From Dehalococcoidia bacterium (lineage in GTDB: Bacteria; Chloroflexota; Dehalococcoidia; Dehalococcoidales; W498), in NCBI GenBank assembly GCA_011170285.1, contig DUEE01000014.1, forward strand, positions 1 to 64,000: a DNA stretch of 64,000 nt. The letters run 5' to 3'. Each line of letters starts with the position of its first letter. The stretch's first letter is position 1. The notes beneath the pieces are model-generated. The model searched no databases, was not told the origin of the DNA, and saw nothing but the letters and a program-made list of their open reading frames with translations. The translations under genes were made by a program, and so were the position numbers. This document shows positions 1 to 64,000 of this stretch, piece by piece.

Positions 1-1
1 G

Positions 2-268
2 GTAATATCTCAAAAAGGGACTTGTGTTGCTGGGCACAAGGTGGGCGATGAGTTCGCCATCGGACAAAAGACTCCGCCCGGCATGTGTTCATGGGCGTTC
101 TATACCATTTTCCCTTTTGCCGAAGTGCTGCAGTTTGGTGGCTCACTCCCTTGGGAGGAGGACCCAAACAAGACTACCGTTGCCTGCCCTGATCCAGCAA
201 ATCCAGTGGTGTTTGAATTGAGGTGTAGCTTGCCTTATCCAGAGAGCATCAAGCTGGGTAACATTTAG
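2..268 (+). CDS. TIGR04076-like protein, C-terminal part (5' end outside the window)
   Basis: The reading frame is open from the first complete codon at base 2 to TAG at 266-268, so the gene enters from the left and its true start is not visible. The 88 visible residues include GQKTPPGMCSWAFYTIFP, a GGSLPW segment and ACPDPANPVVFEL. This order (Pro-x-Gly-x-Cys-x-Trp-Ala, then Gly-Gly-x-x-Pro-Trp, then a Cys-Pro-Asp near the end before a Pro-Val-Val-Phe strand) is how I remember the TIGR04076 family of small cysteine-containing proteins. The biochemical function of that family is unknown. An ATG at 41 lies inside the conserved part and is not taken as the start. Confidence 0.6.
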   Translation, partial: VISQKGTCVAGHKVGDEFAIGQKTPPGMCSWAFYTIFPFAEVLQFGGSLPWEEDPNKTTVACPDPANPVVFELRCSLPYPESIKLGNI

Positions 269-276
269 TCAATTGG

Positions 277-336
277 TTGCCTGATTCTCTAGTGGTTAGA
301 GTTGTTTACTCCGGTTTGAATAGCTATACCAGGTAA
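277..336 (+). other. tRNA-like relic (weak)
   Basis: A 60-base stretch has tRNA-like pieces: a closing pair of arms TTGCCTG (277-283) and CAGGTAA (330-336), a D-arm-like CTCTAGTGGTTAGAG and a T-loop-like GGTTTGAATA. The anticodon arm is missing, so it cannot be a working tRNA. It may be a decayed tRNA gene or coincidence. Confidence 0.2.
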
Positions 337-508
337 GGACAAAGGGACAGACGCAGCTCTGCATGAGAAGTCTTTTCTAGATAGCCATTCACCCATAAAG
401 GAACGAAATGGAGAAAGGCGAAACCAAAATCTTAACCTGTACCTGGGCTGATGCGGGTTATGTGTAGAGCGATAATAACGGAGCAGTTTTAGCCAACGAA
501 TATTATTT

Positions 509-925
509 ATGAAGAGAAGCATTGCGGACTGGGGCAAAGTTCTATTATTACTACTCGATGAAGCTGTCGTATTGTTGGTGCTTGTATTAGCATTACGATT
601 CTTCGGAATATATGTTCCCTTACCAGTTACGATAATTTTGGTACTCGTGGCTGGTAGTTTTGTTTTTATAATACACAAATATGTTATAGATAGCTTTCAT
701 AGGAGGCAAGTCACCGGACGAGAAGGGATGATAGGGCTGGAAGGTAGAGTAGTGGAGCCGCTGACTCCGGTTGGGGCTATCGTCGTACACGGTGAGAACT
801 GGAGGGCTCAAGCAGTTGATGGCAACATACAGGTTGATGAGAATGTAGTAATTGTAGAATTAGATGGATTAACCCTGAAGGTTAAGCGCAAAGAGCAACA
901 GTTGATGCGTGAGACCAGATTCTGA
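509..925 (+). CDS. NfeD-like membrane protein
   Basis: The 138-residue protein has two hydrophobic helices (about residues 9-31 and 38-56), followed by a soluble C-terminal domain from about residue 68. That domain contains GREGMIGLEGRVVEPLTP and, later, NVVIVELDGLTLKVKR, the small OB-fold beta-barrel pattern of short NfeD proteins. NfeD proteins act with membrane proteases or stomatin-like partners in membrane quality control; no partner gene is adjacent here. The ATG at 509 has no clear Shine-Dalgarno sequence. The gene is flanked by a 240-bp gap on the left and a convergent small gene on the right. Family assignment is fairly sure; the cellular role is inferred. Confidence 0.65.
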   Translation: MKRSIADWGKVLLLLLDEAVVLLVLVLALRFFGIYVPLPVTIILVLVAGSFVFIIHKYVIDSFHRRQVTGREGMIGLEGRVVEPLTPVGAIVVHGENWRAQAVDGNIQVDENVVIVELDGLTLKVKRKEQQLMRETRF

Positions 926-1033
926 TTGAAATAAGCAGAGCTAAGCCTGAATCTGCCTTAAATGTTGATATTGTACGACAACAGTTAGTTTGATTAACCA
1001 ACGCTTGGCTAATTGCTGCGTTCCACTATCTGT

Positions 1034-1255
1034 CTAGCTCATTTCGCTCGACCGAAAAACAGTTTTTAGCTTTATCTGACTGGCTGTGGACTCAAGTACA
1101 TCTTCAGGCGAAAAGAGAAGGGGTATATCAACTATCTCTGTGCTGACTTTGAATTTACGTATTTCACCGGTATAGGTATCACGCACTATATAGTCAACAC
1201 TACCCAACACCTTACCATTTCTATCTATTACCTCAGCGCCATATTCTATTTCCAC
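1034..1255 (-). CDS. PRC-barrel domain small protein
   Basis: This is a 73-residue protein. It has the beta-rich PRC-barrel pattern: GAEVIDRNGKVLGSVDYIV, then a TGEIRKFKVS strand and a PLLFSPEDV segment. Such single-domain proteins are widespread in Chloroflexota and are thought to bind other proteins or RNA; no catalytic residues are expected. The start is a GTG at 1255 with a GGAG about 12 bases upstream and a weaker AGAAGG nearer. There is no obvious functional link to its neighbours. Confidence 0.55.
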   Translation of the reverse strand: MEIEYGAEVIDRNGKVLGSVDYIVRDTYTGEIRKFKVSTEIVDIPLLFSPEDVLESTASQIKLKTVFRSSEMS

Positions 1256-1362
1256 TTTGCCTTCTATCTCCTTTGCTCAGCATGCTCCTGGCGATGGTTT
1301 GAGTGCTATAAAACTTTATCCTGCAAGTCAAGCGTCAAACCAGCCTACACACCAATAATGCC

Positions 1363-1476
1363 TCAGTATGCCCTCATAATGCAACCCATTGTCAAACATC
1401 TCATCGCATTGTTGTTAATGACCAACTCTCGCCCAAAATCCGAGCATATTATTGTTATGCTATCTTCCTCCTTCAT
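1363..1476 (-). CDS. possible 37-residue small protein
   Basis: An ATG at 1476 is preceded on the minus strand by GGAG with a 5-base spacing and opens a 37-residue frame ending at TGA (1365-1363). The product begins MKEEDSITIICSDFGREL and has three cysteines. I do not recognise it. It is the only coding-like element in the otherwise featureless 1256-1613 gap and could equally be a chance frame or a relic. Confidence 0.25.
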   Translation of the reverse strand: MKEEDSITIICSDFGRELVINNNAMRCLTMGCIMRAY

Positions 1477-1613
1477 ATATACTCCATCGTGAAGAAAATA
1501 TATTGTGCAGAGCCACCAGTTGCTTTACATATATGCATTAGTTCTGGTTTTTTAAACCCACTTCATCAGTTGAGCACAAAACCACGTAGTCAGGACTGAT
1601 GGTAAACCCATAG

Positions 1614-2252
1614 TCACTTATTTCTTTCTGACAACTTGTTATATATCTTCTCGGGTGATATTTTGCCAGCGGATACAACCATTTTCAAGGCTTCATCTAC
1701 CGGTATATCGGTTCGCACAACCTCATCCTCACTTACTATCTGCAAGAAGCCTGATGTTGGATTAGGAGAGGTCGGTATGAAGATACTGAGCTGTACCTTC
1801 CCGGATTGAGGGGGCGATTCATTGGTGATAAAGCCTACCGTCCATATGCCCTTTCTAGGGAACTCCACAAGCACTGTCTGAACTAGTCCGGTTTTACCTG
1901 ATGATGAGAAGCTCTCCAGTATTTGTTTGATACTGCTGTAAAGCGGTCTAAACACAGGTATCTTTGCCAACAGGGACTCACCATACTTAATTAATTTCTT
2001 ACCACCAACATTACTGGCTATGACTCCAACTAGATAAATCAACACTATCGTTATGCCAAAACCTACGCCCGGCACTTGGCGACCCACTATGAGCTGAATT
2101 ACAGGTTGCAGAATATTATCAATACTTGTAAAAATCCAGACTAGTATCAATATGGTGGCACCGAGAGGTACTACGACGATTATGCCGGTGAGTAATTGTC
2201 TTCTCATTTTCTTGCCTATCAATCTCCAAGATAGCTGGCTTGTTTCCCTCAC
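1614..2252 (-). CDS. DUF502 family membrane protein
   Basis: The 212-residue protein begins with a basic stretch and has two transmembrane helices, about residues 21-44 (GIIVVVPLGATILILVWIF) and 64-82. A soluble domain follows with VQTVLVEFPRKGIWTVGF, then VFIPTSPNP-like SIFIPTSPNPTSGFLQIV and a conserved VDEALKMVVSAG near the end. This helix pair, the FPRKG strand and the P-T-x-P-N-P-T-S-G motif are the signature of DUF502. The function is unknown; plant relatives are Golgi/endosomal COV proteins. The GTG start at 2252 is supported by GGGAGG eight bases upstream. Confidence 0.75.
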   Translation of the reverse strand: MRETSQLSWRLIGKKMRRQLLTGIIVVVPLGATILILVWIFTSIDNILQPVIQLIVGRQVPGVGFGITIVLIYLVGVIASNVGGKKLIKYGESLLAKIPVFRPLYSSIKQILESFSSSGKTGLVQTVLVEFPRKGIWTVGFITNESPPQSGKVQLSIFIPTSPNPTSGFLQIVSEDEVVRTDIPVDEALKMVVSAGKISPEKIYNKLSERNK

Positions 2253-2476
2253 CGCATCTGCCTCCCTACTTCTCCGGTTATATTCAGATTTTCACTATTA
2301 TCCATTTCAAACTTATTCTAGCACTGTACATTATTTTTAGCACTATAATTCATTGGCCGGCACGAGACACAGCAAGCATAGAACTACTCAAGAGCTATCT
2401 GCAAAATGGGGGCTGAGGAGAAAAACTGAGCGTCCTCTTTAATGGACAAATTGACAAAGTGTAGAAGTGGACTATA

Positions 2477-3466
2477 TTAGTACTTTGATACGCCTATATC
2501 CACAATTTTCCCGGTCACGCTGAAGACGACCCGCTCACAAATGTTGGTCACCCTATCGGCAAAACGCTCCAGATTATGTGCTATCCAAATGAGCCATGTT
2601 ACTTGCGTAATGGTCTCGGGGCGCTTGATCACAAACAGGATAAGCTCTCGGAAGATCCTGTCATACAGAGCATCTACCTCGTCGTCCTGTTGACAGATAC
2701 GTTTTGCCTTGTCCACATCCCCCGCTGTAAAGGCTTCTAACCCGCCTCGAAGCATATCTATTCCCCTATTTGCCATTTGGAAGATATCCGCAAGTGGCTT
2801 CAAGTGTGGCTCATCACCTATCATCAAGGTGATATTAGCGATACCCTCAGCGTAGTCTCCCATGCGCTCCAACTCAGTGATAATGCCGAGTACAGCAACA
2901 ATCGTGCGGAGGTCAGTATCCTCCGGACAATCCGTGGCGATGATTTGCATACAGTCTCTCTCAATCGTAGCGCGCTTCTGATCTAGCTCATCGTCATGCT
3001 CGATAATCTGTCTGGCAAGGTTAATGTCCCTTTTCCGTACGCTTTCAACCGAGCGCTCAATGGCCATCTCCACCATATTACCAAAAGACAACACCTCCTG
3101 TTTAAGCTGTTTCAATTTCTCTTCGCAGCTAACCTCTCTCATCTTCTTAGTGATTACCGGTTGATCATCTTCTTGATGTTGCTCTTTACCAGCTTCACGA
3201 ACCCGTATATTAGATTCATCAAGTTCTCTTCTCACGATCCTAAGCCTTGCCCTTAGATTGATTCTGTCGATGATCTCGAATATTACCCACTTCAAGAGTA
3301 TGCTCCCTATTATGAGATAGAACCACACGAAAGTTATATAAGAAGGTTGCGGCCAGAACAGATACATGGCTCTGGCCCAAAGTAGTGAAAAGCCGACCCC
3401 TACAATGACCTTGTAAAAATTCACACCCATTCTTGGCAATTTCATGTAACTCGCCTCATCACTCAT
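2477..3466 (-). CDS. PhoU-like protein with N-terminal membrane hairpin
   Basis: This 329-residue protein starts with two hydrophobic segments (about residues 17-37 and 45-65), a charged linker, then two PhoU repeats. The repeats run from about residue 112 (SCEEKLKQLKQEVLSFGNMV) to the end. Both carry the acidic metal-binding triad pattern: E-L-E-R-M-G-D-Y-A in the first and N-L-E-R-F-A-D-R-V in the second. Classical PhoU is soluble, about 220 residues long, and restrains the Pst transporter/PhoR kinase. Here the added hairpin should tether it to the membrane. No pst or pho genes are nearby, so it may regulate another transporter. The start is ATG 3466; ATG 3445 is an alternative. Confidence 0.75.
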   Translation of the reverse strand: MSDEASYMKLPRMGVNFYKVIVGVGFSLLWARAMYLFWPQPSYITFVWFYLIIGSILLKWVIFEIIDRINLRARLRIVRRELDESNIRVREAGKEQHQEDDQPVITKKMREVSCEEKLKQLKQEVLSFGNMVEMAIERSVESVRKRDINLARQIIEHDDELDQKRATIERDCMQIIATDCPEDTDLRTIVAVLGIITELERMGDYAEGIANITLMIGDEPHLKPLADIFQMANRGIDMLRGGLEAFTAGDVDKAKRICQQDDEVDALYDRIFRELILFVIKRPETITQVTWLIWIAHNLERFADRVTNICERVVFSVTGKIVDIGVSKY

Positions 3467-3687
3467 TAGTCTACCACAGCAGTATTGACATTATACTCGC
3501 CCTATATAAGGCGTGGCAACGGAGAATTCATTCCAATACAAGATGAGCCTAAGAAATTGGGGCAACTCGTTTATGACTGGGACATACGACTGATCATGAA
3601 CTACGGACAATTACAGGGCCATAATTCGGTGAAGACCAGAATATCTAAGATATAATAGATATAACGATTGCTGACTGACCAGATGAG

Positions 3688-3846
3688 GTGGTAGAATCCA
3701 AGCAGGCAATAGAGTGGAAGCGTCAAAATAATAATGACCAGAATGCACTGGCCTTACTACTACAATATAACAAGGAAGATACAATGAATCTAAAGACCTT
3801 GAGGAATAGGTTGTCCATTTCTACCTATTTTAAATCATTGGATTAA
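3688..3846 (+). pseudogene. relic of an RNase H-like (YprB/RNase_H_2 type) gene, C-terminal fragment
   Basis: A 52-codon frame ends in TAA at 3844-3846, just before the nuclease gene at 3856. It reads ...QAIEWKRQNNNDQNALALL followed by LQYNKEDTMNLKTLRNRL. The AIEW...ALxLLLxYNKEDxxNLxxLxxxL pattern is, from memory, the C-terminal end of predicted RNase H-fold exonucleases (RNase_H_2), where the YN-x-x-D carries a metal-binding aspartate. The rest of the domain is absent: an in-frame stop lies shortly upstream. The rest of the 3467-3687 gap has short open stretches without a recognisable match. Confidence 0.4.
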
Positions 3847-3855
3847 GGAGCCACT

Positions 3856-5052
3856 ATGCCTATCTATTCTCATTCCCAGCTAAGTATGTATGAAAATTGC
3901 CCGCTAAAATATAAACTCCGCTACCGGGACAAGATTAAGCTAGACATTGAAGGCGTTGAGGGCTTTATGGGCTTAAGGGTCCATGAGACTCTTAAGAAGC
4001 TCTACGATGATATTAGGCTTACCAAGGTAGATAGCTTGACCGTTTTGCTTTCCTACTACGACAAAATCTGGCGGCAGAACTGGCATGACTCAATCCTAAT
4101 TGTAAAAAAGGATTTAACAAAGAAGCATTATCATGCTCTGGGTAAGAAAATGATTGAGATCTACTATCAGCGATACTCCCCCTTTGATTCGGATGTGACT
4201 ATAGGTACGGAGATGAGCCTTAATTTCGCTCTGGATATCGAGAAAAGATACAGAATGATGGGTTACGTAGACCGTCTGTCCCGCACTGTGGATGGAATAT
4301 ATCAGATTCGCGATTATAAGACATCAGCTCACCTATCCAGTCAGGAAGACGCTGATAATGATAGGCAACTGGGACTATATCAAATTGGAATTCAGAAGAA
4401 GTGGCCAGATATTAAGAACATAAATCTTGTCTGGCACTATCTGGCCTTCGACAGAGAACTCACATCCTCCCGTTCTGAGCAATCAATCTCTAAACTCAAG
4501 GAGAAGACCATCAGACTGATTGACGAGATGGCATCTGTTGAAGATTTCCCACCACGAGAATCTGGACTGTGTGACTGGTGTGAGTATCAGGACCTTTGTC
4601 CAATGAGAAAGCACTTCTATACTGTGGAAACCCTTCCGGTAAATGAATACTTAAAAGAACCTGGTGTTGTACTGGTTAATAAGTATGCTGAGCTTAAGGA
4701 AAAGGCTTCAGAAATTGATGAACAGATAGAGAAGGTTAGAGAAGCTATTCTTGACTATGCTCGGAGAGAGCAAGTTCAGGTGATAAAGGGAAGTGACCGA
4801 AAGGCTAGGGTTAATTTTATCAAGAAGTTGAAGTTTCCAAGCAGGATTGAAGAGGAGCGCCAGGAACTTGACAATGTGATACTGGAAGCAGGTAAGTGGA
4901 TGGAGGTATCACAGCTTGACATAACGGCACTTACCCGAGCTATTGAGGGCAGCCTGTGGGATAAAGAGCTTATTGATGAAGTGCTTAAGTACGGCCGGAT
5001 TGAGGAGACTAGTTCTATCTACTTATCAAGGTTAAAGGATGAGGGAAAATAG
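3856..5052 (+). CDS. RecB/Cas4-like PD-(D/E)XK nuclease with Fe-S cysteines
   Basis: The 398-residue protein starts SHSQLSMYENCPLKYKLRY, the hallmark opening of RecB-type PD-(D/E)XK nucleases (PF12705). It goes on with GYVDRLSR, IRDYKTS (the D-x-K core) and a QLGLYQIG helix. Cys15 together with the C-terminal CDWCEYQDLCP forms the four-cysteine iron-sulfur clasp seen in AddB and Cas4. A 130-residue charged C-terminal extension follows. There is no helicase domain and no adjacent cas, addA or recB gene, so it is a stand-alone predicted DNA exonuclease, possibly in repair. The ATG at 3856 has AAGGAG upstream, inside the tail of the preceding relic. Confidence 0.75.
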   Translation: MPIYSHSQLSMYENCPLKYKLRYRDKIKLDIEGVEGFMGLRVHETLKKLYDDIRLTKVDSLTVLLSYYDKIWRQNWHDSILIVKKDLTKKHYHALGKKMIEIYYQRYSPFDSDVTIGTEMSLNFALDIEKRYRMMGYVDRLSRTVDGIYQIRDYKTSAHLSSQEDADNDRQLGLYQIGIQKKWPDIKNINLVWHYLAFDRELTSSRSEQSISKLKEKTIRLIDEMASVEDFPPRESGLCDWCEYQDLCPMRKHFYTVETLPVNEYLKEPGVVLVNKYAELKEKASEIDEQIEKVREAILDYARREQVQVIKGSDRKARVNFIKKLKFPSRIEEERQELDNVILEAGKWMEVSQLDITALTRAIEGSLWDKELIDEVLKYGRIEETSSIYLSRLKDEGK

Positions 5053-5065
5053 AGGAATATGCCAC

Positions 5066-5091
5066 AGGTAACAATTTTCATTTTGTTACTT
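5066..5091 (+). terminator. possible terminator after the nuclease gene
   Basis: A 7-bp perfect stem GTAACAA (5068-5074) / TTGTTAC (5083-5089) can extend by weak pairs, and a T-rich stretch follows. It sits 15 bases after the nuclease stop codon. The T-run is interrupted, so efficiency is uncertain. Confidence 0.35.
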
Positions 5092-5282
5092 CACTGTTCT
5101 TTCTAGATTTCCATATTTGTCAAGCGTCATGTTTCTCCCGATAACCTTGGTGATTGCCAAGCCTTATACGCACCTGAATCCCTAGCTATAGAATTCCGCC
5201 AAGTTTGACACACTCGCGATTTTGTAGTAAATGTAGTAAATATTATATAATATATTTGTAACAAACATTATAGGCAGTTTTA

Positions 5283-5311
5283 TAGACACTGGCAGGCTAT
5301 AGTTGTATAAT
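5283..5311 (+). promoter_or_regulatory. sigma-70-type promoter of the kinase/metF operon
   Basis: A -35 TAGACA (5283-5288), a 17-bp spacer and a perfect -10 TATAAT (5306-5311) lie 40 bases upstream of the kinase start. A second TATAAT at 5246-5251 in the very AT-rich leader lacks a good -35. Confidence 0.55.
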
Positions 5312-5351
5312 TTAGGTAGTAATCGTTTGGGCAAATTGAGGGAAGATTATT

Positions 5352-6512
5352 GTGTCCATTAAGCAAGTTTTAGCAGTATCTGAGCTATTTAACCGGCTGA
5401 CCGACGACGAGCTGGACAAAGTAGTAAGGATATGCAGCGAACGAGTTTACGAACCGGGTATAACCATTTTTAAGGAAGGGGATGAATCCAAGGAGCTTTA
5501 CATTATTGAAGATGGAAGGGTCGCTCTAGAAGTAACACTTCGTTTTGGCTCTGGATCAGCGAGACAGGGAGCAATTGATGTAATAACCAGGGGAGAAGTC
5601 TTCGGCTTAACACCAATCTGTGATGCAAAAATCTGCGTTACACAAACGTCCACTGTCTCAGCAAGGTGCATTGAAAAAACTAAGGTAATTATCTTGAATG
5701 GGGCAGAACTTTGCCACCTCTTTGAAGAGAATGCCTATGCCGGATATAAGATTATGCAAATACTTGCCAGTATATGGCGCTCTAGGTTCCAACATAGTGG
5801 AGACATGATAGCGCACGTTTTATCTATAGCTTCCCATGACCTAAAGGCCCCCCTAGCTGCAGTTGAAAGTTATCATCAAGTTATGCTTGATGGTTATACT
5901 GGAGAAATAACTGAGAAACAAAAGGAAATGCTACTAAGAAGTAGTGAGAGGATAACGGAACTCCTAAATCTCATTGATAATCTATTGGACATCTCCCGCA
6001 TTGACTTTAGGGAGTTAAAGATAGAGGAAACTTCTTTGCTCGAAGTGGTAGAAAGCACTAGAGAAACAATCCAGCCTCTAGCTGAGGAAAAGGGGGTACA
6101 ACTAAAGGTTGAGATACCTAAAGAGTTGTCCCTGATTGCTGGGGCTCCAAATCGCCTACTGCAGGTGTTTATAAATTTGTTGGGGAATGCGGTTAAGTTT
6201 ACCCCTGACGGGGGAACGATAACCCTCAAAGTGGTTGAGGAAGATGACCGTATTCTGGTGGAAGTTTTGGATACTGGGATTGGTATTCCCTCTGAAGACC
6301 TACCCCGGATATTTGATGACTTTTATCGAGGTATTAGGGTGGACTCAGCGGGAGCTGGCTTGGGACTGTCTATAAGTAAGAGGATTATTGAAGCCCATAG
6401 TGGCAATATTTGGGTGGAAAGCCCCTGCCCCGAAAGTGGAGTAGGAACCAAATTTACTTTCACCTTGCCTAAAAATTTGCCTACAACCCAGGGTGAGAAG
6501 GAAGGAGTATGA
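5352..6512 (+). CDS. cyclic-nucleotide-binding-domain histidine kinase
   Basis: The 386-residue protein has an N-terminal cNMP-binding (CAP-ED) barrel (residues 5-140) containing GITIFKEGD, LYIIEDGRVAL and RGEVFGL. A HisKA dimerisation domain follows with phospho-acceptor His162 in SIASHDLKAPLAA. The HATPase domain carries the N box (FINLLGNAVKFTP), G1 (DTGIGIP) and G2 (GAGLGLSISKRI). No transmembrane segment is seen, so it should be a cytoplasmic sensor kinase that may sense a nucleotide or redox ligand. The start is GTG at 5352. Its stop is 4 bases from the ATG of the reductase gene, and two response regulators follow in the same operon; these are the likely phosphotransfer partners. Confidence 0.85.
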   Translation: MSIKQVLAVSELFNRLTDDELDKVVRICSERVYEPGITIFKEGDESKELYIIEDGRVALEVTLRFGSGSARQGAIDVITRGEVFGLTPICDAKICVTQTSTVSARCIEKTKVIILNGAELCHLFEENAYAGYKIMQILASIWRSRFQHSGDMIAHVLSIASHDLKAPLAAVESYHQVMLDGYTGEITEKQKEMLLRSSERITELLNLIDNLLDISRIDFRELKIEETSLLEVVESTRETIQPLAEEKGVQLKVEIPKELSLIAGAPNRLLQVFINLLGNAVKFTPDGGTITLKVVEEDDRILVEVLDTGIGIPSEDLPRIFDDFYRGIRVDSAGAGLGLSISKRIIEAHSGNIWVESPCPESGVGTKFTFTLPKNLPTTQGEKEGV

Positions 6513-6516
6513 GATT

Positions 6517-7434
6517 ATGAAAGCGGGGACTAATCTAGAGAAGGTCTTAGAAGGCGGGGGATTTGCAGTGACCGCTGAAGCAGGTCCCCCAAGAGGAGCT
6601 GTGCCAAGCGTCATCCTAAGGAAAGGTGAGCTGCTCAAGCCTTGTTGTGATGCATTAAATGTTACCGATAACCAGACCGCCGTTGTACGAATGTCAAGCC
6701 TTAGTGGCTGTATCCTCCTAAAACAACTGGGCGTTGAGCCTGTGATGCAAATGGTTTGCCGCGATAGAAACAGAATTGGCATTCAAAGTGATATCTTGGG
6801 GGCGGTGGCTCTAGGTATTGGGAATATACTTTGTATAACTGGGGACCACCAAAGTTCTGGGGACCATCCTTCCACCAAAGGCGTTTTCGACCTGGATTCC
6901 ATCCAACTTATTCAAGTACTAAGGCAAATGCGTGATGATAAGAAATTCCTGTCTGGAGAGGATATCTCAGGAGAGATACCTCTGTTCATCGGGGCTGCGG
7001 AGAATCCCTATGCCGACCCTTTTGAATACCGAGTCCTGAGATTAGCCAAGAAGGTAAAGGCTGGAGCTGATTTCATTCAAATACAGGCGATTTTTGATGT
7101 AGGCAAGTTTACCGAATGGATGGAAATGGTGACAGATCGAGGGCTGGACAGGGAGGTCCACATCCTTGCTGGAATAATACCAATTAGATCAGCAGGAATG
7201 GCCCGTTATATGCGAGACAAGGTTCCTGGGGTAGTTGTTCCTGACGAGATAGTCGCTAGGATGGAAGATGCTAAGAATGCTAAGGAGGAAGGGCTAAAGA
7301 TATGCCTTGAGATAATAGAGCAAATTAAGGATATCCCCGCTATCCATGGTATTCATATAATGGCAGTCGGCTGGGAGGATATTGTCCCCATAATCGTGGA
7401 AAGGGCAGGATTGCTACCCAGGCCAGTAATATAG
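6517..7434 (+). CDS. methylenetetrahydrofolate reductase family protein
   Basis: The 305-residue protein has the MetF TIM-barrel features: FAVTAEAGPPRGAVPS near the N-terminus (the E of the catalytic strand), the ITGDH motif, GAAENPYADPF, GADFIQIQAIFD and LAGIIPI. MetF interconverts 5,10-methylene- and 5-methyl-tetrahydrofolate with FAD. In anaerobes with the Wood-Ljungdahl methyl branch it links the folate pool to corrinoid methyltransferases, which are abundant at 24-41 kb. ATG 6517 is chosen over GTG 6493 because AAGGAG lies 9 bases upstream and this start follows the kinase stop by 4 bases. The position between a sensor kinase and two response regulators is unusual. Direction of the reaction and electron donor cannot be read from the sequence. 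Confidence 0.85.
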   Translation: MKAGTNLEKVLEGGGFAVTAEAGPPRGAVPSVILRKGELLKPCCDALNVTDNQTAVVRMSSLSGCILLKQLGVEPVMQMVCRDRNRIGIQSDILGAVALGIGNILCITGDHQSSGDHPSTKGVFDLDSIQLIQVLRQMRDDKKFLSGEDISGEIPLFIGAAENPYADPFEYRVLRLAKKVKAGADFIQIQAIFDVGKFTEWMEMVTDRGLDREVHILAGIIPIRSAGMARYMRDKVPGVVVPDEIVARMEDAKNAKEEGLKICLEIIEQIKDIPAIHGIHIMAVGWEDIVPIIVERAGLLPRPVI

Positions 7435-7443
7435 GAGGCTGAA

Positions 7444-7845
7444 ATGCAAAAACAGGCAAAGATCTTGGTTGTGGACGATGATCCTGACATCATAGAAGCG
7501 ATACGCACTGTTCTGGAAGCCCAATCCTATCAGATAATTACCGCTTGTGATGGTGAGGAAGGTTTATGCAAGTTAAGGGACGAAAGACCACAGTTGATGA
7601 TCCTAGACCTTTTAATGCCGAAGATGGATGGATTTGGGGTCTTGAAGGAACTTCAAGACCCCCGGCGGTCTAAGTATAGTAATATACTAATTCTGATTCT
7701 AAGCTCGGTAAAGGAGGATGCCAGCCGTCGGAGGTACGAGCTGGAAACAGGGTTACAGCTCAACGTTGATGATTATGTGGAAAAGCCAATTAACACCCAC
7801 ACTTTAGTTGAACGAGTGAGCAAGCTTTTACAGAAGATGGCATAG
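7444..7845 (+). CDS. single-domain response regulator (first)
   Basis: The 133-residue receiver domain has acidic residues Asp11-13 in ILVVDDDPD and phospho-acceptor Asp55 in MILDLLMPKMDG. The switch Ser is in ILSSV and the conserved Lys in DYVEKPIN. There is no output domain, so it would act through protein contact or as part of a phosphorelay. GGAGG lies just upstream of the ATG, which is 9 bases after the reductase stop. The two regulators flanking this junction share clear similarity and look like a tandem duplication. Confidence 0.85.
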   Translation: MQKQAKILVVDDDPDIIEAIRTVLEAQSYQIITACDGEEGLCKLRDERPQLMILDLLMPKMDGFGVLKELQDPRRSKYSNILILILSSVKEDASRRRYELETGLQLNVDDYVEKPINTHTLVERVSKLLQKMA

Positions 7846-7894
7846 CCCTGAGTTTCAGCGCGGTGGCTTAAGATAGAGGAAAGGAGTGAAAAGG

Positions 7895-8296
7895 ATGCAT
7901 AAGCAAGCCAAGATCCTTCTTGTTGATGACGACCCCGATTTTGTAGAGGCAACAAAAACCGTCCTAGAGAGTAAATATCAAGTCGTTATTGCATACAACG
8001 GAGACGATGGTTTAAAGAAGGTAGTAGAAGAAAGACCCGATTTGATTGTCCTAGATGTAGTCATGCCTGGAAAGGACGGGTTTGCAGTTTGTAAAGAACT
8101 GAAGGAGAATCCCCACTACTATTTCTTTTCCGACATTCCGGTGTTGATGCTAACTGTATTCCCCCGTGGCATAGAACAGACGAATATCCCGTTGTCAGCA
8201 GGGGTGACTACGGAAGCTGAGGGCTATGTTCAGAAGCCAGTAAACCCTGAGGAACTCCTAAGTCAGGCCGAGGAATTGCTTAAGAAATATGGTTAA
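7895..8296 (+). CDS. single-domain response regulator (second)
   Basis: The 133-residue receiver domain has Asp11-13 (ILLVDDDPD), phospho-acceptor Asp54 in IVLDVVMPGKDG and Lys in GYVQKPVNPEE. The ATG at 7895 is preferred to GTG 7886 because AAGGAG (7881-7886) is 8 bases upstream of the ATG and overlaps the GTG. It is closely related to the preceding regulator (same KQAKIL start, same overall length). Like it, it has no DNA-binding output domain. It is the last gene of the kinase/metF operon; a short GC-rich hairpin (8317-8336) without a T-run follows. Confidence 0.85.
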   Translation: MHKQAKILLVDDDPDFVEATKTVLESKYQVVIAYNGDDGLKKVVEERPDLIVLDVVMPGKDGFAVCKELKENPHYYFFSDIPVLMLTVFPRGIEQTNIPLSAGVTTEAEGYVQKPVNPEELLSQAEELLKKYG

Positions 8297-8895
8297 ATGC
8301 GGGAGGATATTCGGCACTCAGGCTTCCCAGCCTGGGGTAGTTCCTTCGGCTCTCCCGGGCTATAACCAGTGAGCACCTCAGACATATCCTTCTCTCTACC
8401 GAATCTAAGCGGCTTACCATTGACCAAATGTCCAGATTGTGTGATATTTCATAGAAGCTCGTTTTGTTATCCCGGTGCACCTCGTATCGCAAAGTCCAGC
8501 GGAATAGATTTTGGCATACCACAAAGCTGGTCGACAAACTGACCTAAACTACGCCGCCTATAGGTAGCGGGGATAACTCCGTAACCCGGCATGCTCCGCC
8601 AATGTGTGACGGAAAAGCTCTTTCCTAACTGTGGTTATTTATACCGCACTTTAGGCACTGCCTCTAATTCCAGTCACCAATCTCTCAACAGTAGGCTTGA
8701 CAGCGAAAACAATCAGGTGGTAATTTGTTACCATAAGCTTTTAACAACTCGCAGAGAAAGTAAACGAAATTAGTGTTACCCACGCAGATGCTGGACACCT
8801 GATTAAGCCTAACGCCTTCACGCATAATATATAAACACTAGATCGAACCGTTGCCTTTGGAACGAGTAGCCCAGGGGATATTAGGAGTAGCTAAA
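8297..8895. other. gene-free gap before iorA
   Basis: About 600 bases without a convincing gene in any frame. It holds a small hairpin CAGGCT-TCCC-AGCCTG (8319-8334) soon after the response regulator and a TTGACA at 8697-8702 with only a poor -10 at 8721. Short frames in it show no family pattern. Confidence 0.4.
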
Positions 8896-10710
8896 GTGGT
8901 AAAACTGCTCTCCGGAAATGAAGCTCTGGCCTTGGGAGCCTACCACGCTGGTGTGGGAGTAGCTACATCTTATCCTGGAACCCCAAGTACCGAGATTCTT
9001 GAATATATGGCTCGCTTTGACGATGTCTATGCCGAATGGTCAACAAACGAGAAGGTCGCTGTGGAGGTAGCGTTAGGTGCAGCTTATGCTGGTACTCGCT
9101 CACTAGCTTCTATGAAGCATGTTGGGCTGAATGTAGCCAGCGATCCATTTATGGCTGCCGCAACCACAGGGGTCAATGCCGGGATGGTTATAATTTCAGC
9201 CGATGACCCGGGAATACACAGTTCTCAGAATGAACAGGATAACCGCCACTACGCCAAACTGGCTAAAGTGCCTATGCTGGAGCCCACCGATAGCCAAGAA
9301 GCCTATGACCTTATGGCATATGCCTTTGACATCAGTGAAAGATTTGATACCCCGGTGCTGGTGCGCACCACTACCCGTATCTCCCATTCAAAGTCAGTAG
9401 TGAAGGTAAATCGGAGCCAGGTTATACCAGCCAAGCAGCGAGGTTTCCAGCATAATGTGGAAAAGTATGTTATGCTGCCGGTTTATGCTCGCCTCAGGCG
9501 TCCATTGATAGAAGAGCGCTTGGTCAAACTAGCCGCTTTCGCCGAAACCTTTCCTTTAAATCAGGTACAGTGGGGAGAGCGATATCTTGGCGTGGTCACC
9601 ACTGGTGTTGCCTACCAATATGCCAGAGAGGTTTTCCCCAAGGCATCCTTTCTCAAACTGAGTATGACCTATCCTCTCCCCCAAAATTTAATCCGCCACT
9701 TCGTGGACCAGGTAGACAGGATAATAGTTATTGAAGAACTTGACCCCTTTCTCCAAGAAAGTATCCAAGCTATGGGGATAAAGGTTACCGGAAAGGAGTT
9801 CATCCCCAGGTTGGGTGAGTTAAATGTAGGTATTATCGGGGAAGCTAGCGGCACTGCCCAGTTATTGACTAAGACCTCACCCCGGCAAAGTTTCGATACA
9901 CTCCAGAAACTACCCCAGCGCCCTCCTCTATTGTGTCCCGGTTGCCCACATACCGGCCTATTCTTTGTCCTTAGTAGCATCGGACAGCGTGCCAAATCAC
10001 CAAAGGCTAAAAACAAAGCGCCAAAGGAGCTAAAGTTAATCATCACCGGGGATATTGGCTGTTACACCCTGGGCGCCTATCACCCGCTCAATGCTATGGA
10101 CACTTGCGCCTGTATGGGTGCCAGCATCGGTCAGGCTCTGGGCATGGTGAAGGCTGGTATCAGCAATAAGGTGGTAGCTGTTATAGGTGATTCTACATTC
10201 TTACATTCGGGCATAACTCCTTTATTGAACGCCGTCTACAACGAAGGACAAATTACGGTAATAATCCTCGATAACCGGACTACTGCCATGACCGGTCACC
10301 AAGACCACCCTGGCACTGGTATTTCGGCGCAGGGGAAAGAAACTAAAGCGGTAGAGTTGGAACACCTGGTTCGGGGTATGGGTATCAGTGATGTTAAGGT
10401 AGTTGATGCCTTTAATATAAAGGGCATCAGGAGTGCGGTAAGGAATTCACTGGATAGTCCTGAGCTTTCCGTTATTATAGTCCGTGGCGACTGTTCAGTA
10501 CATGTGCCCAAGCGCTCAGAGCCCAGAGTCGTTGATACTGAGAAATGCAATGGGTGTGGAATTTGCCTCATGCTTGGCTGCCCAGCCATTCAAAGAGAAA
10601 ATGAGCAGGTCTATATTGATACCGCTCTGTGTGTTGGCAATGCCTGCACTATTTGTCAACAGATCTGTCCCCAGCAGGCGATAGTTCCAGAATCCAAGAC
10701 AAGGCGGTGA
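8896..10710 (+). CDS. iorA: indolepyruvate ferredoxin oxidoreductase, alpha subunit
   Basis: The 604-residue protein begins VKLLSGNEALALGAYHAGV, the usual IorA N-terminus. It has the pyruvate-binding domain (SYPGTPSTEI, EKVAVEVALGAAYAG), the TPP-binding half (LCPGCPHTG, then TGDIGCYTLG, GDSTFLHSG) and a C-terminal ferredoxin domain with two cysteine clusters (CNGCGICLMLGCP and CVGNACTICQQICP). The enzyme oxidatively decarboxylates aryl pyruvates from aromatic amino acids to aryl-acetyl-CoA and reduces ferredoxin. GTG 8896 is chosen because AGGAG is 8 bases upstream and the protein then starts at the conserved point; TTG 8851 would add 15 residues. The beta subunit follows 7 bases downstream. 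Confidence 0.93.
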   Translation: MVKLLSGNEALALGAYHAGVGVATSYPGTPSTEILEYMARFDDVYAEWSTNEKVAVEVALGAAYAGTRSLASMKHVGLNVASDPFMAAATTGVNAGMVIISADDPGIHSSQNEQDNRHYAKLAKVPMLEPTDSQEAYDLMAYAFDISERFDTPVLVRTTTRISHSKSVVKVNRSQVIPAKQRGFQHNVEKYVMLPVYARLRRPLIEERLVKLAAFAETFPLNQVQWGERYLGVVTTGVAYQYAREVFPKASFLKLSMTYPLPQNLIRHFVDQVDRIIVIEELDPFLQESIQAMGIKVTGKEFIPRLGELNVGIIGEASGTAQLLTKTSPRQSFDTLQKLPQRPPLLCPGCPHTGLFFVLSSIGQRAKSPKAKNKAPKELKLIITGDIGCYTLGAYHPLNAMDTCACMGASIGQALGMVKAGISNKVVAVIGDSTFLHSGITPLLNAVYNEGQITVIILDNRTTAMTGHQDHPGTGISAQGKETKAVELEHLVRGMGISDVKVVDAFNIKGIRSAVRNSLDSPELSVIIVRGDCSVHVPKRSEPRVVDTEKCNGCGICLMLGCPAIQRENEQVYIDTALCVGNACTICQQICPQQAIVPESKTRR

Positions 10711-10717
10711 AATCACA

Positions 10718-11314
10718 ATGAGAAAGTTTGACCTACTTATTACTGGTGTAGGAGGTCAGGGGATTATTCTAGCTAGTGACATAATAGCCGAAGCAGCTTT
10801 AGCCGCTGGATACGATGTTAAGAAAACGGACACCCTGGGTATGGCACAGCGAGGGGGCAGTGTGGTAAGTCATGTGCGAATAGGCCCCCGGGTCTGGTCC
10901 CCCTTGATCAAGGAGGGTGAAGTCGACATACTGGTTGCCTTGGAGAAGTTGGAGGCGGCTAGATGGGGTCACTACCTTCGTTACGGAGCCATAGCTATCG
11001 TCAACAACCATACCCTCCCGCCACTGCCGGTCAATTTAGGCAATGAGCGCTACCCCACTGATGAAGAGATAACTAATATCTTAAGGCAGCGGTCAGACCG
11101 CATTTATTTTATCAATGGCACCAACCTGACCAGAAAGTTGGGTAATATCAGAACGCTTAATATGTTTATGTTGGGATGTGCCTCGCTTTTCCTACCCCTC
11201 AAGGTTAATACTTGGAAGGAGATCATCTCTCATCGCCTACCATCCAATAAACGGCAAATCAATATTACTGCATTTGGCCAGGGTAGAAAGGAAATCCGAA
11301 GTGTCTGTATCTAA
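10718..11314 (+). CDS. iorB: indolepyruvate ferredoxin oxidoreductase, beta subunit
   Basis: The 198-residue protein starts FDLLITGVGGQGIILASDII, the gamma-domain signature of 2-oxoacid:ferredoxin oxidoreductases. It continues with KKTDTLGMAQRGGSVVSHVRIG and a DILVALEKLEA strand. It is the small IorB subunit that pairs with the IorA encoded just upstream. The gene overlaps the aminotransferase downstream by 14 bases, which suggests translational coupling. The length matches the family. Confidence 0.92.
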   Translation: MRKFDLLITGVGGQGIILASDIIAEAALAAGYDVKKTDTLGMAQRGGSVVSHVRIGPRVWSPLIKEGEVDILVALEKLEAARWGHYLRYGAIAIVNNHTLPPLPVNLGNERYPTDEEITNILRQRSDRIYFINGTNLTRKLGNIRTLNMFMLGCASLFLPLKVNTWKEIISHRLPSNKRQINITAFGQGRKEIRSVCI

Positions 11315-12488
11315 CAGGATTAAGAGAAGTATGGCGCAGGGGTCATGGGTCAGGAGAATGTTTGAGGAGGCAGCGAGCCTTAAACAGCAGTACGGTGAGG
11401 AGAATGTTTTTGACCTTTCCCTGGGCAACCCGGTGATGGAACCTCCAATGGAGTTCCATCAGGAGCTAAAGAGGCTAGTAGAGAATCCCTTACCGGGAAT
11501 GCATAGGTATATGGAAAACGCTGGTTATGCGGAGACAAGGACGGCGGTAGCGGCACAGCTCTTACTGGAAACAAGCATAAAATTCACTATGAACGATGTT
11601 GTCATGACTTGTGGGGCTGCCGGAGGGTTAAATGTGGTGCTGAAGACAATACTCAATCCGGGGGACGAAGTTATCATATTCGCACCTTACTTCCCAGAGT
11701 ACACCAACTACATTGATAATCATGGCGGGATGGTCAGGATTCTACCCACGGATGAGCAGTTCATACCCAAGCTTGATACTCTCAACGCTGCCATTGGGGC
11801 TAAAACCAAAGCGGTGCTCATAAACTCCCCGAACAATCCCTCAGGCGCTGTCTATGGTGAGGATCTTGTGCATCAGCTTGGGGAGTTAGTCAGCAAAAAG
11901 CAGGCTCAATACGGGACCCAGATTTTTATCATCAGCGACGAAGCTTATCGCAAGATTATCTACGACGGCTTAAAATACCCGTCACCTTTGCTCCATCACC
12001 CCCAAAGTATTATCGTCACTTCTCATTCCAAGGATTTAGCACTGCCTGGTGAACGGATTGGCTACATCGCCGTAAATCCCGCCTGCAGCCAGCGAGAAGA
12101 ATTGGTGGGCGGACTTATCCACTGTAACCGAACGCTGGGATATGTTAATGCCCCGGCTCTGATGCAACACTTAGTGAGCCGTTTGCAGTCAGTGACTGTC
12201 CCCGTAGTTGAGTATCAAAAGAGGAGAGATTTCTTATATAATCAGCTTAATGAGATGGGCTATTCGGTAATGAAGCCACAAGGGGCTTTCTATATATTCC
12301 CCAAATCACCGCTGGAAGATGATGTTGCCTTCGTCAGGAAGCTACAATCGTGGAGAGTGCTGACCGTACCCGGTCGTGGCTTCGGGGCACCAGGCTATTT
12401 TCGGATATCATACTGTGTTGATGATAAGACATTGGAAGGTTCCCTATCTGGTTTTGGTAAGGCTGCCCAGAAATTCAATTTGTGTTAG
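11301..12488 (+). CDS. PLP-dependent class I/II aminotransferase
   Basis: The 395-residue fold-type I aminotransferase shows the substrate/cofactor motifs VFDLSLGNP, TCGAAGGLN, INSPNNPSGAVY, IISDEAYRKI and the PLP lysine in TSHSKDLALPGERIGY. A C-terminal FRISYC arginine would bind the substrate carboxylate. GTG 11301 is chosen: AAAGGA lies 8 bases upstream and the product then starts near the conserved SNRIKRSMAQGSWVRRMFEE. The start at 11178 would run deep inside iorB. Its place after iorAB suggests it makes the 2-oxo acids that the oxidoreductase uses. The exact amino acid cannot be told. Confidence 0.88.
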   Translation: MSVSNRIKRSMAQGSWVRRMFEEAASLKQQYGEENVFDLSLGNPVMEPPMEFHQELKRLVENPLPGMHRYMENAGYAETRTAVAAQLLLETSIKFTMNDVVMTCGAAGGLNVVLKTILNPGDEVIIFAPYFPEYTNYIDNHGGMVRILPTDEQFIPKLDTLNAAIGAKTKAVLINSPNNPSGAVYGEDLVHQLGELVSKKQAQYGTQIFIISDEAYRKIIYDGLKYPSPLLHHPQSIIVTSHSKDLALPGERIGYIAVNPACSQREELVGGLIHCNRTLGYVNAPALMQHLVSRLQSVTVPVVEYQKRRDFLYNQLNEMGYSVMKPQGAFYIFPKSPLEDDVAFVRKLQSWRVLTVPGRGFGAPGYFRISYCVDDKTLEGSLSGFGKAAQKFNLC

Positions 12489-12557
12489 CTGCTATTAAAA
12501 TAGGCGCTTCACCCCCTTTTAACTAGGACTGGATAGAAATTGGGCAATGGAGGAATT

Positions 12558-12986
12558 ATGGATAAAATGTCAAAAGAGGAAGAGAGGTCGTCCAATAGTG
12601 TGGCGGAACTGATAGCCAAAGGGGAAAGAGAGCCTATTGCGTCCTTCCTAAAAATGAGGATGCTGGAGCTTACCCCAGGCTATGCTAAGGTAACGATAAA
12701 GCTAGTCCCCGAATACCAAAACTTTAATGGTCTAATCTTCGGTGGTATTGTTATGGCAGTAGCCGACCAAGCGTTTGCCTATGCTTCTAATTCTCTATCC
12801 CATCCCAGCCTAGCCTCTCAGTTCAACATCCATTTCATTACCGGTGCTGCGGTGAATGACGAACTAACTGCCGAGTGTCGGGTAATAAGGAGCGGACGAC
12901 GGGTTGGTATCTCCGAGATGGTCGTAACCAACCAAGACGGCAAAGTCATCGCCAAAGCCACAGGCACTACTATTCCCGTAAGCTAG
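12558..12986 (+). CDS. PaaI/hotdog-fold thioesterase
   Basis: The 142-residue single hotdog domain shows FNGLIFGGIVMAVADQAFAYA, the PaaI pattern in which a conserved Gly-Gly helix and an Asp contribute to acyl-CoA hydrolysis, followed by a strand with SQFNIHFITGA. It likely hydrolyses aryl- or acyl-CoA formed by the upstream enzymes. The ATG at 12558 follows GGAGG at 12548-12554; the earlier TTG at 12540 lacks a ribosome site. It sits 70 bases after the aminotransferase and is probably in the same transcript. Confidence 0.8.
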   Translation: MDKMSKEEERSSNSVAELIAKGEREPIASFLKMRMLELTPGYAKVTIKLVPEYQNFNGLIFGGIVMAVADQAFAYASNSLSHPSLASQFNIHFITGAAVNDELTAECRVIRSGRRVGISEMVVTNQDGKVIAKATGTTIPVS

Positions 12987-12997
12987 AGTTAGCCATT

Positions 12998-13081
12998 AAG
13001 CACTTCCCTCAGGGGAATGGCAGATATGCCAGAAGGGATGCGCTTGAGTAGAATATGGACTGCCATCCCTGAGAGTGCTTT
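12998..13081. repeat. imperfect inverted repeat after the thioesterase gene
   Basis: The left arm (12998-13022) contains AAGCACTTCCCTCAGGGG and ATGGCA; the right arm (13060-13081) contains CTGCCATCCCTGAGAGTGCT. The arms pair imperfectly around a 37-base loop. It may end the iorAB transcript or be one end of a decayed non-autonomous element. Confidence 0.4.
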
Positions 13082-13111
13082 GAGATTGTTTATTGACCTC
13101 ACCCCCTTTAT

Positions 13112-13139
13112 CCTCCCTCTCCTTAAAAGGAGAGAGGGG
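13112..13139. repeat. CT/AG-rich palindromic element
   Basis: CCCTCTCCTT faces AAGGAGAGAGGG around a two-base centre. This is like the dispersed C-rich hairpins common in intergenic DNA of this group. Nothing coding overlaps it. Confidence 0.4.
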
Positions 13140-13164
13140 AAGAGATTTTGGAGAGGGGCTCCCA

Positions 13165-13256
13165 GGTTGTCTAATAAGTCCAAAAACCACGATTTTTTGA
13201 AACTAAGCATTTTCCCGCTCAAAGCTACAGTAGTAGCTTTTTGGACAACCTGCTCC
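13165..13256. repeat. inverted repeat with internal hairpin (MITE-like relic)
   Basis: CAGGTTGTC at the left end is matched by GACAACCTG at the right end. Inside it is a perfect hairpin AAAGCTAC-AGTA-GTAGCTTT (13221-13240) followed by TTT. The nested inverted repeats resemble a small non-autonomous element or a terminator carried in one. Confidence 0.35.
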
Positions 13257-13409
13257 GCCCCTCTTAAACTCCTCGTATTATAATCGAGAGTAGGAGAGTC
13301 TCCCCATACTCTAGCCCAAAGAAAAGAGAGTCTTCCCACATTATTAATTAATCCAGAACAGGGAGAAGCAAAGAGAGCGAAGCCTCCAAATATTCTTATA
13401 GGGAGTCTT

Positions 13410-13460
13410 AGAGGGCCTTCGTCCCTCTAACATAACCCTTCCCCTCATTAAGGGGAAGGG
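13410..13460. repeat. pair of hairpins
   Basis: AGAGGG...CCCTCT (13410-13428) is followed by a perfect 10-bp stem CCCTTCCCCT (13436-13445) / AGGGGAAGGG (13451-13460). No gene is seen from 13082 to 13725. Confidence 0.4.
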
Positions 13461-13724
13461 GATAGGGTTACCTAATAAAAGCATAGAGGTCAAGGGGATG
13501 GTTGCTAAACAATCTCTTGTCCCAAATATTGACAAGCTGATTTTCATTATGATAGACTATCACGCTGTTAGGATAATAGGCAGAAAGGCAATATTAATGT
13601 CCACCGTCTCTCGTCGATTGGAGAGAACTACCTTCATCTTTACCAGGCGCACCGGGGTGCGCTTGGGAGGTTTTAATGTATATATCTAGCTAAGAGAATA
13701 TATTTCACTTATTTGGTGTTGATG

Positions 13725-13760
13725 TAGAGTACCTCCCGGGCGGATGGTACTCTAATTTTT
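13725..13760 (+). terminator. intrinsic terminator-like hairpin upstream of the acyl-CoA synthetase gene
   Basis: A 9-bp perfect stem TAGAGTACC (13725-13733) / GGTACTCTA (13746-13754) with a 12-base loop is followed by ATTTTTT. It lies 60 bases before the next ATG, so it either stops transcription entering from the hairpin island or attenuates the operon. Confidence 0.55.
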
Positions 13761-13818
13761 TGTTTGATGGCCCTTTCTGAATATATGTCAGGGCAATTTA
13801 AGGAACATACAGGTTAAT

Positions 13819-15744
13819 ATGATGTCGATGGAAGCTGGAAATACAATTCCCCAGATTATCAAGGGTAACTATGAAAAGCGTGGACACAAGACGGCTATGT
13901 GCATGAAAAAATTCGGTATCTGGCAGAGGTATAGCTGGGAGGACTATTATGAAAAGGTAAAATACTTCTCGCTAGGCCTGGTGAGTCTCGGTCTTAAGCC
14001 AGGGGATGTGGTCTGTATTATCGGGGATAACGAACCTGAATGGTTTTGGGGGGAGTTCGCCACTCAAGCCGCCGGAGGTATCGTCACCGGGATCTTCGTT
14101 GACTCTATTCCATCTGAGGTAAAATATGTCGCCGAGCATTCTGAGGTTAAATTTGCCATAGTAAATGATCAAGAGCAGACGGATAAGTTTCTGGAAATCA
14201 AGGGAGAACTACCTTCACTAAAGAAGGTTATCTACTGGGACCCCAAAGGACTGAAGAACTACGATGACCCTATCCTTATCAGCTTCACTGAAGTGATGAA
14301 GCTGGGCAATGAATATGAAGAAACAAACCCTAGTCTCTTTGAGCAAAATGTAGACAAGGGCAAAGGGGATGACACTGCCTTTATTTACTATACATCAGGA
14401 ACCACTGGCTTACCTAAGGGAGCTATACTTACCCACCGAGCCTTGATAAATACGGCTCAAGGTTTCATCAGTCGCTATCCCTTAAGCGAAAAGGATGATT
14501 TAATTTCTAACTTCCCGGCGGCTTGGGTAGGCGATAGTTTTTTTGCTACTATTCCTCATCTACTAACCGGGGCAAGAATTAATTTTCCTGAGGAGCCAGA
14601 AACTATCACCGAGGATACCCGAGAGGTTGGGCCCAACTTCGTGATATATGGTCCCCGGCAATGGGAAGGTCTGGTTAGTGAAATTCAGGTAAAGATGATT
14701 GACGCTAATCCATTAAAGCGTTTTTGCTATAACCTATTCCTACCGGTGGGTCATAAGATTGCCGATGCCAACTTCCAGAATAAAAAACCAAATCTATTTT
14801 GGTGGGCTCTTCACAGGATAGCCTATGTAATTGTATTCAGACCACTTAAGGATAGGCTAGGACTAAGTAAAGTCAGGTTCGCCGTCACCGGAAGCTCGGT
14901 ATTAAGCCTGGATACTTTTCGGTTAATCCATGCTATAGGGATTGAGCTGAGGCAGAACTATGGTAGTACCGAAGCTGGCTTTATCTGTTCACACGGTAAA
15001 GGGGAAATAATGTTTGAAAGCGTGGGGCGACCAGCAGTTAATACTGAGGTCAGAATAACTGATGAAGGAGAACTCCTGGTTAGAAGTGATTGTATGTTTC
15101 ATGGCTACTATAAAGACCCCCAGAAAACTGCGGCTACCTTAATAGATGGCTGGTGCCATACCGGGGACGCCGTCAATATTAAGGATAACGGACACATGAT
15201 ATTTATGGACCGGTTGGATCATATGGGTGAGCTAAGTTCAGGAATCAAATATGCTCCCCAGTATATTGAAGGCAGGCTCAGATTTAGCCCATATATTAAA
15301 GACGCTATGGTCATAGGGGGTAAGAATAGAGATTTCGTCTCAGCCATAATAAACATGGATTTTGTCATGGTAGGTAAGTGGGCAGAGCGTAACCGGTTAC
15401 CCTACACTACTTTTGTTGACCTATCACAAAAAAAAGAGATTGCTGCTTTAGTGCAAAAGGACTTGGTGCGAGTAAACAGCCACTTGCCTGAGCCGTCCAG
15501 AGTGAAGAAATTTGTCCTGATGCACAAAGAGTTTGACCCTGATGAAGCCGAACTTACCAGAACTAGAAAGTTAAGAAGAGAATTTATGGAAGAGCGGTAT
15601 AAAGACTTAATAGAGCGCATTTATAGCGATGGGGAAGAAATAAAAGTCGAGGCTGCAGTAACCTATCGAGATGGCAGAAAGGGAAGGGTGGCTACCAGTA
15701 TTAAGGTAAGAACCGTATCGGAAGGACTCCCAAAGAATGGCTGA
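13819..15744 (+). CDS. AMP-dependent acyl-CoA synthetase (long-chain/FadD15-like)
   Basis: The 641-residue ANL-superfamily enzyme has the P-loop YYTSGTTGLPKGAILTH, the A5 motif NYGSTEAG, and GWCHTGDA with a following FMDRLDHMGELSSGIKYAP. That last segment replaces the usual DRxKE motif of long-chain acyl-CoA synthetases. It activates a carboxylic acid to acyl-AMP and then acyl-CoA. It overlaps livH by 8 bases, so it is transcribed with an ABC importer; the likely substrate is the acid brought in by that importer. The start is uncertain among the closely spaced ATGs at 13819, 13822 and 13828, none with a strong ribosome site. Confidence 0.85.
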   Translation: MMSMEAGNTIPQIIKGNYEKRGHKTAMCMKKFGIWQRYSWEDYYEKVKYFSLGLVSLGLKPGDVVCIIGDNEPEWFWGEFATQAAGGIVTGIFVDSIPSEVKYVAEHSEVKFAIVNDQEQTDKFLEIKGELPSLKKVIYWDPKGLKNYDDPILISFTEVMKLGNEYEETNPSLFEQNVDKGKGDDTAFIYYTSGTTGLPKGAILTHRALINTAQGFISRYPLSEKDDLISNFPAAWVGDSFFATIPHLLTGARINFPEEPETITEDTREVGPNFVIYGPRQWEGLVSEIQVKMIDANPLKRFCYNLFLPVGHKIADANFQNKKPNLFWWALHRIAYVIVFRPLKDRLGLSKVRFAVTGSSVLSLDTFRLIHAIGIELRQNYGSTEAGFICSHGKGEIMFESVGRPAVNTEVRITDEGELLVRSDCMFHGYYKDPQKTAATLIDGWCHTGDAVNIKDNGHMIFMDRLDHMGELSSGIKYAPQYIEGRLRFSPYIKDAMVIGGKNRDFVSAIINMDFVMVGKWAERNRLPYTTFVDLSQKKEIAALVQKDLVRVNSHLPEPSRVKKFVLMHKEFDPDEAELTRTRKLRREFMEERYKDLIERIYSDGEEIKVEAAVTYRDGRKGRVATSIKVRTVSEGLPKNG

Positions 15745-16621
15745 ACTTCTTCAATTTGTGATTACTGGTATAACTGTGGGCATGATTTATGCCCTAATTG
15801 CTTTGAGCTTTGTTTTGGTCTGGAAATCCAGCGGCGTCGCCAACCTGGCATTAGGGCAACTGGTACTAATTTCTTCGTGGTTCACTTATGGGATGCTAGT
15901 TCAGGCGGGTCTTCCCCTCTGGGTTGGCTTTGTCCTGATTATCCTCTTTGCCCTGGCTCTAGGCTGGGTGATTGAGAGATTCATCCTGCGTCCACTTATT
16001 GCTCAGCCTATCTTATCCTTAATCACGGTAACACTGGGGTTAGCTTACTTTATTGAAGGCGCAGTGAGTTTTATCTGGCCAAAAAGCGTGGCTGCCTTAC
16101 CTCGTTTATTCCCTCAAGAGCCTATCCACATCGGCACGGCGGTTGTTTCCCAGGAATACCTGTGGGCAGCAGCTATCTCCGTAGCCTTATTTGGTCTGTT
16201 GTCCCTGTACTTCAAGTATCACAAAATGGGTATTGCTATGAGGGCAACGGCTGATGACCAGATGGCTGTCCAAGCCTGTGGTATTCCCGTAACCAGAATC
16301 TTTTCCAGGTCATGGATGTTGGCCTGTGTACTGGCTGCTGTTGGCGGTGTTCTCATGTCCAGCATTGGCGGCATCACCTTTGGCCTGGTTGAAACCGGGC
16401 TCAAGGCGTTCTCGGTGGTAATATTAGGTGGCCTTAATTCCTTTCTTGGCGCTATCATAGCCGGTCCGATAATCGGGCTGGCGGAGAATCTTGGTGGCGG
16501 CTATCTAACACCGCTAACCTGGCCTGGTGTCAAGGAAGTTATTCCGTTTATTATTATCATAATTGTTATGTTTCTGAAGCCCTATGGCTTATTTGGAGAA
16601 GTCCGTATAGAGAGGATTTAG
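15737..16621 (+). CDS. livH: branched-chain amino acid-type ABC transporter permease, LivH family
   Basis: The 294-residue polytopic membrane protein starts LQFVITGITVGMIYALIALS. It carries the EAA-like loop around RATADDQMAVQACGI and the GGLNSFLGAIIAGPIIGLAEN segment typical of LivH. It is one of the two permeases of a HAAT-family importer. The ATG at 15737 lies inside the end of the acyl-CoA synthetase gene, with GGAAGGA upstream. livM follows after 4 bases. Substrates of HAAT systems also include aromatic acids and amides, so the name does not fix the ligand. Confidence 0.88.
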   Translation: MAELLQFVITGITVGMIYALIALSFVLVWKSSGVANLALGQLVLISSWFTYGMLVQAGLPLWVGFVLIILFALALGWVIERFILRPLIAQPILSLITVTLGLAYFIEGAVSFIWPKSVAALPRLFPQEPIHIGTAVVSQEYLWAAAISVALFGLLSLYFKYHKMGIAMRATADDQMAVQACGIPVTRIFSRSWMLACVLAAVGGVLMSSIGGITFGLVETGLKAFSVVILGGLNSFLGAIIAGPIIGLAENLGGGYLTPLTWPGVKEVIPFIIIIIVMFLKPYGLFGEVRIERI

Positions 16622-16625
16622 TAAA

Positions 16626-17675
16626 TTGGATTTACCAGCTGGTACTCGTAATTATACCTATGCCCAGGATATGGCTATTTTCCGAACCAAAACCCACTGG
16701 GCAATGCTGCTGGCTCTGCTGGTCATCCTGTTTACCGCCCCCCTTTATTGGGGAAACCACTGGTTAAGTGTCGCCAACCTTATCGGCATTACCATTATTG
16801 CTGCTACCGGACTGAATATCTTAACCGGATACTGCGGGCAGCTATCTATCGGTCATGCCGGTTTCATTGCCGTAGGTGCCTATACTTCTGCTGTGCTCAC
16901 CAATCGACTTGAGCTCCCCTTCATAGTAGGGTTATTAGCTGCCGGGATTATCGCTGGGCTCATCGGGCTCATCTTTGGCACCCCCTCGGTGCGCGTCAAG
17001 GGTTTTTACCTGGCAATCAGCACTATTGCTGCCCAGTTTATCCTTATTTGGGTTATCAATCACTGGACCAGCGTAACCGGAGGCTTTAGGGGTATAAGTG
17101 TACCGCCAGCTTCAATCGGCGGTATGATCTTCGTCAGTCAGTCCAGTCAATTCTACCTAATATTGGTAATTACCGTGCTGGTAGTTTTCCTTGCGAAGAA
17201 TCTAGCTAGAACAAGGGTGGGTAGAGCCTTTGTCGCCATCAGGGATAATGACCTAGCTGCCGAAGTGATGGGGATTAACCTCTTCCGCTATAAACTCCTT
17301 GCCTTCTTTATTGGTTGTTTCCTAGCTGGAATCGCCGGTTCACTACTTGCCCACTGGATCGGTTTTTTAAACGCTGAGAATTTTAGCATAATGGACTCAA
17401 TTCTGTATATCGGCATTATAATAATCGGTGGCTTGGGTACTACTACCGGTCCTATTTTCGGTGTCATTTTTATCCGGATGTTGCAACAAGGAATAACATT
17501 CATCGCCCCTGTCCTGGAAAGCACCTTCGCCCTACCCGCCGGATTTACCACTGGCATCGGACCAATGGTATTTGGGCTGGCAATTGTCCTGTTCCTGATA
17601 CTGGAGCCTCGGGGGCTAGCCCACCGATGGCAATTATTTAAAGCTTCCTACCGGCTCTGGCCTTTCTCATATTAG
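16626..17675 (+). CDS. livM: branched-chain amino acid-type ABC transporter permease, LivM family
   Basis: The 349-residue membrane protein has the LivM core ATGLNILTGYCGQLSIGHAG, VKGFYLAISTIAAQFI, the cytoplasmic loop AIRDNDLAAEVMGINL and a GGLGTTTGPIFG segment. It pairs with LivH to form the channel. Translation starts at TTG 16626, with AGAGGA 9 bases upstream, immediately after livH. A later ATG at 16671 would cut the N-terminal extension. Downstream it is separated from livK by 77 bases containing two start-stop codon pairs. Confidence 0.88.
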   Translation: MDLPAGTRNYTYAQDMAIFRTKTHWAMLLALLVILFTAPLYWGNHWLSVANLIGITIIAATGLNILTGYCGQLSIGHAGFIAVGAYTSAVLTNRLELPFIVGLLAAGIIAGLIGLIFGTPSVRVKGFYLAISTIAAQFILIWVINHWTSVTGGFRGISVPPASIGGMIFVSQSSQFYLILVITVLVVFLAKNLARTRVGRAFVAIRDNDLAAEVMGINLFRYKLLAFFIGCFLAGIAGSLLAHWIGFLNAENFSIMDSILYIGIIIIGGLGTTTGPIFGVIFIRMLQQGITFIAPVLESTFALPAGFTTGIGPMVFGLAIVLFLILEPRGLAHRWQLFKASYRLWPFSY

Positions 17676-17684
17676 TTTGATAAA

Positions 17685-17708
17685 GGAGGATAGAACAATG
17701 TAATGTAG
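17685..17708 (+). promoter_or_regulatory. strong ribosome site leading to ATG-TAA and ATG-TAG
   Basis: AAAGGAGG is followed at a normal spacing by ATG at 17698-17700, which is directly followed by TAA. A second ATG (17703-17705) is directly followed by TAG. These minimal start-stop frames sit between livM and livK and may stall ribosomes or be the scar of a lost small gene. Confidence 0.4.
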
Positions 17709-17752
17709 CTCAATGACCTTGCCTAATAATCTTAAGAAAGGAGACAGGATAA

Positions 17753-18982
17753 ATGAACTGGAAAAAACTACTAAAGATGGCGGGGATTGTATCTCTGGCA
17801 TTAATGATTACCATAATACCCCTACTGAGCGCCGGCTGTGCAGGTACTGAGGAGAAAACGCTAAAAGCAGGCTTTAGTATTTGTTATACTGGTGTCGCCG
17901 CCGAAAAGGGACGCCCGATGGGTAATGCCAAGCTAGATTGTATGAAATACATTAATGAAGAGCTTGGTGGTGTTGCCGGATACCAGATTGAGGTGATATG
18001 GCGTGACAATCAATATGATGCGGCTAAAGCAGCTACTATTATTAACGAGTTAATAGCTGCTGATTGTCTGATGTTTACCACTAACTCTTCTAAGATGATG
18101 GCATCATCTATGGAGATTGCCAACCGGGCTGAGTTTCCTGGCTTTGCCGTCTTCAGCTCCCCGGTGTGCACTCATCCGCCGCAGCACATCTATGCCCAGA
18201 TGCCTGATTACGGTGATGACTGGGCTGCCTTCGCCAAATACTACCTAGAAAATATCTGGCAGGGTGAGGGGCGACCCAAAATGGCCCTGCACCTCCTCAA
18301 TAACCCCACCGGTTATGGTGCCCAGGATGCAGCTCTGGTCTTAGCTGATGAGCTGGGTATTGACATTGTGGCTATTGATGAGCATACCGCTACTACCACA
18401 AACGAAATAGAAAGCCTAACCAGGATTAAGGGACTAAATCCTGATATCCTGTATATATCCAGCACTCCTCAACCGACTTCTATCATTGTCAAGAATGCTG
18501 TTGAACTCGGTATGTATCCCGGTATCACTATTGGTTGTGGTCATGCTAGTCTCACCAGCGTCCTCATTGAGCTGGCTGGCGCTGACACTGAGGGTGTATA
18601 CGGTGTCTATCCGACGGTGAACTGGGGTGATGATGTGCCGGCTATGGCCAAGATGACTGAATACTGCCAGGAATACCATCCCGAAGACTATGGTAACATG
18701 GACTACGTCACTTCGTGGGCAGAGGGCCTAATCGTGGCTGAGATTTTGAGACTAGCTATAGAAAATGTAGGTATTGATAACCTAACGCCACAGGCAATAG
18801 AGGAATACGGCTTCCAGAAGCTGGATAACTTTGATGTTGGTGGTCTGCACGGTCCGGTAACCTATACTTCAGGCGACAACCGTCTCTCCAAGTCAGTCAG
18901 GGTCTTCCAGATACTGGATGGTGAAATCACACCGATTACTGGCTGGGTAGAAGCACCACTAATCCCGTACGAATTTGAATAG
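17753..18982 (+). CDS. livK: ABC transporter substrate-binding lipoprotein, LivK family
   Basis: The 409-residue protein has a signal peptide (residues 1-28) ending in the lipobox LSAGC, with Cys29 as the predicted lipidated residue. A type I periplasmic binding fold follows (KAGFSICYTGVAAEKGRPMG, ELGGVAGYQIEVIWRDNQYD, GLNPDILYISSTPQPTSIIV). It should capture the ligand outside the membrane and deliver it to LivHM. The nearby acyl-CoA synthetase and PaaK-like ligase suggest an organic acid ligand. AGGAGA lies upstream of the ATG. A large hairpin follows the stop codon. Confidence 0.88.
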   Translation: MNWKKLLKMAGIVSLALMITIIPLLSAGCAGTEEKTLKAGFSICYTGVAAEKGRPMGNAKLDCMKYINEELGGVAGYQIEVIWRDNQYDAAKAATIINELIAADCLMFTTNSSKMMASSMEIANRAEFPGFAVFSSPVCTHPPQHIYAQMPDYGDDWAAFAKYYLENIWQGEGRPKMALHLLNNPTGYGAQDAALVLADELGIDIVAIDEHTATTTNEIESLTRIKGLNPDILYISSTPQPTSIIVKNAVELGMYPGITIGCGHASLTSVLIELAGADTEGVYGVYPTVNWGDDVPAMAKMTEYCQEYHPEDYGNMDYVTSWAEGLIVAEILRLAIENVGIDNLTPQAIEEYGFQKLDNFDVGGLHGPVTYTSGDNRLSKSVRVFQILDGEITPITGWVEAPLIPYEFE

Positions 18983-19001
18983 TTTGGTAAATAAGGATTT
19001 A

Positions 19002-19036
19002 GGTAGGAGCCCCTGTCTGGAGCAGGGGTTCCTACC
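19002..19036 (+). promoter_or_regulatory. intercistronic stem-loop between livK and livF
   Basis: GGTAGGAGCCCCTG (19002-19015) pairs with CAGGGGTTCCTACC (19023-19036) with one mismatch around a 7-base loop. No T-run follows, so it is more likely an mRNA-stabilising or transcription-reducing structure that lets the binding protein be made in excess of the ATPase. Confidence 0.55.
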
Positions 19037-19051
19037 AATAGAAGGTTTGCT

Positions 19052-19843
19052 ATGCTTAAACTGAATAACATTGAGGTCGCCTATCTTAATGTTATACGAG
19101 TATTGCATGGTGTGTCTCTGAGTGTAGAGGATGGCTCAATTGTTGCCCTGCTGGGGGCTAATGGTGCTGGCAAAAGCACCACCCTCAAGGCAATATCGGG
19201 GCTTCTGCATACTGAGGAGGGGGAAGTAACCGATGGCAGCATTGAGTGGAACGGCGACAGAATAGATAAGAAAAGTGCTGAAGGAATAGGTAAGCTGGGC
19301 ATTATTCAGGCACTGGAGGGACGCCGCGTCTTTGAGCACCTCAGTACCGAGGAAAACCTGCTGGTCGGAGCTTTTCACCGCAAAGACCGTCGCGCCGTTA
19401 GACAAGACCTGGATATGGTTTATGAATACTTCCCCCGTCTCATGGAGCTTCGGCACAATACCGCTGGCTATCTTTCCGGAGGCGAGCAGCAAATGCTGGT
19501 CATTGGTCGGGCTATGATGGCTGCCCCCAAGCTAATGATGTTGGACGAGCCATCGCTGGGTCTGGCACCACTGCTGGTTGAAGAAATATTTAATATTATC
19601 CAACGGTTTAATACTGAACATAAAACATCAGTCATCCTCGTGGAGCAGAATGTTAGAATTGCCCTGAGTATCGCCCACTACGGTTATGTTATGGAAAATG
19701 GTCGGGTGGTTCTTGACGGTTCGGCAGATTTCCTCAAGAATAATGAGGATGTGAAGGAGTTCTACATGGGGCTGTCGTCACTAGGCACGAAGAAGAGCTA
19801 CCGAGAAGTAAAACACTATAAGAGGCGAAAACGATGGCTATAG
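19052..19843 (+). CDS. livF: ABC transporter ATP-binding protein, LivF family
   Basis: The 263-residue ATPase has Walker A GANGAGKST, the LivF Q-loop region (GIIQALEGRRVFEHLSTEENL), signature LSGGEQQ and Walker B LMMLDEPSLGLAP, with a final switch His region in VEQNVRIALSIA. It energises the LivHM channel with LivG. AGAAGG precedes the ATG. The C-terminus has a basic tail (KKSYREVKHYKRRKRW) beyond the family core, and its last codons overlap the downstream PaaK-like gene by 10 bases. Confidence 0.9.
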   Translation: MLKLNNIEVAYLNVIRVLHGVSLSVEDGSIVALLGANGAGKSTTLKAISGLLHTEEGEVTDGSIEWNGDRIDKKSAEGIGKLGIIQALEGRRVFEHLSTEENLLVGAFHRKDRRAVRQDLDMVYEYFPRLMELRHNTAGYLSGGEQQMLVIGRAMMAAPKLMMLDEPSLGLAPLLVEEIFNIIQRFNTEHKTSVILVEQNVRIALSIAHYGYVMENGRVVLDGSADFLKNNEDVKEFYMGLSSLGTKKSYREVKHYKRRKRWL

Positions 19844-21123
19844 AGTCAAGGAAGCAAGACGAGTTCTTTGATGAATTGGAGATAATGCCGGCCGAGGTAA
19901 GGGAAAAGTATCTAAACCAGAGGTTATCTGAGACTGTACATCATGCTTACCGCCATGCACCCATAGTGAGGGAAATCTTTGATAAAGCAGGAGTAAGCCC
20001 AACCCAGATTCGCACCACAAAAGACCTGGAAAAGTTACCCATCATCAGAAAAACTGATCTGATAGAGTTACAAAGGATAAATCCACCCTATGGGGGCTTT
20101 ATTACCATTCCTACTGAGGATATTGACCGAGTATTTATCTCACCCGGCCCACTTTATGAGCCTATCCAAACTGAGGCTATCAAATGGTTTACCAAGTCAT
20201 TTTGGGCTGCCGGATTTAGAAAGGGAGATGTGGTTATTAACACATTCACCTACCATATGTCCCCGGCTGGTATTCTGTTTCACGAAGCCTTAAGGGATTG
20301 TGGGGCAACCGCCATACCCATGGGCACAGGTAACACTGAAATCCAGATTCAGACCATGTATCACTTGAAAGTTACCGGATTCGTGGGAACTCCTACCTTC
20401 CTGATGACCATTATTAAGCGGGCTGAGGAAATGGGTTATGATTTCCGTCAGAATTTTACTCTCCGACGTGCTTGGTTTACCGGTGAGATACTTACCGCCT
20501 CCTTGAGGAAAACCCTAGAGGATGATTACCTAATTGCTACCGCACAAGCCTATGCTGTTACCGAACCAGGTGGCGCCATCGCCTATGAATGCCATCAGAA
20601 ATCAGGCATGCACCTTATGGACGAATATATAGTAGAAATAGTTGATCCCGGGACAGGAAAACAGCTAGGACCTAACCAAATAGGTGAAATAGTGGTAACC
20701 CCAATTCATAATAAAGGTTGGGGTCTTATCCGCTTTGGCACCGGTGATATGTCCTCCTATATTACCGAACCCTGCCCCTGTGGACGGACAGCCAACCGAC
20801 TGGTGGCCATCGTTGGCAGAACTGGCGATGCCATCAAAGTGAGAGGCATGTTTGTCGTGGCTAAACAAGCCGAACAGGCAGTTCTCAGCTTTGAGCCGAT
20901 TTCCAGATTCCAAATAGTGGTTGGGCGTAGGGGACAGCGAGATGAAATGACCCTCAAGATTGAGTTGAAGGATGAAGCCATAGACAGGGAAAAATTAGCC
21001 GATGATTTGAACAATAGATTCCAGAATCTGTGCCGGGTTAAGATAGATAAGATTAAATTTGTGGATAAGGGAAGCATCCCGGAAGAGCATCAAAAAATTG
21101 TCGATGAGAGAACCTGGGAGTGA
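19834..21123 (+). CDS. phenylacetate-CoA ligase-like enzyme (PaaK family)
   Basis: The 429-residue AMP-forming ligase of the PaaK type begins near RLSETVHHAYRHAPIVREIFDKAGV. It continues with TTKDLEKLPIIRKTDL, FISPGPLYEPI (the P-loop-like segment, here lacking the classic SSGTTG), GAIAYECHQKSGMH and GRTGDAIKVRGMFV. It probably activates an aryl or short acid to its CoA thioester. The substituted P-loop (SPGPLYEP) is shared by a PaaK-like subgroup whose substrate is not established. It is translationally coupled to livF (10-base overlap) and ends 17 bases from the convergent livG. Confidence 0.75.
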   Translation: MAIESRKQDEFFDELEIMPAEVREKYLNQRLSETVHHAYRHAPIVREIFDKAGVSPTQIRTTKDLEKLPIIRKTDLIELQRINPPYGGFITIPTEDIDRVFISPGPLYEPIQTEAIKWFTKSFWAAGFRKGDVVINTFTYHMSPAGILFHEALRDCGATAIPMGTGNTEIQIQTMYHLKVTGFVGTPTFLMTIIKRAEEMGYDFRQNFTLRRAWFTGEILTASLRKTLEDDYLIATAQAYAVTEPGGAIAYECHQKSGMHLMDEYIVEIVDPGTGKQLGPNQIGEIVVTPIHNKGWGLIRFGTGDMSSYITEPCPCGRTANRLVAIVGRTGDAIKVRGMFVVAKQAEQAVLSFEPISRFQIVVGRRGQRDEMTLKIELKDEAIDREKLADDLNNRFQNLCRVKIDKIKFVDKGSIPEEHQKIVDERTWE

Positions 21124-21140
21124 GATGGCCGTATCAGGGA

Positions 21141-21959
21141 CTACCCTGCCTCTCCTAGATAGGCTGATATCACTTGGGGGTTGGTTCTAATTTCAGCCGG
21201 AGTGCCCTCAGCGATTATTCGTCCAAAATCAAGAACCACAACCCTATCGGCTAAATCCATAACCACTTCCATATCATGCTCAATAAGAACAACACAACTA
21301 ACTCCATCCCTCAGTACCGGCGATTCGGGATAGGTATCTCCCTGTCCTTCAAATATATCAACGATGAACCGGGCAATGTCTTCCTTCTCTTCTAGATTCA
21401 TCCCCGCCATCGGTTCATCAAGAAGCAGGACTTTCGGTTCCAGAGCTAGGGCTCTACCCAATTCCACCCGCTTGCGCATTCCATAGGGAAGAACACCAAC
21501 CACCCTCTTTCTAATTGGCTCTATTTCTAGAAAATCTATGATGTCCTCCACCGTCTTGCGATGTTCAATCTCCTCCTTATGAGCCCAGCCAAAATACAGG
21601 GCACCACCGGCGAAGTTCTGTTTCATAAGGACATGTCTCGCTGCCATAATATTGTCTAGAGTGCTTAGCCCGGTATATAGCTCGATATTCTGGAAAGTTC
21701 TGGCTAGACCAAGCTGAGCTGCCTTATCAGGACGGATCCGGGTAATTTTCTGGTCTTCATAATATATTTCACCCTTTTGTGGTTTATAGAAGCCATTTAT
21801 GCAGTTTAACAGACAGGTCTTACCAGCACCATTTGGTCCAATAATCGCCAGAATCTCATTGCACTTTATGTCCAAGCTAACATCGATGAGAGCCTTCACA
21901 CCTCCAAAGGAGAGGGAGAGATTATCAACTCGTATTTTCACTTGGTTGTCGCTTCCCAC
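21141..21959 (-). CDS. livG: ABC transporter ATP-binding protein, LivG family
   Basis: The 272-residue ATPase has Walker A GPNGAGKTC, the LivG segment LGLARTFQNIELY, an unusual signature region (LPYGMRKRVELGRALA, the LSGGQ replaced by LPYGM as in many LivG proteins), Walker B VLLLDEPMAGM and LIEHDMEVVMDLADRVVVLDFG. The GTG start at 21959 has AAGGAGG 8 bases upstream. It completes the importer encoded at 15.7-19.8 kb but lies on the opposite strand, convergent to the PaaK-like gene. An inversion or separate acquisition is likely. Confidence 0.88.
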   Translation of the reverse strand: MGSDNQVKIRVDNLSLSFGGVKALIDVSLDIKCNEILAIIGPNGAGKTCLLNCINGFYKPQKGEIYYEDQKITRIRPDKAAQLGLARTFQNIELYTGLSTLDNIMAARHVLMKQNFAGGALYFGWAHKEEIEHRKTVEDIIDFLEIEPIRKRVVGVLPYGMRKRVELGRALALEPKVLLLDEPMAGMNLEEKEDIARFIVDIFEGQGDTYPESPVLRDGVSCVVLIEHDMEVVMDLADRVVVLDFGRIIAEGTPAEIRTNPQVISAYLGEAG

Positions 21960-22008
21960 CTATGGTAACCTCCTTACCCTAAAATGGCAAAGCCGTTTCT
22001 CTATTGGT

Positions 22009-22275
22009 CTACTCTGAGTATCCTTGCTTAGCCTCCTCGGCAAAAAGCTTTTCCTTATACTGAGTTACTCTTTGACATTCCGGACCGGTACACTTTAACC
22101 GCCGTTTTGACTGCTTACTTTTTTTCTTGAGTAGACTGAGCATCTCTTTACTAGGCTCACCATACTTCCCGTAGCCAGTACACTTTATCGACCAGTCTTT
22201 GTACACCAGTAAGGTTACTTCTTCATCCACCGCATCACAATAAATAGTAGTTGCCGTTACTTGCCAATTAACCAT
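22009..22275 (-). CDS. hypothetical cysteine-containing small protein
   Basis: The 88-residue protein reads WQVTATTIYCDAVDEEVTLL, then WSIKCTGYGKYG, then KCTGPECQRVTQYKEKLF. Four cysteines (C13, C32, C62, C67) could bind zinc. I do not recognise a named family, although such short proteins with a C-terminal CTGPECxxVxxYxxKL pattern recur in Dehalococcoidia as far as I remember. It lies just upstream of livG on the same strand, with a 49-bp gap. Confidence 0.5.
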   Translation of the reverse strand: MVNWQVTATTIYCDAVDEEVTLLVYKDWSIKCTGYGKYGEPSKEMLSLLKKKSKQSKRRLKCTGPECQRVTQYKEKLFAEEAKQGYSE

Positions 22276-22377
22276 ACTTAACCAAGTACTCCTTATCAGC
22301 GTTTATCATATTACCATTATCTAACCTGGAGTTCAACAGGGCTCAGAAGCAGTGAATAGATAATACCCTATCAACTA

Positions 22378-22413
22378 TTGACAAAAGCTATATAATGAAT
22401 TCATTATTATAAT
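22378..22413 (+). promoter_or_regulatory. promoter region with a perfect 16-bp palindrome
   Basis: TTGACA at 22378-22383 is followed by TATAAT at 22391-22396 and again at 22408-22413, neither at ideal spacing. The palindrome ATAATGAATTCATTAT (22392-22407) lies between them and ends 36 bases before the GYD-domain start codon. It is a candidate operator. Confidence 0.4.
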
Positions 22414-22443
22414 AGTATAAAATACATAAATAAGGAGGTGGTA

Positions 22444-22749
22444 ATGGCTTGCTACTTACAACTTGTGGTTCTTACCGATAAAGGAAGGAGGAATTTTGAG
22501 GAAAACCCAGAATGGATCAAGGAGCTAAATAAAGATATCGAGCTTATGGGAGTTAAAATACTAACTCAGTATGCACTTCTGGGCCAGTTTGATTTTGTCA
22601 ACATCGTCGAAGCTCCGAGCGACGAAACTGTCGCCAAAGTAGCAATAAGATTGAGTGCTACGGGAACTGTTCAACCTATGACACTACCTGCTATTCCTCT
22701 GGACAAATTGATTGAGACTCTAAAAAAGGATCAGCATACTCCGTGGTAA
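22444..22749 (+). CDS. GYD domain protein
   Basis: The 101-residue protein resembles the GYD family (PF08734): YLQLVVLTDKGRRNFEENPEW at the N-terminus, then ILTQYALLGQFDFVNIVEAPSDETVAKVAIRL and a closing TLPAIPLDKLIETL. The family has a ferredoxin-like alpha/beta fold and no known reaction. ATG 22444 is preferred to GTG 22438 because AAGGAGG (22432-22438) is at the right distance from the ATG and overlaps the GTG. The gene stands alone behind a palindromic promoter region. Confidence 0.7.
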   Translation: MACYLQLVVLTDKGRRNFEENPEWIKELNKDIELMGVKILTQYALLGQFDFVNIVEAPSDETVAKVAIRLSATGTVQPMTLPAIPLDKLIETLKKDQHTPW

Positions 22750-22950
22750 CCTACACTGAGCCTAACACATGAAATAATAGACTTAGCTTTTCCCAAGCGT
22801 GAATATTTTGATTTCACACACGAGCTAGATATATAGAATCCTCCTATGGGATGCTTACCGCTAGCTATGCGCTAGAGCGTCGCGGTCTCGCTCGTTGAAC
22901 TGATAAAGAGATGCGCTGGATTCGGTATCGGTAGTTATAGGATAGAGAAA

Positions 22951-23142
22951 GTTAAAGCCAAGAAAATCATTGTATTGACGATCTTGTCCATCCTGCTCTT
23001 ATCAACTTTCGCCTGTGGTGATGGAGAAGAGGTAACCCCTACACCAACGCCGTTTGCACCTAGAATGGTGATAATACCAGCTATCAGCCCGCCAATTGGG
23101 AATAAGCTACCTATCATGTCCTCTCTCCTTCCTAATTTTTAG
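22951..23142 (+). pseudogene. lipoprotein gene relic
   Basis: An open frame encodes VKAKKIIVLTILSILLLSTF, then ACGDGEEVTPTPTPF and about 30 further residues to TAG at 23140-23142. A basic start, a hydrophobic stretch, a cysteine and then an acidic TPTPTP linker is the usual beginning of Chloroflexota lipoproteins. No normal start codon or ribosome site is present and the mature part is very short, so this is probably the broken 5' end of a larger gene. Confidence 0.4.
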
Positions 23143-23269
23143 GCTTGCATAGTATAACTTGCAACTCCGCATAGTAATAAGGAAAAATGGCACCATCCTG
23201 GGCACATAGCTATTGACATTATAGGTAGGAATGGTCTATCGTTCATAATCAAAAAGGGAGGTAGAACCA

Positions 23270-23410
23270 ATGCAAGCATACTGTATGAAATGCCGAACCA
23301 AGAGGGAAATGAAGGACACTAAGGCAATAATCATGAAGAACGGTAAACCAGCAACTCAGGGTGTATGTCCGGTATGTGATACCAAGATGTTCAGAATCGG
23401 GAAAGGTTAA
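23270..23410 (+). CDS. DUF5679 zinc-ribbon protein
   Basis: The 46-residue protein MQAYCMKCRTKREMKDTK... ends GVCPVCDTKMFRIGKG. Two CxxC knuckles (YCMKC and VCPVC), a KNGKPATQG linker and the closing CxVCxTKMFxIG match the DUF5679 family of tiny zinc ribbons. The role is unknown, perhaps nucleic acid or protein binding. GGGAGG (23256-23261) precedes the ATG. A TTGACA at 23213-23218 could be its -35 element, with a weak -10. Confidence 0.75.
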   Translation: MQAYCMKCRTKREMKDTKAIIMKNGKPATQGVCPVCDTKMFRIGKG

Positions 23411-23439
23411 AATAGTAGGTATCAGGTTTCCAAATTCAC

Positions 23440-23715
23440 GGGGGGCACACTGGAAGAGGTGAGTGCAGAGGTAATAAGGAACTATCCCTATGCTAGTTAG
23501 GGACTATGTAGAGTGATGTGCCTCGGCTAAGGCATAGTGGGATAGAAGTGTCCCTGTAGGACAAGTGGAAACGGTTGTTGTCATTGGCGATAGTTTGACA
23601 ATGAGCGGCATAAGGAGCGAGGTAAGCAACCTCTGACCAACTAGTATGTCCTGGACACCGCACATAAGGGCATTGATTTTTAGTCTTGGTTGATGTAGAA
23701 TAGCGCGGATTCAAC
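23440..23715. ncRNA. possible structured RNA element
   Basis: A run of short perfect stems occurs one after another: CCCTA/TAGGG (23486-23502), TGCCT/AGGCA (23519-23534), TGTCC/GGACA (23550-23563), TTGTCA/TGACAA (23578-23602), GAGGT/ACCTC (23618-23633) and TGTCC/GGACA (23647-23657). No convincing protein is encoded. It does not carry the conserved blocks I know for RNase P RNA, tmRNA, SRP RNA or a group II intron domain V. The strand is undetermined. Confidence 0.3.
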
Positions 23716-23802
23716 AAACAGCTCGACTGCCATTATTAAACTATGACAGTGAGCCTGGATTAAAAGTGCTGGCAGATAGACCTAACTGGGTTATTAATAG
23801 TG

Positions 23803-24474
23803 ATGATTGAAAGAGAGCAGAGTCTTGAATCTTATCTCAAGTTCTTGTGCCAGAAGGCGCTAGAGCTGGGGGCATCAGAAGCGGTAACCATACCAGTTAC
23901 TGATATAGTAATAGACGAGAGGACAAGGCTAAAATGCTTGGTCCCACTGTGTTCCTTCTATGACATAAACCTGATGTGTCCGCCTAATGTAATGCCTATC
24001 TCAGAGTTCAAGGAAATACTTAAGAGGTATCACGGTGCTATTCTGATAAAAACAACCAATGCAGTATCCAGTCTACCTGAAGAGTTGACGAACCCAGTTG
24101 GGTTAGCCGAAGCATGGGAGATAGTCAAGTCTGCCAGAAAAAATGTAAGTGAGCGACAGACAGTAATTACGGACTATAGTCATGCCCTCAGAGACAATCA
24201 GGAGAGACTGTACAAAATAATCGAACAGATAGAGTCTCTCTGCATTAGAGAAGGATATCATTTTGCCGCTGGATTTGCAGCCGGTGCTTGCTTATTATGT
24301 GACGAATGTGTTGGCGTCAAATCTGGGTTACCCTGTCGCTACCCTTTTAAAGCCAGGACATCAATGGGAGCTTTAGGCATAGATGTAGTGGTTACAGCTA
24401 AAAGAGCGGGGTTAAAGGTGAACTTTGCCCACAACGAAGCCAGGAGCTGTATAGGTATGGTTCTTGTAGATTAA
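23803..24474 (+). CDS. DUF2284 domain metal-binding protein
   Basis: The 223-residue protein has cysteines in KCLVPLCSFYDINLMCPPN, CLLCDECVGVKSGLPCRYPFKARTSMGALGIDV and a final SCIGMVLVD. This Cys-rich set with CPP and PCRxPxxARxSMxAxGIDV is the DUF2284 signature (predicted metal- or Fe-S-binding protein). In anaerobes such proteins often neighbour methyltransferase or corrinoid genes, and the corrinoid region starts just after the terminator here. ATG 23803 is chosen over GTG 23800; neither has a Shine-Dalgarno site. Confidence 0.78.
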   Translation: MIEREQSLESYLKFLCQKALELGASEAVTIPVTDIVIDERTRLKCLVPLCSFYDINLMCPPNVMPISEFKEILKRYHGAILIKTTNAVSSLPEELTNPVGLAEAWEIVKSARKNVSERQTVITDYSHALRDNQERLYKIIEQIESLCIREGYHFAAGFAAGACLLCDECVGVKSGLPCRYPFKARTSMGALGIDVVVTAKRAGLKVNFAHNEARSCIGMVLVD

Positions 24475-24496
24475 ATCACGATTATTTCAACGCTAC

Positions 24497-24536
24497 AGAG
24501 CCGGAACTGTGACAAAAACTTTCCGGCTCTTTAATT
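24497..24536 (+). terminator. intrinsic terminator of the DUF2284 gene
   Basis: A perfect 10-bp stem AGAGCCGGAA (24497-24506) / TTCCGGCTCT (24521-24530) with a 14-base loop is followed by TTAATTT, 22 bases after the stop codon. Confidence 0.65.
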
Positions 24537-24723
24537 TAGTGAGGCAACACCACTCCACACCATAATAAAAAATGCCTTAACTAGCGTACAGCAATTTTAG
24601 CAAAATTATAACTCTGATACTAATATTCCGTCCGCTCTTGCTACTAATCCAATTTCAACAAGTAAATTTTTTGCCCGACATCGCCGGTTAGTCACTAGCT
24701 ATTACCGCTATCCACAGCAGTTC

Positions 24724-25764
24724 TTATCCCAGTTTGCCATATTTCCTGGTGGCTGCCACCAGTGCCTCCATATTCTCCTTGGGTACGGTTGGCCACAGAT
24801 CACACCCCGGCCATACGGCATTGACACCATCAGCGATAGCCTCCTTCACCGCATTATCAATATCCTCAGGGGTTCCTCCCACCATCAGCTTAAAAGTGTC
24901 TATATTTCCCAGGATAAGCACATCAGGTCCTACCTTCTTCCGAGATTCGGCTATATGGTTCTTTTGCTCTACGCTGATGCCATCAGCCCCACAGGCAACC
25001 ATGTCCTCAACAATGGCATCTGTATCCCCACACATGTGCAATACCCTAGGCGAGGGTATAGCGGCAATGATTCGTTCTATATGAGGCTTTACTACACTTC
25101 TAAACATTCGCGGGCTTAATATTTCCCCACCGGCTGCCATCTCATGAATGGTTATATAATCGGCACCAGCTTCTTTATAAATCCTGGCCGTCTCAATTTC
25201 AACTTCATCCAAGATATCCAGCAGCTTGTGGACCATATCCGGCTTCTTAAACGCCAGCTTAGCCATGTTTCCGGGGTCGGTCACCTGCCCGGCTAAGGTA
25301 TAGGGTCCTAGAATTATAGCTCCTACTGCTACTTCCTTGCCTACCTCCTCTTTTAACAGACGAATCGCTTCCGCCACTACGGGTATCCTGCCCGCCTTGG
25401 CTAAATCCGAGGGCACATGGATATCTATATCCTGTATATGCTCGGCTAGATTCTTCTTTATGGTGGGAAAGATAACATTTTTATCGTAATGAGGGTAAAA
25501 ATTAATCTCGCAGCCAAGGGCTTGGGGTTCAACCCCGAAGTCAAAAGGTACTGTGGCACACTCTAAGCCATACAACTGAAATGAGGTTGCAGCTGCGGTC
25601 GCCATTTTGCGTGCGTCTGAGTGGAGGTCTATGAATCTTAAGCCACTTCTCTCCAGTCCATCTACTATTATGTTCCCCAACCCACTGAACACAGGGATGC
25701 GGTCTATCTCTTCCTTTCTAAAAAGTCTGAGCACTCGCTCTCTAGGATTTAGTTCTGTTTTCAT
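24724..25764 (-). CDS. MtaA/UroD-family corrinoid methyltransferase (first)
   Basis: The 346-residue TIM-barrel protein of the uroporphyrinogen decarboxylase superfamily has the MtaA/CmuA-type zinc site: HMC in PRVLHMCGDTDAIVEDM and a later Cys in WPGCDLWPTVP. It opens ELNPRERVLRLFRKEEIDRIPVFSG. MtaA-type enzymes move a methyl group between a corrinoid protein and a thiol or another acceptor. ATG 25764 is chosen because AGGAGGTGA is upstream; the longer frame from 25803 has none. It is the last gene of the minus-strand corrinoid region and is closely similar to the next gene, with which it shares a tandem-duplicate origin. Confidence 0.82.
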   Translation of the reverse strand: MKTELNPRERVLRLFRKEEIDRIPVFSGLGNIIVDGLERSGLRFIDLHSDARKMATAAATSFQLYGLECATVPFDFGVEPQALGCEINFYPHYDKNVIFPTIKKNLAEHIQDIDIHVPSDLAKAGRIPVVAEAIRLLKEEVGKEVAVGAIILGPYTLAGQVTDPGNMAKLAFKKPDMVHKLLDILDEVEIETARIYKEAGADYITIHEMAAGGEILSPRMFRSVVKPHIERIIAAIPSPRVLHMCGDTDAIVEDMVACGADGISVEQKNHIAESRKKVGPDVLILGNIDTFKLMVGGTPEDIDNAVKEAIADGVNAVWPGCDLWPTVPKENMEALVAATRKYGKLG

Positions 25765-25866
25765 ACTATTCACCTCCTGTATACTGAATTTCAAACATTG
25801 CATTCAACACAGCTGAACGCAAACTACCACAGCCATTGCTGGCAAATTTTAGCAACGATTACTCCC

Positions 25867-25985
25867 AACATTGTATACTTGCTCGCCGCTGCCAGCAGTG
25901 CCTATGTTCTCCTAGGGAATAGGAGACCAGATATTATACCCCGGTCATTACGGCATTGACACCCTCGGCGATAGATGTCTTCACC
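25867..25985 (-). pseudogene. degraded C-terminal end of a third UroD-type gene
   Basis: On the minus strand this gap has GGTGTCAATGCCGTA followed by CCGGGGT and AGGAGAA.AT...GCACTG, the same order as the end of the neighbouring methyltransferase gene (positions 24735-24860). There it encodes DGVNAVWPGCDLWP and then KENMEALVAATRKYG. The frame is broken by substitutions and small indels. It is a vestige of an additional tandem copy. Confidence 0.6.
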
Positions 25986-27060
25986 CTGCCCAGTGAGTCC
26001 CAGGAACCGGGTTCTCGGGGTCACTGTATTTCTTGGCTGCTTCCACCAGCGCTCTTATATTGTCCGCCGGTGCTTCTGGCCAAATATCACAGGCGGGCCA
26101 TAATGCATCAAGACCTTCGCCAATAACTATCTTCGCTTGCTTGTCAATCTCTTCCGGTGTTGACATTGCTATCAATTGGAAGACATCCAAGTTCCCCATA
26201 AGGCGTACACCAGTCCCCTTCGCAATCTCCCTGGATTTCCAGATATGATTCTTTTGCTCTACGGAGATGAATTCAGCCCCGGTTTTAACCATGTATTGCA
26301 TAATGTCATCGGTATCGCCACAGGAATGCAGAATCTTTGGGGAGTCTATTTGGGAAAACAAGTCCTGCAAATGAGGTAATATTAAGTCTTCATAAGTCTT
26401 CGGACTTAATAGCTCAGTGGAGGCCGTCATCTCACGAACACATACATAGTCAGCCCCAGCCTCTCGGAAAAACTTATTCTCCTTAGCCAAGTAGCCAGCC
26501 AGAGCCTCCAGTAACTTATGTACCATGTCTCTATTCTTCAGTACCATTTTAGACAGGTCAACAACAGAGTCTACTGCCCCAGCTACACCGTAGGGTCCCA
26601 AAGTGTAAGCGCCGATTGCTACCTCGTCACCTATTTCCTTTTTCAAAATGCGAATAGCCTCAGCCACTAAAGGTATCCTTCCCGATTTAGATGGGTCTGT
26701 CTTCTTTATTGCCTCAAGGTCTATATCCACCATCTTCTCAGCCAATTCGCGCGATGCGATAGGATAGGTGATTCTCTCTTTCTTCTCCTCGTAAAACCTG
26801 ACTTCGGTGCCTAAGGATTCAGCTTCTACATGGTAATCATAGGGAACCATGGCACACTCAAACCCAGTGGCTCGGTATGTAGCTGCTGACGCCATTGCCA
26901 TTTTATAAGGGTCTCGGTGCAGGTCTCCGAAATACCAGCCAAGACGGTCTACCTCTTCTATCAGTACATTCCCCATACCACTAAAACAGGGGATGCGGTC
27001 TACCTTTTCCTTCCTAAGAAATCGAAGCACTCGTTCTCTAGAATTCAGTTCTGTTGTCAT
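25981..27060 (-). CDS. MtaA/UroD-family corrinoid methyltransferase (second)
   Basis: The 359-residue paralog of the preceding gene starts ELNSRERVLRFLRKEKVDRIPCFSG. Its zinc ligands are in ILHSCGDTDDIMQYM (H-x-C) and WPACDIWPEAP. The C-terminus is extended (KYSDPENPVPGTHWAG). AAGGAG precedes the ATG at 27060. It lies 17 bases downstream of the MtrH-like gene, and the two are likely translated from one transcript. A methyl transfer role with the corrinoid protein at 30.8 kb is inferred; the substrate is unknown. Confidence 0.82.
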   Translation of the reverse strand: MTTELNSRERVLRFLRKEKVDRIPCFSGMGNVLIEEVDRLGWYFGDLHRDPYKMAMASAATYRATGFECAMVPYDYHVEAESLGTEVRFYEEKKERITYPIASRELAEKMVDIDLEAIKKTDPSKSGRIPLVAEAIRILKKEIGDEVAIGAYTLGPYGVAGAVDSVVDLSKMVLKNRDMVHKLLEALAGYLAKENKFFREAGADYVCVREMTASTELLSPKTYEDLILPHLQDLFSQIDSPKILHSCGDTDDIMQYMVKTGAEFISVEQKNHIWKSREIAKGTGVRLMGNLDVFQLIAMSTPEEIDKQAKIVIGEGLDALWPACDIWPEAPADNIRALVEAAKKYSDPENPVPGTHWAG

Positions 27061-27077
27061 ATTATTCCTGCTCCTTC

Positions 27078-28010
27078 TTATTTTGATAATTGCTCTACTA
27101 CATCAGGGAAGAGTAGATTCAAAGGATGACCCTCACTGGGTAAAGCTGCTCCCTCGTCATAAGCCCAGGTGGCAAGCAGGCTGATAGCCGCAGCCACCGC
27201 AGGAAAGACCCGGCTTGAGCCAGTCATGGGACCGTAGAAAATAAAGTCGCTTCCCATAGCAGTTATCGCCTCTATCGCCGCATCCATCGACGGGAAGTGT
27301 CTTTTGCCCTTCTCTTCCGCCGCCTTCAAATACATATAGGTTCCATTAGAGGGGGCGCAGCCCACCGGTAATCCGAATTCCTCCTTAACAAGACGATTAC
27401 CTATCAAGGAGAAAGCGGTGAGCGGTAAGCCCATCACCGCTGTATCCACCAAGATGCTCTCAAAGTTCCCTTTCTCTACCACAGGTAGCAGCTTATGAAG
27501 CGACTTCGGTCTACCTCGAGGACCCATATCCTCTACATCAAACGCCTGAACAACAATATGCTTGATACCCAGTTCCTTGATTTCCGCCACCTGAGCTTCA
27601 ATGTCCTCATCCCAGGGAGTGATGCTGTTATAAAGGAAGCGGTCCTGCAATCCTAGCTCAGCTATATAGCGTGCTGCCTCCACTCTTGGCTTCTGGACCC
27701 ACATGTCTATGGCGAAAGGCATATCGGTAACACTAGTGAAAAAATCCACATAGACCTTCATCTCGTCGGCTTTATTAGCCACCATAGCCACCATGCCAGG
27801 CACACCTGTCTCCTGGGAAAGCCTCTCCATCTCGTGGATCCGCTCCTCAGCTTCCTTTTTGTTGAACTTGCGATCCTTCCTGCTCTCAATAAGTGTGTCT
27901 CCCTTCTGGAACATGCTGCTGATTAGGAGCGGAGCATTCTCTCCTGGCTGCCCACCCACCTTAACGCCACCAATGTTGCAAACCTTTTGTTCTAAACTAT
28001 ATCTATACAT
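27078..28010 (-). CDS. MtrH-like methyl-tetrahydropterin:corrinoid methyltransferase
   Basis: The 310-residue TIM-barrel protein resembles MtrH. It has VCNIGGVKVGGQPGENAPLL, SSMFQKGDTLIESRKDRKFNK, IDMWVQKPRVEAARYI, ITPWDEDIEAQVAEIK and VGCAPSNGTYMYLK. In methanogens MtrH transfers methyl from methyl-tetrahydromethanopterin to the corrinoid of MtrA. Bacterial homologues next to corrinoid proteins are thought to use methyl-tetrahydrofolate. ATG 28010 is chosen (AAAGGAGGTG 8 bases upstream), seven codons inside the longest frame. It would supply the pterin side of the methyl shuttle with its MtaA-like and corrinoid neighbours. Confidence 0.82.
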   Translation of the reverse strand: MYRYSLEQKVCNIGGVKVGGQPGENAPLLISSMFQKGDTLIESRKDRKFNKKEAEERIHEMERLSQETGVPGMVAMVANKADEMKVYVDFFTSVTDMPFAIDMWVQKPRVEAARYIAELGLQDRFLYNSITPWDEDIEAQVAEIKELGIKHIVVQAFDVEDMGPRGRPKSLHKLLPVVEKGNFESILVDTAVMGLPLTAFSLIGNRLVKEEFGLPVGCAPSNGTYMYLKAAEEKGKRHFPSMDAAIEAITAMGSDFIFYGPMTGSSRVFPAVAAAISLLATWAYDEGAALPSEGHPLNLLFPDVVEQLSK

Positions 28011-28073
28011 TTGGTATACACCTCCTTTCACAAGCCATACCTAAAAGCTAGTAATACACCTCCTTTCTCAGGC

Positions 28074-30038
28074 TTACTTCGATGCCTTCTCAGGGAGAAG
28101 ATGCTTTAAGTGAGGGAACTCATCCTTCATATGAGGAAGCCACATAGCCTTACTAAAAACCTTATCAAAATCTGTCTCCACGGTTAATTCTATATATTCC
28201 ACCTGTCTTGCAATTTCGTCGGCTTCTTTCCTCTTGTCCACATCTAGCAGAGCTACCCGCGCTCCATCACCGGCGGCATTACCTACTGAATAGACATTCT
28301 CCAGATCACAATCGGGAAACATTCCAAGAACGGCAGCCGATTCCTTGTCAATGAAACTGCCGAAGGCTCCAGCCAGAATGACCTTATCCACTTTTTCTAT
28401 ACCTAGGTGACGCATCATCAGCTTGGCGCCGGAGTACATAGCTCCTTTAGCTAGCTGGATATTCCTGACATCCTCCTGGCAAGCTACAATATCCTGCCCA
28501 ATAGAGGTTTCATTCGCCCAGGCAACTACGAACTCAGGACCCTGCTCAGTAACACGCGCACGAGGAGTGTCCAAATCCTTGTTAAAACGCCCAGTGTGGT
28601 TGATAATACCCGCCAGGAACAATTGGGGCACAACATCAATTATTGCCGAGCCACAGATACCATTAGCTCCCAGGCTGTCCTCACATTCCGTATTCCACTC
28701 CTCTCTACCGATAACCTTGAACTGCGCCTCCTTAGTCTTTGGGTCTATCTTTATCTTCTCAATAGCCCCCGGAGCGGCCCGACAACCAAACCTTATCTCA
28801 GCTCCCTCAAACGCCGGTCCAGTGGCACAGGAGGAAGAGATAAGCTTATCCCGGTTGCCCAAGATTAACTCACCATTAGTGCCGATATCAATGACAAGTT
28901 CCATAGAATCCTGTTCATAGGGTCTCTCGGCAAGTAGCACCCCCACATTATCCGCCCCGACAAATCCTGCCTCTATGGGAAGTATATGAACATAAGCCCC
29001 CGGTGCTATCTTGAGTCCCAGGTCTCTAGTCTTTATATCTACAGAGCGGTGTCGTGCCGGCGGGAAGGGAGCCATGCCGATGTACTTAGTATCAAGAGCC
29101 ATAAGGAGATGGTGCATACAAGTATTGCCGACAGCGGTCATGTCAACGATATCACGTCGCTTGATGCCGGCTTGAGAGGCAGCTCTTCCGCAGACTTCAT
29201 TGAGACCCTTGACAATCTCCCGGCACATTATCTCGGCGCCGTCTTTGTGGGTCATATTATAGGTGATACGGGACATTACATCTTCGCCGTAAATTACTTG
29301 CGGATTCATCATGGATTCGGTGGCTACCACCTCGCCACTAGTCATCTCACAGAGGTAAGCAGCTACGGTGGTGGTGCCTATATCTATGGCTATACCATAA
29401 CTCTTTTCTACACGCCCGGGCTCAATCAAGATAATCTCTTTATCCATCCATACCGATACGGTTACCTTCCAGTCGCCCTCACGCACTACTTCCTGTTCAG
29501 TCAGCAGCACCTGATAATCAAGGTTGAGGTCTTTCAAGCCATACTGTTTAGTAAGTTCCGCATGCATGCGCTCAAAGTCGCCCAGCGTGTCCTCCAAGGT
29601 AGCTTTCTTTAGCTCCACATAGTATTTCTTCACCGCTGGGTTTGGCACAAGCCATGGTATCTCCCTGGCTGCTTTGCGTACCACCTGCTTTTTCACCCGG
29701 CTCTCCTCAGGGACGAAGACCATAACATCACCCTGAAGCCAAGCCTGACAAGCCAGACGGTAACCTTCTTTCGCCTCGTGAGAAGTGACAAACTTTTTCT
29801 CCGCTTCAGTTAGCGGAGAAAGATTGCTCTTTTTTGAGTCAATATGGTATTTCTCGAAGAACCCTTCTTCAATTCTAACCTTACACTTGCCGCAGGTAGC
29901 CTTTTCACCGCAAACGCCCTCTATGTCCACACCCAGCGCTACCGAAGCCTCCTTGAGATTTATCCCTGCATCCACCTCCCCTCTACGACCCGACGGTAGA
30001 AAGATAACTTTGTGCTTTTTGTTTTCCTTTTCTGGCAT
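28074..30038 (-). CDS. RamA-like reductive activator of corrinoid proteins (2Fe-2S + ASKHA domain)
   Basis: The 654-residue protein has an N-terminal plant-type [2Fe-2S] domain with Cys43, Cys49, Cys52 and Cys97 (GVCGEKATCGKC...RLAC). A linker with KKYYVEL and a C-terminal ASKHA (actin-like) domain of the DUF4445 type follow, beginning YGIAIDIGTTTVAAYL and continuing VIDIGTNGELILGN, SSSCATGPAFEGAEIR and ILAGAFGSFID. Proteins of this layout use ATP and low-potential electrons to reduce inactive Co(II) corrinoid back to Co(I). This fits the corrinoid methyltransferases around it. AAAGGAG precedes the ATG. Confidence 0.88.
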   Translation of the reverse strand: MPEKENKKHKVIFLPSGRRGEVDAGINLKEASVALGVDIEGVCGEKATCGKCKVRIEEGFFEKYHIDSKKSNLSPLTEAEKKFVTSHEAKEGYRLACQAWLQGDVMVFVPEESRVKKQVVRKAAREIPWLVPNPAVKKYYVELKKATLEDTLGDFERMHAELTKQYGLKDLNLDYQVLLTEQEVVREGDWKVTVSVWMDKEIILIEPGRVEKSYGIAIDIGTTTVAAYLCEMTSGEVVATESMMNPQVIYGEDVMSRITYNMTHKDGAEIMCREIVKGLNEVCGRAASQAGIKRRDIVDMTAVGNTCMHHLLMALDTKYIGMAPFPPARHRSVDIKTRDLGLKIAPGAYVHILPIEAGFVGADNVGVLLAERPYEQDSMELVIDIGTNGELILGNRDKLISSSCATGPAFEGAEIRFGCRAAPGAIEKIKIDPKTKEAQFKVIGREEWNTECEDSLGANGICGSAIIDVVPQLFLAGIINHTGRFNKDLDTPRARVTEQGPEFVVAWANETSIGQDIVACQEDVRNIQLAKGAMYSGAKLMMRHLGIEKVDKVILAGAFGSFIDKESAAVLGMFPDCDLENVYSVGNAAGDGARVALLDVDKRKEADEIARQVEYIELTVETDFDKVFSKAMWLPHMKDEFPHLKHLLPEKASK

Positions 30039-30075
30039 AATTCATCTCCTTTCTCCTTACATACTTGGTTGCGCC

Positions 30076-30402
30076 TTACTTGAGAGTATGCATACTATCG
30101 AACATCACCACCACATCACAAGGCAGTGCTAGCTCACACGCTGCCTCAGCCGCCTTAAGAATAGCCATGGGAACGGGGCATGCAGTATGCAAATGACAGT
30201 CTCCCGCCAATTTGTAAACCACAGTGTCCGCATGCTTTTTAAATATATCCCCCATCTCTATCTCAGGCAGAGCGTTACCCATCTCAGCGACCATCGGACA
30301 ATCGGTATTAATTTTGACCTTACACTTTTTCTTGTCAACTTTCTCAACGTCTATTTTGGCGATAAAACCACAGATACCTGACTTAACAATTAAACTAGTC
30401 AT
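30076..30402 (-). CDS. DUF6951-like small protein
   Basis: The 108-residue protein has conserved-looking cysteines in VKSGICGF, NTDCPMVAEMG, GDCHLHTACPVPMAILKAAE and LALPCDVVV. I recall this pattern (SGxCGF near the start, C.VP.AILKA.E and ALP.DV at the end) as DUF6951, found beside corrinoid methyltransferase genes of anaerobes; the name is from memory. Five or six cysteines could bind a metal or an Fe-S cluster. It lies 37 bases upstream of the RamA-like gene on the same strand, with AGGAG before the ATG. Its role may be in corrinoid or methyl-group handling, by context only. Confidence 0.6.
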   Translation of the reverse strand: MTSLIVKSGICGFIAKIDVEKVDKKKCKVKINTDCPMVAEMGNALPEIEMGDIFKKHADTVVYKLAGDCHLHTACPVPMAILKAAEAACELALPCDVVVMFDSMHTLK

Positions 30403-30502
30403 CTATACTCCTATCCTCTTACTCTAGCCCCCATCAACTTCAATAGAACTATGTACTACTCCCAACTGGCAGGAGGCAAAACAACCTACCAAATTCTGCT
30501 GA

Positions 30503-30682
30503 TTAGTCATACCAGCCGAAGTCATTGATTGCCTTGGTCATCATGTGAATATTATACAGAATCGAGTTGGGTAGCGACCCGCAGCTACTCTCTAAGAAAG
30601 AGCCTCTTGCATCCTTTTGCCCAATCTCGATACATTTTATACTAATTTCATAGATTTCATCGGGGGAAAACTTGCTAATACT
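30503..30682 (-). pseudogene. C-terminal relic of a UroD-family methyltransferase
   Basis: A 59-codon frame with no start reads SISKFSPDEIYEISIKCIEI, GQKDARGSFLESSCGSLP and NIHMMTKAINDFGWYD, ending in TAA (30505-30503). The spacing of the SPDEIYE, CGSLP and NIxMMxKAxxxFGWYD elements matches the C-terminal end of the UroD/MtaA family. An in-frame stop lies directly upstream. It occupies most of the gap between the DUF6951-like and corrinoid protein genes and is a different subfamily from the relic at 25.9 kb. Confidence 0.55.
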
Positions 30683-30830
30683 CTAAAAAGATGATGGACA
30701 ATGGGCATCTATCATTTTCATTAAGTGGGGAGCTACTTGATACATCATTTTATCCTGTCTTATTTCCCCACTTTTCCCGTCTCATTATTTAGGGCTCCAT
30801 TACCTAGCACCTCAGTATCCTGTGAGGGCA

Positions 30831-31514
30831 TTATTTCTTGCTCATCTCCTCTTCCTTCAGCATCTTAAGCAGTCCCATTGCTTCATCAACCGCAGTCCCA
30901 GCACTTTCAGCGTAGCCGTCAGCGCCGTATTTATCAGCAACCTCCGGGTTTATTGGAGCGCCACCTATCATGATGCGGATATTGGGATTTCTCGCCCTTA
31001 GCTTCTTTATCACTACCGGCATACCCAGCATACTGGTCGTCATCATTGCCGAGAGAGCCACCACATCAGAATCAGTCTTCATCTGCTCCTCAACAAACTT
31101 ATCTAACGGTACATCCTTTCCCAGGTCATAGACATTCCAACCAGCCACATCAAACATCATCTTGACCAGGTTTTTACCAATATCGTGGACATCGCCCTCA
31201 ACTACACCGATAACTAGAGAGCCTTTCACCTCGGATTTTCTCCCCGAGGCTAAGACGGCTGGTCTCAGCAAACCAAGCCCAGCATACATAGCATCGGAAC
31301 ACATCAAGAGCTCGGGAACAAAGTATTCCTTATTATTGTAGGCATCGCCGGCCTTCTGCATTCCAGTAGCCAGTCCTTCCATAATCGCCACGAAGGGGTC
31401 CACACCCTCATCCAGAGAAGCCTGGGACCACTTCACGGCATCGTCTTCTTCAAAGTTATATACTGCATCATCTAGCGCTTTCAGAATCTCTTTGGTTCTC
31501 TCTTCTGTTGCCAT
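30831..31514 (-). CDS. corrinoid protein, MtaC/MtbC family (first)
   Basis: The 227-residue protein has the two-part methionine-synthase-like layout. A helical cap (residues 1-95) with MEGLATGMQKAGDAYNNKEYFVPELL is followed by a B12-binding Rossmann domain with DVHDIGKN, whose His110 would be the lower axial cobalt ligand, then LSAMMTTSMLGM and MIGGAPINPEVADKYGADGYA. It carries the methyl group between the substrate-specific methyltransferases and the pterin- or thiol-dependent ones. ATG 31514 is chosen because AAAGGAG lies at good spacing; the 21-codon longer frame has none. A consensus promoter about 250 bases upstream implies a long leader. Confidence 0.9.
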   Translation of the reverse strand: MATEERTKEILKALDDAVYNFEEDDAVKWSQASLDEGVDPFVAIMEGLATGMQKAGDAYNNKEYFVPELLMCSDAMYAGLGLLRPAVLASGRKSEVKGSLVIGVVEGDVHDIGKNLVKMMFDVAGWNVYDLGKDVPLDKFVEEQMKTDSDVVALSAMMTTSMLGMPVVIKKLRARNPNIRIMIGGAPINPEVADKYGADGYAESAGTAVDEAMGLLKMLKEEEMSKK

Positions 31515-31768
31515 ACTTGTTCTCCTTTCTTGATTAAAAATATAATACTTTATCAGGTGGATAGTAATTTCTCTCACTTTAAGCTTTTTTATTATCTAGA
31601 TATAGCTGTCATCACCTCTCTTTCCGCTACTCAGCTTCATTGCCTAGGCGGCAATTTTTTGCAACAAAACGCAACCGCCCTCACCAAACAATGAGGACAC
31701 CATTTATTTATAGGCTATACTTTCGTCTTGCCGCTCTAGCGTTATATCTAATTAGGTAACCAATCTCC
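31515..31768 (-). promoter_or_regulatory. long 5' leader of the first corrinoid protein gene
   Basis: From the predicted start near 31768 to the ATG there are about 254 bases without a gene. The leader holds a GC stem (GGCGG/CCGCC) around a TTGC/GCAA inner stem in the 31645-31680 region. I do not see the conserved boxes of the cobalamin or tetrahydrofolate riboswitches. A regulatory RNA is possible but not shown. Confidence 0.3.
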
Positions 31769-31774
31769 TAATAG

Positions 31775-31804
31775 AATATACAACAGGCATATTCTTGTTG
31801 TCAA
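31775..31804 (-). promoter_or_regulatory. promoter of the first corrinoid protein operon
   Basis: On the minus strand a perfect -35 TTGACA (31804-31799), an 18-bp spacer and -10 TATATT (31780-31775) lie in the gap upstream of the corrinoid gene. This would drive the genes running from 31.5 to about 24.7 kb. Confidence 0.5.
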
Positions 31805-31872
31805 GAAAACATTCTGAGATTATTTCGCCATTCTTCACAGATATTAAGATATTTCTAGCCGAAAACCCAGAA

Positions 31873-32907
31873 TCATACCTTAAGTTTAAAGTTTTTAGCC
31901 TCTTCGGCAAGGACTTTTATGTTATTGAGCGGCATTAATGCTTCCAAACCACAGCAAGGCTCAAGCATAGTTATACCAGCCTCGAGCGCTTTCTTAGCAA
32001 CGGCTCTTACCTCGTCAACAGTACCATGGGTTAGCACCCCTTTTGAATCAACATTACCTAAGATTTTGACCTTACCTACGATTGGCTTGATACGAGCGAT
32101 ATCAACACTTGGCTTGATACTTATTGCATCAAAGCCAATATCAACGATTTCTGGTATAAATGGCTCGACATCCCCACAGAGATGTAGGATTCTTATTCCC
32201 TCTAGACTGTCGGCAATTCTTTTCAGGGCTGGCTTAATGTATTTTCTAAAAGTGGCGAGACCTATTATGTCAGGCGTCCCCAAGGGCTCACCAAGTGATA
32301 CTATATCTGAGCCAGCCCGATATTGGGCTTTAGCATACTGTATGATGGCTTCGGTAGCAAAATCAATGAACTTTTTAGCATTTTCCGGCTTCTTTATGCC
32401 CCACCCCATAAATTTAGTTGGTCCAGCTAACTCACTAGCCAGCGAATACGGACCAAAGATAAAGCTTGTTACCGGAAGAAAATCTCCCACTTGTTTTCTC
32501 ACCAGACCAATGGCTTCCATTATGACTGGAATTCTGTCTGTTTTCAGAAAATCATCTGGCATTTTCAGCTGTTCAGGGCTATCATACGCAGGTTTAATCG
32601 CGGCTGGTTTAAGGTCATTACGCTCATAGAATTTAATTCCACAGCCCAAAGCTTCAGGCAATATACTGAATTCGTGTCCAATGTTCACATTGCCCAGTCC
32701 AGTTATCTCCTGACTAGCAATAGCCAGTTTTGCCATCTTTTCAGGGTCTTGGAAAGCTTCGGGCCAGTATATTCCAGTAGCTTCTTGTATCTCTACTGTA
32801 ACATTTCCCCCACAAGCCCCAATACAGGTTGCCGGTACTTCATCAACCTCCCCTCCCAATAATGCAGCTAAGACCCTTCGTTTTGGAGTAAACTTCAATA
32901 TTTTCAT
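31873..32907 (-). CDS. MtaA/UroD-family corrinoid methyltransferase (third)
   Basis: The 344-residue UroD-fold protein is more distant from the two paralogs at 24.7-27.1 kb. It opens KFTPKRRVLAALLGGEVDEVPATCIGA and keeps the zinc site as HLC in IRILHLCGDVEPFIPE and a Cys in MLEPCCGLEALMP. It also has IFGPYSLASELAG. GGGAGG ends one base before ATG 32907, too close for a normal ribosome site. Initiation at the TTG 12 bases inside (residue 5) is possible. It is 11 bases downstream of the CobW-type gene on the same strand, so the two are probably cotranscribed. Confidence 0.78.
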   Translation of the reverse strand: MKILKFTPKRRVLAALLGGEVDEVPATCIGACGGNVTVEIQEATGIYWPEAFQDPEKMAKLAIASQEITGLGNVNIGHEFSILPEALGCGIKFYERNDLKPAAIKPAYDSPEQLKMPDDFLKTDRIPVIMEAIGLVRKQVGDFLPVTSFIFGPYSLASELAGPTKFMGWGIKKPENAKKFIDFATEAIIQYAKAQYRAGSDIVSLGEPLGTPDIIGLATFRKYIKPALKRIADSLEGIRILHLCGDVEPFIPEIVDIGFDAISIKPSVDIARIKPIVGKVKILGNVDSKGVLTHGTVDEVRAVAKKALEAGITMLEPCCGLEALMPLNNIKVLAEEAKNFKLKV

Positions 32908-32918
32908 ACCTCCCAAAT

Positions 32919-33965
32919 TTATTCAGATTTTCCCCACCTTTCTTCAATTTTTACACCATATCTCGGAGCCACTTGTTGCATTGCTCCGATTATCATGCTG
33001 TACAGAACATCCTCGGGTAACTTACTGGCTATCGCGTCAACCACGAGCCTGCCACCACTAAGGTTCTCCATATCGCCAGCGAAATCGACTTCTTGGTACA
33101 AGCTGACTAAACTGGCTTTAAGGAAGAAGTTCTCATCGCTGATGATTGCCTTTATATGATTTATCTCTCCTTCTAGGCTGGTCACCTTTTCGGCTATCCC
33201 CATTAACAGATGACTCAGGAAGTCCTTGACCTCAGATAGGCTAAGAGAGCGCTCGACCTCAATGGCGTACCGCTCTCCTCGCTCTCCTATTTCAGTCAAC
33301 GACCTGACAAAAGTCTTAAACACAGTCATGGTCACCACGGGAAGAAATTCATGCCTTCCCTGAAGCACTACACTTGATAATTCATCTAAACCCATCCCCG
33401 TTTTTGCCGACATCATGATTAATCTTGCCCTGGGATTGACGTGCTGAATGATGGTTCGTATCGCCGGGAGTTGGTCCGGCACCACCATGTCCATCTTATT
33501 TATCACCACTACCTCCGCATCCTCTATTTGACGGGACTCAGGAAAGGGTAACTCTTCAACATGTCCTTGATAGGATAAAAGCCGCGGCGCATCAACGAGT
33601 ATTATTACCGGCGCCAAGTCCACTGTCTCACCAAACTTTTTCTCGAAGGCGTCATACAGGTTTGAGGGTAGGAAATAAGCTACCGGCTCAATGAACAGCA
33701 CATCCGGGACGAACCTCTCGGTTATGGTATCAATGATGTAACCAAGGTGGTCCAGGTAAAAGCAAATGCATCCACCTGTAATTTCCTCAGCCTCAAAGCC
33801 AAGACGTCTAATCATCTCTCCGTCAACATTGATTGCCCCCTTGTCATTGGATATTATCGCCACCTGCTTCCCCTCCTGGCTTACCTTTTTGCCCAATTCC
33901 ATAATAGTAGTAGTCTTCCCCACGCCGTAAAAGCCACCTATGCTGGCAAACCTTACTTTCTTCAT
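32919..33965 (-). CDS. CobW/HypB-like G3E-family GTPase
   Basis: The 348-residue protein has the P-loop GGFYGVGKTTT, a metal-motif-like GGCICFYLDHL (CxCF rather than the family's usual CxCC), the switch region FIEPV and the NKMD specificity motif, then a helical C-terminus ending YSMIIGAMQQVAPRYGVKIEE. G3E GTPases insert metals or load cofactors. Near corrinoid methyltransferases it may help deliver zinc to the MtaA-like enzymes or assemble a corrinoid protein. ATG 33965 is chosen, with GGGAG at 7-base spacing; the longer frame to 33989 lacks a site. Confidence 0.75.
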   Translation of the reverse strand: MKKVRFASIGGFYGVGKTTTIMELGKKVSQEGKQVAIISNDKGAINVDGEMIRRLGFEAEEITGGCICFYLDHLGYIIDTITERFVPDVLFIEPVAYFLPSNLYDAFEKKFGETVDLAPVIILVDAPRLLSYQGHVEELPFPESRQIEDAEVVVINKMDMVVPDQLPAIRTIIQHVNPRARLIMMSAKTGMGLDELSSVVLQGRHEFLPVVTMTVFKTFVRSLTEIGERGERYAIEVERSLSLSEVKDFLSHLLMGIAEKVTSLEGEINHIKAIISDENFFLKASLVSLYQEVDFAGDMENLSGGRLVVDAIASKLPEDVLYSMIIGAMQQVAPRYGVKIEERWGKSE

Positions 33966-34064
33966 TGCTATGCTCCCATTAAAAGTCATTTTTGGCTGCT
34001 CTAATATATCTTAATTTCCAAAACTTGCCTAGCCCTTGCTACCGCTGCCATAATTGTATCCTTA

Positions 34065-35126
34065 TTAGGCAACCAAGCATTCCCAATATTTACCAAGATA
34101 TATCTTGGCAAATTCTACTATCTCCTCTGTTTCTTTCAATCTAAGGTCTTTTTTAAGTTCATCAGGAACAGGCACCGGCTCTTCTAGCTCTATTTTGACT
34201 CCAGTTACCCCAGCTAAGGATGCTAGCCAACCAAGAGCTACTACCCTCGAATCATAGCTATAACCAGAACCCACAAAATCAATAACCTTACCCTCACATA
34301 GTTCTTCAGCAGTTTCTTTCACTATATTACCAATCACTTTGATACCTTTTAGAGTTAATCCCATTTGCGTTATTCTATCGGTAAAGTGAGTATCGCTCCC
34401 GTCTATCATCATTATTATCTCTGGCTTAAATTCCTTAGCCAGTGGGACAAAAATACTTCTGAGCACATACTGATAAGCTGTGTCACTTGTCCACGGCGGC
34501 AGCGGTATATTTACTGAATAGCCTGCACCATCCCCTTCTCCTATTTCATCAACAAAACCTTTTCCGGGATAAAGGGTACGAGGATTCTGATGAATTGATA
34601 TATGCAAGACTCTAGGCTCCTGGCAAAAGATATGATAAATACCATCACTGGCATGGGCATCCACATCCAGGATTAAAATCCTATTTATACCATGATTTAA
34701 CATTAAGTTCTCAGCGCATAGTCCCACATCGCTAAATATACCGAATCCTTTCTCATGGTCTCTTCGTGCATGCTGCACTCCTCCTCCTATAACAAAAGCC
34801 TTGTCAAATCTACCTGATACAATAAGCTCACCGGCAAGTTTTCCTGCCCCGGCAAGGAGCTTTGCCGCCCTAACCAGACCCGGTGAAAGCGGGGTATCAT
34901 GTGGGTCTTTTGATTCACATCTGTCTACTCTTCTAATATAGTCCTCAGTATGGACAAGTTTTAATTCAGCATCGGTGGCATTTGAGGGTTCAATTATCTC
35001 GAAATCAGGATTTCCACCCAGTATATCCCTAAATAAGCGCATAAAATTTTCATATCTTTCGCCAGTGAGCACATGACCTAAATCATACTCCTTCATTTTT
35101 TCACTATATAAAATCGCTGCTTTCAT
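34065..35126 (-). CDS. histone deacetylase/AcuC-superfamily hydrolase
   Basis: The 353-residue arginase/deacetylase-fold protein has GGGVQHARRDHEKGFGIFSDV, LDVDAHASDG (Asp156 and His158 as zinc ligands), DGSDTHFTD (Asp245, third ligand) and the catalytic Tyr loop GSGYSYDSR. At the usual His-His pair it has Gln118-His119, so the first His is replaced while the general base/acid His is kept. Such proteins deacylate acetyl-lysine, acetoin-type or acetylpolyamine substrates. It sits between the CobW GTPase and a SAM methyltransferase in the corrinoid region; the substrate is unknown. No clear ribosome site precedes the ATG. Confidence 0.8.
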   Translation of the reverse strand: MKAAILYSEKMKEYDLGHVLTGERYENFMRLFRDILGGNPDFEIIEPSNATDAELKLVHTEDYIRRVDRCESKDPHDTPLSPGLVRAAKLLAGAGKLAGELIVSGRFDKAFVIGGGVQHARRDHEKGFGIFSDVGLCAENLMLNHGINRILILDVDAHASDGIYHIFCQEPRVLHISIHQNPRTLYPGKGFVDEIGEGDGAGYSVNIPLPPWTSDTAYQYVLRSIFVPLAKEFKPEIIMMIDGSDTHFTDRITQMGLTLKGIKVIGNIVKETAEELCEGKVIDFVGSGYSYDSRVVALGWLASLAGVTGVKIELEEPVPVPDELKKDLRLKETEEIVEFAKIYLGKYWECLVA

Positions 35127-35146
35127 AATCGCAACCGTTCACCAGG

Positions 35147-35213
35147 TGTCATCAAGAGGGAGCGTAGCGACCGAACAATCCTGTAGACCCTTCGCTTGGC
35201 TCAGGGTGACAAA
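35147..35213. repeat. dispersed intergenic repeat-like element
   Basis: The element begins GTCA and ends TGAC, and contains GGGAGCGTAGCGACCGAA and CCCTTCGCTTGGCTCAGGGT. This is the look of the short dispersed repeats often seen between genes in sediment bacteria. Only one copy is present in this window. Confidence 0.45.
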
Positions 35214-35248
35214 GAAAGTAACTGAATGCTTACTCATAATCTTCCGGC

Positions 35249-36472
35249 TTATTTTACTACTTCAAAGACCGCCACCAGCCCATGCCCACATCCCAGTCCT
35301 TGCTGAAGTCCCATCTCCAGCTCCCTGAGACAGTAGCCCAATTGCGGTTCGACCAGGCTAGCCCTGGGGTTGCCTATTCCTAATCTTGATGCCACCCTGA
35401 CTACCTTCCTCATTACACTAAGCGCTCTCCTAAGAGGTAGAGGCGTCTCGTCCAGTGCTTCCGGGAGTTCGCTACCCTCAAGTAGTGCCTTGGTATAAGT
35501 TACCAAGTAATTCCAGCAATCAGCTAGCCTCTGGTGGTAATTGTTTGCCTCGGGGAAACCATCTCTGGGGACATAGAAAATCAATATATCATCTAGATTG
35601 GTGCACAAGTTAGGCTCAAAAAGAGAATTGACTAATCGGCGTAGGGGTTGACAGTGGGGATTATATTTGGCTGTATCCATGTGGCGCCCCACGAATGAGG
35701 AGCGGTCAGTTAGCTTCCGCAATACAATGCTACCTCCAACCTTCCTCTTTGCCTGGCGATAAATATGTAAAACCTCTTGGCTCCCAACAATCCTTAACGG
35801 GAAATAAGTCAACTCTGGCTGCTTTACCCAGTCGCCTGAGTATATGTAAGAGATGGCATAATCCATCCACTGGTTATTATCCAAATCTTTCGTCCATAGC
35901 GTCTGCCACTCATATGAGAAGCGCCCCAGCCAGTCAATCATGATAAGGGCACCATCTTGGCTGTGTTTGGCGATGTTGTTCAACAGTTCTACAGTCTGCT
36001 CATCGGTGTTGTGAGATAGCGTTCCATAGTTGGCTAGATACAGATCATAGGGTTCTTCGCTTGAGAAATCGTAGTCATTAAAGTCTGACTTGACGAAAAC
36101 CACATTCTGTTTATCTCCATAGATAGCCCGGGCTTGCCTCAGCAGCCCCTCATTTATATCAATTCCTTGGTAAAACTCAAGCATGTCAGGCGGGATAACT
36201 ATTGTGTTAGGCTCTGAAATCGAGGAGTTACTGGTTATGTTGGTAACGATCCCCAAGCCATCCCCACTACCACAGCCAAGGTCCAGTAGGCGAAGCTTTT
36301 GACTACGCTCCGTCTTTTGGGCTACCAGCCGCTCCAGATATGGTCTCAAGTAGAGACCAAGCTCTTCATCCTCCCAGAATCGGCGCACATTATCGTATTT
36401 CCCTAGAAGCCCAGTTAGTTTCTGGTAATGCCCGCTCTTGAGCGCCTCATTGTAAGCATCTACCTTGGTCAT
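35249..36472 (-). CDS. SAM-dependent methyltransferase
   Basis: The 407-residue protein has a class I methyltransferase core: motif I LRLLDLGCGSGDGL, motif II FYQGIDINEGLLRQAR and a DLYLANYGTLSH strand where motif IV lies. A 200-residue C-terminal region follows (IYRQAKRKVGGSIVLRKLTD) that I do not recognise; it includes GFPEANNYHQRL and a closing GLGCGHGLVAVFEVVK. The acceptor is unknown. It directly follows the second corrinoid protein gene: its first possible start, TTG 36484, overlaps that stop codon, while ATG 36472 is used here. Both have a short-spaced ribosome site. Confidence 0.65.
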   Translation of the reverse strand: MTKVDAYNEALKSGHYQKLTGLLGKYDNVRRFWEDEELGLYLRPYLERLVAQKTERSQKLRLLDLGCGSGDGLGIVTNITSNSSISEPNTIVIPPDMLEFYQGIDINEGLLRQARAIYGDKQNVVFVKSDFNDYDFSSEEPYDLYLANYGTLSHNTDEQTVELLNNIAKHSQDGALIMIDWLGRFSYEWQTLWTKDLDNNQWMDYAISYIYSGDWVKQPELTYFPLRIVGSQEVLHIYRQAKRKVGGSIVLRKLTDRSSFVGRHMDTAKYNPHCQPLRRLVNSLFEPNLCTNLDDILIFYVPRDGFPEANNYHQRLADCWNYLVTYTKALLEGSELPEALDETPLPLRRALSVMRKVVRVASRLGIGNPRASLVEPQLGYCLRELEMGLQQGLGCGHGLVAVFEVVK

Positions 36473-36480
36473 AAATCCTC

Positions 36481-37173
36481 TCAACCTTCCACATTAGTGC
36501 TTAAAGCCTCCATCACCCTTACTGCCTCAAAGCCATCAGCTCCGTAACCATCAGCACCTATACTTTGAGCGAATTCCTCTGAGATAGGCGCCCCACCAAT
36601 AATGACCTTCACCTTGTCCCTCACCCCACTCTCGGTGAGTAATTCAATAGTTTCTCTCATGCGTATCCTAGTACTGGTTAGCAGCGCTGATAGCCCAAGG
36701 AATTGTGGTCTTTCCTTCGCCACCGCATCCACGATAGCTTGAGGAGTGATATTATTCCCCAAGTCCTCGACCGTATAGCCTGCCCCTCGAAGCAATATCG
36801 ATACTATGTTCTTCCCGATATCGTGAAGGTCTCCTTTTACCGTAGCCACAATTATCTTGCCCTTGGGCTTGATGCCACTCTTGACGAGATGAGGCTCCAG
36901 TATCTCCATGGCTGCCCCCACCGCCTCAGCCGAGGCTAACATATCAGGAAGAAAATATTCCTCAATCTCAAATTTCTGGCCCACGACGACCATAGCCTCG
37001 CTGAATCCCCTTTTTATTATATCCTCGGGGTTAATGCCCTGGGCAAGGGCTTTCTCAGTAAGCTCGCTGACCCCGGGCTGCCCCACCTTTCCCTCATCAA
37101 AGCCTTCATCATCCTGGGTTACCCTCCCCTGGATAACATTTTCTCGAATTAAGCTAATCATATCCTCTGCCAT
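36481..37173 (-). CDS. corrinoid protein, MttC/MtbC family (second)
   Basis: The 230-residue protein has a helical cap (GFSEAMVVVGQKFEIEEYFLPDML) followed by a B12-binding domain with DLHDIGKN (His117 as lower cobalt ligand), LSALLTSTRIRM and IIGGAPISEEFAQSIGADGYG. It is encoded immediately downstream of an MttB-family methyltransferase and probably accepts its methyl group. GGAG precedes the ATG at 37173. A 20-30 residue N-terminal insertion after IRENVIQG distinguishes it from the first corrinoid protein. Confidence 0.9.
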   Translation of the reverse strand: MAEDMISLIRENVIQGRVTQDDEGFDEGKVGQPGVSELTEKALAQGINPEDIIKRGFSEAMVVVGQKFEIEEYFLPDMLASAEAVGAAMEILEPHLVKSGIKPKGKIIVATVKGDLHDIGKNIVSILLRGAGYTVEDLGNNITPQAIVDAVAKERPQFLGLSALLTSTRIRMRETIELLTESGVRDKVKVIIGGAPISEEFAQSIGADGYGADGFEAVRVMEALSTNVEG

Positions 37174-37189
37174 TCTTATTCTCCAACTT

Positions 37190-38716
37190 TTAGTAATTCA
37201 TCATCCTGGTTAACAAGCCGGGTACCTGCTGAAATACCCTGTCTATGGTCACTTTATCTATATGGCGAGGTGGCAGTAACAAGACCTCCTCCATTTGTTG
37301 TTGCGCCCGAAGCAGCGTCTCATCTACCATATCTTTGCTCTCAAAGGGATATGGTGGTGTAATCTCACCGGAACGAAGCGCACTCCGCACAAACCGGATA
37401 TAGAGCTTATGGGAGGTGCCCATAACCCTCCTTACCTGTTCCAGAGATTCCGAAATCCTATCCGCAGTCACTATCGGCTGTCTGACAAATCTCTTTACCA
37501 TGCTTATATGGGCATTATCTAGTACCGCTTGAACCGGACAAAAGGTATTGGTTCGCTCCAAAAGCCCAAAGGCGTAGTGAATATATTGTGGACCGGCGAG
37601 TGTCACCAGGATGTGGGAAAACAACCTCTCCACTGAAGCCTGTATCCCAGGCACCTTCACATCGGAGACACCTCCGGTGGAGTAGCAGGGTAGACCATAA
37701 TAGCGTGCCATCTGGACACAATCAATGTTATACTGGTTGAACTCAGGGACTCCATAGGAGTCATAAAGGTCATCCATGCGCGCCCTTACCGGTACGCTAC
37801 CATAGAGTACAGGCGTACCCTTGTTCACCAATTGAGTTAGGGCTACTCCCACCAAAATCTCAGCATTGATCTGAGCTACCATGCCCTCTTCTCTAATGGG
37901 GGCAGTGGAGCCACCCTGGGGTGAACTGGAGATGACCAGTGGGATGTTCCTCCTGGCTATCTCTATCGCCGTCTGTGTAGTATCGTCCACGAACTGAAGG
38001 GGGCTTTTGACCACGCAGGTGATAAAGGAGATGATGGGGTTTTCCTTGAACCTGTCCTCTCCGCCAGCTATAATGCGGGACATCTTGACCACATTATCCA
38101 GTTGACTAAGCTCAGTTAATCCGGACATCACATGCTTAGTGGTATTGTTCAGTGAGGCAAAGAACTTATTAACATCCTTGTTATCGTCAGTGATGTCATC
38201 ATCCTGAATATTGACGGGGCGCAGGAAGCTGTCCCAGGAATCCAGATGCTCGCACATACGAGCCGCCTTGGCTAGCCTGTCCACAGTACCCTTCTGCACC
38301 CTGAACACGGGAAACTTAACCTCATAACCTGGCTCACGCTTACTGATGAAAGTTTCCACATCCACATCTAGCCAGTTGTTAGCCTCGGAGCCTGAGGCAA
38401 AGTGCACCCTCGGTTCCTGCCCATCAAGGATAAGGCAGTTATTCTCATCCCGTGCCCCAAGCTTGACCACCTTCGGTGCCGCCTGCACTGCATCGGTGAT
38501 TATCTTCCCGGGTATCTTGAGCAGCCAGCAGTCGGCACTGCCCTGACGCATGGGTAAAACTTCAGCACCGTGGTCACCGAAGATGTCAGCCGCATTGCGG
38601 TTGAAACACAACACGCCAGGGTCAGCCAATATGGCTAGAGAAGCTCTGTGAATCTGCTCCACATGCTCCAGTTTGAGCCTCTGGTACGGTTCCACCAGAA
38701 TTCCTTGCCGTGGCAC
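37190..38716 (-). CDS. MttB-family (trimethylamine methyltransferase-like) methyltransferase, first
   Basis: The 508-residue TIM-barrel protein of the MttB superfamily has LEHVEQIHRASLAILADPGV, SLNNTTKHVMSGLTE, LVISSSPQGGSTAPI and GGVSDVKVPGIQASVERLF. The frame has no in-frame TAG, so it lacks the pyrrolysine of true MttB. It belongs with the non-Pyl homologues, of which some demethylate glycine betaine, proline betaine or carnitine. The GTG start at 38716 has AGGAGGG 5-6 bases upstream. It is followed by its likely corrinoid partner and preceded by the MtgA-like gene. Confidence 0.85.
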   Translation of the reverse strand: MPRQGILVEPYQRLKLEHVEQIHRASLAILADPGVLCFNRNAADIFGDHGAEVLPMRQGSADCWLLKIPGKIITDAVQAAPKVVKLGARDENNCLILDGQEPRVHFASGSEANNWLDVDVETFISKREPGYEVKFPVFRVQKGTVDRLAKAARMCEHLDSWDSFLRPVNIQDDDITDDNKDVNKFFASLNNTTKHVMSGLTELSQLDNVVKMSRIIAGGEDRFKENPIISFITCVVKSPLQFVDDTTQTAIEIARRNIPLVISSSPQGGSTAPIREEGMVAQINAEILVGVALTQLVNKGTPVLYGSVPVRARMDDLYDSYGVPEFNQYNIDCVQMARYYGLPCYSTGGVSDVKVPGIQASVERLFSHILVTLAGPQYIHYAFGLLERTNTFCPVQAVLDNAHISMVKRFVRQPIVTADRISESLEQVRRVMGTSHKLYIRFVRSALRSGEITPPYPFESKDMVDETLLRAQQQMEEVLLLPPRHIDKVTIDRVFQQVPGLLTRMMNY

Positions 38717-38726
38717 TGCATCCCTC

Positions 38727-39533
38727 CTAGTCTACTAAAATTCCCTTCCGATGAGCCCTGATGTATCCCCTGGGAGTGCCCTTACCCGTAAGCATATCAG
38801 CCACCTTGATAAAGCTCATCATTTTAGCGTCCAGCGGATTTAGTATCACTGCATCGAGTCCAGCGTAGGCTGCCATTAACAGGAAGGCACGATTGACCAG
38901 CCTCCTATTGGGCAATCCATAGGAAATATTACTCAAACCTAATACAGTCCTGGCCTCCGGATAGCGGGATTTGATCTGATCTATGGTCTTTAGGGTAACT
39001 AATCCCTGGCTGGTATCTACAGCGATGGGGAATAATAGAGGGTCAAAGAATATCTGCTCTGCCTTCACGCCCAAGCGAGTCAGGTGTGTCATTATCAGCT
39101 CACAGGCGGCTAGACGTTCTTCAATATCTTTGGGCATTCCGTTGTTTCCCATAGCCAGCGCCACCAGCCAAGCTTTACGCCCTGCTGTCAAGGAGCCAAT
39201 AGAGTCTAGCTTCTCAGGCTCGGCAGTGACAGAGTTGATTATTAGCCTTTCACCTCGGTATTTGTGCAGAGCAGCCTCTATCACACCTGGAATGTCACTA
39301 TCAATAGCCAATGGCTTGTCCGTAGCTGCCTGAACTACCTCCACCAACCACTCCATAGTCGCCATTTGCTGTTCACAAGAGCCCTTTTCCATGCCAGCGT
39401 TTACATCAATAAAATCAGCCCCAGCTACAGCTTGAGCTCTAGCCAAATCTTGCAGGAATGGCCTATCCCGCCTAGCGAGGGCTTTAGCCACCGACCTGTT
39501 TGATGCATTGATGTTTTCCCCGATTACTAACAT
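38727..39533 (-). CDS. MtgA-like methyltetrahydrofolate:corrinoid methyltransferase
   Basis: The 268-residue pterin-binding TIM barrel starts MLVIGENINASNRSV and has GADFIDVNAGM, LAIDSDIPGVIEAAL, FFDPLLFPIA and VLGLSNISYGLPNR, then AGLDAVILNP. These are the dihydropteroate-synthase/AcsE-type motifs. In glycine betaine pathways MtgA moves the methyl from the corrinoid protein to tetrahydrofolate, and the MttB-family and corrinoid genes alongside fit that scheme. It starts 4 bases after the second MttB gene's stop, without its own strong ribosome site, so translational coupling is likely. Confidence 0.88.
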   Translation of the reverse strand: MLVIGENINASNRSVAKALARRDRPFLQDLARAQAVAGADFIDVNAGMEKGSCEQQMATMEWLVEVVQAATDKPLAIDSDIPGVIEAALHKYRGERLIINSVTAEPEKLDSIGSLTAGRKAWLVALAMGNNGMPKDIEERLAACELIMTHLTRLGVKAEQIFFDPLLFPIAVDTSQGLVTLKTIDQIKSRYPEARTVLGLSNISYGLPNRRLVNRAFLLMAAYAGLDAVILNPLDAKMMSFIKVADMLTGKGTPRGYIRAHRKGILVD

Positions 39534-39536
39534 ATC

Positions 39537-40976
39537 TCAGTTCACGATACCCGTTATTTCCGAGAGTACCCGATGTCTTATCGCTGGGGGTAGACTGTAG
39601 TTATGGTTAGCAAGAATATCCTTTACCCTTTCTGCTGCTCTCTCCCAGGTGGTCTTACTCCCCTTAGCTGCCCATTCCTCCCGGCTATACCTATCGCTCA
39701 CTGAGGGCTGGTAATGCTCACTACGCATGAAGTCCCTGGTGTGCTTAGCGGTAACGAAATTACCCCCTGGACCCACCTCCTTAATGAGGTCAAAGGCCAA
39801 ACTGTCATCGTCAACCTTTATGCCCTCAACGGCTCTCATCACCATTCCCAGTATATCGTTGTCTATAACAAACTTCTCGTAGCACGCTGTTAATGCGAAT
39901 TCCATCAATCCGGCAGCGTCGTGGATAAAATTGGCGCCTGCCAGAGCACAGAGCAGGCTGGTGAGCGCAGACTCATAGCCACTCTGGGCATCCAGAACTT
40001 TAGAGTCGGTCATACCGCCAGTAGCATAGAAGGGGAGTCGGTAAAAATGAGCCATCTGGGCACCAGCCGCATTAAGCAAACCCATCTCAACTGAGCCGGC
40101 AAGATACTTGAAGCTTTTGAGATCTGCACTACTGGCTACCGAGCCAAAGATGACCGGTGTCCCTGGATTGACAATCTGGGTAAGCATTACACCCATTAAG
40201 GAGTCCACAGTCTGGATCACCAGGTTTCCGGTGAGCGTCACTGGCGATGTTGCCCCACATAGAGGTTCAGCGGGGCACACCAGAGGAATACCAGCCTGGG
40301 CGATGGTCACTACCAGGTCACCATATTGCTTATCTATCTTCAGGGGACTTATGCTACAGGTTACCATAGAGATGAGGGGATGCTGCCGAAGTGTTTCAGC
40401 AGAGCCAGTGATGATTTCTGCCATCTGTATTACCTGGTTCACCCCATCTAGGGTGTAAACACCTCCCATGACATGCTTAGTGGTATTGTCTAGCCCGGCG
40501 AAGAAGCGGTTTACATCCACCTGCTCTACGGGTAGCTCATTGGGATAGGTAGGCAGCATAAACAGATGAATATTATCCAGATGATCAACCAATCTGGCAA
40601 TGCGCTTCAAGTCATCTAGACTTGCCAGTCTCCTCTGTCCCGTGTCTGGGTGATAGATGTAGAGGGCAGTGCCACCGGTTCCGGTGCTTACCCGAGACCC
40701 GCCGAGGAGGATATCGTGCTTCTCATCTTGTCCGCATAGTCTAACCTCAGACGGTGCCATCTCAATAAGCTCCATAGCTTTTTTCTCAGACAGACGCACC
40801 TGACGCCTTTCCCAATCCACCCGGCCACCAGTCACCTCAAACAATTCCAGCGCTGCTTGGGAATTTACCTCAAAACCAACCTCCTCAATTACCCGCATTG
40901 CTGTTTGGTGAATTCGGTATATAGACTCTTCGGTAAGGGGTTTAAATCTGCCCCCAGCCAACCCCTCCCGAATCAT
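39537..40976 (-). CDS. MttB-family (trimethylamine methyltransferase-like) methyltransferase, second
   Basis: The 479-residue MttB-superfamily protein is a distant paralog of the one at 37.2 kb. It has PLTEESIYRIHQTAMRVIEEVG, STGTGGTALYIYHPDTGQRR, GLDNTTKHVMGGVYT, PAEPLCGATSPVT and GGMTDSKVLDAQSGYESAL. There is no in-frame TAG, so no pyrrolysine. Together with MtgA, the corrinoid protein and the activation-domain gene it makes a compact demethylation set. GGAGG lies just before the ATG, which overlaps the stop of the upstream gene in ATGA. Confidence 0.85.
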   Translation of the reverse strand: MIREGLAGGRFKPLTEESIYRIHQTAMRVIEEVGFEVNSQAALELFEVTGGRVDWERRQVRLSEKKAMELIEMAPSEVRLCGQDEKHDILLGGSRVSTGTGGTALYIYHPDTGQRRLASLDDLKRIARLVDHLDNIHLFMLPTYPNELPVEQVDVNRFFAGLDNTTKHVMGGVYTLDGVNQVIQMAEIITGSAETLRQHPLISMVTCSISPLKIDKQYGDLVVTIAQAGIPLVCPAEPLCGATSPVTLTGNLVIQTVDSLMGVMLTQIVNPGTPVIFGSVASSADLKSFKYLAGSVEMGLLNAAGAQMAHFYRLPFYATGGMTDSKVLDAQSGYESALTSLLCALAGANFIHDAAGLMEFALTACYEKFVIDNDILGMVMRAVEGIKVDDDSLAFDLIKEVGPGGNFVTAKHTRDFMRSEHYQPSVSDRYSREEWAAKGSKTTWERAAERVKDILANHNYSLPPAIRHRVLSEITGIVN

Positions 40977-41647
40977 ACCTCCCTCCTACTCGGACAATCG
41001 TATTTAGGGCAGGTTTTACAGGGATTGTAATTCTCTACATTATTACAGGGACCAATACCAATAATGCCTGATACTGACTTACCGGGAAGCATCAGACAGT
41101 CCTCGGTTAAGTGAATTCCTGCTGAATCTCCGCCTACAGCCTCAAAGACCAACTTCTGTTGACATAATCCCCAATCACAATAACCTGGGCTGAAGCGAAG
41201 GCTTATGCAAAGCCCCTGAGCCCGAGCCACTTCGCCTACTCTTCTTTGGACAAAATCAGCTACCGCCTCAGCAGCAACTGACCCTATTGCGTCCAGCACA
41301 GTCGCCTGGAGTATGAGCCCATCGTTAGCCATCTGGCGGACCGTCTCCTCCAAGTGAGTACCTATTGTCAATAAGAACACGGCAACCTTTTCACATTGCT
41401 CCATTATCTGGGCAATGACCTTGCTTTGAAAGGTCACCGAACCTTCAATAACAATACGGGATCCCTTCACCGACTTGATGTCCCTGATGACACCTGAATA
41501 TGACGGTTCAATAAGGTTGCCAGCGTGCTCTATATACTCATTTACCAAAGGCGCGATACGAGCCGACGGCTTACAATCATTACAGTACCCAATATTAAGC
41601 AATACCTGTCGGCTATCGATATTTATCCGGTCGCTTATAGCCTGCAT
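40973..41647 (-). CDS. vitamin B12-dependent methionine synthase activation domain protein
   Basis: The 224-residue stand-alone protein resembles the MetH activation domain. It has TIGTHLEETVRQMANDG, VLDAIGSVAAEAVADFVQ, RFSPGYCDWGLCQQ (the RxSPGY signature, which binds SAM in MetH) and a Cys-rich tail IGPCNNVENYNPCKTCPKYDCP. The tail could carry an Fe-S cluster for electron delivery. Stand-alone versions occur with corrinoid methyltransferases, where they may help reactivate oxidised cobalamin. It is the first gene of the minus-strand methyltransferase operon and overlaps the next by 4 bases. Confidence 0.85.
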   Translation of the reverse strand: MQAISDRINIDSRQVLLNIGYCNDCKPSARIAPLVNEYIEHAGNLIEPSYSGVIRDIKSVKGSRIVIEGSVTFQSKVIAQIMEQCEKVAVFLLTIGTHLEETVRQMANDGLILQATVLDAIGSVAAEAVADFVQRRVGEVARAQGLCISLRFSPGYCDWGLCQQKLVFEAVGGDSAGIHLTEDCLMLPGKSVSGIIGIGPCNNVENYNPCKTCPKYDCPSRREV

Positions 41648-41715
41648 ATTTCTTTCACCATTACCTCATCTGAAATGCAAAAAATAGTTGTACACTATTA
41701 CCAAACGCAATCAGA

Positions 41716-41883
41716 ATGGAGAGGATAGAGTGTCAACGAAGAAGTAATTTAGGGGGCACCACAAGGGGAAACGAAAAACCACTAGAGGTTCCAGAAGAGT
41801 TAGAAAAGAGAGCAGTAGTAAATGAAGTCTCAGTCTATTGGGGAGGGGATATTGAGTTTGTATCCATCTGTAAGGGGAAATAA
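41716..41883 (+). CDS. possible 55-residue protein or gene fragment
   Basis: ATG 41716 opens a frame to TAA 41881-41883: MERIECQRRSNLGG..., EVPEELEKRAVVNEVSVYWG, GDIEFVSICKGK. Its codon use looks protein-like but no family is recognised and no good ribosome site is seen. It lies in the 460-bp gap between divergent genes, which otherwise shows only AT-rich DNA (41900-42000) with no clear features. Confidence 0.25.
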   Translation: MERIECQRRSNLGGTTRGNEKPLEVPEELEKRAVVNEVSVYWGGDIEFVSICKGK

Positions 41884-42108
41884 CAGACAGACAACCCCCA
41901 CCTCATATATAATACTTCATATCTCTAACCCACTACCTTACCTCCTTGTGAGATTTGTAGCTCCTTCACTACACTTGTTTATTTTTAATAATTTTATCAC
42001 ATCATTCGCCCATTGTCAAATGCACCACCTCGGCTGTCTGTTAATGTTCTATGTTCGCTTGCACCTAAAGGGGCTAGAGCCTATAATGGACAGTCTGGAG
42101 GCAACAAA

Positions 42109-43953
42109 TTGACCTACTCCGACAATATACTATATCAGGTTACTAAGCCCGCCCGCTATACAGGTGGCGAGTTGAATAGTACAGTAAAGGATTGGGACAA
42201 AACCTACATCAAGATTGCCCTCGCTTATCCTGATTTATACGAAATAGGTATGTCTAATATAGCTTTGCCTATCCTTTATGAGCTACTCAATAGCCAGTCA
42301 GACGTTCTTGCCGAAAGGGTCTATGCCCCCTGGACAGATATGGCAACGATATTGCAAACCAAGAGTATCCCTCTGTTCAGTCTCGAATCTAAACACCCAC
42401 TAAAAGATTTTAATATTATTGGTTTCTCCTTGGGCTACGAACTGGCCTACACCAATGTATTGAACATGCTTCACCTGGCTCAAATACCAGTCCTAGCCCG
42501 GGAAAGAAGTGATTACCATCCGCTAATAGTAGCTGGCGGTAGTTGCGCTCTCAATCCGGAGCCTATGGCTGACTTTATTGACCTTTTTGTAATGGGGGAT
42601 GGTGAAGAGGTATTACTTGAGCTAGTTGATAGCTTCCGACATTGGAAAGAAAGAGGCAGAGGAGTCACCAAGAAAGAGTTGCTGTGCCAAGTGGCTACCA
42701 TCCCTGGCATTTATGTGCCTAGCCTGTATCAAGTAGAATACCGAGCTGATGGTCTAGTTAAGAGCATCACACCCACTGAACCACAGGCTAAAGCCATTAT
42801 TCAGCGACGGATAGTGACCAAGCTCCCTCTCCCGGTAACTAAACCAGTAGTCCCTTATATAGAGGTAGTGCATGACCGAGGGGCAATAGAGATTCAGCGG
42901 GGTTGTAGCCATGGTTGCCGTTTCTGCCAGGCTGGGATGATTTATCGCCCAGTACGTGAACGTCCACTAGGGGAGGTATTACAAGCAGTTGGAGAGCTTA
43001 TCACCAACTGCGGCTATAATGAAGTGTCTCTGGTGTCCCTAATCACCAGTGACTACCCCGGCATTGATGAACTAATGACCAGCCTATCCCTAAGTCACCA
43101 TAACCTTGTCCTATCGCTACCCAGCCTTCGTATGGATAGTTTTTCAGACAGGTTGAAAACCTCTCTTCCCACCCAAAAGAGGACGCGACTCACCTTCGCT
43201 CCTGAGGTAGGAAGTGACAGATTACGACGAATAATTAATAAGAATATCCCTGAAGATGAAATCCTAAAAACTGCAGCCGCTGTCTTTGATAGCGGCTGGA
43301 CAAGCCTCAAGCTATACTTTATGCTTGGCTTACCCACCGAAACCACTGATGATATAGAGGGCATAATCCAACTAGTAACTAGAATTCGCTCACTGAGCAG
43401 GAAGGCTGAGAAAAGACCTCAGATAAAAATTAGCCTATCAACCTTTGTGCCCAAGCCACATACACCCTTCCAGTGGGTAGCCCAGGAAAGTGAGCCGCAG
43501 CTAAAGGCTAAGCATGAACTGTTAAAGCTAGGATTACACCAAAAAGGGATCAGGTTATCGTGGCAAGAGCCTAAGGTCAGCCTACTTGAAGCAGTATTAT
43601 CACGAGGGGATAGGCGATTAGGTAAGGTTATCTATCATGCCTGGCAACTAGGCAGCACTTTTGATGCCTGGGGTGAGCACTTTAATTATGAAAATTGGCT
43701 TCGCGCCTTTGATGAGACAGGGCTTCAGCCCAGCTTCTATGCCCAGCGGGAGCGTGCCTTGGACGAACTCCTACCCTGGGCTCACATCGATGTGGGAGTA
43801 ACTACAGCTTTCCTAAAGCAAGAATATCAACGTGCCATGGAAGGTAAGGAAACCCCTAACTGCCATTACCAAGCTTGTAATACCTGTGGACTAGAGCGCT
43901 GGCACCCCCAGTGCCAGCAAAAATGTCAGGGGCTCAGTCAAAGCAAGCGATAG
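42109..43953 (+). CDS. B12-binding-domain radical SAM protein (TIGR03960-like)
   Basis: The 614-residue protein has an N-terminal B12-binding-like domain with [37 protein letters not shown] and [26 protein letters not shown] radical SAM core follows with [12 protein letters not shown] (CxxxCxxC). The C-terminus ends in [18 protein letters not shown]. The layout matches the TIGR03960 family, often next to TIGR03936 and rplU/rng genes in other bacteria, but here alone. The function is unproven, perhaps RNA or cofactor methylthiolation-like chemistry. The TTG start at 42109 has GGAGG 7 bases upstream. Its last 20 bases overlap the end of convergent gyrA. Confidence 0.85.
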
Positions 43954-46372
43954 CCACTACCTTGTCACCTCGTTTAAGCCTCATCAGCCGCACCCCCTGG
44001 GTGCTCCTGCCCTGGATGGTAATACCCTGTCTCGGGTCTTTCTCCTTAACCGGGGTGTGGATGACAATCCCATCAGCCGATATAATCATTAACTCTTGAG
44101 ACAGGGACACTAGTTTGGCAGCAGCCAAGTCTCCTGTTTTATCAATCAGGTTGAAAGTCCTGACCCCGACACCGGCGCGGTGCTGCCGGGGATAATAGCC
44201 AACCGGAGTAAGCTTACCGAACCCGCCAGTAGTAACTACTAAAAGGAAAGCATCGGGAAAGACGACTTCCAGATTAACCACCTGGTCATCAGGTGTAAGG
44301 CGGATACCACACACCCCGCCGCTGGTTCTGGAAGTAGCTCTTAACTCGGAAACAGCAAACCTAATTGCCTGCCCTTTTTGAGTTACTAACATGACATCGT
44401 CCTGGTCAGTAGCTAAACGTGCTGCCACCAGCTCGTCTCCTTGTTCTAAATCTATGGAAATAAGTCCGCTACTCCGTACTGCAGTAAAGCTGTCTATTGC
44501 CGTCTTTTTTATCTCGCCACAGCGTGTAGCCATCAGTAGATAGGCACCTGGCTTAAAATCAGCCAGGGCTATCATAGCCGTAACCATCTCCCCATCAGCA
44601 ACAGGGAAGAGATTAACCACCGCTGTTCCTTTAGCCGTGCGGGAGCTATCAGGTGGGATTTCATAGCACCTAAGACAAAAAACCTTGCCCCGGTTGGTGA
44701 AGAATAGCAGGTTATCATGGGTATCAACCACTGCCATAAGCCTTACCGCGTCTTCTTCCCTAGTTATCATGCCGATGATACCCCTACCACCACGATGTTG
44801 TGGCGTGTAAGCACGAGATGGTACCCTCTTGATAAATCCCCTGTCACTGAGGGTCACCGCCACTCTTTGATGGGGGACAAGATCTTCTTCCCGAAACTCC
44901 GCCAGCTCCTCCTCACTTATCTGGGTCCGCCGTGGGTCGCCATATTTAGACTTCAATTCCTCTACTTCTCCCTTTATCAGGAGCAGTATTCTTCCGGGGT
45001 TAGCCAGAAGCTCTTCCAGATAGGCAACCTTTTTAACTACCTCGGTATACTCATCAACTATTCGGCGCTGTTCCAGATTAGCCAAGCGGCGTAACTGCAT
45101 ATCGAGAATGGCTTGTGACTGAGCCTGGGATAAGCCAAAACCAGTCATAAGGTTCTGGCGAGCTATCTCGGCAGTTTCCGATTTTCGGATAGTAGCAATC
45201 ACCCTATCCATATGGTCTAAGGCAATTCGAAGCCCTTCTAAGATATGAGCCCTGGTCTTAGCTGCTTTCAGCTCAAACCGAGAGCGCCGAGTGATAACCT
45301 CACTGCGGAAATCTATATAATACTGAAGCGCCTCTTTAAGGCTGATTACCCGCGGCTGTCCATCAACTAAAGCCAGCATATTCACGAAGAAGGCTGACTG
45401 CATCGAGGTATATCTATACAGGCTGTTCAAGATCTGCTGGGGTTGAGCTTCCCTCCTTAGCTCAATGACAATACGCATACCCTGGCGGTCTGACTCATCG
45501 CGCAGTTCACTGATGCCCCCAATTTTCTTATCCTTAACCAACCCAGCTATTCTCTCCACAAGGGCTGCCTTATTCGTCTGATAAGGAAGCTCAGTAACCA
45601 CTATCTGACGACGTCCAGTCCCCAGAATGTCTCCAAGATGAGCCTTAGCTCGAACTACTACCTTACCGTGCCCGGTAGCATAGGCACTCTTAATCCCCTC
45701 CTGTCCCAGGATGATGCCAGCGGTAGGAAAATCGGGTCCCTTAATAAATTGGGTAAGGTCATCAATCGCGGCTTCAGGATTATCGATAAGATAAGAGATG
45801 GCATCACACACCTCGCCTAGATTATGAGGGGGAATATTAGTAGCCATCCCCACTGCAATTCCAGCACCGCCATTAACTAGTAAATTAGGTAAGCGGGTAG
45901 GTAGAACCAAAGGTTCCTTAAGGCTATCATCAAAGTTGGACACAAAGTCCACGGTATCCTTATCAATGTCAACCAGCATCTGTTCTGAAACGGAAGCTAG
46001 GCGTGCCTCTGTATAACGCATGGCTGCTGGGGGATCATTATCCATACTACCAAAATTGCCCTGCCCATCAACTAAAACATATCGCATAGAGAAATCCTGT
46101 GCCATGCGCACCATCGCCTCATAAACCGAGGCATCGCCATGGGGATGATATTTACCCAACACCTCGCCAACAATACGAGCGCTCTTCTTATGGGGACTGG
46201 TACTATTTAACCCCAGCCCATCCATAGCATAAAGGATACGACGGTGTACCGGCTTTAATCCATCCCGGACATCAGGTAAGGCACGGGAAACGATGACACT
46301 CATCGCGTAGTCCAGATAGGAGCTTCTCATCTCATCTTCTATGTTTACTGATTTTACATTTCCCAAAACCAT
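43934..46372 (-). CDS. gyrA: DNA gyrase subunit A
   Basis: The 812-residue type II topoisomerase subunit has [32 protein letters not shown] near the N-terminus. The catalytic Tyr is in [11 protein letters not shown], and the quinolone region [16 protein letters not shown] has Ser-x-x-x-Glu. The QTNKAAL and coiled-coil sections follow, then a six-bladed C-terminal DNA-wrapping domain with the GyrA box QHRGGRG. The full length and box support GyrA rather than ParC. The gene follows the TPR gene by 15 bases; its 3' end overlaps the convergent radical SAM gene by 20 bases. Confidence 0.96.
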
Positions 46373-46387
46373 ATTTTATTGAACCCC

Positions 46388-47200
46388 CTACTCCTCATTA
46401 TCTGCCTTATCATCAATGTCAAGAAACTCCTCAGGCAATAATTCTGAGTCTCCCTCACCTATGATGGTATAGCCTGGCTCTTCCACTAGCTCCTGCTCAT
46501 ACTCTATCTCACGCCTAAATATCATATCGCCAATATAAGACCGAAGACCCTCCAAATGCTTTGAGGGGAAGGAAAGTTGTCCTGCTTGACTGGGAGCCTG
46601 ATATACCTCTCTGATAATGATAGTCACTCTGTCTTCGGCTGAGATGATAATAGCCGATGTGTACTCATTGCCCCCTTGCATTAATTTAATAAGTCGCTGC
46701 CCATGCTTGGGCTCAACTTGCCCTAAATAGTCCCCACGCCCATTTTCCACTATTAAACTAGCCCCGTCTATCCTCAAATTTACTTTATCACCAGCGATCG
46801 TTCCAATCAGGATCTCCCGTGGTGCCAGATAACAGAGATTAACTACCCCTGCCTTGCCTATCTCCTCAATAAAATGCTGGGGTTCAGCTTTAGAATCACC
46901 CTGTGAATTGGTCACAGCCTCCCCTAAATGGTCTAAACGGCGAAGGTTCTTTCCGGCAATGGTATTATAAGGGTCAAGTTGTGTAGCTCGGCTATAAGCT
47001 TCTCTCGCCTGGGAATACTCCCCCAGCTCCATATAGGCTCTACCCAACCGATTATAGGCATCAACATCATTAGGGAAGCTCTCTATTATATCCTTATTGA
47101 CCACTACCGCCTCCCGCCACTGACCCTGCAAGGCTAAGGCTATTGCCTGTTTACTGCGCTGCCGTCTTAGTCTTACCTGCTCCTCTTCATGATATGTCAT
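46388..47200 (-). CDS. tetratricopeptide-repeat protein
   Basis: The 270-residue protein has two or three N-terminal TPR units (about residues 17-92: QAIALALQGQWREAVVVNKD, VDAYNRLGRAYMELGEYSQA, REAYSRATQLDPYN). An uncharacterised C-terminal region follows that includes INLRIDGASLIVE-like sequence and ends in an acidic tail (DIDDKADNEE). No signal peptide is seen. The partner is unknown. It sits between lysC and gyrA, 15 and 18 bases from its neighbours, in one minus-strand operon. Confidence 0.7.
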   Translation of the reverse strand: MTYHEEEQVRLRRQRSKQAIALALQGQWREAVVVNKDIIESFPNDVDAYNRLGRAYMELGEYSQAREAYSRATQLDPYNTIAGKNLRRLDHLGEAVTNSQGDSKAEPQHFIEEIGKAGVVNLCYLAPREILIGTIAGDKVNLRIDGASLIVENGRGDYLGQVEPKHGQRLIKLMQGGNEYTSAIIISAEDRVTIIIREVYQAPSQAGQLSFPSKHLEGLRSYIGDMIFRREIEYEQELVEEPGYTIIGEGDSELLPEEFLDIDDKADNEE

Positions 47201-47218
47201 CTTCTATCCCCTGCCAGT

Positions 47219-48439
47219 CTATTCGGCTATTTCCAACTCAAAGGCTCGATGTAAGGCACGAACTGCACCCTCAACCCTAGCCTCATCAATGATACAGGTT
47301 ATCCTTATCTCCGAGGTAGTAATTAGCTGGATATTAATGCCCTGTTCACTGAGTGCCCAAAACATCCTGGCTGCATAGCCAGGGACATTCTGCATCCCGG
47401 TGCCGATAATACTAATCTTGCCCAACTTGGAATCACTGGCGCACTCCCTGGCTCCAATAGACTCGGCTATAGGTTTTACTACCTCCATTGCCCTCGCCAA
47501 CTGGCTTTCGGCCACAGTAAAGGTTAAATCAGTAATATTATTAATACTGGCGTTCTGAACAATGGTATCTATACTAATATCTGCCTGGGATAGAGGCTGA
47601 AAGATAGCCACAGCAATACCGGGATGGTCAGGAATACCAACCACAGTTATCTTAGCTACATCAAAATCGTGAGCTATACTCCTCACCTTGTTTCGCACTT
47701 CCATAGATACCCCTCCATGAATTAATGTACCTGAGCTACCAGTGAAGCTGGAGGCTACTAAAATAGGTATATTAAATAGTTCCCCCAGCTCAACCGCCCG
47801 GGGGTGTACTACCTTAGCTCCATAGCTTGCTAGCTCCAGCATCTCCTCATAGCCAATCTCAGATAGCGTTTGAGCTTCAGGGATAAGGCTGGGGTCAGCA
47901 GTATAGACACCGTCAACATCAGTGTATATCTGGCATATCTCTGCCCCCAGGCTAGCCGCCAGAGCCACTGCCGTGGTATCAGAGCCACCCCGCCCCAGGG
48001 TAGTTACATCCATCTCCTCAGTAATGCCCTGAAAGCCAGCCACAATGACAATATTCCCCTTCTCCAGCTCCCTGACCACCCTTTGGGATTCAATTCTCTG
48101 AATCCGAGCCCGGCTGTAAGTGGAATCAGTCCTAATTCCCGCCTGGGCACCAGTAAGGCTAATTGCCCCATAACCCATACCATGAAGGGCCATCGCCAGC
48201 AGGGTACTAGAAACAATCTCACCAGTGGACAATAGACGGTCAAGCTCCCTCATATCAGGCTGCCTAGAAAGCTGACGAGCCAGATTAATTAGCTTATCGG
48301 TAGTATCCCCCATAGCTGAGACTACAACCACCACCTGGTCTCCCTTATCCCTGGTGGCGGCTATGCGCTGAGCTACAGTCCTTATCCTCTCAGCATCCGC
48401 CACCGACGAACCCCCATATTTTTGAACAATTAACGCCAT
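47219..48439 (-). CDS. lysC: aspartate kinase
   Basis: The 406-residue protein has KYGGSSVADAERI (the KFGGTS-like catalytic loop), VVSAMGDTTDKL, the FQGITEEMDVTTLGRGGSDTTA motif, and two C-terminal ACT domains (KITVVGIPDHPGIAVAIF and ISIIGTGMQNVPGYAARMF). It phosphorylates aspartate, the first step to lysine, threonine and methionine. The ACT pair suggests feedback regulation by end products. The start at 48439 is 2 bases from the apgM stop. Confidence 0.95.
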   Translation of the reverse strand: MALIVQKYGGSSVADAERIRTVAQRIAATRDKGDQVVVVVSAMGDTTDKLINLARQLSRQPDMRELDRLLSTGEIVSSTLLAMALHGMGYGAISLTGAQAGIRTDSTYSRARIQRIESQRVVRELEKGNIVIVAGFQGITEEMDVTTLGRGGSDTTAVALAASLGAEICQIYTDVDGVYTADPSLIPEAQTLSEIGYEEMLELASYGAKVVHPRAVELGELFNIPILVASSFTGSSGTLIHGGVSMEVRNKVRSIAHDFDVAKITVVGIPDHPGIAVAIFQPLSQADISIDTIVQNASINNITDLTFTVAESQLARAMEVVKPIAESIGARECASDSKLGKISIIGTGMQNVPGYAARMFWALSEQGINIQLITTSEIRITCIIDEARVEGAVRALHRAFELEIAE

Positions 48440-48441
48440 AT

Positions 48442-49629
48442 CTAATCTTCTACCAGCCGGCCCATAATATTACACCCTTGTTCAATTAACAAGCCCGTGG
48501 TTTTTGCCTCGGCTTCGGTGAATCTCTTAGCTCCGTTAGTGGTAAATCCAACCCCCCACAGCAGAAAAGGAATCGGCTCATCGGTATGGGTCTGAATCTT
48601 AATTGGTGTTGGGTGGTCGGGCATAATTAGCATCCGAAGATTGTTAGTGCGCCAATTACGGAGTCGGCTTAAAACTTCTCTGTCCACCCTCTGGATAGCC
48701 TCTATTTTATCATCAATGGCGCCGGCATGACCAGCCTCATCCGGCGCCTCAATGTGGATTACTACCAAATCATGCTCCTCAAGGGCTTTTATGGCTCCGA
48801 TAGCCTGAGCGGAATAATCATTGTCTTGCCCATCAGTTACTCCGTGTATATCTAATATCTCCATCTCCGTCATTTGGGCTAAGCCACGGAGAAGGTCAAC
48901 CCCAGAGGTCATAGCGGCATCAACACCATAAATCTGCTTAAAGGGTGGCATATAAGGTACATTGCCAGTACCCCAGAAGAGCCAAATCATCGTTGCTGGA
49001 ATATCACCGCCAGCCCGCCGCTCTACATTCACCGGATGGTCATAAAGCACAGCCTCCGAGCGTTTCATCAGGTCTAGTAACAGGTCGCTTCCCTGACCTT
49101 TAGGCATAAACTCATCAATAGGCTTACCTGGGATATCATGCGGAGGGGTGCAGGTAGCCAGCAGAGTATCTTCTCGTCCGCTTATCTTACATATATGTCG
49201 GTAGCTGACGCCGGGATAAAAGTGAACTTGCACACTACCAAGATTCTCCTCCAGAGCCAAAATAAGCTGCTGAGCCTCGCTGGTGCTAATATGCCCCGAG
49301 CTGTAATCCCACATTTTGCCATCCCGGACTGCCACCAGATTACACCGAAAAACAACATCGGCATCACCAATAGTAATACCCATGCTCTTAGCTTCAATGG
49401 TAGCCCGACCCCGGTAGTAGACCTTCGGGTCATAGCCCAGCACCGACATACAGGCGCAGGCACTACTGGGTTCCATCCCTGGCGGCACGGTGCGCGCCAG
49501 TCCCAGAACACCTTCTTGCGCCATAGTATCCAGATTTGGAGTATAAGCCAGGTCCAAACAGGTTTTGCCACCACGCTCAGGCAACGCCCAGCCGGCAGCA
49601 CCATCAATTATCACAATGCAGTATTTCAT
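48442..49629 (-). CDS. apgM: 2,3-bisphosphoglycerate-independent phosphoglycerate mutase (ApgM family)
   Basis: The 395-residue alkaline-phosphatase-fold enzyme has YCIVIIDGAAGWALPERGGKTCL (metal Asp), the Ser nucleophile in EPSSACACMSVLGYDP, GRATIEAKSMGI, VIHIEAPDEAGHAG and MIMPDHPTPIKIQTHTDEP. It interconverts 3- and 2-phosphoglycerate; the ApgM branch is archaeal-like and common in Chloroflexota. A homoserine-kinase-like role has been considered for relatives placed near lysC, and the adjacent lysC makes that alternative worth noting. ATG 49629 (residue 7 of the longest frame) has AGGTAGGA upstream. Confidence 0.85.
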   Translation of the reverse strand: MKYCIVIIDGAAGWALPERGGKTCLDLAYTPNLDTMAQEGVLGLARTVPPGMEPSSACACMSVLGYDPKVYYRGRATIEAKSMGITIGDADVVFRCNLVAVRDGKMWDYSSGHISTSEAQQLILALEENLGSVQVHFYPGVSYRHICKISGREDTLLATCTPPHDIPGKPIDEFMPKGQGSDLLLDLMKRSEAVLYDHPVNVERRAGGDIPATMIWLFWGTGNVPYMPPFKQIYGVDAAMTSGVDLLRGLAQMTEMEILDIHGVTDGQDNDYSAQAIGAIKALEEHDLVVIHIEAPDEAGHAGAIDDKIEAIQRVDREVLSRLRNWRTNNLRMLIMPDHPTPIKIQTHTDEPIPFLLWGVGFTTNGAKRFTEAEAKTTGLLIEQGCNIMGRLVED

Positions 49630-49705
49630 CAATATCCTACCTTTCATTTATGAGAATTTTTGAGACCCCTTAATCCCCTCTCCGAGTCTGCAACGACCTC
49701 TCCTT

Positions 49706-49735
49706 AATATACGACACTAACCCTCCGGTTTACAA
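49706..49735 (-). promoter_or_regulatory. promoter of the apgM-lysC-TPR-gyrA operon
   Basis: On the minus strand -35 TTGTAA (49735-49730), an 18-bp spacer and -10 TATATT (49711-49706). The -35 hexamer overlaps the -35 of the divergent tRNA promoter. Confidence 0.45.
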
Positions 49736-49758
49736 TTTAGGTTAAATCCACCTATAAT
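49729..49758 (+). promoter_or_regulatory. promoter of tRNA-Pro
   Basis: -35 TTTACA (49729-49734), 18-bp spacer, perfect -10 TATAAT (49753-49758), ending 8 bases before the first base of the tRNA. Confidence 0.6.
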
Positions 49759-49766
49759 ATCACTAT

Positions 49767-49845
<79 letters not shown>

Positions 49846-49854
49846 GCATTAAAA

Positions 49855-51357
49855 TCACGAGAGCTGACCCTCTATTAATTTCAATTTGTCTACGACCTCA
49901 GTAGCTGAATCCGCAAACGCAGATTTAGCTTTTTCAGTATTGCCTTTTATCCAAGTTTCTACCTCACCAAGTAAAGCTTTCTTCTTGTTTCTTTTTTCCT
50001 TTCTATCAGTGATCGATAAAATCTCTCCTGCCTTATCCTTAAACTCTTCTGGATAATAACTTTCAAAATCATGCTTGTCGAATTGCTGAAAATGGTCTTC
50101 TCCCCATCCGCTAACGCTATAGTTTACTCTCAGCTTCCGAACGATTTCTTTTTCCTTTGTACCATCGTCAACTATTACCCAAGCTTTGTTTTTATACGTC
50201 GGCTGGAGGTTAAGATAGCTAAATAATGTATTAAAATCATCAAATTTCGACTCGACCTCATCAACTGACCTAGCCGAGAAAGTTCTTAGCTTTGCTTGAA
50301 GCGACGGGACGAACCACGGTATTAGATATTCGCGGATAATCTTTTCCGCCGATGATTCTTCCAGAAACAGCCAAGCTTCCCATAGATCTAAATCAATTAG
50401 TTCATAACCCAGGTGCGCCAATAAACTCTGTCTGGGTTCAGGGTCGTTCTCTATCTCTTCAATCTTCGACGTCGGTACCTTTTCCTTAAACTCCATATCT
50501 ACCTTAAAGATTTTTGTCCCAGATTCAGCTCCCAAAAACCTAGTAACTATATTTGAATGGGTAGTAATAATGAATTGGTTATCTCTTGACTTTTCCACCA
50601 CAAGCTTTAGAAGCTCTTTCAAAGCTTTAGGGTGAATATCATTCTCTGGTTCTTCTATAACAAAGAGCTTATTGTCGGCTACGCACAAATCTACCAATAG
50701 ACCCAATACACTCGCTACGCCTTCGCCCATATTGTCCAAGGTTATGTTCCTGAAGTTATCGACTATGTAACAGGCTTTTTTACCACTGGATGAGCTTGAG
50801 CAAGTAACCACAAAACCTAGTATTCCCTTACAAGCATCTACATATGAACTGTTGGCTGGCATTCCTGGATTAGATAACCTATCAACTTTTGCATAGAGAT
50901 TCTGTAAATTGCCTGTTACCGCTAATGCAAATTGGGCTCTAACATCTTCACTAAAACCAGCAACCTTCCTTTTCGAAAGGTATGGATAGATAAAATTCGC
51001 GGGTTCTTTAGACTCAATGGGCTTTATACTTATACCGCTCCCACCCTCTCTAATGGCTTCAAATGAACTGCTGGTCTTGGTTATACCAAGCTTTACCGTT
51101 AATTTCTCGGTTAATTGATCATATTTGAAATACTCTTTAGCATCCTCCAGATGTATTTCTACATTGCTCTCATCTGCTCCTTGTCTAATATAGCTCGAGT
51201 TAAATTCAAACCCTCCTTGAACTAGCAGTGCCGTATAAGCAATTGTGGACTTGCCAGAATTGTTTGGACCTACTAGAACATTTATTCCTTTTGAGAGTTC
51301 TATAGTCTCATCTTCAAAACTTCTTATATTTTGCAGCCTAATTTTGGTTATCCACAT
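49855..51357 (-). CDS. OLD-like ATPase/TOPRIM nuclease (AAA_15/AAA_21 type)
   Basis: The 500-residue protein starts MWITKIRLQNIRSFEDETI, typical of RecF/OLD-type SMC-like ATPases. It has Walker A GPNNSGKST, Walker B FVIEEPENDIHP and a TTHS switch His near residue 265. The C-terminal half shows a TOPRIM-like acidic pattern, LFLEESSAEKIIREYL and, about 80 residues on, AWVIVDDGTKEK. OLD nucleases act in DNA processing and phage defence, alone or with a helicase partner. No partner is adjacent. GGAGGTAATATCT precedes ATG 51357. Its place directly downstream of a tRNA suggests acquisition by insertion. Confidence 0.75.
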   Translation of the reverse strand: MWITKIRLQNIRSFEDETIELSKGINVLVGPNNSGKSTIAYTALLVQGGFEFNSSYIRQGADESNVEIHLEDAKEYFKYDQLTEKLTVKLGITKTSSSFEAIREGGSGISIKPIESKEPANFIYPYLSKRKVAGFSEDVRAQFALAVTGNLQNLYAKVDRLSNPGMPANSSYVDACKGILGFVVTCSSSSSGKKACYIVDNFRNITLDNMGEGVASVLGLLVDLCVADNKLFVIEEPENDIHPKALKELLKLVVEKSRDNQFIITTHSNIVTRFLGAESGTKIFKVDMEFKEKVPTSKIEEIENDPEPRQSLLAHLGYELIDLDLWEAWLFLEESSAEKIIREYLIPWFVPSLQAKLRTFSARSVDEVESKFDDFNTLFSYLNLQPTYKNKAWVIVDDGTKEKEIVRKLRVNYSVSGWGEDHFQQFDKHDFESYYPEEFKDKAGEILSITDRKEKRNKKKALLGEVETWIKGNTEKAKSAFADSATEVVDKLKLIEGQLS

Positions 51358-51394
51358 AGATATTACCTCCCTCCAGTCGTCCACCCTTTTGCAG

Positions 51395-52174
51395 CTATTC
51401 CACTTCCTTCTTCGCCTCTTCCCAGAGGGCATTTTGTTCATCAAAGGATATCTCGCTTAAACTTACCCCTCGCTGGCGGCACATCTCCTCCATATAAGCG
51501 AAGCGGCAGTAAAACCGCTGGTTTGCCTGCCTCAATGCCGCCTCTAAATCCACTTCCAGCCGACGGGCGATATTAACCAGAGTAAACAGCAAATCACCAA
51601 ACTCCCATTCTCTCTCCTCTTGACTATCAGCTTGCTTAAATTCCCCAACCTCCTCCACCAACTTATCTATAATGCCATCAACATCTTTCCAATCAAAACC
51701 AACCCAGGCTGCTCGCTGCTGAAGCTCCCGACTATAACTTAAAGCCGGCATTTGCTTAGGCACACTGGCTAGAATAGACGTACCGGGCGGTCTCTCCTTC
51801 TGTTTGAGAACCTCCCAGTTATGAGCTACCTCATCAGCATTCTTGACCTTCAATGAGCTAAAGACATGAGGGTGACGATGAATTAGCTTGGCGTTAATAT
51901 TACCCACTACATCCTCCAGCTTGAATTCCCCGGCTTCAGTGGCAATCTGAGCATGGAGAACAACCTGCATCAGCAAGTCACCTAATTCATCGTAAAGCTT
52001 CCTTGGGTCGCCGCTATCAAGAGCCTCCAATACTTCATAGCACTCCTCCAGCAGGTTTTCCCTGAGAGAAGCATGGGTCTGCTTCCTATCCCAGGGGCAA
52101 CCGTCAGGTGCTCGCAGCTTGGCTATAATATCTACTAGTGTGGCAAACTGGTTCAGGTTCTGTGGTAAAGACAA
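51395..52174 (-). CDS. mazG: nucleoside triphosphate pyrophosphohydrolase
   Basis: The 259-residue protein with two MazG units has LRAPDGCPWDRKQTHASLRENLLEE, then EELGDLLMQVVLHAQIA-like YDELGDLLMQVVLHAQ, the EExxxExxD metal motif, HRHPHVFSS and a second EEVGEFKQADSQEEREWEFGDLLF. It hydrolyses NTPs and dNTPs to the monophosphates, helping to remove damaged or stress nucleotides. The start is taken as TTG 52174 because AAGGGGG is upstream; GTG 52189 is an alternative. It is cotranscribed with the OLD-like gene 37 bases downstream. Confidence 0.92.
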   Translation of the reverse strand: MSLPQNLNQFATLVDIIAKLRAPDGCPWDRKQTHASLRENLLEECYEVLEALDSGDPRKLYDELGDLLMQVVLHAQIATEAGEFKLEDVVGNINAKLIHRHPHVFSSLKVKNADEVAHNWEVLKQKERPPGTSILASVPKQMPALSYSRELQQRAAWVGFDWKDVDGIIDKLVEEVGEFKQADSQEEREWEFGDLLFTLVNIARRLEVDLEAALRQANQRFYCRFAYMEEMCRQRGVSLSEISFDEQNALWEEAKKEVE

Positions 52175-52281
52175 AGCAACCCCCTTCACTTGTTACCGTA
52201 GATTATACAGGTTGGTCTTAAGTCAGGCAATGTAGCAAACCATAGTCACAAGGGAACATAAATAAAGTAGAAGTAAGGCTA

Positions 52282-52392
52282 TTACCTTCGTCCCATATCT
52301 ACATTTAAAAGAACAAAATAAGACAGCTGAACTACTGCCTGAAGTAAGGCAGCTATATAGGTGAGAGCCGCTGCCGACAGACCAGCGCGGCA
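52282..52392 (-). pseudogene. C-terminal relic of a YugP-like zinc metallopeptidase
   Basis: A 36-codon frame ends at TAA (52284-52282) and reads CRAGLSAAALTYIAALLQAV, VQLSYFVLLNVDMGRR. The SAAALTYxAALxxAxxQLxYFxLL pattern matches, from memory, the last transmembrane helix of YugP-type (PF04298) membrane peptidases. The rest of the gene is not found in the 52175-52509 gap, where only an MMYLLLWYH fragment is seen upstream before stop codons. It is probably a nearly deleted gene. Confidence 0.4.
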
Positions 52393-52509
52393 TAATCTAG
52401 GCTAGCATGAAGATTAGCGGTGGTACCATAAAAGCAGATACATCATAATGCCTATCTTTATTCACCGCCTTGCTGAAAACCAATTTATCATTTTAACATA
52501 AGACTTTAT

Positions 52510-53463
52510 TTAATTCAGAGGCAGTATCGCCCCGATAAACTGCCTCTGCCCTCTCAAGAACTCAGCCGATGATATAGCTCGCTTTCCCTCAATTTGAACC
52601 TTTAAAACGCCTAACATTCCATCTCCAGTACTGATGCCAAATGCAGCCTCTTCCCCTCCCCTGACTGGGGCCAGAGCTACCACCTGCCCTGGGTCAACTT
52701 TTCTTTCCTGAGGCAAAGGCACTGCCTCAATTATCTTAAGCTGCCTTCCCAGCCATCTGGTGTAGCCTCCCGGCCAGGGATGGAAGGAACGCACCTGCCG
52801 CCATATATCTATAGCCGGCAAATACCAGTCAATCTCACCTTCTTCCTTGGTGATTGGGCTACAATAGGTAGCTTCAGCTTCATTCTGAGGTTGATGGGCA
52901 AGCTCACCCCTTATCCAACAAGGTAAAACCTCCTGAAGCACCCTAGCTGCTACCTGAGAAAGCTTGGCGGTAAGTGAGCCAGTAGTATCAAGTGCCGAGA
53001 TAGAAATCTGTGCCTTAGTTAATACAGGACCAGTATCTAAACCCGTGTCAATCACCATAATACTCACTCCAGTAAAATCATCACCGGCTAGAATGGCTGC
53101 CGCTACTGGTGAGGCACCTCTAAATCTAGGCAGTAAAGACGGATGGATATTAATACACCCGTATTTGGGAATCTCTAGTACCGCCTGGGGTACAATTTGC
53201 CCAAACGCAGCCACCACTATAATATCGGGTTGGAAGCTAGTCATTTGATCTACCGCCTCAGCCCTCCTTAAACTAACCGGCTGTACCACTGGCAGCCTCC
53301 AAGTTATTGCTGCTTTTTTCACCGGACTATAAGTCAGGGAACGCCCCCTGCCCATCGGTTTATCAGGCTGAGTATAAACAGCCACCACTTGGTATTCATT
53401 AAGAATAAGGTGATCAAGACACGGGACAGCAAACTCAGGGGTGCCCATAAAAATAACTCGCAA
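52510..53463 (-). CDS. fmt: methionyl-tRNA formyltransferase
   Basis: The 317-residue protein has RVIFMGTPEFAVPCLDHLI at the N-terminus, the catalytic INIHPSLLPRFRGASPVAAAIL (Asn-His), VSIMVIDTGLDTGPVL with the catalytic Asp, and a C-terminal OB-like domain with FHPWPGGYTRWLG. It formylates Met-tRNAi with 10-formyl-tetrahydrofolate. The TTG at 53463 is chosen: GGAGG lies 6 bases upstream and the protein then starts at the conserved point; earlier frames would add 11 non-conserved residues. It faces the dnaA gene across a 500-bp gap holding a large direct repeat. Confidence 0.95.
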   Translation of the reverse strand: MRVIFMGTPEFAVPCLDHLILNEYQVVAVYTQPDKPMGRGRSLTYSPVKKAAITWRLPVVQPVSLRRAEAVDQMTSFQPDIIVVAAFGQIVPQAVLEIPKYGCINIHPSLLPRFRGASPVAAAILAGDDFTGVSIMVIDTGLDTGPVLTKAQISISALDTTGSLTAKLSQVAARVLQEVLPCWIRGELAHQPQNEAEATYCSPITKEEGEIDWYLPAIDIWRQVRSFHPWPGGYTRWLGRQLKIIEAVPLPQERKVDPGQVVALAPVRGGEEAAFGISTGDGMLGVLKVQIEGKRAISSAEFLRGQRQFIGAILPLN

Positions 53464-53519
53464 TTTAATCCTCCTTCCACTCAATTCTAACATCAAAGAT
53501 ATTTGTTAACAATCAGCTC

Positions 53520-53626
53520 TTTTATATCTACCAGGCAAATATTAAAGAAATAAACAAGCTTCACAGACCTAACAAGGGGAAACAGGAGCTAACAATGACC
53601 AGCAATTAACACCAAAAACCTTGCCA
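53520..53626. repeat. 107-bp direct repeat, copy 1
   Basis: It runs from TTTTATATCTAC to CTTGCCA and differs from the copy at 53704-53810 at four positions. Inside is a minimal frame with a ribosome site: AGGAG then ATG-ACC-AGC-AAT-TAA (53595-53609). Weaker similarity continues for about 20 bases past the right end. Confidence 0.9.
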
Positions 53627-53703
53627 GCTAAAAAGCCAGCTGGTATTATTAAGGCAAAATATAGACAGTCGTCGATATAGGAAGATTTTTCTATGCCCCA
53701 CCA

Positions 53704-53810
53704 TTTTATATCTACGAGGCAAATATTAAAGAAATAAACAAGACTGACAGACCTAACAAGGGGAAACAGGAGCTAACAATGACCAGCAATTAACACCAAA
53801 AACCTTGCCA
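53704..53810. repeat. 107-bp direct repeat, copy 2
   Basis: The second copy, offset by 184 bases from the first, keeps the AGGAG and the ATG-ACC-AGC-AAT-TAA frame (53779-53793). It lies 150 bases upstream of dnaA. The pair is in the dnaA-fmt divergent gap and has no recognisable DnaA boxes. Confidence 0.9.
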
Positions 53811-53962
53811 CTAAAGAAGCTCGGTATGATATGCTATTAGTATCTTTTCACAATCTCCCAACAAGCTTCGGCTAAATCTGCTATTGTTTCCAATAGTGTT
53901 GGCGAAATGGTAGCTCAGTTTTATGATGGAGCTTAAAGACTTAACGATAAGGTGGAGGTTTA

Positions 53963-55297
53963 ATGAAAGTTGAGTCGGCGCAAGAAATTTGGGAAGCTGC
54001 CTTGGGTGAATTGCAAATCCAAGTCAGCAAGCCAAACTACCGGACATGGCTGGCAAAAACTGTAGGCTTAAGTTACCAAGATAATAAGTTAGTTGTTGGT
54101 GTGCCCAGCCCTTTTATCGCTGAATACTTAGACAAGAACCAGCGCTCCTTAATTGAAAAAACACTCATCGGTCTTACTCATCATGACGCCAATATAATTT
54201 TCCAAGTTGATGGGAGGTATCAAAATTCAGGAAGTAGTAATGGTGAGAGAGGAAATATCTCCTTTACCACAACACAAACCCCCAATTTCAATTCAAAATA
54301 TACCTTCGATTCCTTCGTTGTCGGTAGCTCTAATTGCCTAGCTCACGCTGCTGCGCTGGAAGTATCCCGAAACCCTGGTGGTACCCATAATCCGTTATTC
54401 ATACATGGCGGGGTAGGATTAGGTAAGACACATCTACTGCAAGCTATTGGTCATGCCGCTCTTGCTAGCCATATCCGGGTGCTGTATGTTAGTACCGAAC
54501 AATTTACCAACGAGTTTATAAATGCTATTCAAGAGAGGAAAACCAGAGAATTCCGACACAAATATAGAAGTGTTAATATATTGTTAATTGATGATATCAA
54601 CTTTATCGCCGGTAAAGGGCAGACAGAGGAAAGCTTTTTCCACACTTTTGACGAGCTACATAACGCTAATCGCCAGATTGTTATTACTAACCATTGTCCT
54701 CCTGAATCTATACCTTTGTTACAAGAACGGTTACGCTCCCGCCTCGAATGGGGATTAGTTACTGGTATTCAACCGCCTGATTTTAAGACACGCATAGCTA
54801 TTCTACAGGCCAAAGCCAAAGATAAAGGGTTAAATGTTACTCTAGATGTACTAGGGCTTATTGCACAACGAGCTCATCGAAATGTAAGAGAGCTGGAAGG
54901 TTACCTCAACCGGGTTATTGCTTATGCCAAGCTGGTTAGAGCTTCAGTTAACTCTGAACTAGCCACTAAAGCACTTGAGGATATAACCAGTAAGAATACC
55001 AAACATCCTGCTATCACCCTTACTTTAATAATGGAAGCAGTAGCTGAAAGCTTCCAATTAAGTCCTTCGGACTTAAAAAGCGGGAGGAGAGATAGGAAAA
55101 CTGCTCTAGCCCGACAGGTAGCAATGTATCTTATTAGACAGGAAACAAACTGCCCACTAGCTCAAATTGGCAAAGAGCTGGGGAATAGAGACCATTCCAC
55201 CGTTATCCACGCTTATAAAAAAATAGAAAGTCATATTAATACCAACTCTGACTTGAAACGCCAAATTTTGGATATTCAACGAAGTATAGAATCTTAA
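53963..55297 (+). CDS. dnaA: chromosomal replication initiator protein DnaA
   Basis: The 444-residue protein has domain I (IWEAALGELQIQVSKPNYRTWL), a short linker, domain III AAA+ ATPase (YTFDSFVVGSSNCLAHAAAL, Walker A GGVGLGKTHLLQ, Walker B ILLIDDINFIAGK, sensor region LQERLRSRLEWGL) and domain IV with the DnaA-box helix-turn-helix signature GNRDHSTVIHAYKKI. It binds DnaA boxes and melts the origin. GGTGGAGG lies before ATG 53963. A small perfect hairpin CTATTG-TTTC-CAATAG (53881-53896) and the repeats lie upstream. Confidence 0.97.
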   Translation: MKVESAQEIWEAALGELQIQVSKPNYRTWLAKTVGLSYQDNKLVVGVPSPFIAEYLDKNQRSLIEKTLIGLTHHDANIIFQVDGRYQNSGSSNGERGNISFTTTQTPNFNSKYTFDSFVVGSSNCLAHAAALEVSRNPGGTHNPLFIHGGVGLGKTHLLQAIGHAALASHIRVLYVSTEQFTNEFINAIQERKTREFRHKYRSVNILLIDDINFIAGKGQTEESFFHTFDELHNANRQIVITNHCPPESIPLLQERLRSRLEWGLVTGIQPPDFKTRIAILQAKAKDKGLNVTLDVLGLIAQRAHRNVRELEGYLNRVIAYAKLVRASVNSELATKALEDITSKNTKHPAITLTLIMEAVAESFQLSPSDLKSGRRDRKTALARQVAMYLIRQETNCPLAQIGKELGNRDHSTVIHAYKKIESHINTNSDLKRQILDIQRSIES

Positions 55298-55541
55298 CTT
55301 AAGGCTGTGAGTTACTAATTAACTTTCTCCACACTATAATAACACTCTACAAAAAATCAAAGTAGCTACCAATTGTGAATAAATCCCGAGTACTGTTAGT
55401 AATTTCATCAAAGAACGCCTTCCAAAATATTATCCAAACAGGATTTCACCTACTCTTAACAAGTAGTATTATTAATATTACTACTAGTATAATTGTAATT
55501 GATTAATAAGAGCAGAACTATAATAAAGGTGTTAATACATA
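55298..55541. other. candidate replication origin (oriC) between dnaA and obgE
   Basis: The 244-bp gap has three near-consensus DnaA boxes: TTCTCCACA (55325-55333), TTATTCACA read on the minus strand (55382-55374) and TTATCCAAA (55430-55438). They are followed by a strongly AT-rich stretch (55455-55510) that includes the inverted pair AGTAGTA (55462-55468) / TACTACT (55479-55485). DnaA boxes next to an AT-rich unwinding region beside dnaA is the usual origin layout. None of the boxes is a perfect match. Confidence 0.45.
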
Positions 55542-56810
55542 ATGTTTGATAGAGTTGGAATTGTAGTGAAGGCAGGGGATGGGGGAAATGGAGTGGTGAG
55601 CTTCCGGCGGGAGAAGTTTATTCCTTTTGGGGGGCCTGATGGTGGAGACGGTGGGAATGGCGGAGATGTAGTAATTATAGCTGATTCTAGTGTTACCGAT
55701 CTCAGTATATTCAAGCAGAAGGGGTTTTATAAAGCAGGTAATGGTAAGAATGGCAAGAGCAAAAAGAGGCATGGGAAGAAAGGGGAAAATCTAATATTAG
55801 CCGTTCCAGTGGGCACCGTGGTCTCGTATGAGACGCAAATAGCCGCTAATGCTACAGTAGCTGATTTAGAACAGCCTGGTCAGAAGGTAGTAATGGCTGA
55901 TGGTGGTAAAGGGGGATTGGGTAATACCCATTTTAGTTCGTCGACTAATCAAGCCCCACAGATTGCTCAAGAGGGAGAGGTTGTGGGGGTGAATCGAATA
56001 ATATTGGAGATGAGGCTTATTGCTGATGTAGGTATTATCGGTTATCCCAATGTGGGTAAGTCTACCCTATTGGCTACTGTTTCAGCAGCCAAACCTAAAA
56101 TTGCTAACTATCCATTTACCACCCGTGAGCCTATCTTGGGTGTGGCTTATATGGGACAGCGGAGCTTTGTATTGGCTGAGATTCCTGGGTTAATTGATGG
56201 CGCGCACCTTGGTCGGGGTTTGGGATATGATTTTCTGCGTCATATTATTCGTACTAAAATAATTGTTCACTTGATAGATGGTAAATCGGTATCTCCGGCT
56301 GACGATATGGTACAGCTAAACTCGGAGCTGAGCTTATTTGATTCGGCTCTGGCTAAGAAGCCGCAGCTTGTGGTAGTAAATAAGATTGATTTGCCCCAGG
56401 TCCAGACTCAGTTAGATGAGATAAAGGAGGCTTTTAATAGTGCTGGAACCACTGTCCTGTTTATTTCCGCAGCTACCTCGGAGGGTGTTTCTGATCTTGT
56501 GGCTGAAATTATGAAGATGCTGGAGCAGGTTAGTGCTGAGAAAGAAGCTGGAGAGAGAATGCCCAGGAAGGTTTTCCGTCCTCAGCCGAGGAGGATTGAA
56601 ATCAGTGTACATAAGGAAGGGAATACTTTTATGGTGGTGGCGCCTGAAGTGCAGCGCATTGTAGCCAGAACAGATGTAACTAGCTCTGAAGTACAGCGGC
56701 AACTTAACAGGCAGTTCCAAAGGCTAGGGGTGAGAAAGGCTTTGGAGAAGGCTGGGGCTAAGCCGGGCGATAGAGTGCGTTGTGGGAATTTAGAGTGGGA
56801 GTGGTATTAG
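55542..56810 (+). CDS. obgE: Obg family GTPase
   Basis: The 422-residue protein has the glycine-rich Obg fold (residues 1-158: AGDGGNGVVSFRREKFIPFGGPDGGDGGNGGDV), a GTPase domain with P-loop GYPNVGKSTL, switch YPFTTREP, DxxG as EIPGLIDGAHLGRGLG and NKID, and a C-terminal OCT domain (about 345-422) with RPQPRRIEISVHKEG. It is an essential ribosome-assembly and stress GTPase. AAAGGTG lies before the ATG. It ends 1 base from nadD. Confidence 0.96.
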   Translation: MFDRVGIVVKAGDGGNGVVSFRREKFIPFGGPDGGDGGNGGDVVIIADSSVTDLSIFKQKGFYKAGNGKNGKSKKRHGKKGENLILAVPVGTVVSYETQIAANATVADLEQPGQKVVMADGGKGGLGNTHFSSSTNQAPQIAQEGEVVGVNRIILEMRLIADVGIIGYPNVGKSTLLATVSAAKPKIANYPFTTREPILGVAYMGQRSFVLAEIPGLIDGAHLGRGLGYDFLRHIIRTKIIVHLIDGKSVSPADDMVQLNSELSLFDSALAKKPQLVVVNKIDLPQVQTQLDEIKEAFNSAGTTVLFISAATSEGVSDLVAEIMKMLEQVSAEKEAGERMPRKVFRPQPRRIEISVHKEGNTFMVVAPEVQRIVARTDVTSSEVQRQLNRQFQRLGVRKALEKAGAKPGDRVRCGNLEWEWY

Positions 56811-56811
56811 C

Positions 56812-57411
56812 ATGAATATAGGGGTGATGGGAGGTACTTTTGACCCGGTTCACAAGGGGCACCTTATTGTAGCTGAGGAGGTAAGAGTCCAGCTAAACTT
56901 GGCTGAGGTTCTATTTGTACCGGCTGGTCAACCGTGGCTAAAGGCGAATAGTCCTATTACTGATGCTGAGCACCGTATACAAATGGTGCGCCTTGCCATT
57001 TCTGATAAACCTTACTTCAAACTGTCCACTATGGAGATAGAGCGAGCCGGTCCATCATATACTGTCGACACCATTACAGAATTACAAGGTCAGCTTGGAC
57101 TTGGGGATAATCTATTTTTTATTCTAGGTTGGGAGAATGTAGCCGAGTTACCTCAGTGGCGCGAGCCATCTCGGCTGATAAAAATGTGTTACCTGGTGGC
57201 AGTCCCTCGACCCGGCTATCCAGCTCCTGACCTTAACTCTCTGGAAGGGGATATCCCTGGGTTGTCTCAAAGCGTTATCCTGATTGACACACCAAAAATA
57301 GATATAAGTGCCTCAGCAATCAGAAACCAAGTTGCCCAGGGTCTATCTATTACTCACCTCGTCCCCGAGGCGGTGGAGAGATACATCAATCGGCATAAAT
57401 TATATCACTGA
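56812..57411 (+). CDS. nadD: nicotinate-nucleotide adenylyltransferase
   Basis: The 199-residue nucleotidyltransferase has MGGTFDPVHKGHLIVAEEV (the HxGH motif), EVLFVPAGQPWLK, the ELGPSYTVDTI-like GPSYTVDTI and the C-terminal ISASAIRNQVAQG (ISxTxxR). It makes deamido-NAD from nicotinate mononucleotide. It has no ribosome site of its own, starts 1 base after obgE and is probably translated by coupling. It ends 30 bases from the convergent gyrB. Confidence 0.95.
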   Translation: MNIGVMGGTFDPVHKGHLIVAEEVRVQLNLAEVLFVPAGQPWLKANSPITDAEHRIQMVRLAISDKPYFKLSTMEIERAGPSYTVDTITELQGQLGLGDNLFFILGWENVAELPQWREPSRLIKMCYLVAVPRPGYPAPDLNSLEGDIPGLSQSVILIDTPKIDISASAIRNQVAQGLSITHLVPEAVERYINRHKLYH

Positions 57412-57441
57412 ACAGACTAACTAGAACTTAAGGGTTAGGTA

Positions 57442-59373
57442 TTAAATATCCAGGTTTCTGACATTTTTGGCGTGGGCCTGGATGAAGGATTTGCGGGGTG
57501 GGACCTCGTTACCCATTAGCATGTGAAATATATGGTCAGCATTGGCAGCATCACCTACACTTACTGAAAGAAGGGTGCGGCTGGCTGGATTCATAGTGGT
57601 TTCCCACAGTTGCTCAGCACTCATTTCTCCCAGTCCCTTGTAGCGCTGAATCTCTACCTTTTTAGCCTCTTTTAGCTTGCGCATTACTTCTTGCTTTTCC
57701 TCTTCCGAGTAAACCCAGTGCTGGAGCTTGGGGGTTCTAACACTGTATAGGGGTGGCTGGGCAATAAAAAGGTGACCATGGTTAATTAGCGTCACCATGT
57801 GTCGGAAGAAGAAGGTCAGCAGTAGGGTGCGGATGTGAGAGCCATCAACATCAGCGTCCGTCATAAGGATAACCCGATGATACCGTAGCTTTGATAGGTC
57901 CAACTCATCATCTATGCCGGCTCCCAGAGCAGTAATGATGGCGCGGATTTCTTGGTGAGACAGCGTCTTATCTGGGGGGGCTTTTTCAACATTGAGGATT
58001 TTACCCCGCAATGGTAGGATGGCCTGAAAGCGACGATTCCGTCCCTGTTTGGCTGAGCCACCGGCTGATGGTCCCTCCACTAGATATAGTTCACAGTGGG
58101 ACGGCTCTTTCTCTGAGCAGTCAGCCAGTATCCCGGGCAGAGTGCTTGCATCCAGGCTACTCCTTTTTATTATTAAATCACGAGCCTTTCGCGCTGCTTC
58201 TCTGGCTTTGGCGGCAGTAAGACACTTTTCTATGATTTTTCTGGCGTCATCGGGATGCTCTTCAAGGTAAAGGGATAAACCTTCACTCACCACGCTTTCC
58301 ACTTCGCTTTTAACTTCAGGGTTGCCCAGCTTAGCTTTGGTCTGTCCCTCAAATTGTGGCTCGGAAAGCTTGACACTAATAATGGCAGTAAGCCCCTCTC
58401 TAACATCATCTCCTACTAGGTTAGACTCATCCTCTTTGAGAAGGTTATTTTTATGGGCATAGTCATTAAGAACTCTGGTTAATGCTGAACGGAAGCCAGT
58501 AAGGTGAGTGCCTCCATCTATAGTATTAACGCAGTTAGCAAAGCTAAAAGTGGATTCGGTAAAGCCTTCATTATACTGAAGGGCTGCCTCGACTATGGTG
58601 CTGTTTACCATTTTAGAGATATAAATAGGCTGGGGATGGCGGACTATCCGGCTACGGTTAAGGTGTCGAACAAAGCTACTAATTCCACCCTCAAAGTAGA
58701 AAGTCTTCTCGCTATCCTTTGTTTCATCCTTGAGACATATTTCCAGTTCCTTATTCAGGTAAGCCATCTCTCGCAGACGCTCGATTAGAGCGTCAAAATC
58801 ATAGTTGACCTTACTGAATATCCCTTCATCGGCAAGAAAGGTGACACTAGTGCCAGTATCACTGGCTTGACCAATCTCGATAACTTCTCCTTGGGGTATG
58901 CCTTGCCTGTATTCCTGTTGATATAGCTTGCCATCACGTCTGACATTAACCCTGAGCCAAGAGGAAAGAGCATTTACTACTGAGGCACCTACTCCGTGCA
59001 ATCCGCCTGATACTTGATAGATGTGACCGCCGAATTTCGCCCCGGCGTGCAGTGTAGTCATTACTGTCTCCAGGGCTGATAGATTGGTAGCCGGGTGAAT
59101 GTCTAACGGAATACCGCGTCCGTTATCTTCAACTCTAACGGCGCCATCTTTTTGGATGGTGACTACAATTTTAGTACAGCACCCAGCCATGGCTTCGTCA
59201 ATACTGTTGTAGACGATTTCATATAACAGATGATGCAGTCCGCGTTGGTCAGTACTGCCAATATACATACCAGGGCGGCGGCGTATCGCTTCCCGCCCGC
59301 CCAGGACCTGAATGTCCTCGGCGGTATACTCATTATTCAAAGGCTCAGTTAGAGAAGTCGTATCCTGTGTCAT
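57442..59373 (-). CDS. gyrB: DNA gyrase subunit B
   Basis: The 643-residue subunit has a GHKL ATPase domain ([55 protein letters not shown]), a transducer domain and a TOPRIM domain ([42 protein letters not shown]), then the C-terminal [17 protein letters not shown]. With GyrA (at 43.9 kb) it supercoils DNA. ATG 59373 is used; AAAGGAG is 12 bases upstream. It has its own promoter with an extended -10. Confidence 0.96.
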
Positions 59374-59533
59374 AGCTAGTCGTTGCTCCTTTACTAGTAG
59401 TGAGGACAAAAAGAGAACAGCAAATTAGGATTCTGGATAGATATGGAGAGACGAGAGTAGCTTCTAACTTTAATAGAAGAGGCTAGGTGATTGTATGCAG
59501 TTAGTAAAGCTAACGAAACGGTCATTTATTGTT

Positions 59534-59562
59534 ATTATAGCACAATGCAGATATAAGGTGAA
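59534..59562 (-). promoter_or_regulatory. promoter of gyrB
   Basis: On the minus strand -35 TTCACC (59562-59557), a 17-bp spacer and a perfect -10 TATAAT (59539-59534) preceded by TGC, an extended -10. The predicted leader to gyrB is about 155 bases. Confidence 0.5.
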
Positions 59563-59600
59563 GCTGTGACATCTGGTATGGAGTTGAATATGGCTCAAAC

Positions 59601-60848
59601 TTACTTAAGTAGCCCTTGTAGTTGGTTAATGAGGATGGTTTTTTGTTGGGCAGTGGTCATATCCCGCAGTATTACCGTGCCCGCCTTTATCTCTTCGTCG
59701 CCAATAATTACGGTGTGATGGACACCTAAGGTATTTGCCTGTCTCAATTGAGCTTTCAAGCTCTTTGAACCTATAGCTTCTATTACCCCGATACCGTTCT
59801 TTCTAAGCGTGGATGCTAACTTTACCGTCTCGTCCTTGGCTTCATCACCCACATTGGCAATAAAAACCCGTGGTCTGGGTAGAGCCGGGACGGGGATATT
59901 CTGCCTCTTTAGGTTGAGTATTATTCGTTCTATGCCAGAGGCGAAGCCAATAGCCGGGGTAGGTTTACCACCCAGTTCCTCAATCAGGTCATCATACCGT
60001 CCGCCACCACCGAGAGTGCTCTGCGCGCCTTCTGCCTCAGGCTGAATCTCAAATACTGTTCTGGTGTAGTAGTCAAGCCCTCTAACTAGGCAGTGATTTA
60101 CTATGAAGGGAAGTTCAAGCAGTTCCAGGTATCTTTTCAATTTATTGAAGTGGGTATCACATTGTTGACAAAGGTAGTCAATGCTTCGGGGAGCAGAGTT
60201 AGCTATTTGCTGGCATAATGGCTTTTTGCAGTCAAGCAGGCGAAGCGGATTTCTCTTTAGCCTGGTTTTGCAGTCTGAGCACAGGTCACGGGTGTAGTTG
60301 GCGTAGTAATCCTTCAGGACGGTTAAATATCCTGGTCGACACTTTTTACAACCGATGCTATTGAGCTGGAGTGAGAGGAGATGCAGACCCAGAGCGAGGA
60401 AGAATTGCCATGCCGTATCAATGACTTCGGCATCAAGGGCAGGGTCGTCATCACCGATAGCCTCATAACCAAACTGATAGTGTTGGCGGTATCTCCCTGA
60501 CTGGGGTCTTTCGTATCTAAAAATTGAAGTAATATAATACAGTTTTACCGGTTGTGGCAAACTGTGCAGCCCATGTTCCAGATAGGCTCGGCATATCGGG
60601 GCTGTGCCCTCAGGTCTCAGGGTTATCTGATTGCCGCCCCTGTCCTGGAAGGTATACATTTGCTTTTCTACAATGTCAGTTCCTTCGCCCACGCTGCGAG
60701 AGAAGAGCTGCGTATCCTCAAAGGCTGGGGCATCAAGACGCTCATAGCCATAAAGTTGACATATATTAGCCACTTCTTGCTCTATATAGCGCCAATATGC
60801 TTGTTCTTTGGGTAGAATATCTGAGGTTCCTCGCGGTACCCGATACAT
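59601..60848 (-). CDS. hisS: histidyl-tRNA synthetase
   Basis: The 415-residue class II synthetase has motif 1 near ERLDAPAFEDTQLFSRSVGEGTD, motif 2 LRPEGTAPICRAYLEH with FRYERPQSGRYRQHYQFGYE, the His-specific GLDYYTRTVFE and motif 3 region GGGGRYDDL / GFASGIERI. A C-terminal anticodon-binding domain follows (PRPRVFIANVGDEAKDE). It charges tRNA-His. The zinc-like CxxC and CDSC clusters (residues 175-245) belong to an insertion common in some bacteria. It is divergent from relA. Confidence 0.96.
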   Translation of the reverse strand: MYRVPRGTSDILPKEQAYWRYIEQEVANICQLYGYERLDAPAFEDTQLFSRSVGEGTDIVEKQMYTFQDRGGNQITLRPEGTAPICRAYLEHGLHSLPQPVKLYYITSIFRYERPQSGRYRQHYQFGYEAIGDDDPALDAEVIDTAWQFFLALGLHLLSLQLNSIGCKKCRPGYLTVLKDYYANYTRDLCSDCKTRLKRNPLRLLDCKKPLCQQIANSAPRSIDYLCQQCDTHFNKLKRYLELLELPFIVNHCLVRGLDYYTRTVFEIQPEAEGAQSTLGGGGRYDDLIEELGGKPTPAIGFASGIERIILNLKRQNIPVPALPRPRVFIANVGDEAKDETVKLASTLRKNGIGVIEAIGSKSLKAQLRQANTLGVHHTVIIGDEEIKAGTVILRDMTTAQQKTILINQLQGLLK

Positions 60849-60931
60849 ACTAACTTTCCCCTTTATTTTCTCTGTGCTTTTTAAGCTAGAATACAGTATT
60901 AGCGCTAGGGTTGTAAAGGTGAAACTAGATT

Positions 60932-60960
60932 TTGCACAAGTGACCCTGTTGCGTTATACT
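60932..60960 (+). promoter_or_regulatory. promoter of relA, placing the start of transcription at the ATG
   Basis: -35 TTGCAC (60932-60937), 17-bp spacer, -10 TATACT (60955-60960). The relA ATG is at 60967, only 6 bases after the -10, so the transcript should begin at or next to the start codon. Confidence 0.55.
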
Positions 60961-60966
60961 TGAAAT

Positions 60967-63132
60967 ATGACTTTTAATCAGCTTATAGATAAGGCTCGGG
61001 AGTATCTTCCACCAGAGAAGATAGCTATAGTTGAAGATGCCTATAATTTTGCCTCAAAGGCACACCAGGGGCAAGTACGTAAATCAGGCGAGCCTTATGT
61101 GGAGCACCCATTAGAGGTAGCTTTACTACTAGCTGAGCTCCAGCTAGATGCTAGTTCTCTGGCGGCTGCCTTGTTGCATGATGTTCCAGAGAATTGTGAT
61201 ATACCTATTTCGGAAATTGAAGCCAAGTTTGGCTTAGAGATAGCTAAGCTAGTTGATGGCGTCACTAAGCTAGGTAAGCTCTCTAGACAAACTCCGGGTG
61301 AGGTGGTGACTAGCGAACCGCAGGTGGAGAACCTGAGGAAGATGCTGGTGGCAATGGCTGAGGATCTCCGGGTGGTGTTTATCAAACTGGCTGATAGATT
61401 GCACAATATGCGCACCTTGGATGCCCTATCACCAGAAAAGCAGCGTAGCATCGCTCAGGAGACTTTAGAGATATATTCCCCCTTAGCTCATCGTCTGGGG
61501 ATATGGGAGCTAAAGTGGCAGTTAGAAGATTTATCCTTCCGTTATCTGGAGCCAGAGAGGTATTACCAGATTGCTAACCTGATTGCTGCCCGGCGCACCC
61601 AGCGTGAGAGCTTCATCGCCCAAGTAATACAGATTTTGAGGGCGGAGTTTGATAAGGTTGCTCTCGGAGCTGACATATCAGGTAGACCCAAGCATATCTA
61701 TAGCGTATACCAGAAAATGGAGAAGTATTCTGTACTGGGGAAATATTTTGATGATATACATGATCTTCTTGCCCTTCGGGTATTAGTTGGGACTGTGCCT
61801 GAATGTTATAGTGCGGTAGGCGTCATTCACAGTTTGTGGCGCCCTTTGTCTGATGAGTTTGATGACCTTATTGCTAATCCCAAGTCAAATGGATATCAAT
61901 CGTTGCATACTGCAGTAATGTGTCTGGGCACAACCCCTCTGGAAGTGCAAATTCGCACTTATGATATGCATCATATTGCTGAATATGGGGTGGCGGCTCA
62001 CTGGCGCTATAAAGAAGGTGATAAGCAGGATATACGCTTTGAGGAGAGAATAGGTTGGCTACGTCAGCTAGTTGAGTGGCACCGGGAGCTCAGCGGTGCT
62101 GAAGAGTTCCTGGAATCGGTTAAAACAGATATATTCATTGACCAAGTTTTTGTTTACACACCTAAGGGGGAGATAAAGGATTTACCCAAAGGTTCTACTC
62201 CCCTTGATTTTGCCTATCGGGTTCATACTGAATTGGGACACCGTTGTATAGGAGCTAAGGTAAATGGTAGGTTGGTGCCACTCAGTTATCAGCTAGGTAA
62301 CGGTGATGTAGTAGAGATTATGTCGACTAAGGGGGCGAAGGGACCAAGCCGGGATTGGCTGAATCCGCATTTGGGTCATATTAAAACATCTCATGCTCGG
62401 GAGAAGATACGGCAGTGGTTTAAGAAGCAAGAGCGGGTAGAAAATATTGAGCGTGGTCGGGAGCTTTTGGAGAAGGAGACGAGGCGTCTAGGCATAAGAC
62501 CCAGTGGGAGGGAGGAGCTGGCTAAGCTGTTCAAATATGATAACCCAGATGACTTTCTGGAGGCTATTGGTTATGGGGGTATTACCACCCATCAGATTGC
62601 CTTGAAACTAGCTGCTCAGCAAGAGCCACCTAAGGTAGTGCCTGGAGTTACACCACCTCAGCCACCGACATCAACTGTTCAGGTCTTGGGTGCTGGCGAT
62701 ATGCTTACTAATTTGGGTCGGTGTTGTCATCCTGTGCCTGGCGATAAGATTATTGGCTATATTACTCGGAGTAGGGGGGTGACAATCCATCGTCAGGATT
62801 GTTACAATGTGATTCATGAAGATGAGAAGGAGAGACTGATTGCGGTGGAGTGGGGGCAGACTGATTCGGTATATCCAGTTAGAATTCAGGTTGAAGCCTG
62901 GGATAGAGTAGGGCTGGTGCGTGATATCACTACTGTTGTAGCTGAAGAGAAGGTTAATATTGTGGCAGTGAACCTTATTAATCATGATGACTATACCATA
63001 TCCACATTCCTTACTTTAGAGACGAGGGGATTAGCTCAACTAAGTCGGCTTTTAGCAAAAGTTGAAGGTGTCCGAGGGGTGATAAGCGTGGCTAGGGCTA
63101 GGGATGAGGCAGCTATGAAAGCTAGTCCCTAA
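60967..63132 (+). CDS. relA: RelA/SpoT family (p)ppGpp synthetase/hydrolase
   Basis: The 721-residue bifunctional-type Rel protein has an HD hydrolase domain (HQGQVRKSGEPYVEHPLEVAL, LLHDVPEN, KLADRLHNMRTL), a synthetase domain (RPKHIYSVYQKMEKY, FDDIHDLLALRVLV, SNGYQSLHTAVM), a TGS domain (VFVYTPKGEIKDLPKGSTPLDFAY) and a C-terminal ACT domain (RIQVEAWDRVGLVRDITTVVAEE). It makes and degrades the alarmone (p)ppGpp. No ribosome site precedes the ATG, and a promoter sits 6 bases upstream. A TGS-adjacent CCHPVPGDKIIGYIT zinc-finger-like segment is present. The stop is 39 bases before rpsT. Confidence 0.95.
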   Translation: MTFNQLIDKAREYLPPEKIAIVEDAYNFASKAHQGQVRKSGEPYVEHPLEVALLLAELQLDASSLAAALLHDVPENCDIPISEIEAKFGLEIAKLVDGVTKLGKLSRQTPGEVVTSEPQVENLRKMLVAMAEDLRVVFIKLADRLHNMRTLDALSPEKQRSIAQETLEIYSPLAHRLGIWELKWQLEDLSFRYLEPERYYQIANLIAARRTQRESFIAQVIQILRAEFDKVALGADISGRPKHIYSVYQKMEKYSVLGKYFDDIHDLLALRVLVGTVPECYSAVGVIHSLWRPLSDEFDDLIANPKSNGYQSLHTAVMCLGTTPLEVQIRTYDMHHIAEYGVAAHWRYKEGDKQDIRFEERIGWLRQLVEWHRELSGAEEFLESVKTDIFIDQVFVYTPKGEIKDLPKGSTPLDFAYRVHTELGHRCIGAKVNGRLVPLSYQLGNGDVVEIMSTKGAKGPSRDWLNPHLGHIKTSHAREKIRQWFKKQERVENIERGRELLEKETRRLGIRPSGREELAKLFKYDNPDDFLEAIGYGGITTHQIALKLAAQQEPPKVVPGVTPPQPPTSTVQVLGAGDMLTNLGRCCHPVPGDKIIGYITRSRGVTIHRQDCYNVIHEDEKERLIAVEWGQTDSVYPVRIQVEAWDRVGLVRDITTVVAEEKVNIVAVNLINHDDYTISTFLTLETRGLAQLSRLLAKVEGVRGVISVARARDEAAMKASP

Positions 63133-63171
63133 GCCTGATTGGTCTATAAAAGATATATAAGGAGGTAAATA

Positions 63172-63468
63172 TTGCCGGTTATTAAATCATCTCGAAAACG
63201 GGTACGGGTAACTGAAAGAATGCGATTACGTAACAAGTCTATTCGTAGCTTATGTAAGACGACCATTACTAAGGCGGAAAGGCTTATTTTCATGGGTGAG
63301 CTGGAATCGGCACAGAGTATGGTAATGGCTGCTATCAGCTCTTTAGATAAAGCGGCTGAAAAAGGGGTTATCCACCCCAATAATGCTGCCCGGCGCAAAT
63401 CACGCTTAATGAAGAAACTAAATGAAGCTGTGTCCTTGGCTGAAACTGAGCCAGACAAGGTTGGATGA
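63172..63468 (+). CDS. rpsT: 30S ribosomal protein S20
   Basis: The 98-residue basic protein has KSSRKRVRVTERMRLRNKSIRS and AAEKGVIHPNNAARRKSRLMKKLNEA, the S20 signature (NxAARxKSRL). It binds the 5' domain of 16S rRNA. The TTG start at 63172 has AAGGAGG six bases upstream. The C-terminal SLAETEPDKVG is longer than in Escherichia coli S20. Confidence 0.92.
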   Translation: MPVIKSSRKRVRVTERMRLRNKSIRSLCKTTITKAERLIFMGELESAQSMVMAAISSLDKAAEKGVIHPNNAARRKSRLMKKLNEAVSLAETEPDKVG

Positions 63469-63490
63469 TTCGCTTTCTAGGAACGGGGTA

Positions 63491-63519
63491 TTGACAGGAG
63501 ATCTTATTTAGTGTAGAGT
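63491..63519 (+). promoter_or_regulatory. lexA: lexA promoter
   Basis: Perfect -35 TTGACA (63491-63496), 17-bp spacer, -10 TAGAGT (63514-63519). Transcription should start near 63526, directly at the SOS box. Confidence 0.6.
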
Positions 63520-63526
63520 CTTAACA

Positions 63527-63538
63527 GAACAAATGTTC
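63527..63538 (+). promoter_or_regulatory. SOS box (LexA operator)
   Basis: GAACAAATGTTC is a perfect GAAC-N4-GTTC, the operator type bound by LexA of Gram-positive bacteria and relatives. It lies over the predicted transcription start, so LexA would block its own promoter. Confidence 0.75.
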
Positions 63539-63547
63539 GCTAAGGGG

Positions 63548-64000
63548 ATGAAGACATTATCATCTAAACAACAGGATATTGTTGATTTTATTCGCCGTTT
63601 TTTGGTGGATAGTGGCTATCCTCCCAGCATCAGGGATATAGTAAGTGGATGTGGGCTTAGCTCGACATCGGTTGTAGATTATAACTTAAAAATATTGGAA
63701 AAGGAAGGGTATATTCGTCGGCATCATGAGGTGTCGCGTGGAATTGAGTTACTGGCTTGGTCTTCTGTCCTGCGGTCTCAAGTTCCTATCATTGGTCAAA
63801 TAGCGGCTGGCGAGCCGATACCAGTGCCTACTCCTGATACCTGGAATGTTACTGCATCATCAGAGATTCTAGAGGTAACCGAAGACTTGACCCGGGGTAG
63901 AGAAGGGGTTTATGCTTTGAAGGTGAGGGGCTGGTCAATGGTGGATGCTTTGGTTAATGATGGTGATATTATACTGATGCAGTATATGAATGTGGTTGAA
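63548..64000 (+). CDS. lexA: LexA repressor (3' end outside the window)
   Basis: The 151 visible residues run to the window edge without a stop. The N-terminal winged helix-turn-helix MKTLSSKQQDIVDFIRRF, GYPPSIRDIVSGCGLSSTS is followed by the self-cleavage site Ala87-Gly88 (GQIAAGEP) and Ser130 in VRGWSMVDALVNDGD; the catalytic Lys lies beyond the edge. LexA represses DNA-damage genes and cuts itself with RecA. ATG 63548 is chosen over ATG 63533 because the latter lies inside the SOS box; AAGGGG abuts the ATG, so translation initiation may be weak. Confidence 0.93.
   Translation, partial: MKTLSSKQQDIVDFIRRFLVDSGYPPSIRDIVSGCGLSSTSVVDYNLKILEKEGYIRRHHEVSRGIELLAWSSVLRSQVPIIGQIAAGEPIPVPTPDTWNVTASSEILEVTEDLTRGREGVYALKVRGWSMVDALVNDGDIILMQYMNVVE

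Follow-up and report, generated by a model that had tools for sequence, protein, structure and literature searches.

Two distinct sets of genes for methyl transfer through B12 proteins lie between positions 24724 and 41647 of the window, a stretch of 64,000 nucleotides from a Dehalococcoidia genome. One of them, module A, is a conserved operon that joins a betaine-type pair of MttB proteins to an uncharacterised SAM-dependent methyltransferase (SAM-MT). Two distant MttB paralogues and a SAM-MT of an unnamed family belong here to a seven-gene unit. The other set, module B (31577-24724), encodes a corrinoid protein, a DUF6951 protein, a RACo-type activase, and MtrH-like and MtaA-type proteins. 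On balance, the region is best read as a module A for betaine-type demethylation into tetrahydrofolate (THF) next to an independently inherited, Mto/Odm-like module B. Independent inheritance is suggested because the loci of relatives separate the two modules. The identities of the genes, their packing into an operon, their conserved association, the motifs, and the genes of the folate branch were observed directly.

Organization of module A

Module A (41647-35249) is tightly packed on the minus strand in the order MetHact, MttBa, MtgA-like, MttBb, CorA, and SAM-MT, with intergenic spacings of -4, 3, 10, 16, and -4 bp. Beyond it, gaps of 122, 75, 295, and 428 bp appear. The original prediction described the region as several pathways mixed together. 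The gap pattern and the comparison with relatives resolve it instead into separate units. The genes named in that prediction are all intact minus-strand open reading frames where it had placed them, with scores far over curated cut-offs. It omitted SAM-MT, a histone-deacetylase-family protein, a CobW-type GTPase, the DUF6951 protein, and a gene remnant near 30506-30664, and also missed the loss of a methyltransferase gene in module B.

The first gene, MetHact (40973-41647), encodes a MetH-type corrinoid activation protein (Pfam Met_synt_B12, 35 bits) with an RxxPGY motif at residue 151 that reads RFSPGY; in other loci, too, it is the conserved first gene of the unit. MttBa (39537-40976) is a non-pyrrolysine MttB-superfamily methyltransferase that scores 371 bits with the MTTB model (cut-off 25) and 305 bits against the glycine betaine methyltransferase 9yce. 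It is followed by a predicted MtgA-like methyl-corrinoid:tetrahydrofolate methyltransferase (38727-39533; PRK07535, 277 bits, cut-off 259), by MttBb (37190-38716), a divergent member of the MttB superfamily (MTTB, 183 bits, cut-off 25), and by CorA (36481-37173), an MtgC/MtbC-like corrinoid protein with B12-binding domains and the motif DLHDIG. In a tree with only three solved references, MttBa and MttBb each form a clade of their own (for MttBb, support 100/100 and a stem of 2.03), and neither groups with MtgB, which pairs with 4yyc. The two MttB proteins read GGMTDSK and GGVSDVK at the pyrrolysine site, and their open reading frames are uninterrupted by any in-frame amber codon. An Rfam PYLIS_3 match at 39914-40013 lies inside a non-pyrrolysine mttB gene and reflects mttB homology; its pyrrolysine reading was rejected because the frame is open.

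The last gene of module A (35249-36484, minus strand) encodes SAM-MT, a protein of 411 residues with class I methyltransferase matches and a probable start at an ATG near 36472. It was assigned to no named family, as all NCBIfam models score under their cut-offs. In particular, it scores 13.2 bits with the CpaM model (cut-off 180), and UbiE and BioC were ruled out by score. A motif, DxGCGxxDG, is invariant across 55 homologous sequences. The predicted structure (pLDDT 87.6), which replaced an earlier model built on a shallow alignment of 10 sequences (pLDDT 56.5), matched only generic class I methyltransferases among the 50 Foldseek rows listed, with query TM values of at most about 0.4. Several of these matches are N-methyltransferases, which does not by itself indicate the substrate.

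Conservation of module A

The conservation of module A was examined in the best 80 SAM-MT loci, which come from about eleven phyla. All 77 loci in which the contig extends far enough encode MttBb a short way upstream of SAM-MT, the remaining three being truncated by contig ends. Among the records examined, a single one, Desulfurivibrio sp. AMeS2 (L103), is not a metagenome-assembled genome. SAM-MT stands immediately 3' of CorA in 54 of the 80, and the complete seven-gene order is found in 30. The unit usually occurs with an asparagine-synthase-like (AsnS) ligase or, alternatively, with a GCS2-type ligase and ProA. The two alternatives never co-occur in the 80 loci (P=0.0011 if loci are independent). 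Other natural swaps exchange MtgA for a second corrinoid protein and SAM-MT for a glycyl radical enzyme. The latter enzyme replaces SAM-MT in three relatives and stands after SAM-MT and AsnS in one; it is not a choline TMA-lyase, as it scores 443-453 bits against a CutC cut-off of 1050 and the Cys-x-Glu motif is absent (aligned GCSY, not GCVE). About 20 relatives have MttBb but lack SAM-MT. In a literature search with partial coverage, no paper joined MttB with asparagine synthase or synthetase, and none dealt with module A.

What does module A do?

The direction of methyl flow, the substrate class, and the roles of SAM-MT and the ligase are our interpretation of these genes. The characterised non-pyrrolysine MttB proteins that PMC8604678 describes remove methyl groups from quaternary amines, with THF or CoM as the acceptor. 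In the preferred reading, an Opu-type ABC importer would bring in a betaine-type quaternary amine, MttBa and MttBb would each demethylate an N-methylated compound and methylate Co(I)-CorA, and the MtgA-like enzyme would pass the methyl group on to THF. Oxidised CorA would be restored by MetHact using SAM. SAM-MT and the AsnS-like or GCS2-type ligase may modify this N-methylated compound or what it is converted to, for instance through capping or amidation. The reaction of MttBb may differ because all the MttB references used are distant from this protein.

The original prediction held that the cell feeds THF. Its proposed counter-evidence, an absence of folate methyl-branch genes, was not found: the genome encodes two MTHFR, FTHFS, and CdhC (acetyl-CoA synthase). 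With a folate methyl branch and an acetyl-CoA synthase encoded, THF feeding is plausible from gene content. The further claim that at least two substrates are demethylated can be kept in the form that the substrates probably fall into more than one class: the genome also has mtaB and a second MttB pair on contig C19. Substrates still cannot be predicted from motifs, as had been stated, and a betaine is favoured for module A because Opu-type importer genes are linked to it. ProV-like matches, some of them weak, occur near the unit in 37 of the 80 loci and OpuAC in 26, and in the source genome a complete Opu-type importer lies beside an AsnS-like fragment (C6:71656-75825).

Several observations count against demethylation. 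In an operon for catabolism, a SAM-MT and a ligase that uses ATP are unexpected; both would suit synthesis. Eighteen loci (Planctomycetota, Spirochaetota, and others) carry the unit without linked CorA, MtgA, and MetHact; most tested genomes with this reduced unit encode stand-alone corrinoid proteins elsewhere. None of the markers searched for, from either module, is present in a sister species (G001).

An unlikely alternative is that module A is biosynthetic. Methyl groups would then flow from methyl-THF through MtgA and CorA to MttBa and MttBb acting as methylating enzymes, SAM-MT would add one methyl group more, and amidation by the ligase would give an N-methylated compatible solute. The SAM-MT motif, intact in every homologue, the mutually exclusive biosynthetic ligases, and the nearby Opu importers and MarR regulators agree with synthesis, as does the result that just one of 18 genomes with the module has a strong ectoine synthase match. 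MetH-type activation elsewhere serves a methylating enzyme, MetH. On the other hand, to our knowledge no characterised MttB protein methylates in vivo, the glycyl radical enzyme found in place of SAM-MT or after it looks catabolic, and the relatives with MttBb but no SAM-MT do not fit. It is rather improbable that module A makes an N-methylated compatible solute, with the MttB pair methylating from methyl-THF through CorA and a new SAM-MT family finishing the product. If true, it would be a cheap B12-dependent route to betaine-type osmolytes for anaerobes, common to about eleven phyla.

SAM-MT could also service the corrinoid rather than the substrate, for instance if it used SAM to remethylate inactive CorA and in this way backed up or replaced MetHact. 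Its position directly after CorA points this way, and it is kept where MetHact is missing, while several loci without SAM-MT keep MetHact. However, most full operons carry both proteins, MetHact retains its RxxPGY motif, CorA is not linked in the reduced loci, and no class I methyltransferase is known to us to remethylate a corrinoid protein. This role is very unlikely. Betaine-type demethylation remains the preferred reading of module A.

Genes between the modules

Three minus-strand genes separate the two modules. The first encodes a histone-deacetylase-family amidohydrolase (34065-35126; Hist_deacetyl, 227 bits), a possible accessory of module A; in one other locus (L036), a gene 85% identical to it stands between SAM-MT and AsnS. 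It is followed by a CobW/HypB-type GTPase gene (32919-33989; cobW, 87 bits; under all NCBIfam cut-offs), which is 2 bp from the gene for MtaA3 (31873-32916), an MtaA-type methyltransferase with an HLC...C zinc motif (NCBIfam MtaA family, 326 bits, cut-off 244; 254 bits against MtaA 4ay7).

Module B

Module B, also on the minus strand, begins with CorB (30831-31577), a B12-binding corrinoid protein with the motif DVHDIG. CorA and CorB, each with DxHxxG, are the two corrinoid proteins that had been predicted. Next comes a remnant of about 53 codons (30506-30664) of a UroD-type methyltransferase gene, which was detected by tblastn at 37-42% identity to the C-termini of proteins from four relatives (L140-L143); the frame is otherwise broken, and relatives keep the gene intact. 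The DUF6951 protein (30076-30402; PF22263, 95 bits) holds an equal position in L141 and L143. It is followed by a predicted RACo/AcsV-type corrinoid reductive activase (28074-30038; RACo domains, RACo_C_ter 318 bits) whose N-terminal part carries a 2Fe-2S motif (Cys 43/49/52/97). Two kinds of reactivation protein had been proposed: the MetH-type one stands, and the supposedly RamA-like one is RACo/AcsV-like, with 109 bits from the RamA model (cut-off 500). Three relatives have a longer activase; domain search identifies the inserted part as an NAD(P)H oxidoreductase domain nested in the protein, not as an intein. The unit continues with a predicted MtrH-like methyl-corrinoid:pterin methyltransferase (27078-28031; MtrH, 172 bits; PRK00979, 318 bits, cut-off 287), which bears out the original pairing of MtrH-like and MtgA-like enzymes, and with MtaA2 (25981-27060; HSC...C; MtaA family, 252 bits, cut-off 244) and MtaA1 (24724-25803; MtaA family, 280 bits; probable start MKTELN near 25764). 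A divergent plus-strand neighbour encodes a DUF2284 protein (23800-24474; PF10050, 127 bits) and is adjacent in L141, L142, and L144 as well. The gene order recurs in relatives, where CorB is 75-77% and MtaA1 51-58% identical to its counterparts.

The three predicted URO-D/MtaA-type proteins (249, 220, and 223 bits) are MtaA-like and not haem UroD, the grouping that would have spoken against the prediction. The MtaA-family model gives them 252-326 bits and hemE 56-75, and all keep the HxC...C zinc ligands (HMC, HSC, or HLC plus a downstream Cys); for MtaA1 and MtaA3 the best match is 4ay7 (MtaA), far above any haem UroD. At 222-291 bits, they do not reach the cut-off (400 bits) of the equivalog for MtaA, methylcobamide:CoM methyltransferase.

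Module B would take methyl groups from an O-, S-, or C1-methyl compound and deliver them to THF via CorB, the MtaA-type and MtrH-like enzymes, and RACo. A more specific reading, that it is an aryl O-demethylase akin to the Mto system of Methermicoccus, is doubtful. Its MtrH-like, UroD/MtaA-type, corrinoid, and RACo-type 2Fe-2S activase classes match those of Mto (PMC8630106). However, the MtaA-type proteins carry the HxC...C zinc motif and have 337-365 residues whereas MtoB is 47-48 kDa (PMC8630106), the window retains just a decayed copy of the UroD-type gene that relatives have in addition, and thiol or halide substrates are possible.

Comparison with known systems

Thousands of MttB-superfamily proteins exist, few with known substrates. 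A cross-phylum seven-gene unit with an unnamed SAM-MT is a target for a new betaine-metabolism reaction in anoxic sediments, and its natural gene swaps limit what the substrate can be. With the MtgB-MtgC-MtgA glycine betaine system of Desulfitobacterium and marine bacteria, module A shares a non-pyrrolysine MttB, a stand-alone corrinoid protein, and a methyl-corrinoid:THF methyltransferase. The same three component classes are shared with the MtpB, MtcB, and MtyB systems of Eubacterium limosum, which use MtqC-MtqA. Unlike both, module A combines two distant MttB paralogues in one operon with a SAM-MT of its own and with linkage to an AsnS-like or GCS2-type ligase, and the activation protein beside it is of the MetH type instead of the RamQ/RACo type. 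CpaM (corrinoid protein-associated methyltransferase, NCBIfam NF043040) resembles SAM-MT in being a SAM-dependent methyltransferase annotated with corrinoid proteins, but SAM-MT is nearly twice as long, with a large C-terminal part. Module B has all four protein classes of the Mto/Odm O-demethylases of Methermicoccus, Desulfitobacterium, and Acetobacterium. It differs from them in its shorter MtaA-type proteins with HxC...C, its DUF6951 and DUF2284 neighbours, and its one methyltransferase remnant and, in some relatives, in an activase with a nested oxidoreductase domain.

Gene content and division of the region

The region at 24724-41647 contains 15 intact genes, all on the minus strand. Pfam and NCBIfam searches confirmed every protein class named in the original prediction and added a SAM-dependent methyltransferase (SAM-MT; 35249-36484, minus strand), a histone-deacetylase-family protein, a CobW-type GTPase, and DUF6951. 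Of the two outcomes held to count against that prediction, absence of a folate methyl branch was not found because two MTHFR genes (one in the window, 6535-7410), FTHFS, and CdhC are present in the studied genome. Likewise, MtaA1, MtaA2, and MtaA3 did not turn out to be haem-pathway UroD; all are MtaA-family proteins that retain HxC...C.

The region is divided by its intergenic gaps. Module A (MetHact-MttBa-MtgA-MttBb-CorA-SAM-MT; 41647-35249) is a packed block with gaps of -4, 3, 10, 16, and -4 bp. Downstream lie gaps of 122 and 75 bp, the GTPase-MtaA3 pair, and 295 bp before CorB, the corrinoid protein gene of module B. Promoter-like sites, which are consensus matches only, precede MetHact (42019-41991) and CorB (31804-31775). 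The 122-bp gap after SAM-MT holds a repeat-like element, CCCTGAGCCAAGCGAAGGGTCT (35185-35206), in a single copy in the window.

SAM-MT in module A

SAM-MT has a large C-terminal part and belongs to no named family. It reached the cut-off of no NCBIfam model, and the 50 matches listed by a fold search were all generic class I methyltransferases. Its structure was predicted well (pLDDT 87.6, pTM 0.87; 55 homologues). Motif I residues D68, G70, C71, G72, D75, and G76 are invariant in these homologues, as are many aromatic residues.

Nine of 150 relatives have a SAM-MT homologue (62-76% identity), and most of those with sufficiently long contigs keep the module A order at high identity. A wider scan, covering 84,980 species, found 106 relatives, 80 of which were retained. 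By record title, these 80 loci span about 11 phyla, including Chloroflexota, Nitrospirota, desulfobacterial groups, Actinomycetota, Planctomycetota, Spirochaetota, Lentisphaerota, Kiritimatiellota, Latescibacterota, Hydrogenedentota, and Armatimonadota. MttBb lies directly upstream of SAM-MT, or with just CorA between, in 77 loci; in the remaining three the contig stops short of where it would be visible. The complete seven-gene order, including the asparagine-synthase-like ligase AsnS, is found in 30 loci. Eighteen loci are reduced, with no CorA, MtgA, or MetHact linked; in 10 of 11 such genomes searched, the corrinoid-protein cap domain was matched elsewhere, mostly in stand-alone CorA-like proteins.

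Of the 80 loci, 58 have AsnS-like genes and 5 have the alternative GCS2-ProA pair; none has both (P=0.0011 under an assumption of independent loci, which does not hold). The N-terminal glutaminase cysteine is missing from most linked AsnS proteins (they start MSG, MAG, or MAA), but several start MCG. In the studied genome AsnS does not adjoin the operon; a homologue (49% identity) lies at C23:13220-14668. A 182-aa AsnS-like N-terminal fragment immediately precedes a complete Opu-type betaine importer (C6:71656-75825; L168 7656-11825), 30 kb from module A.

Operon variants and the direction of methyl transfer

Among 151 relatives, 31 have MttBb, and about 20 of these lack SAM-MT. The latter share the core MetHact-MttBa-(MtgA or a second CorA)-MttBb-CorA, in most cases together with AsnS. 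A glycyl radical enzyme follows CorA in place of SAM-MT in three loci (L172 1564-4032, L173 3675-6131, L182 2612-5257), with an adjacent activase visible in at least one. In L024 the radical enzyme (11767-14289) and activase come after SAM-MT and AsnS. The radical enzyme reached no named-subfamily cut-off, and the one sequence aligned lacks the CutC Cys-x-Glu motif. A METTL27-like small SAM-dependent methyltransferase (95 bits), distinct from SAM-MT, adjoins the radical-enzyme variant (L173 2930-3604, L172 1-536, L182 937-1563). SAM-MT is thus an optional yet widely distributed member, with MttBa-MttBb-CorA as the core.

What does module A do? The biosynthetic look of SAM-MT and the ATP-using ligases counts against demethylation and would fit biosynthesis of a methylated solute. 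This main rival is unlikely, and demethylation of an imported betaine-type compound is the reading toward which we lean, because the known activity of MttB proteins is demethylation of quaternary amines (PMC8604678), importers of betaine-type compounds are linked (Opu/ProU-type genes recur near module A loci, as do MarR regulators), and a radical enzyme can replace SAM-MT.

In a thinly sampled tree that included only three solved references, separate clades were recovered for MttBa (100/99 support) and MttBb (100/100, long stem), one MttBa-labelled row (L077) fell outside, and MtgB grouped with 4yyc. The second MttB pair of the studied genome, on contig C19, was placed elsewhere in the tree. 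This contig carries a second methyl-transfer locus (L025 360-15492), which comprises mtaB (635 bits), an MtaA-type gene, and, as a distinct cluster, MtgA-CorA-MttB-MttB-DUF1638-RACo. That cluster also follows module A in L058.

Module B

Six of 150 relatives have an MtrH homologue. In three clear module B cases among them the gene order is CorB, a ~360-aa UroD-type gene, (DUF6951), RACo, MtrH, and MtaA1, and DUF2284 is often close by. The window has lost the UroD-type methyltransferase gene by decay: between CorB and DUF6951 lies a 428-bp gap (30403-30830) with a remaining C-terminal match of ~53 codons (30506-30664).

Relatives of the RACo-type activase (28074-30038) in L140 (827-4270), L142 (9628-13143), and L143 (5274-8708) are 1144-1171 aa long. 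A ~490-aa GltD/NfnB-like Fe-S/FAD/NAD(P)H oxidoreductase (Fer4_20 and Pyr_redox_2, ~350-820) is nested in frame in their ASKHA region, between the RACo middle and C-terminal parts. Full-length matches were confined to these 3 of 393 genomes of the class. The nested part suggests that corrinoid activation may draw electrons from NAD(P)H through the activase itself. By composition, module B matches the Mto system (PMC8630106).
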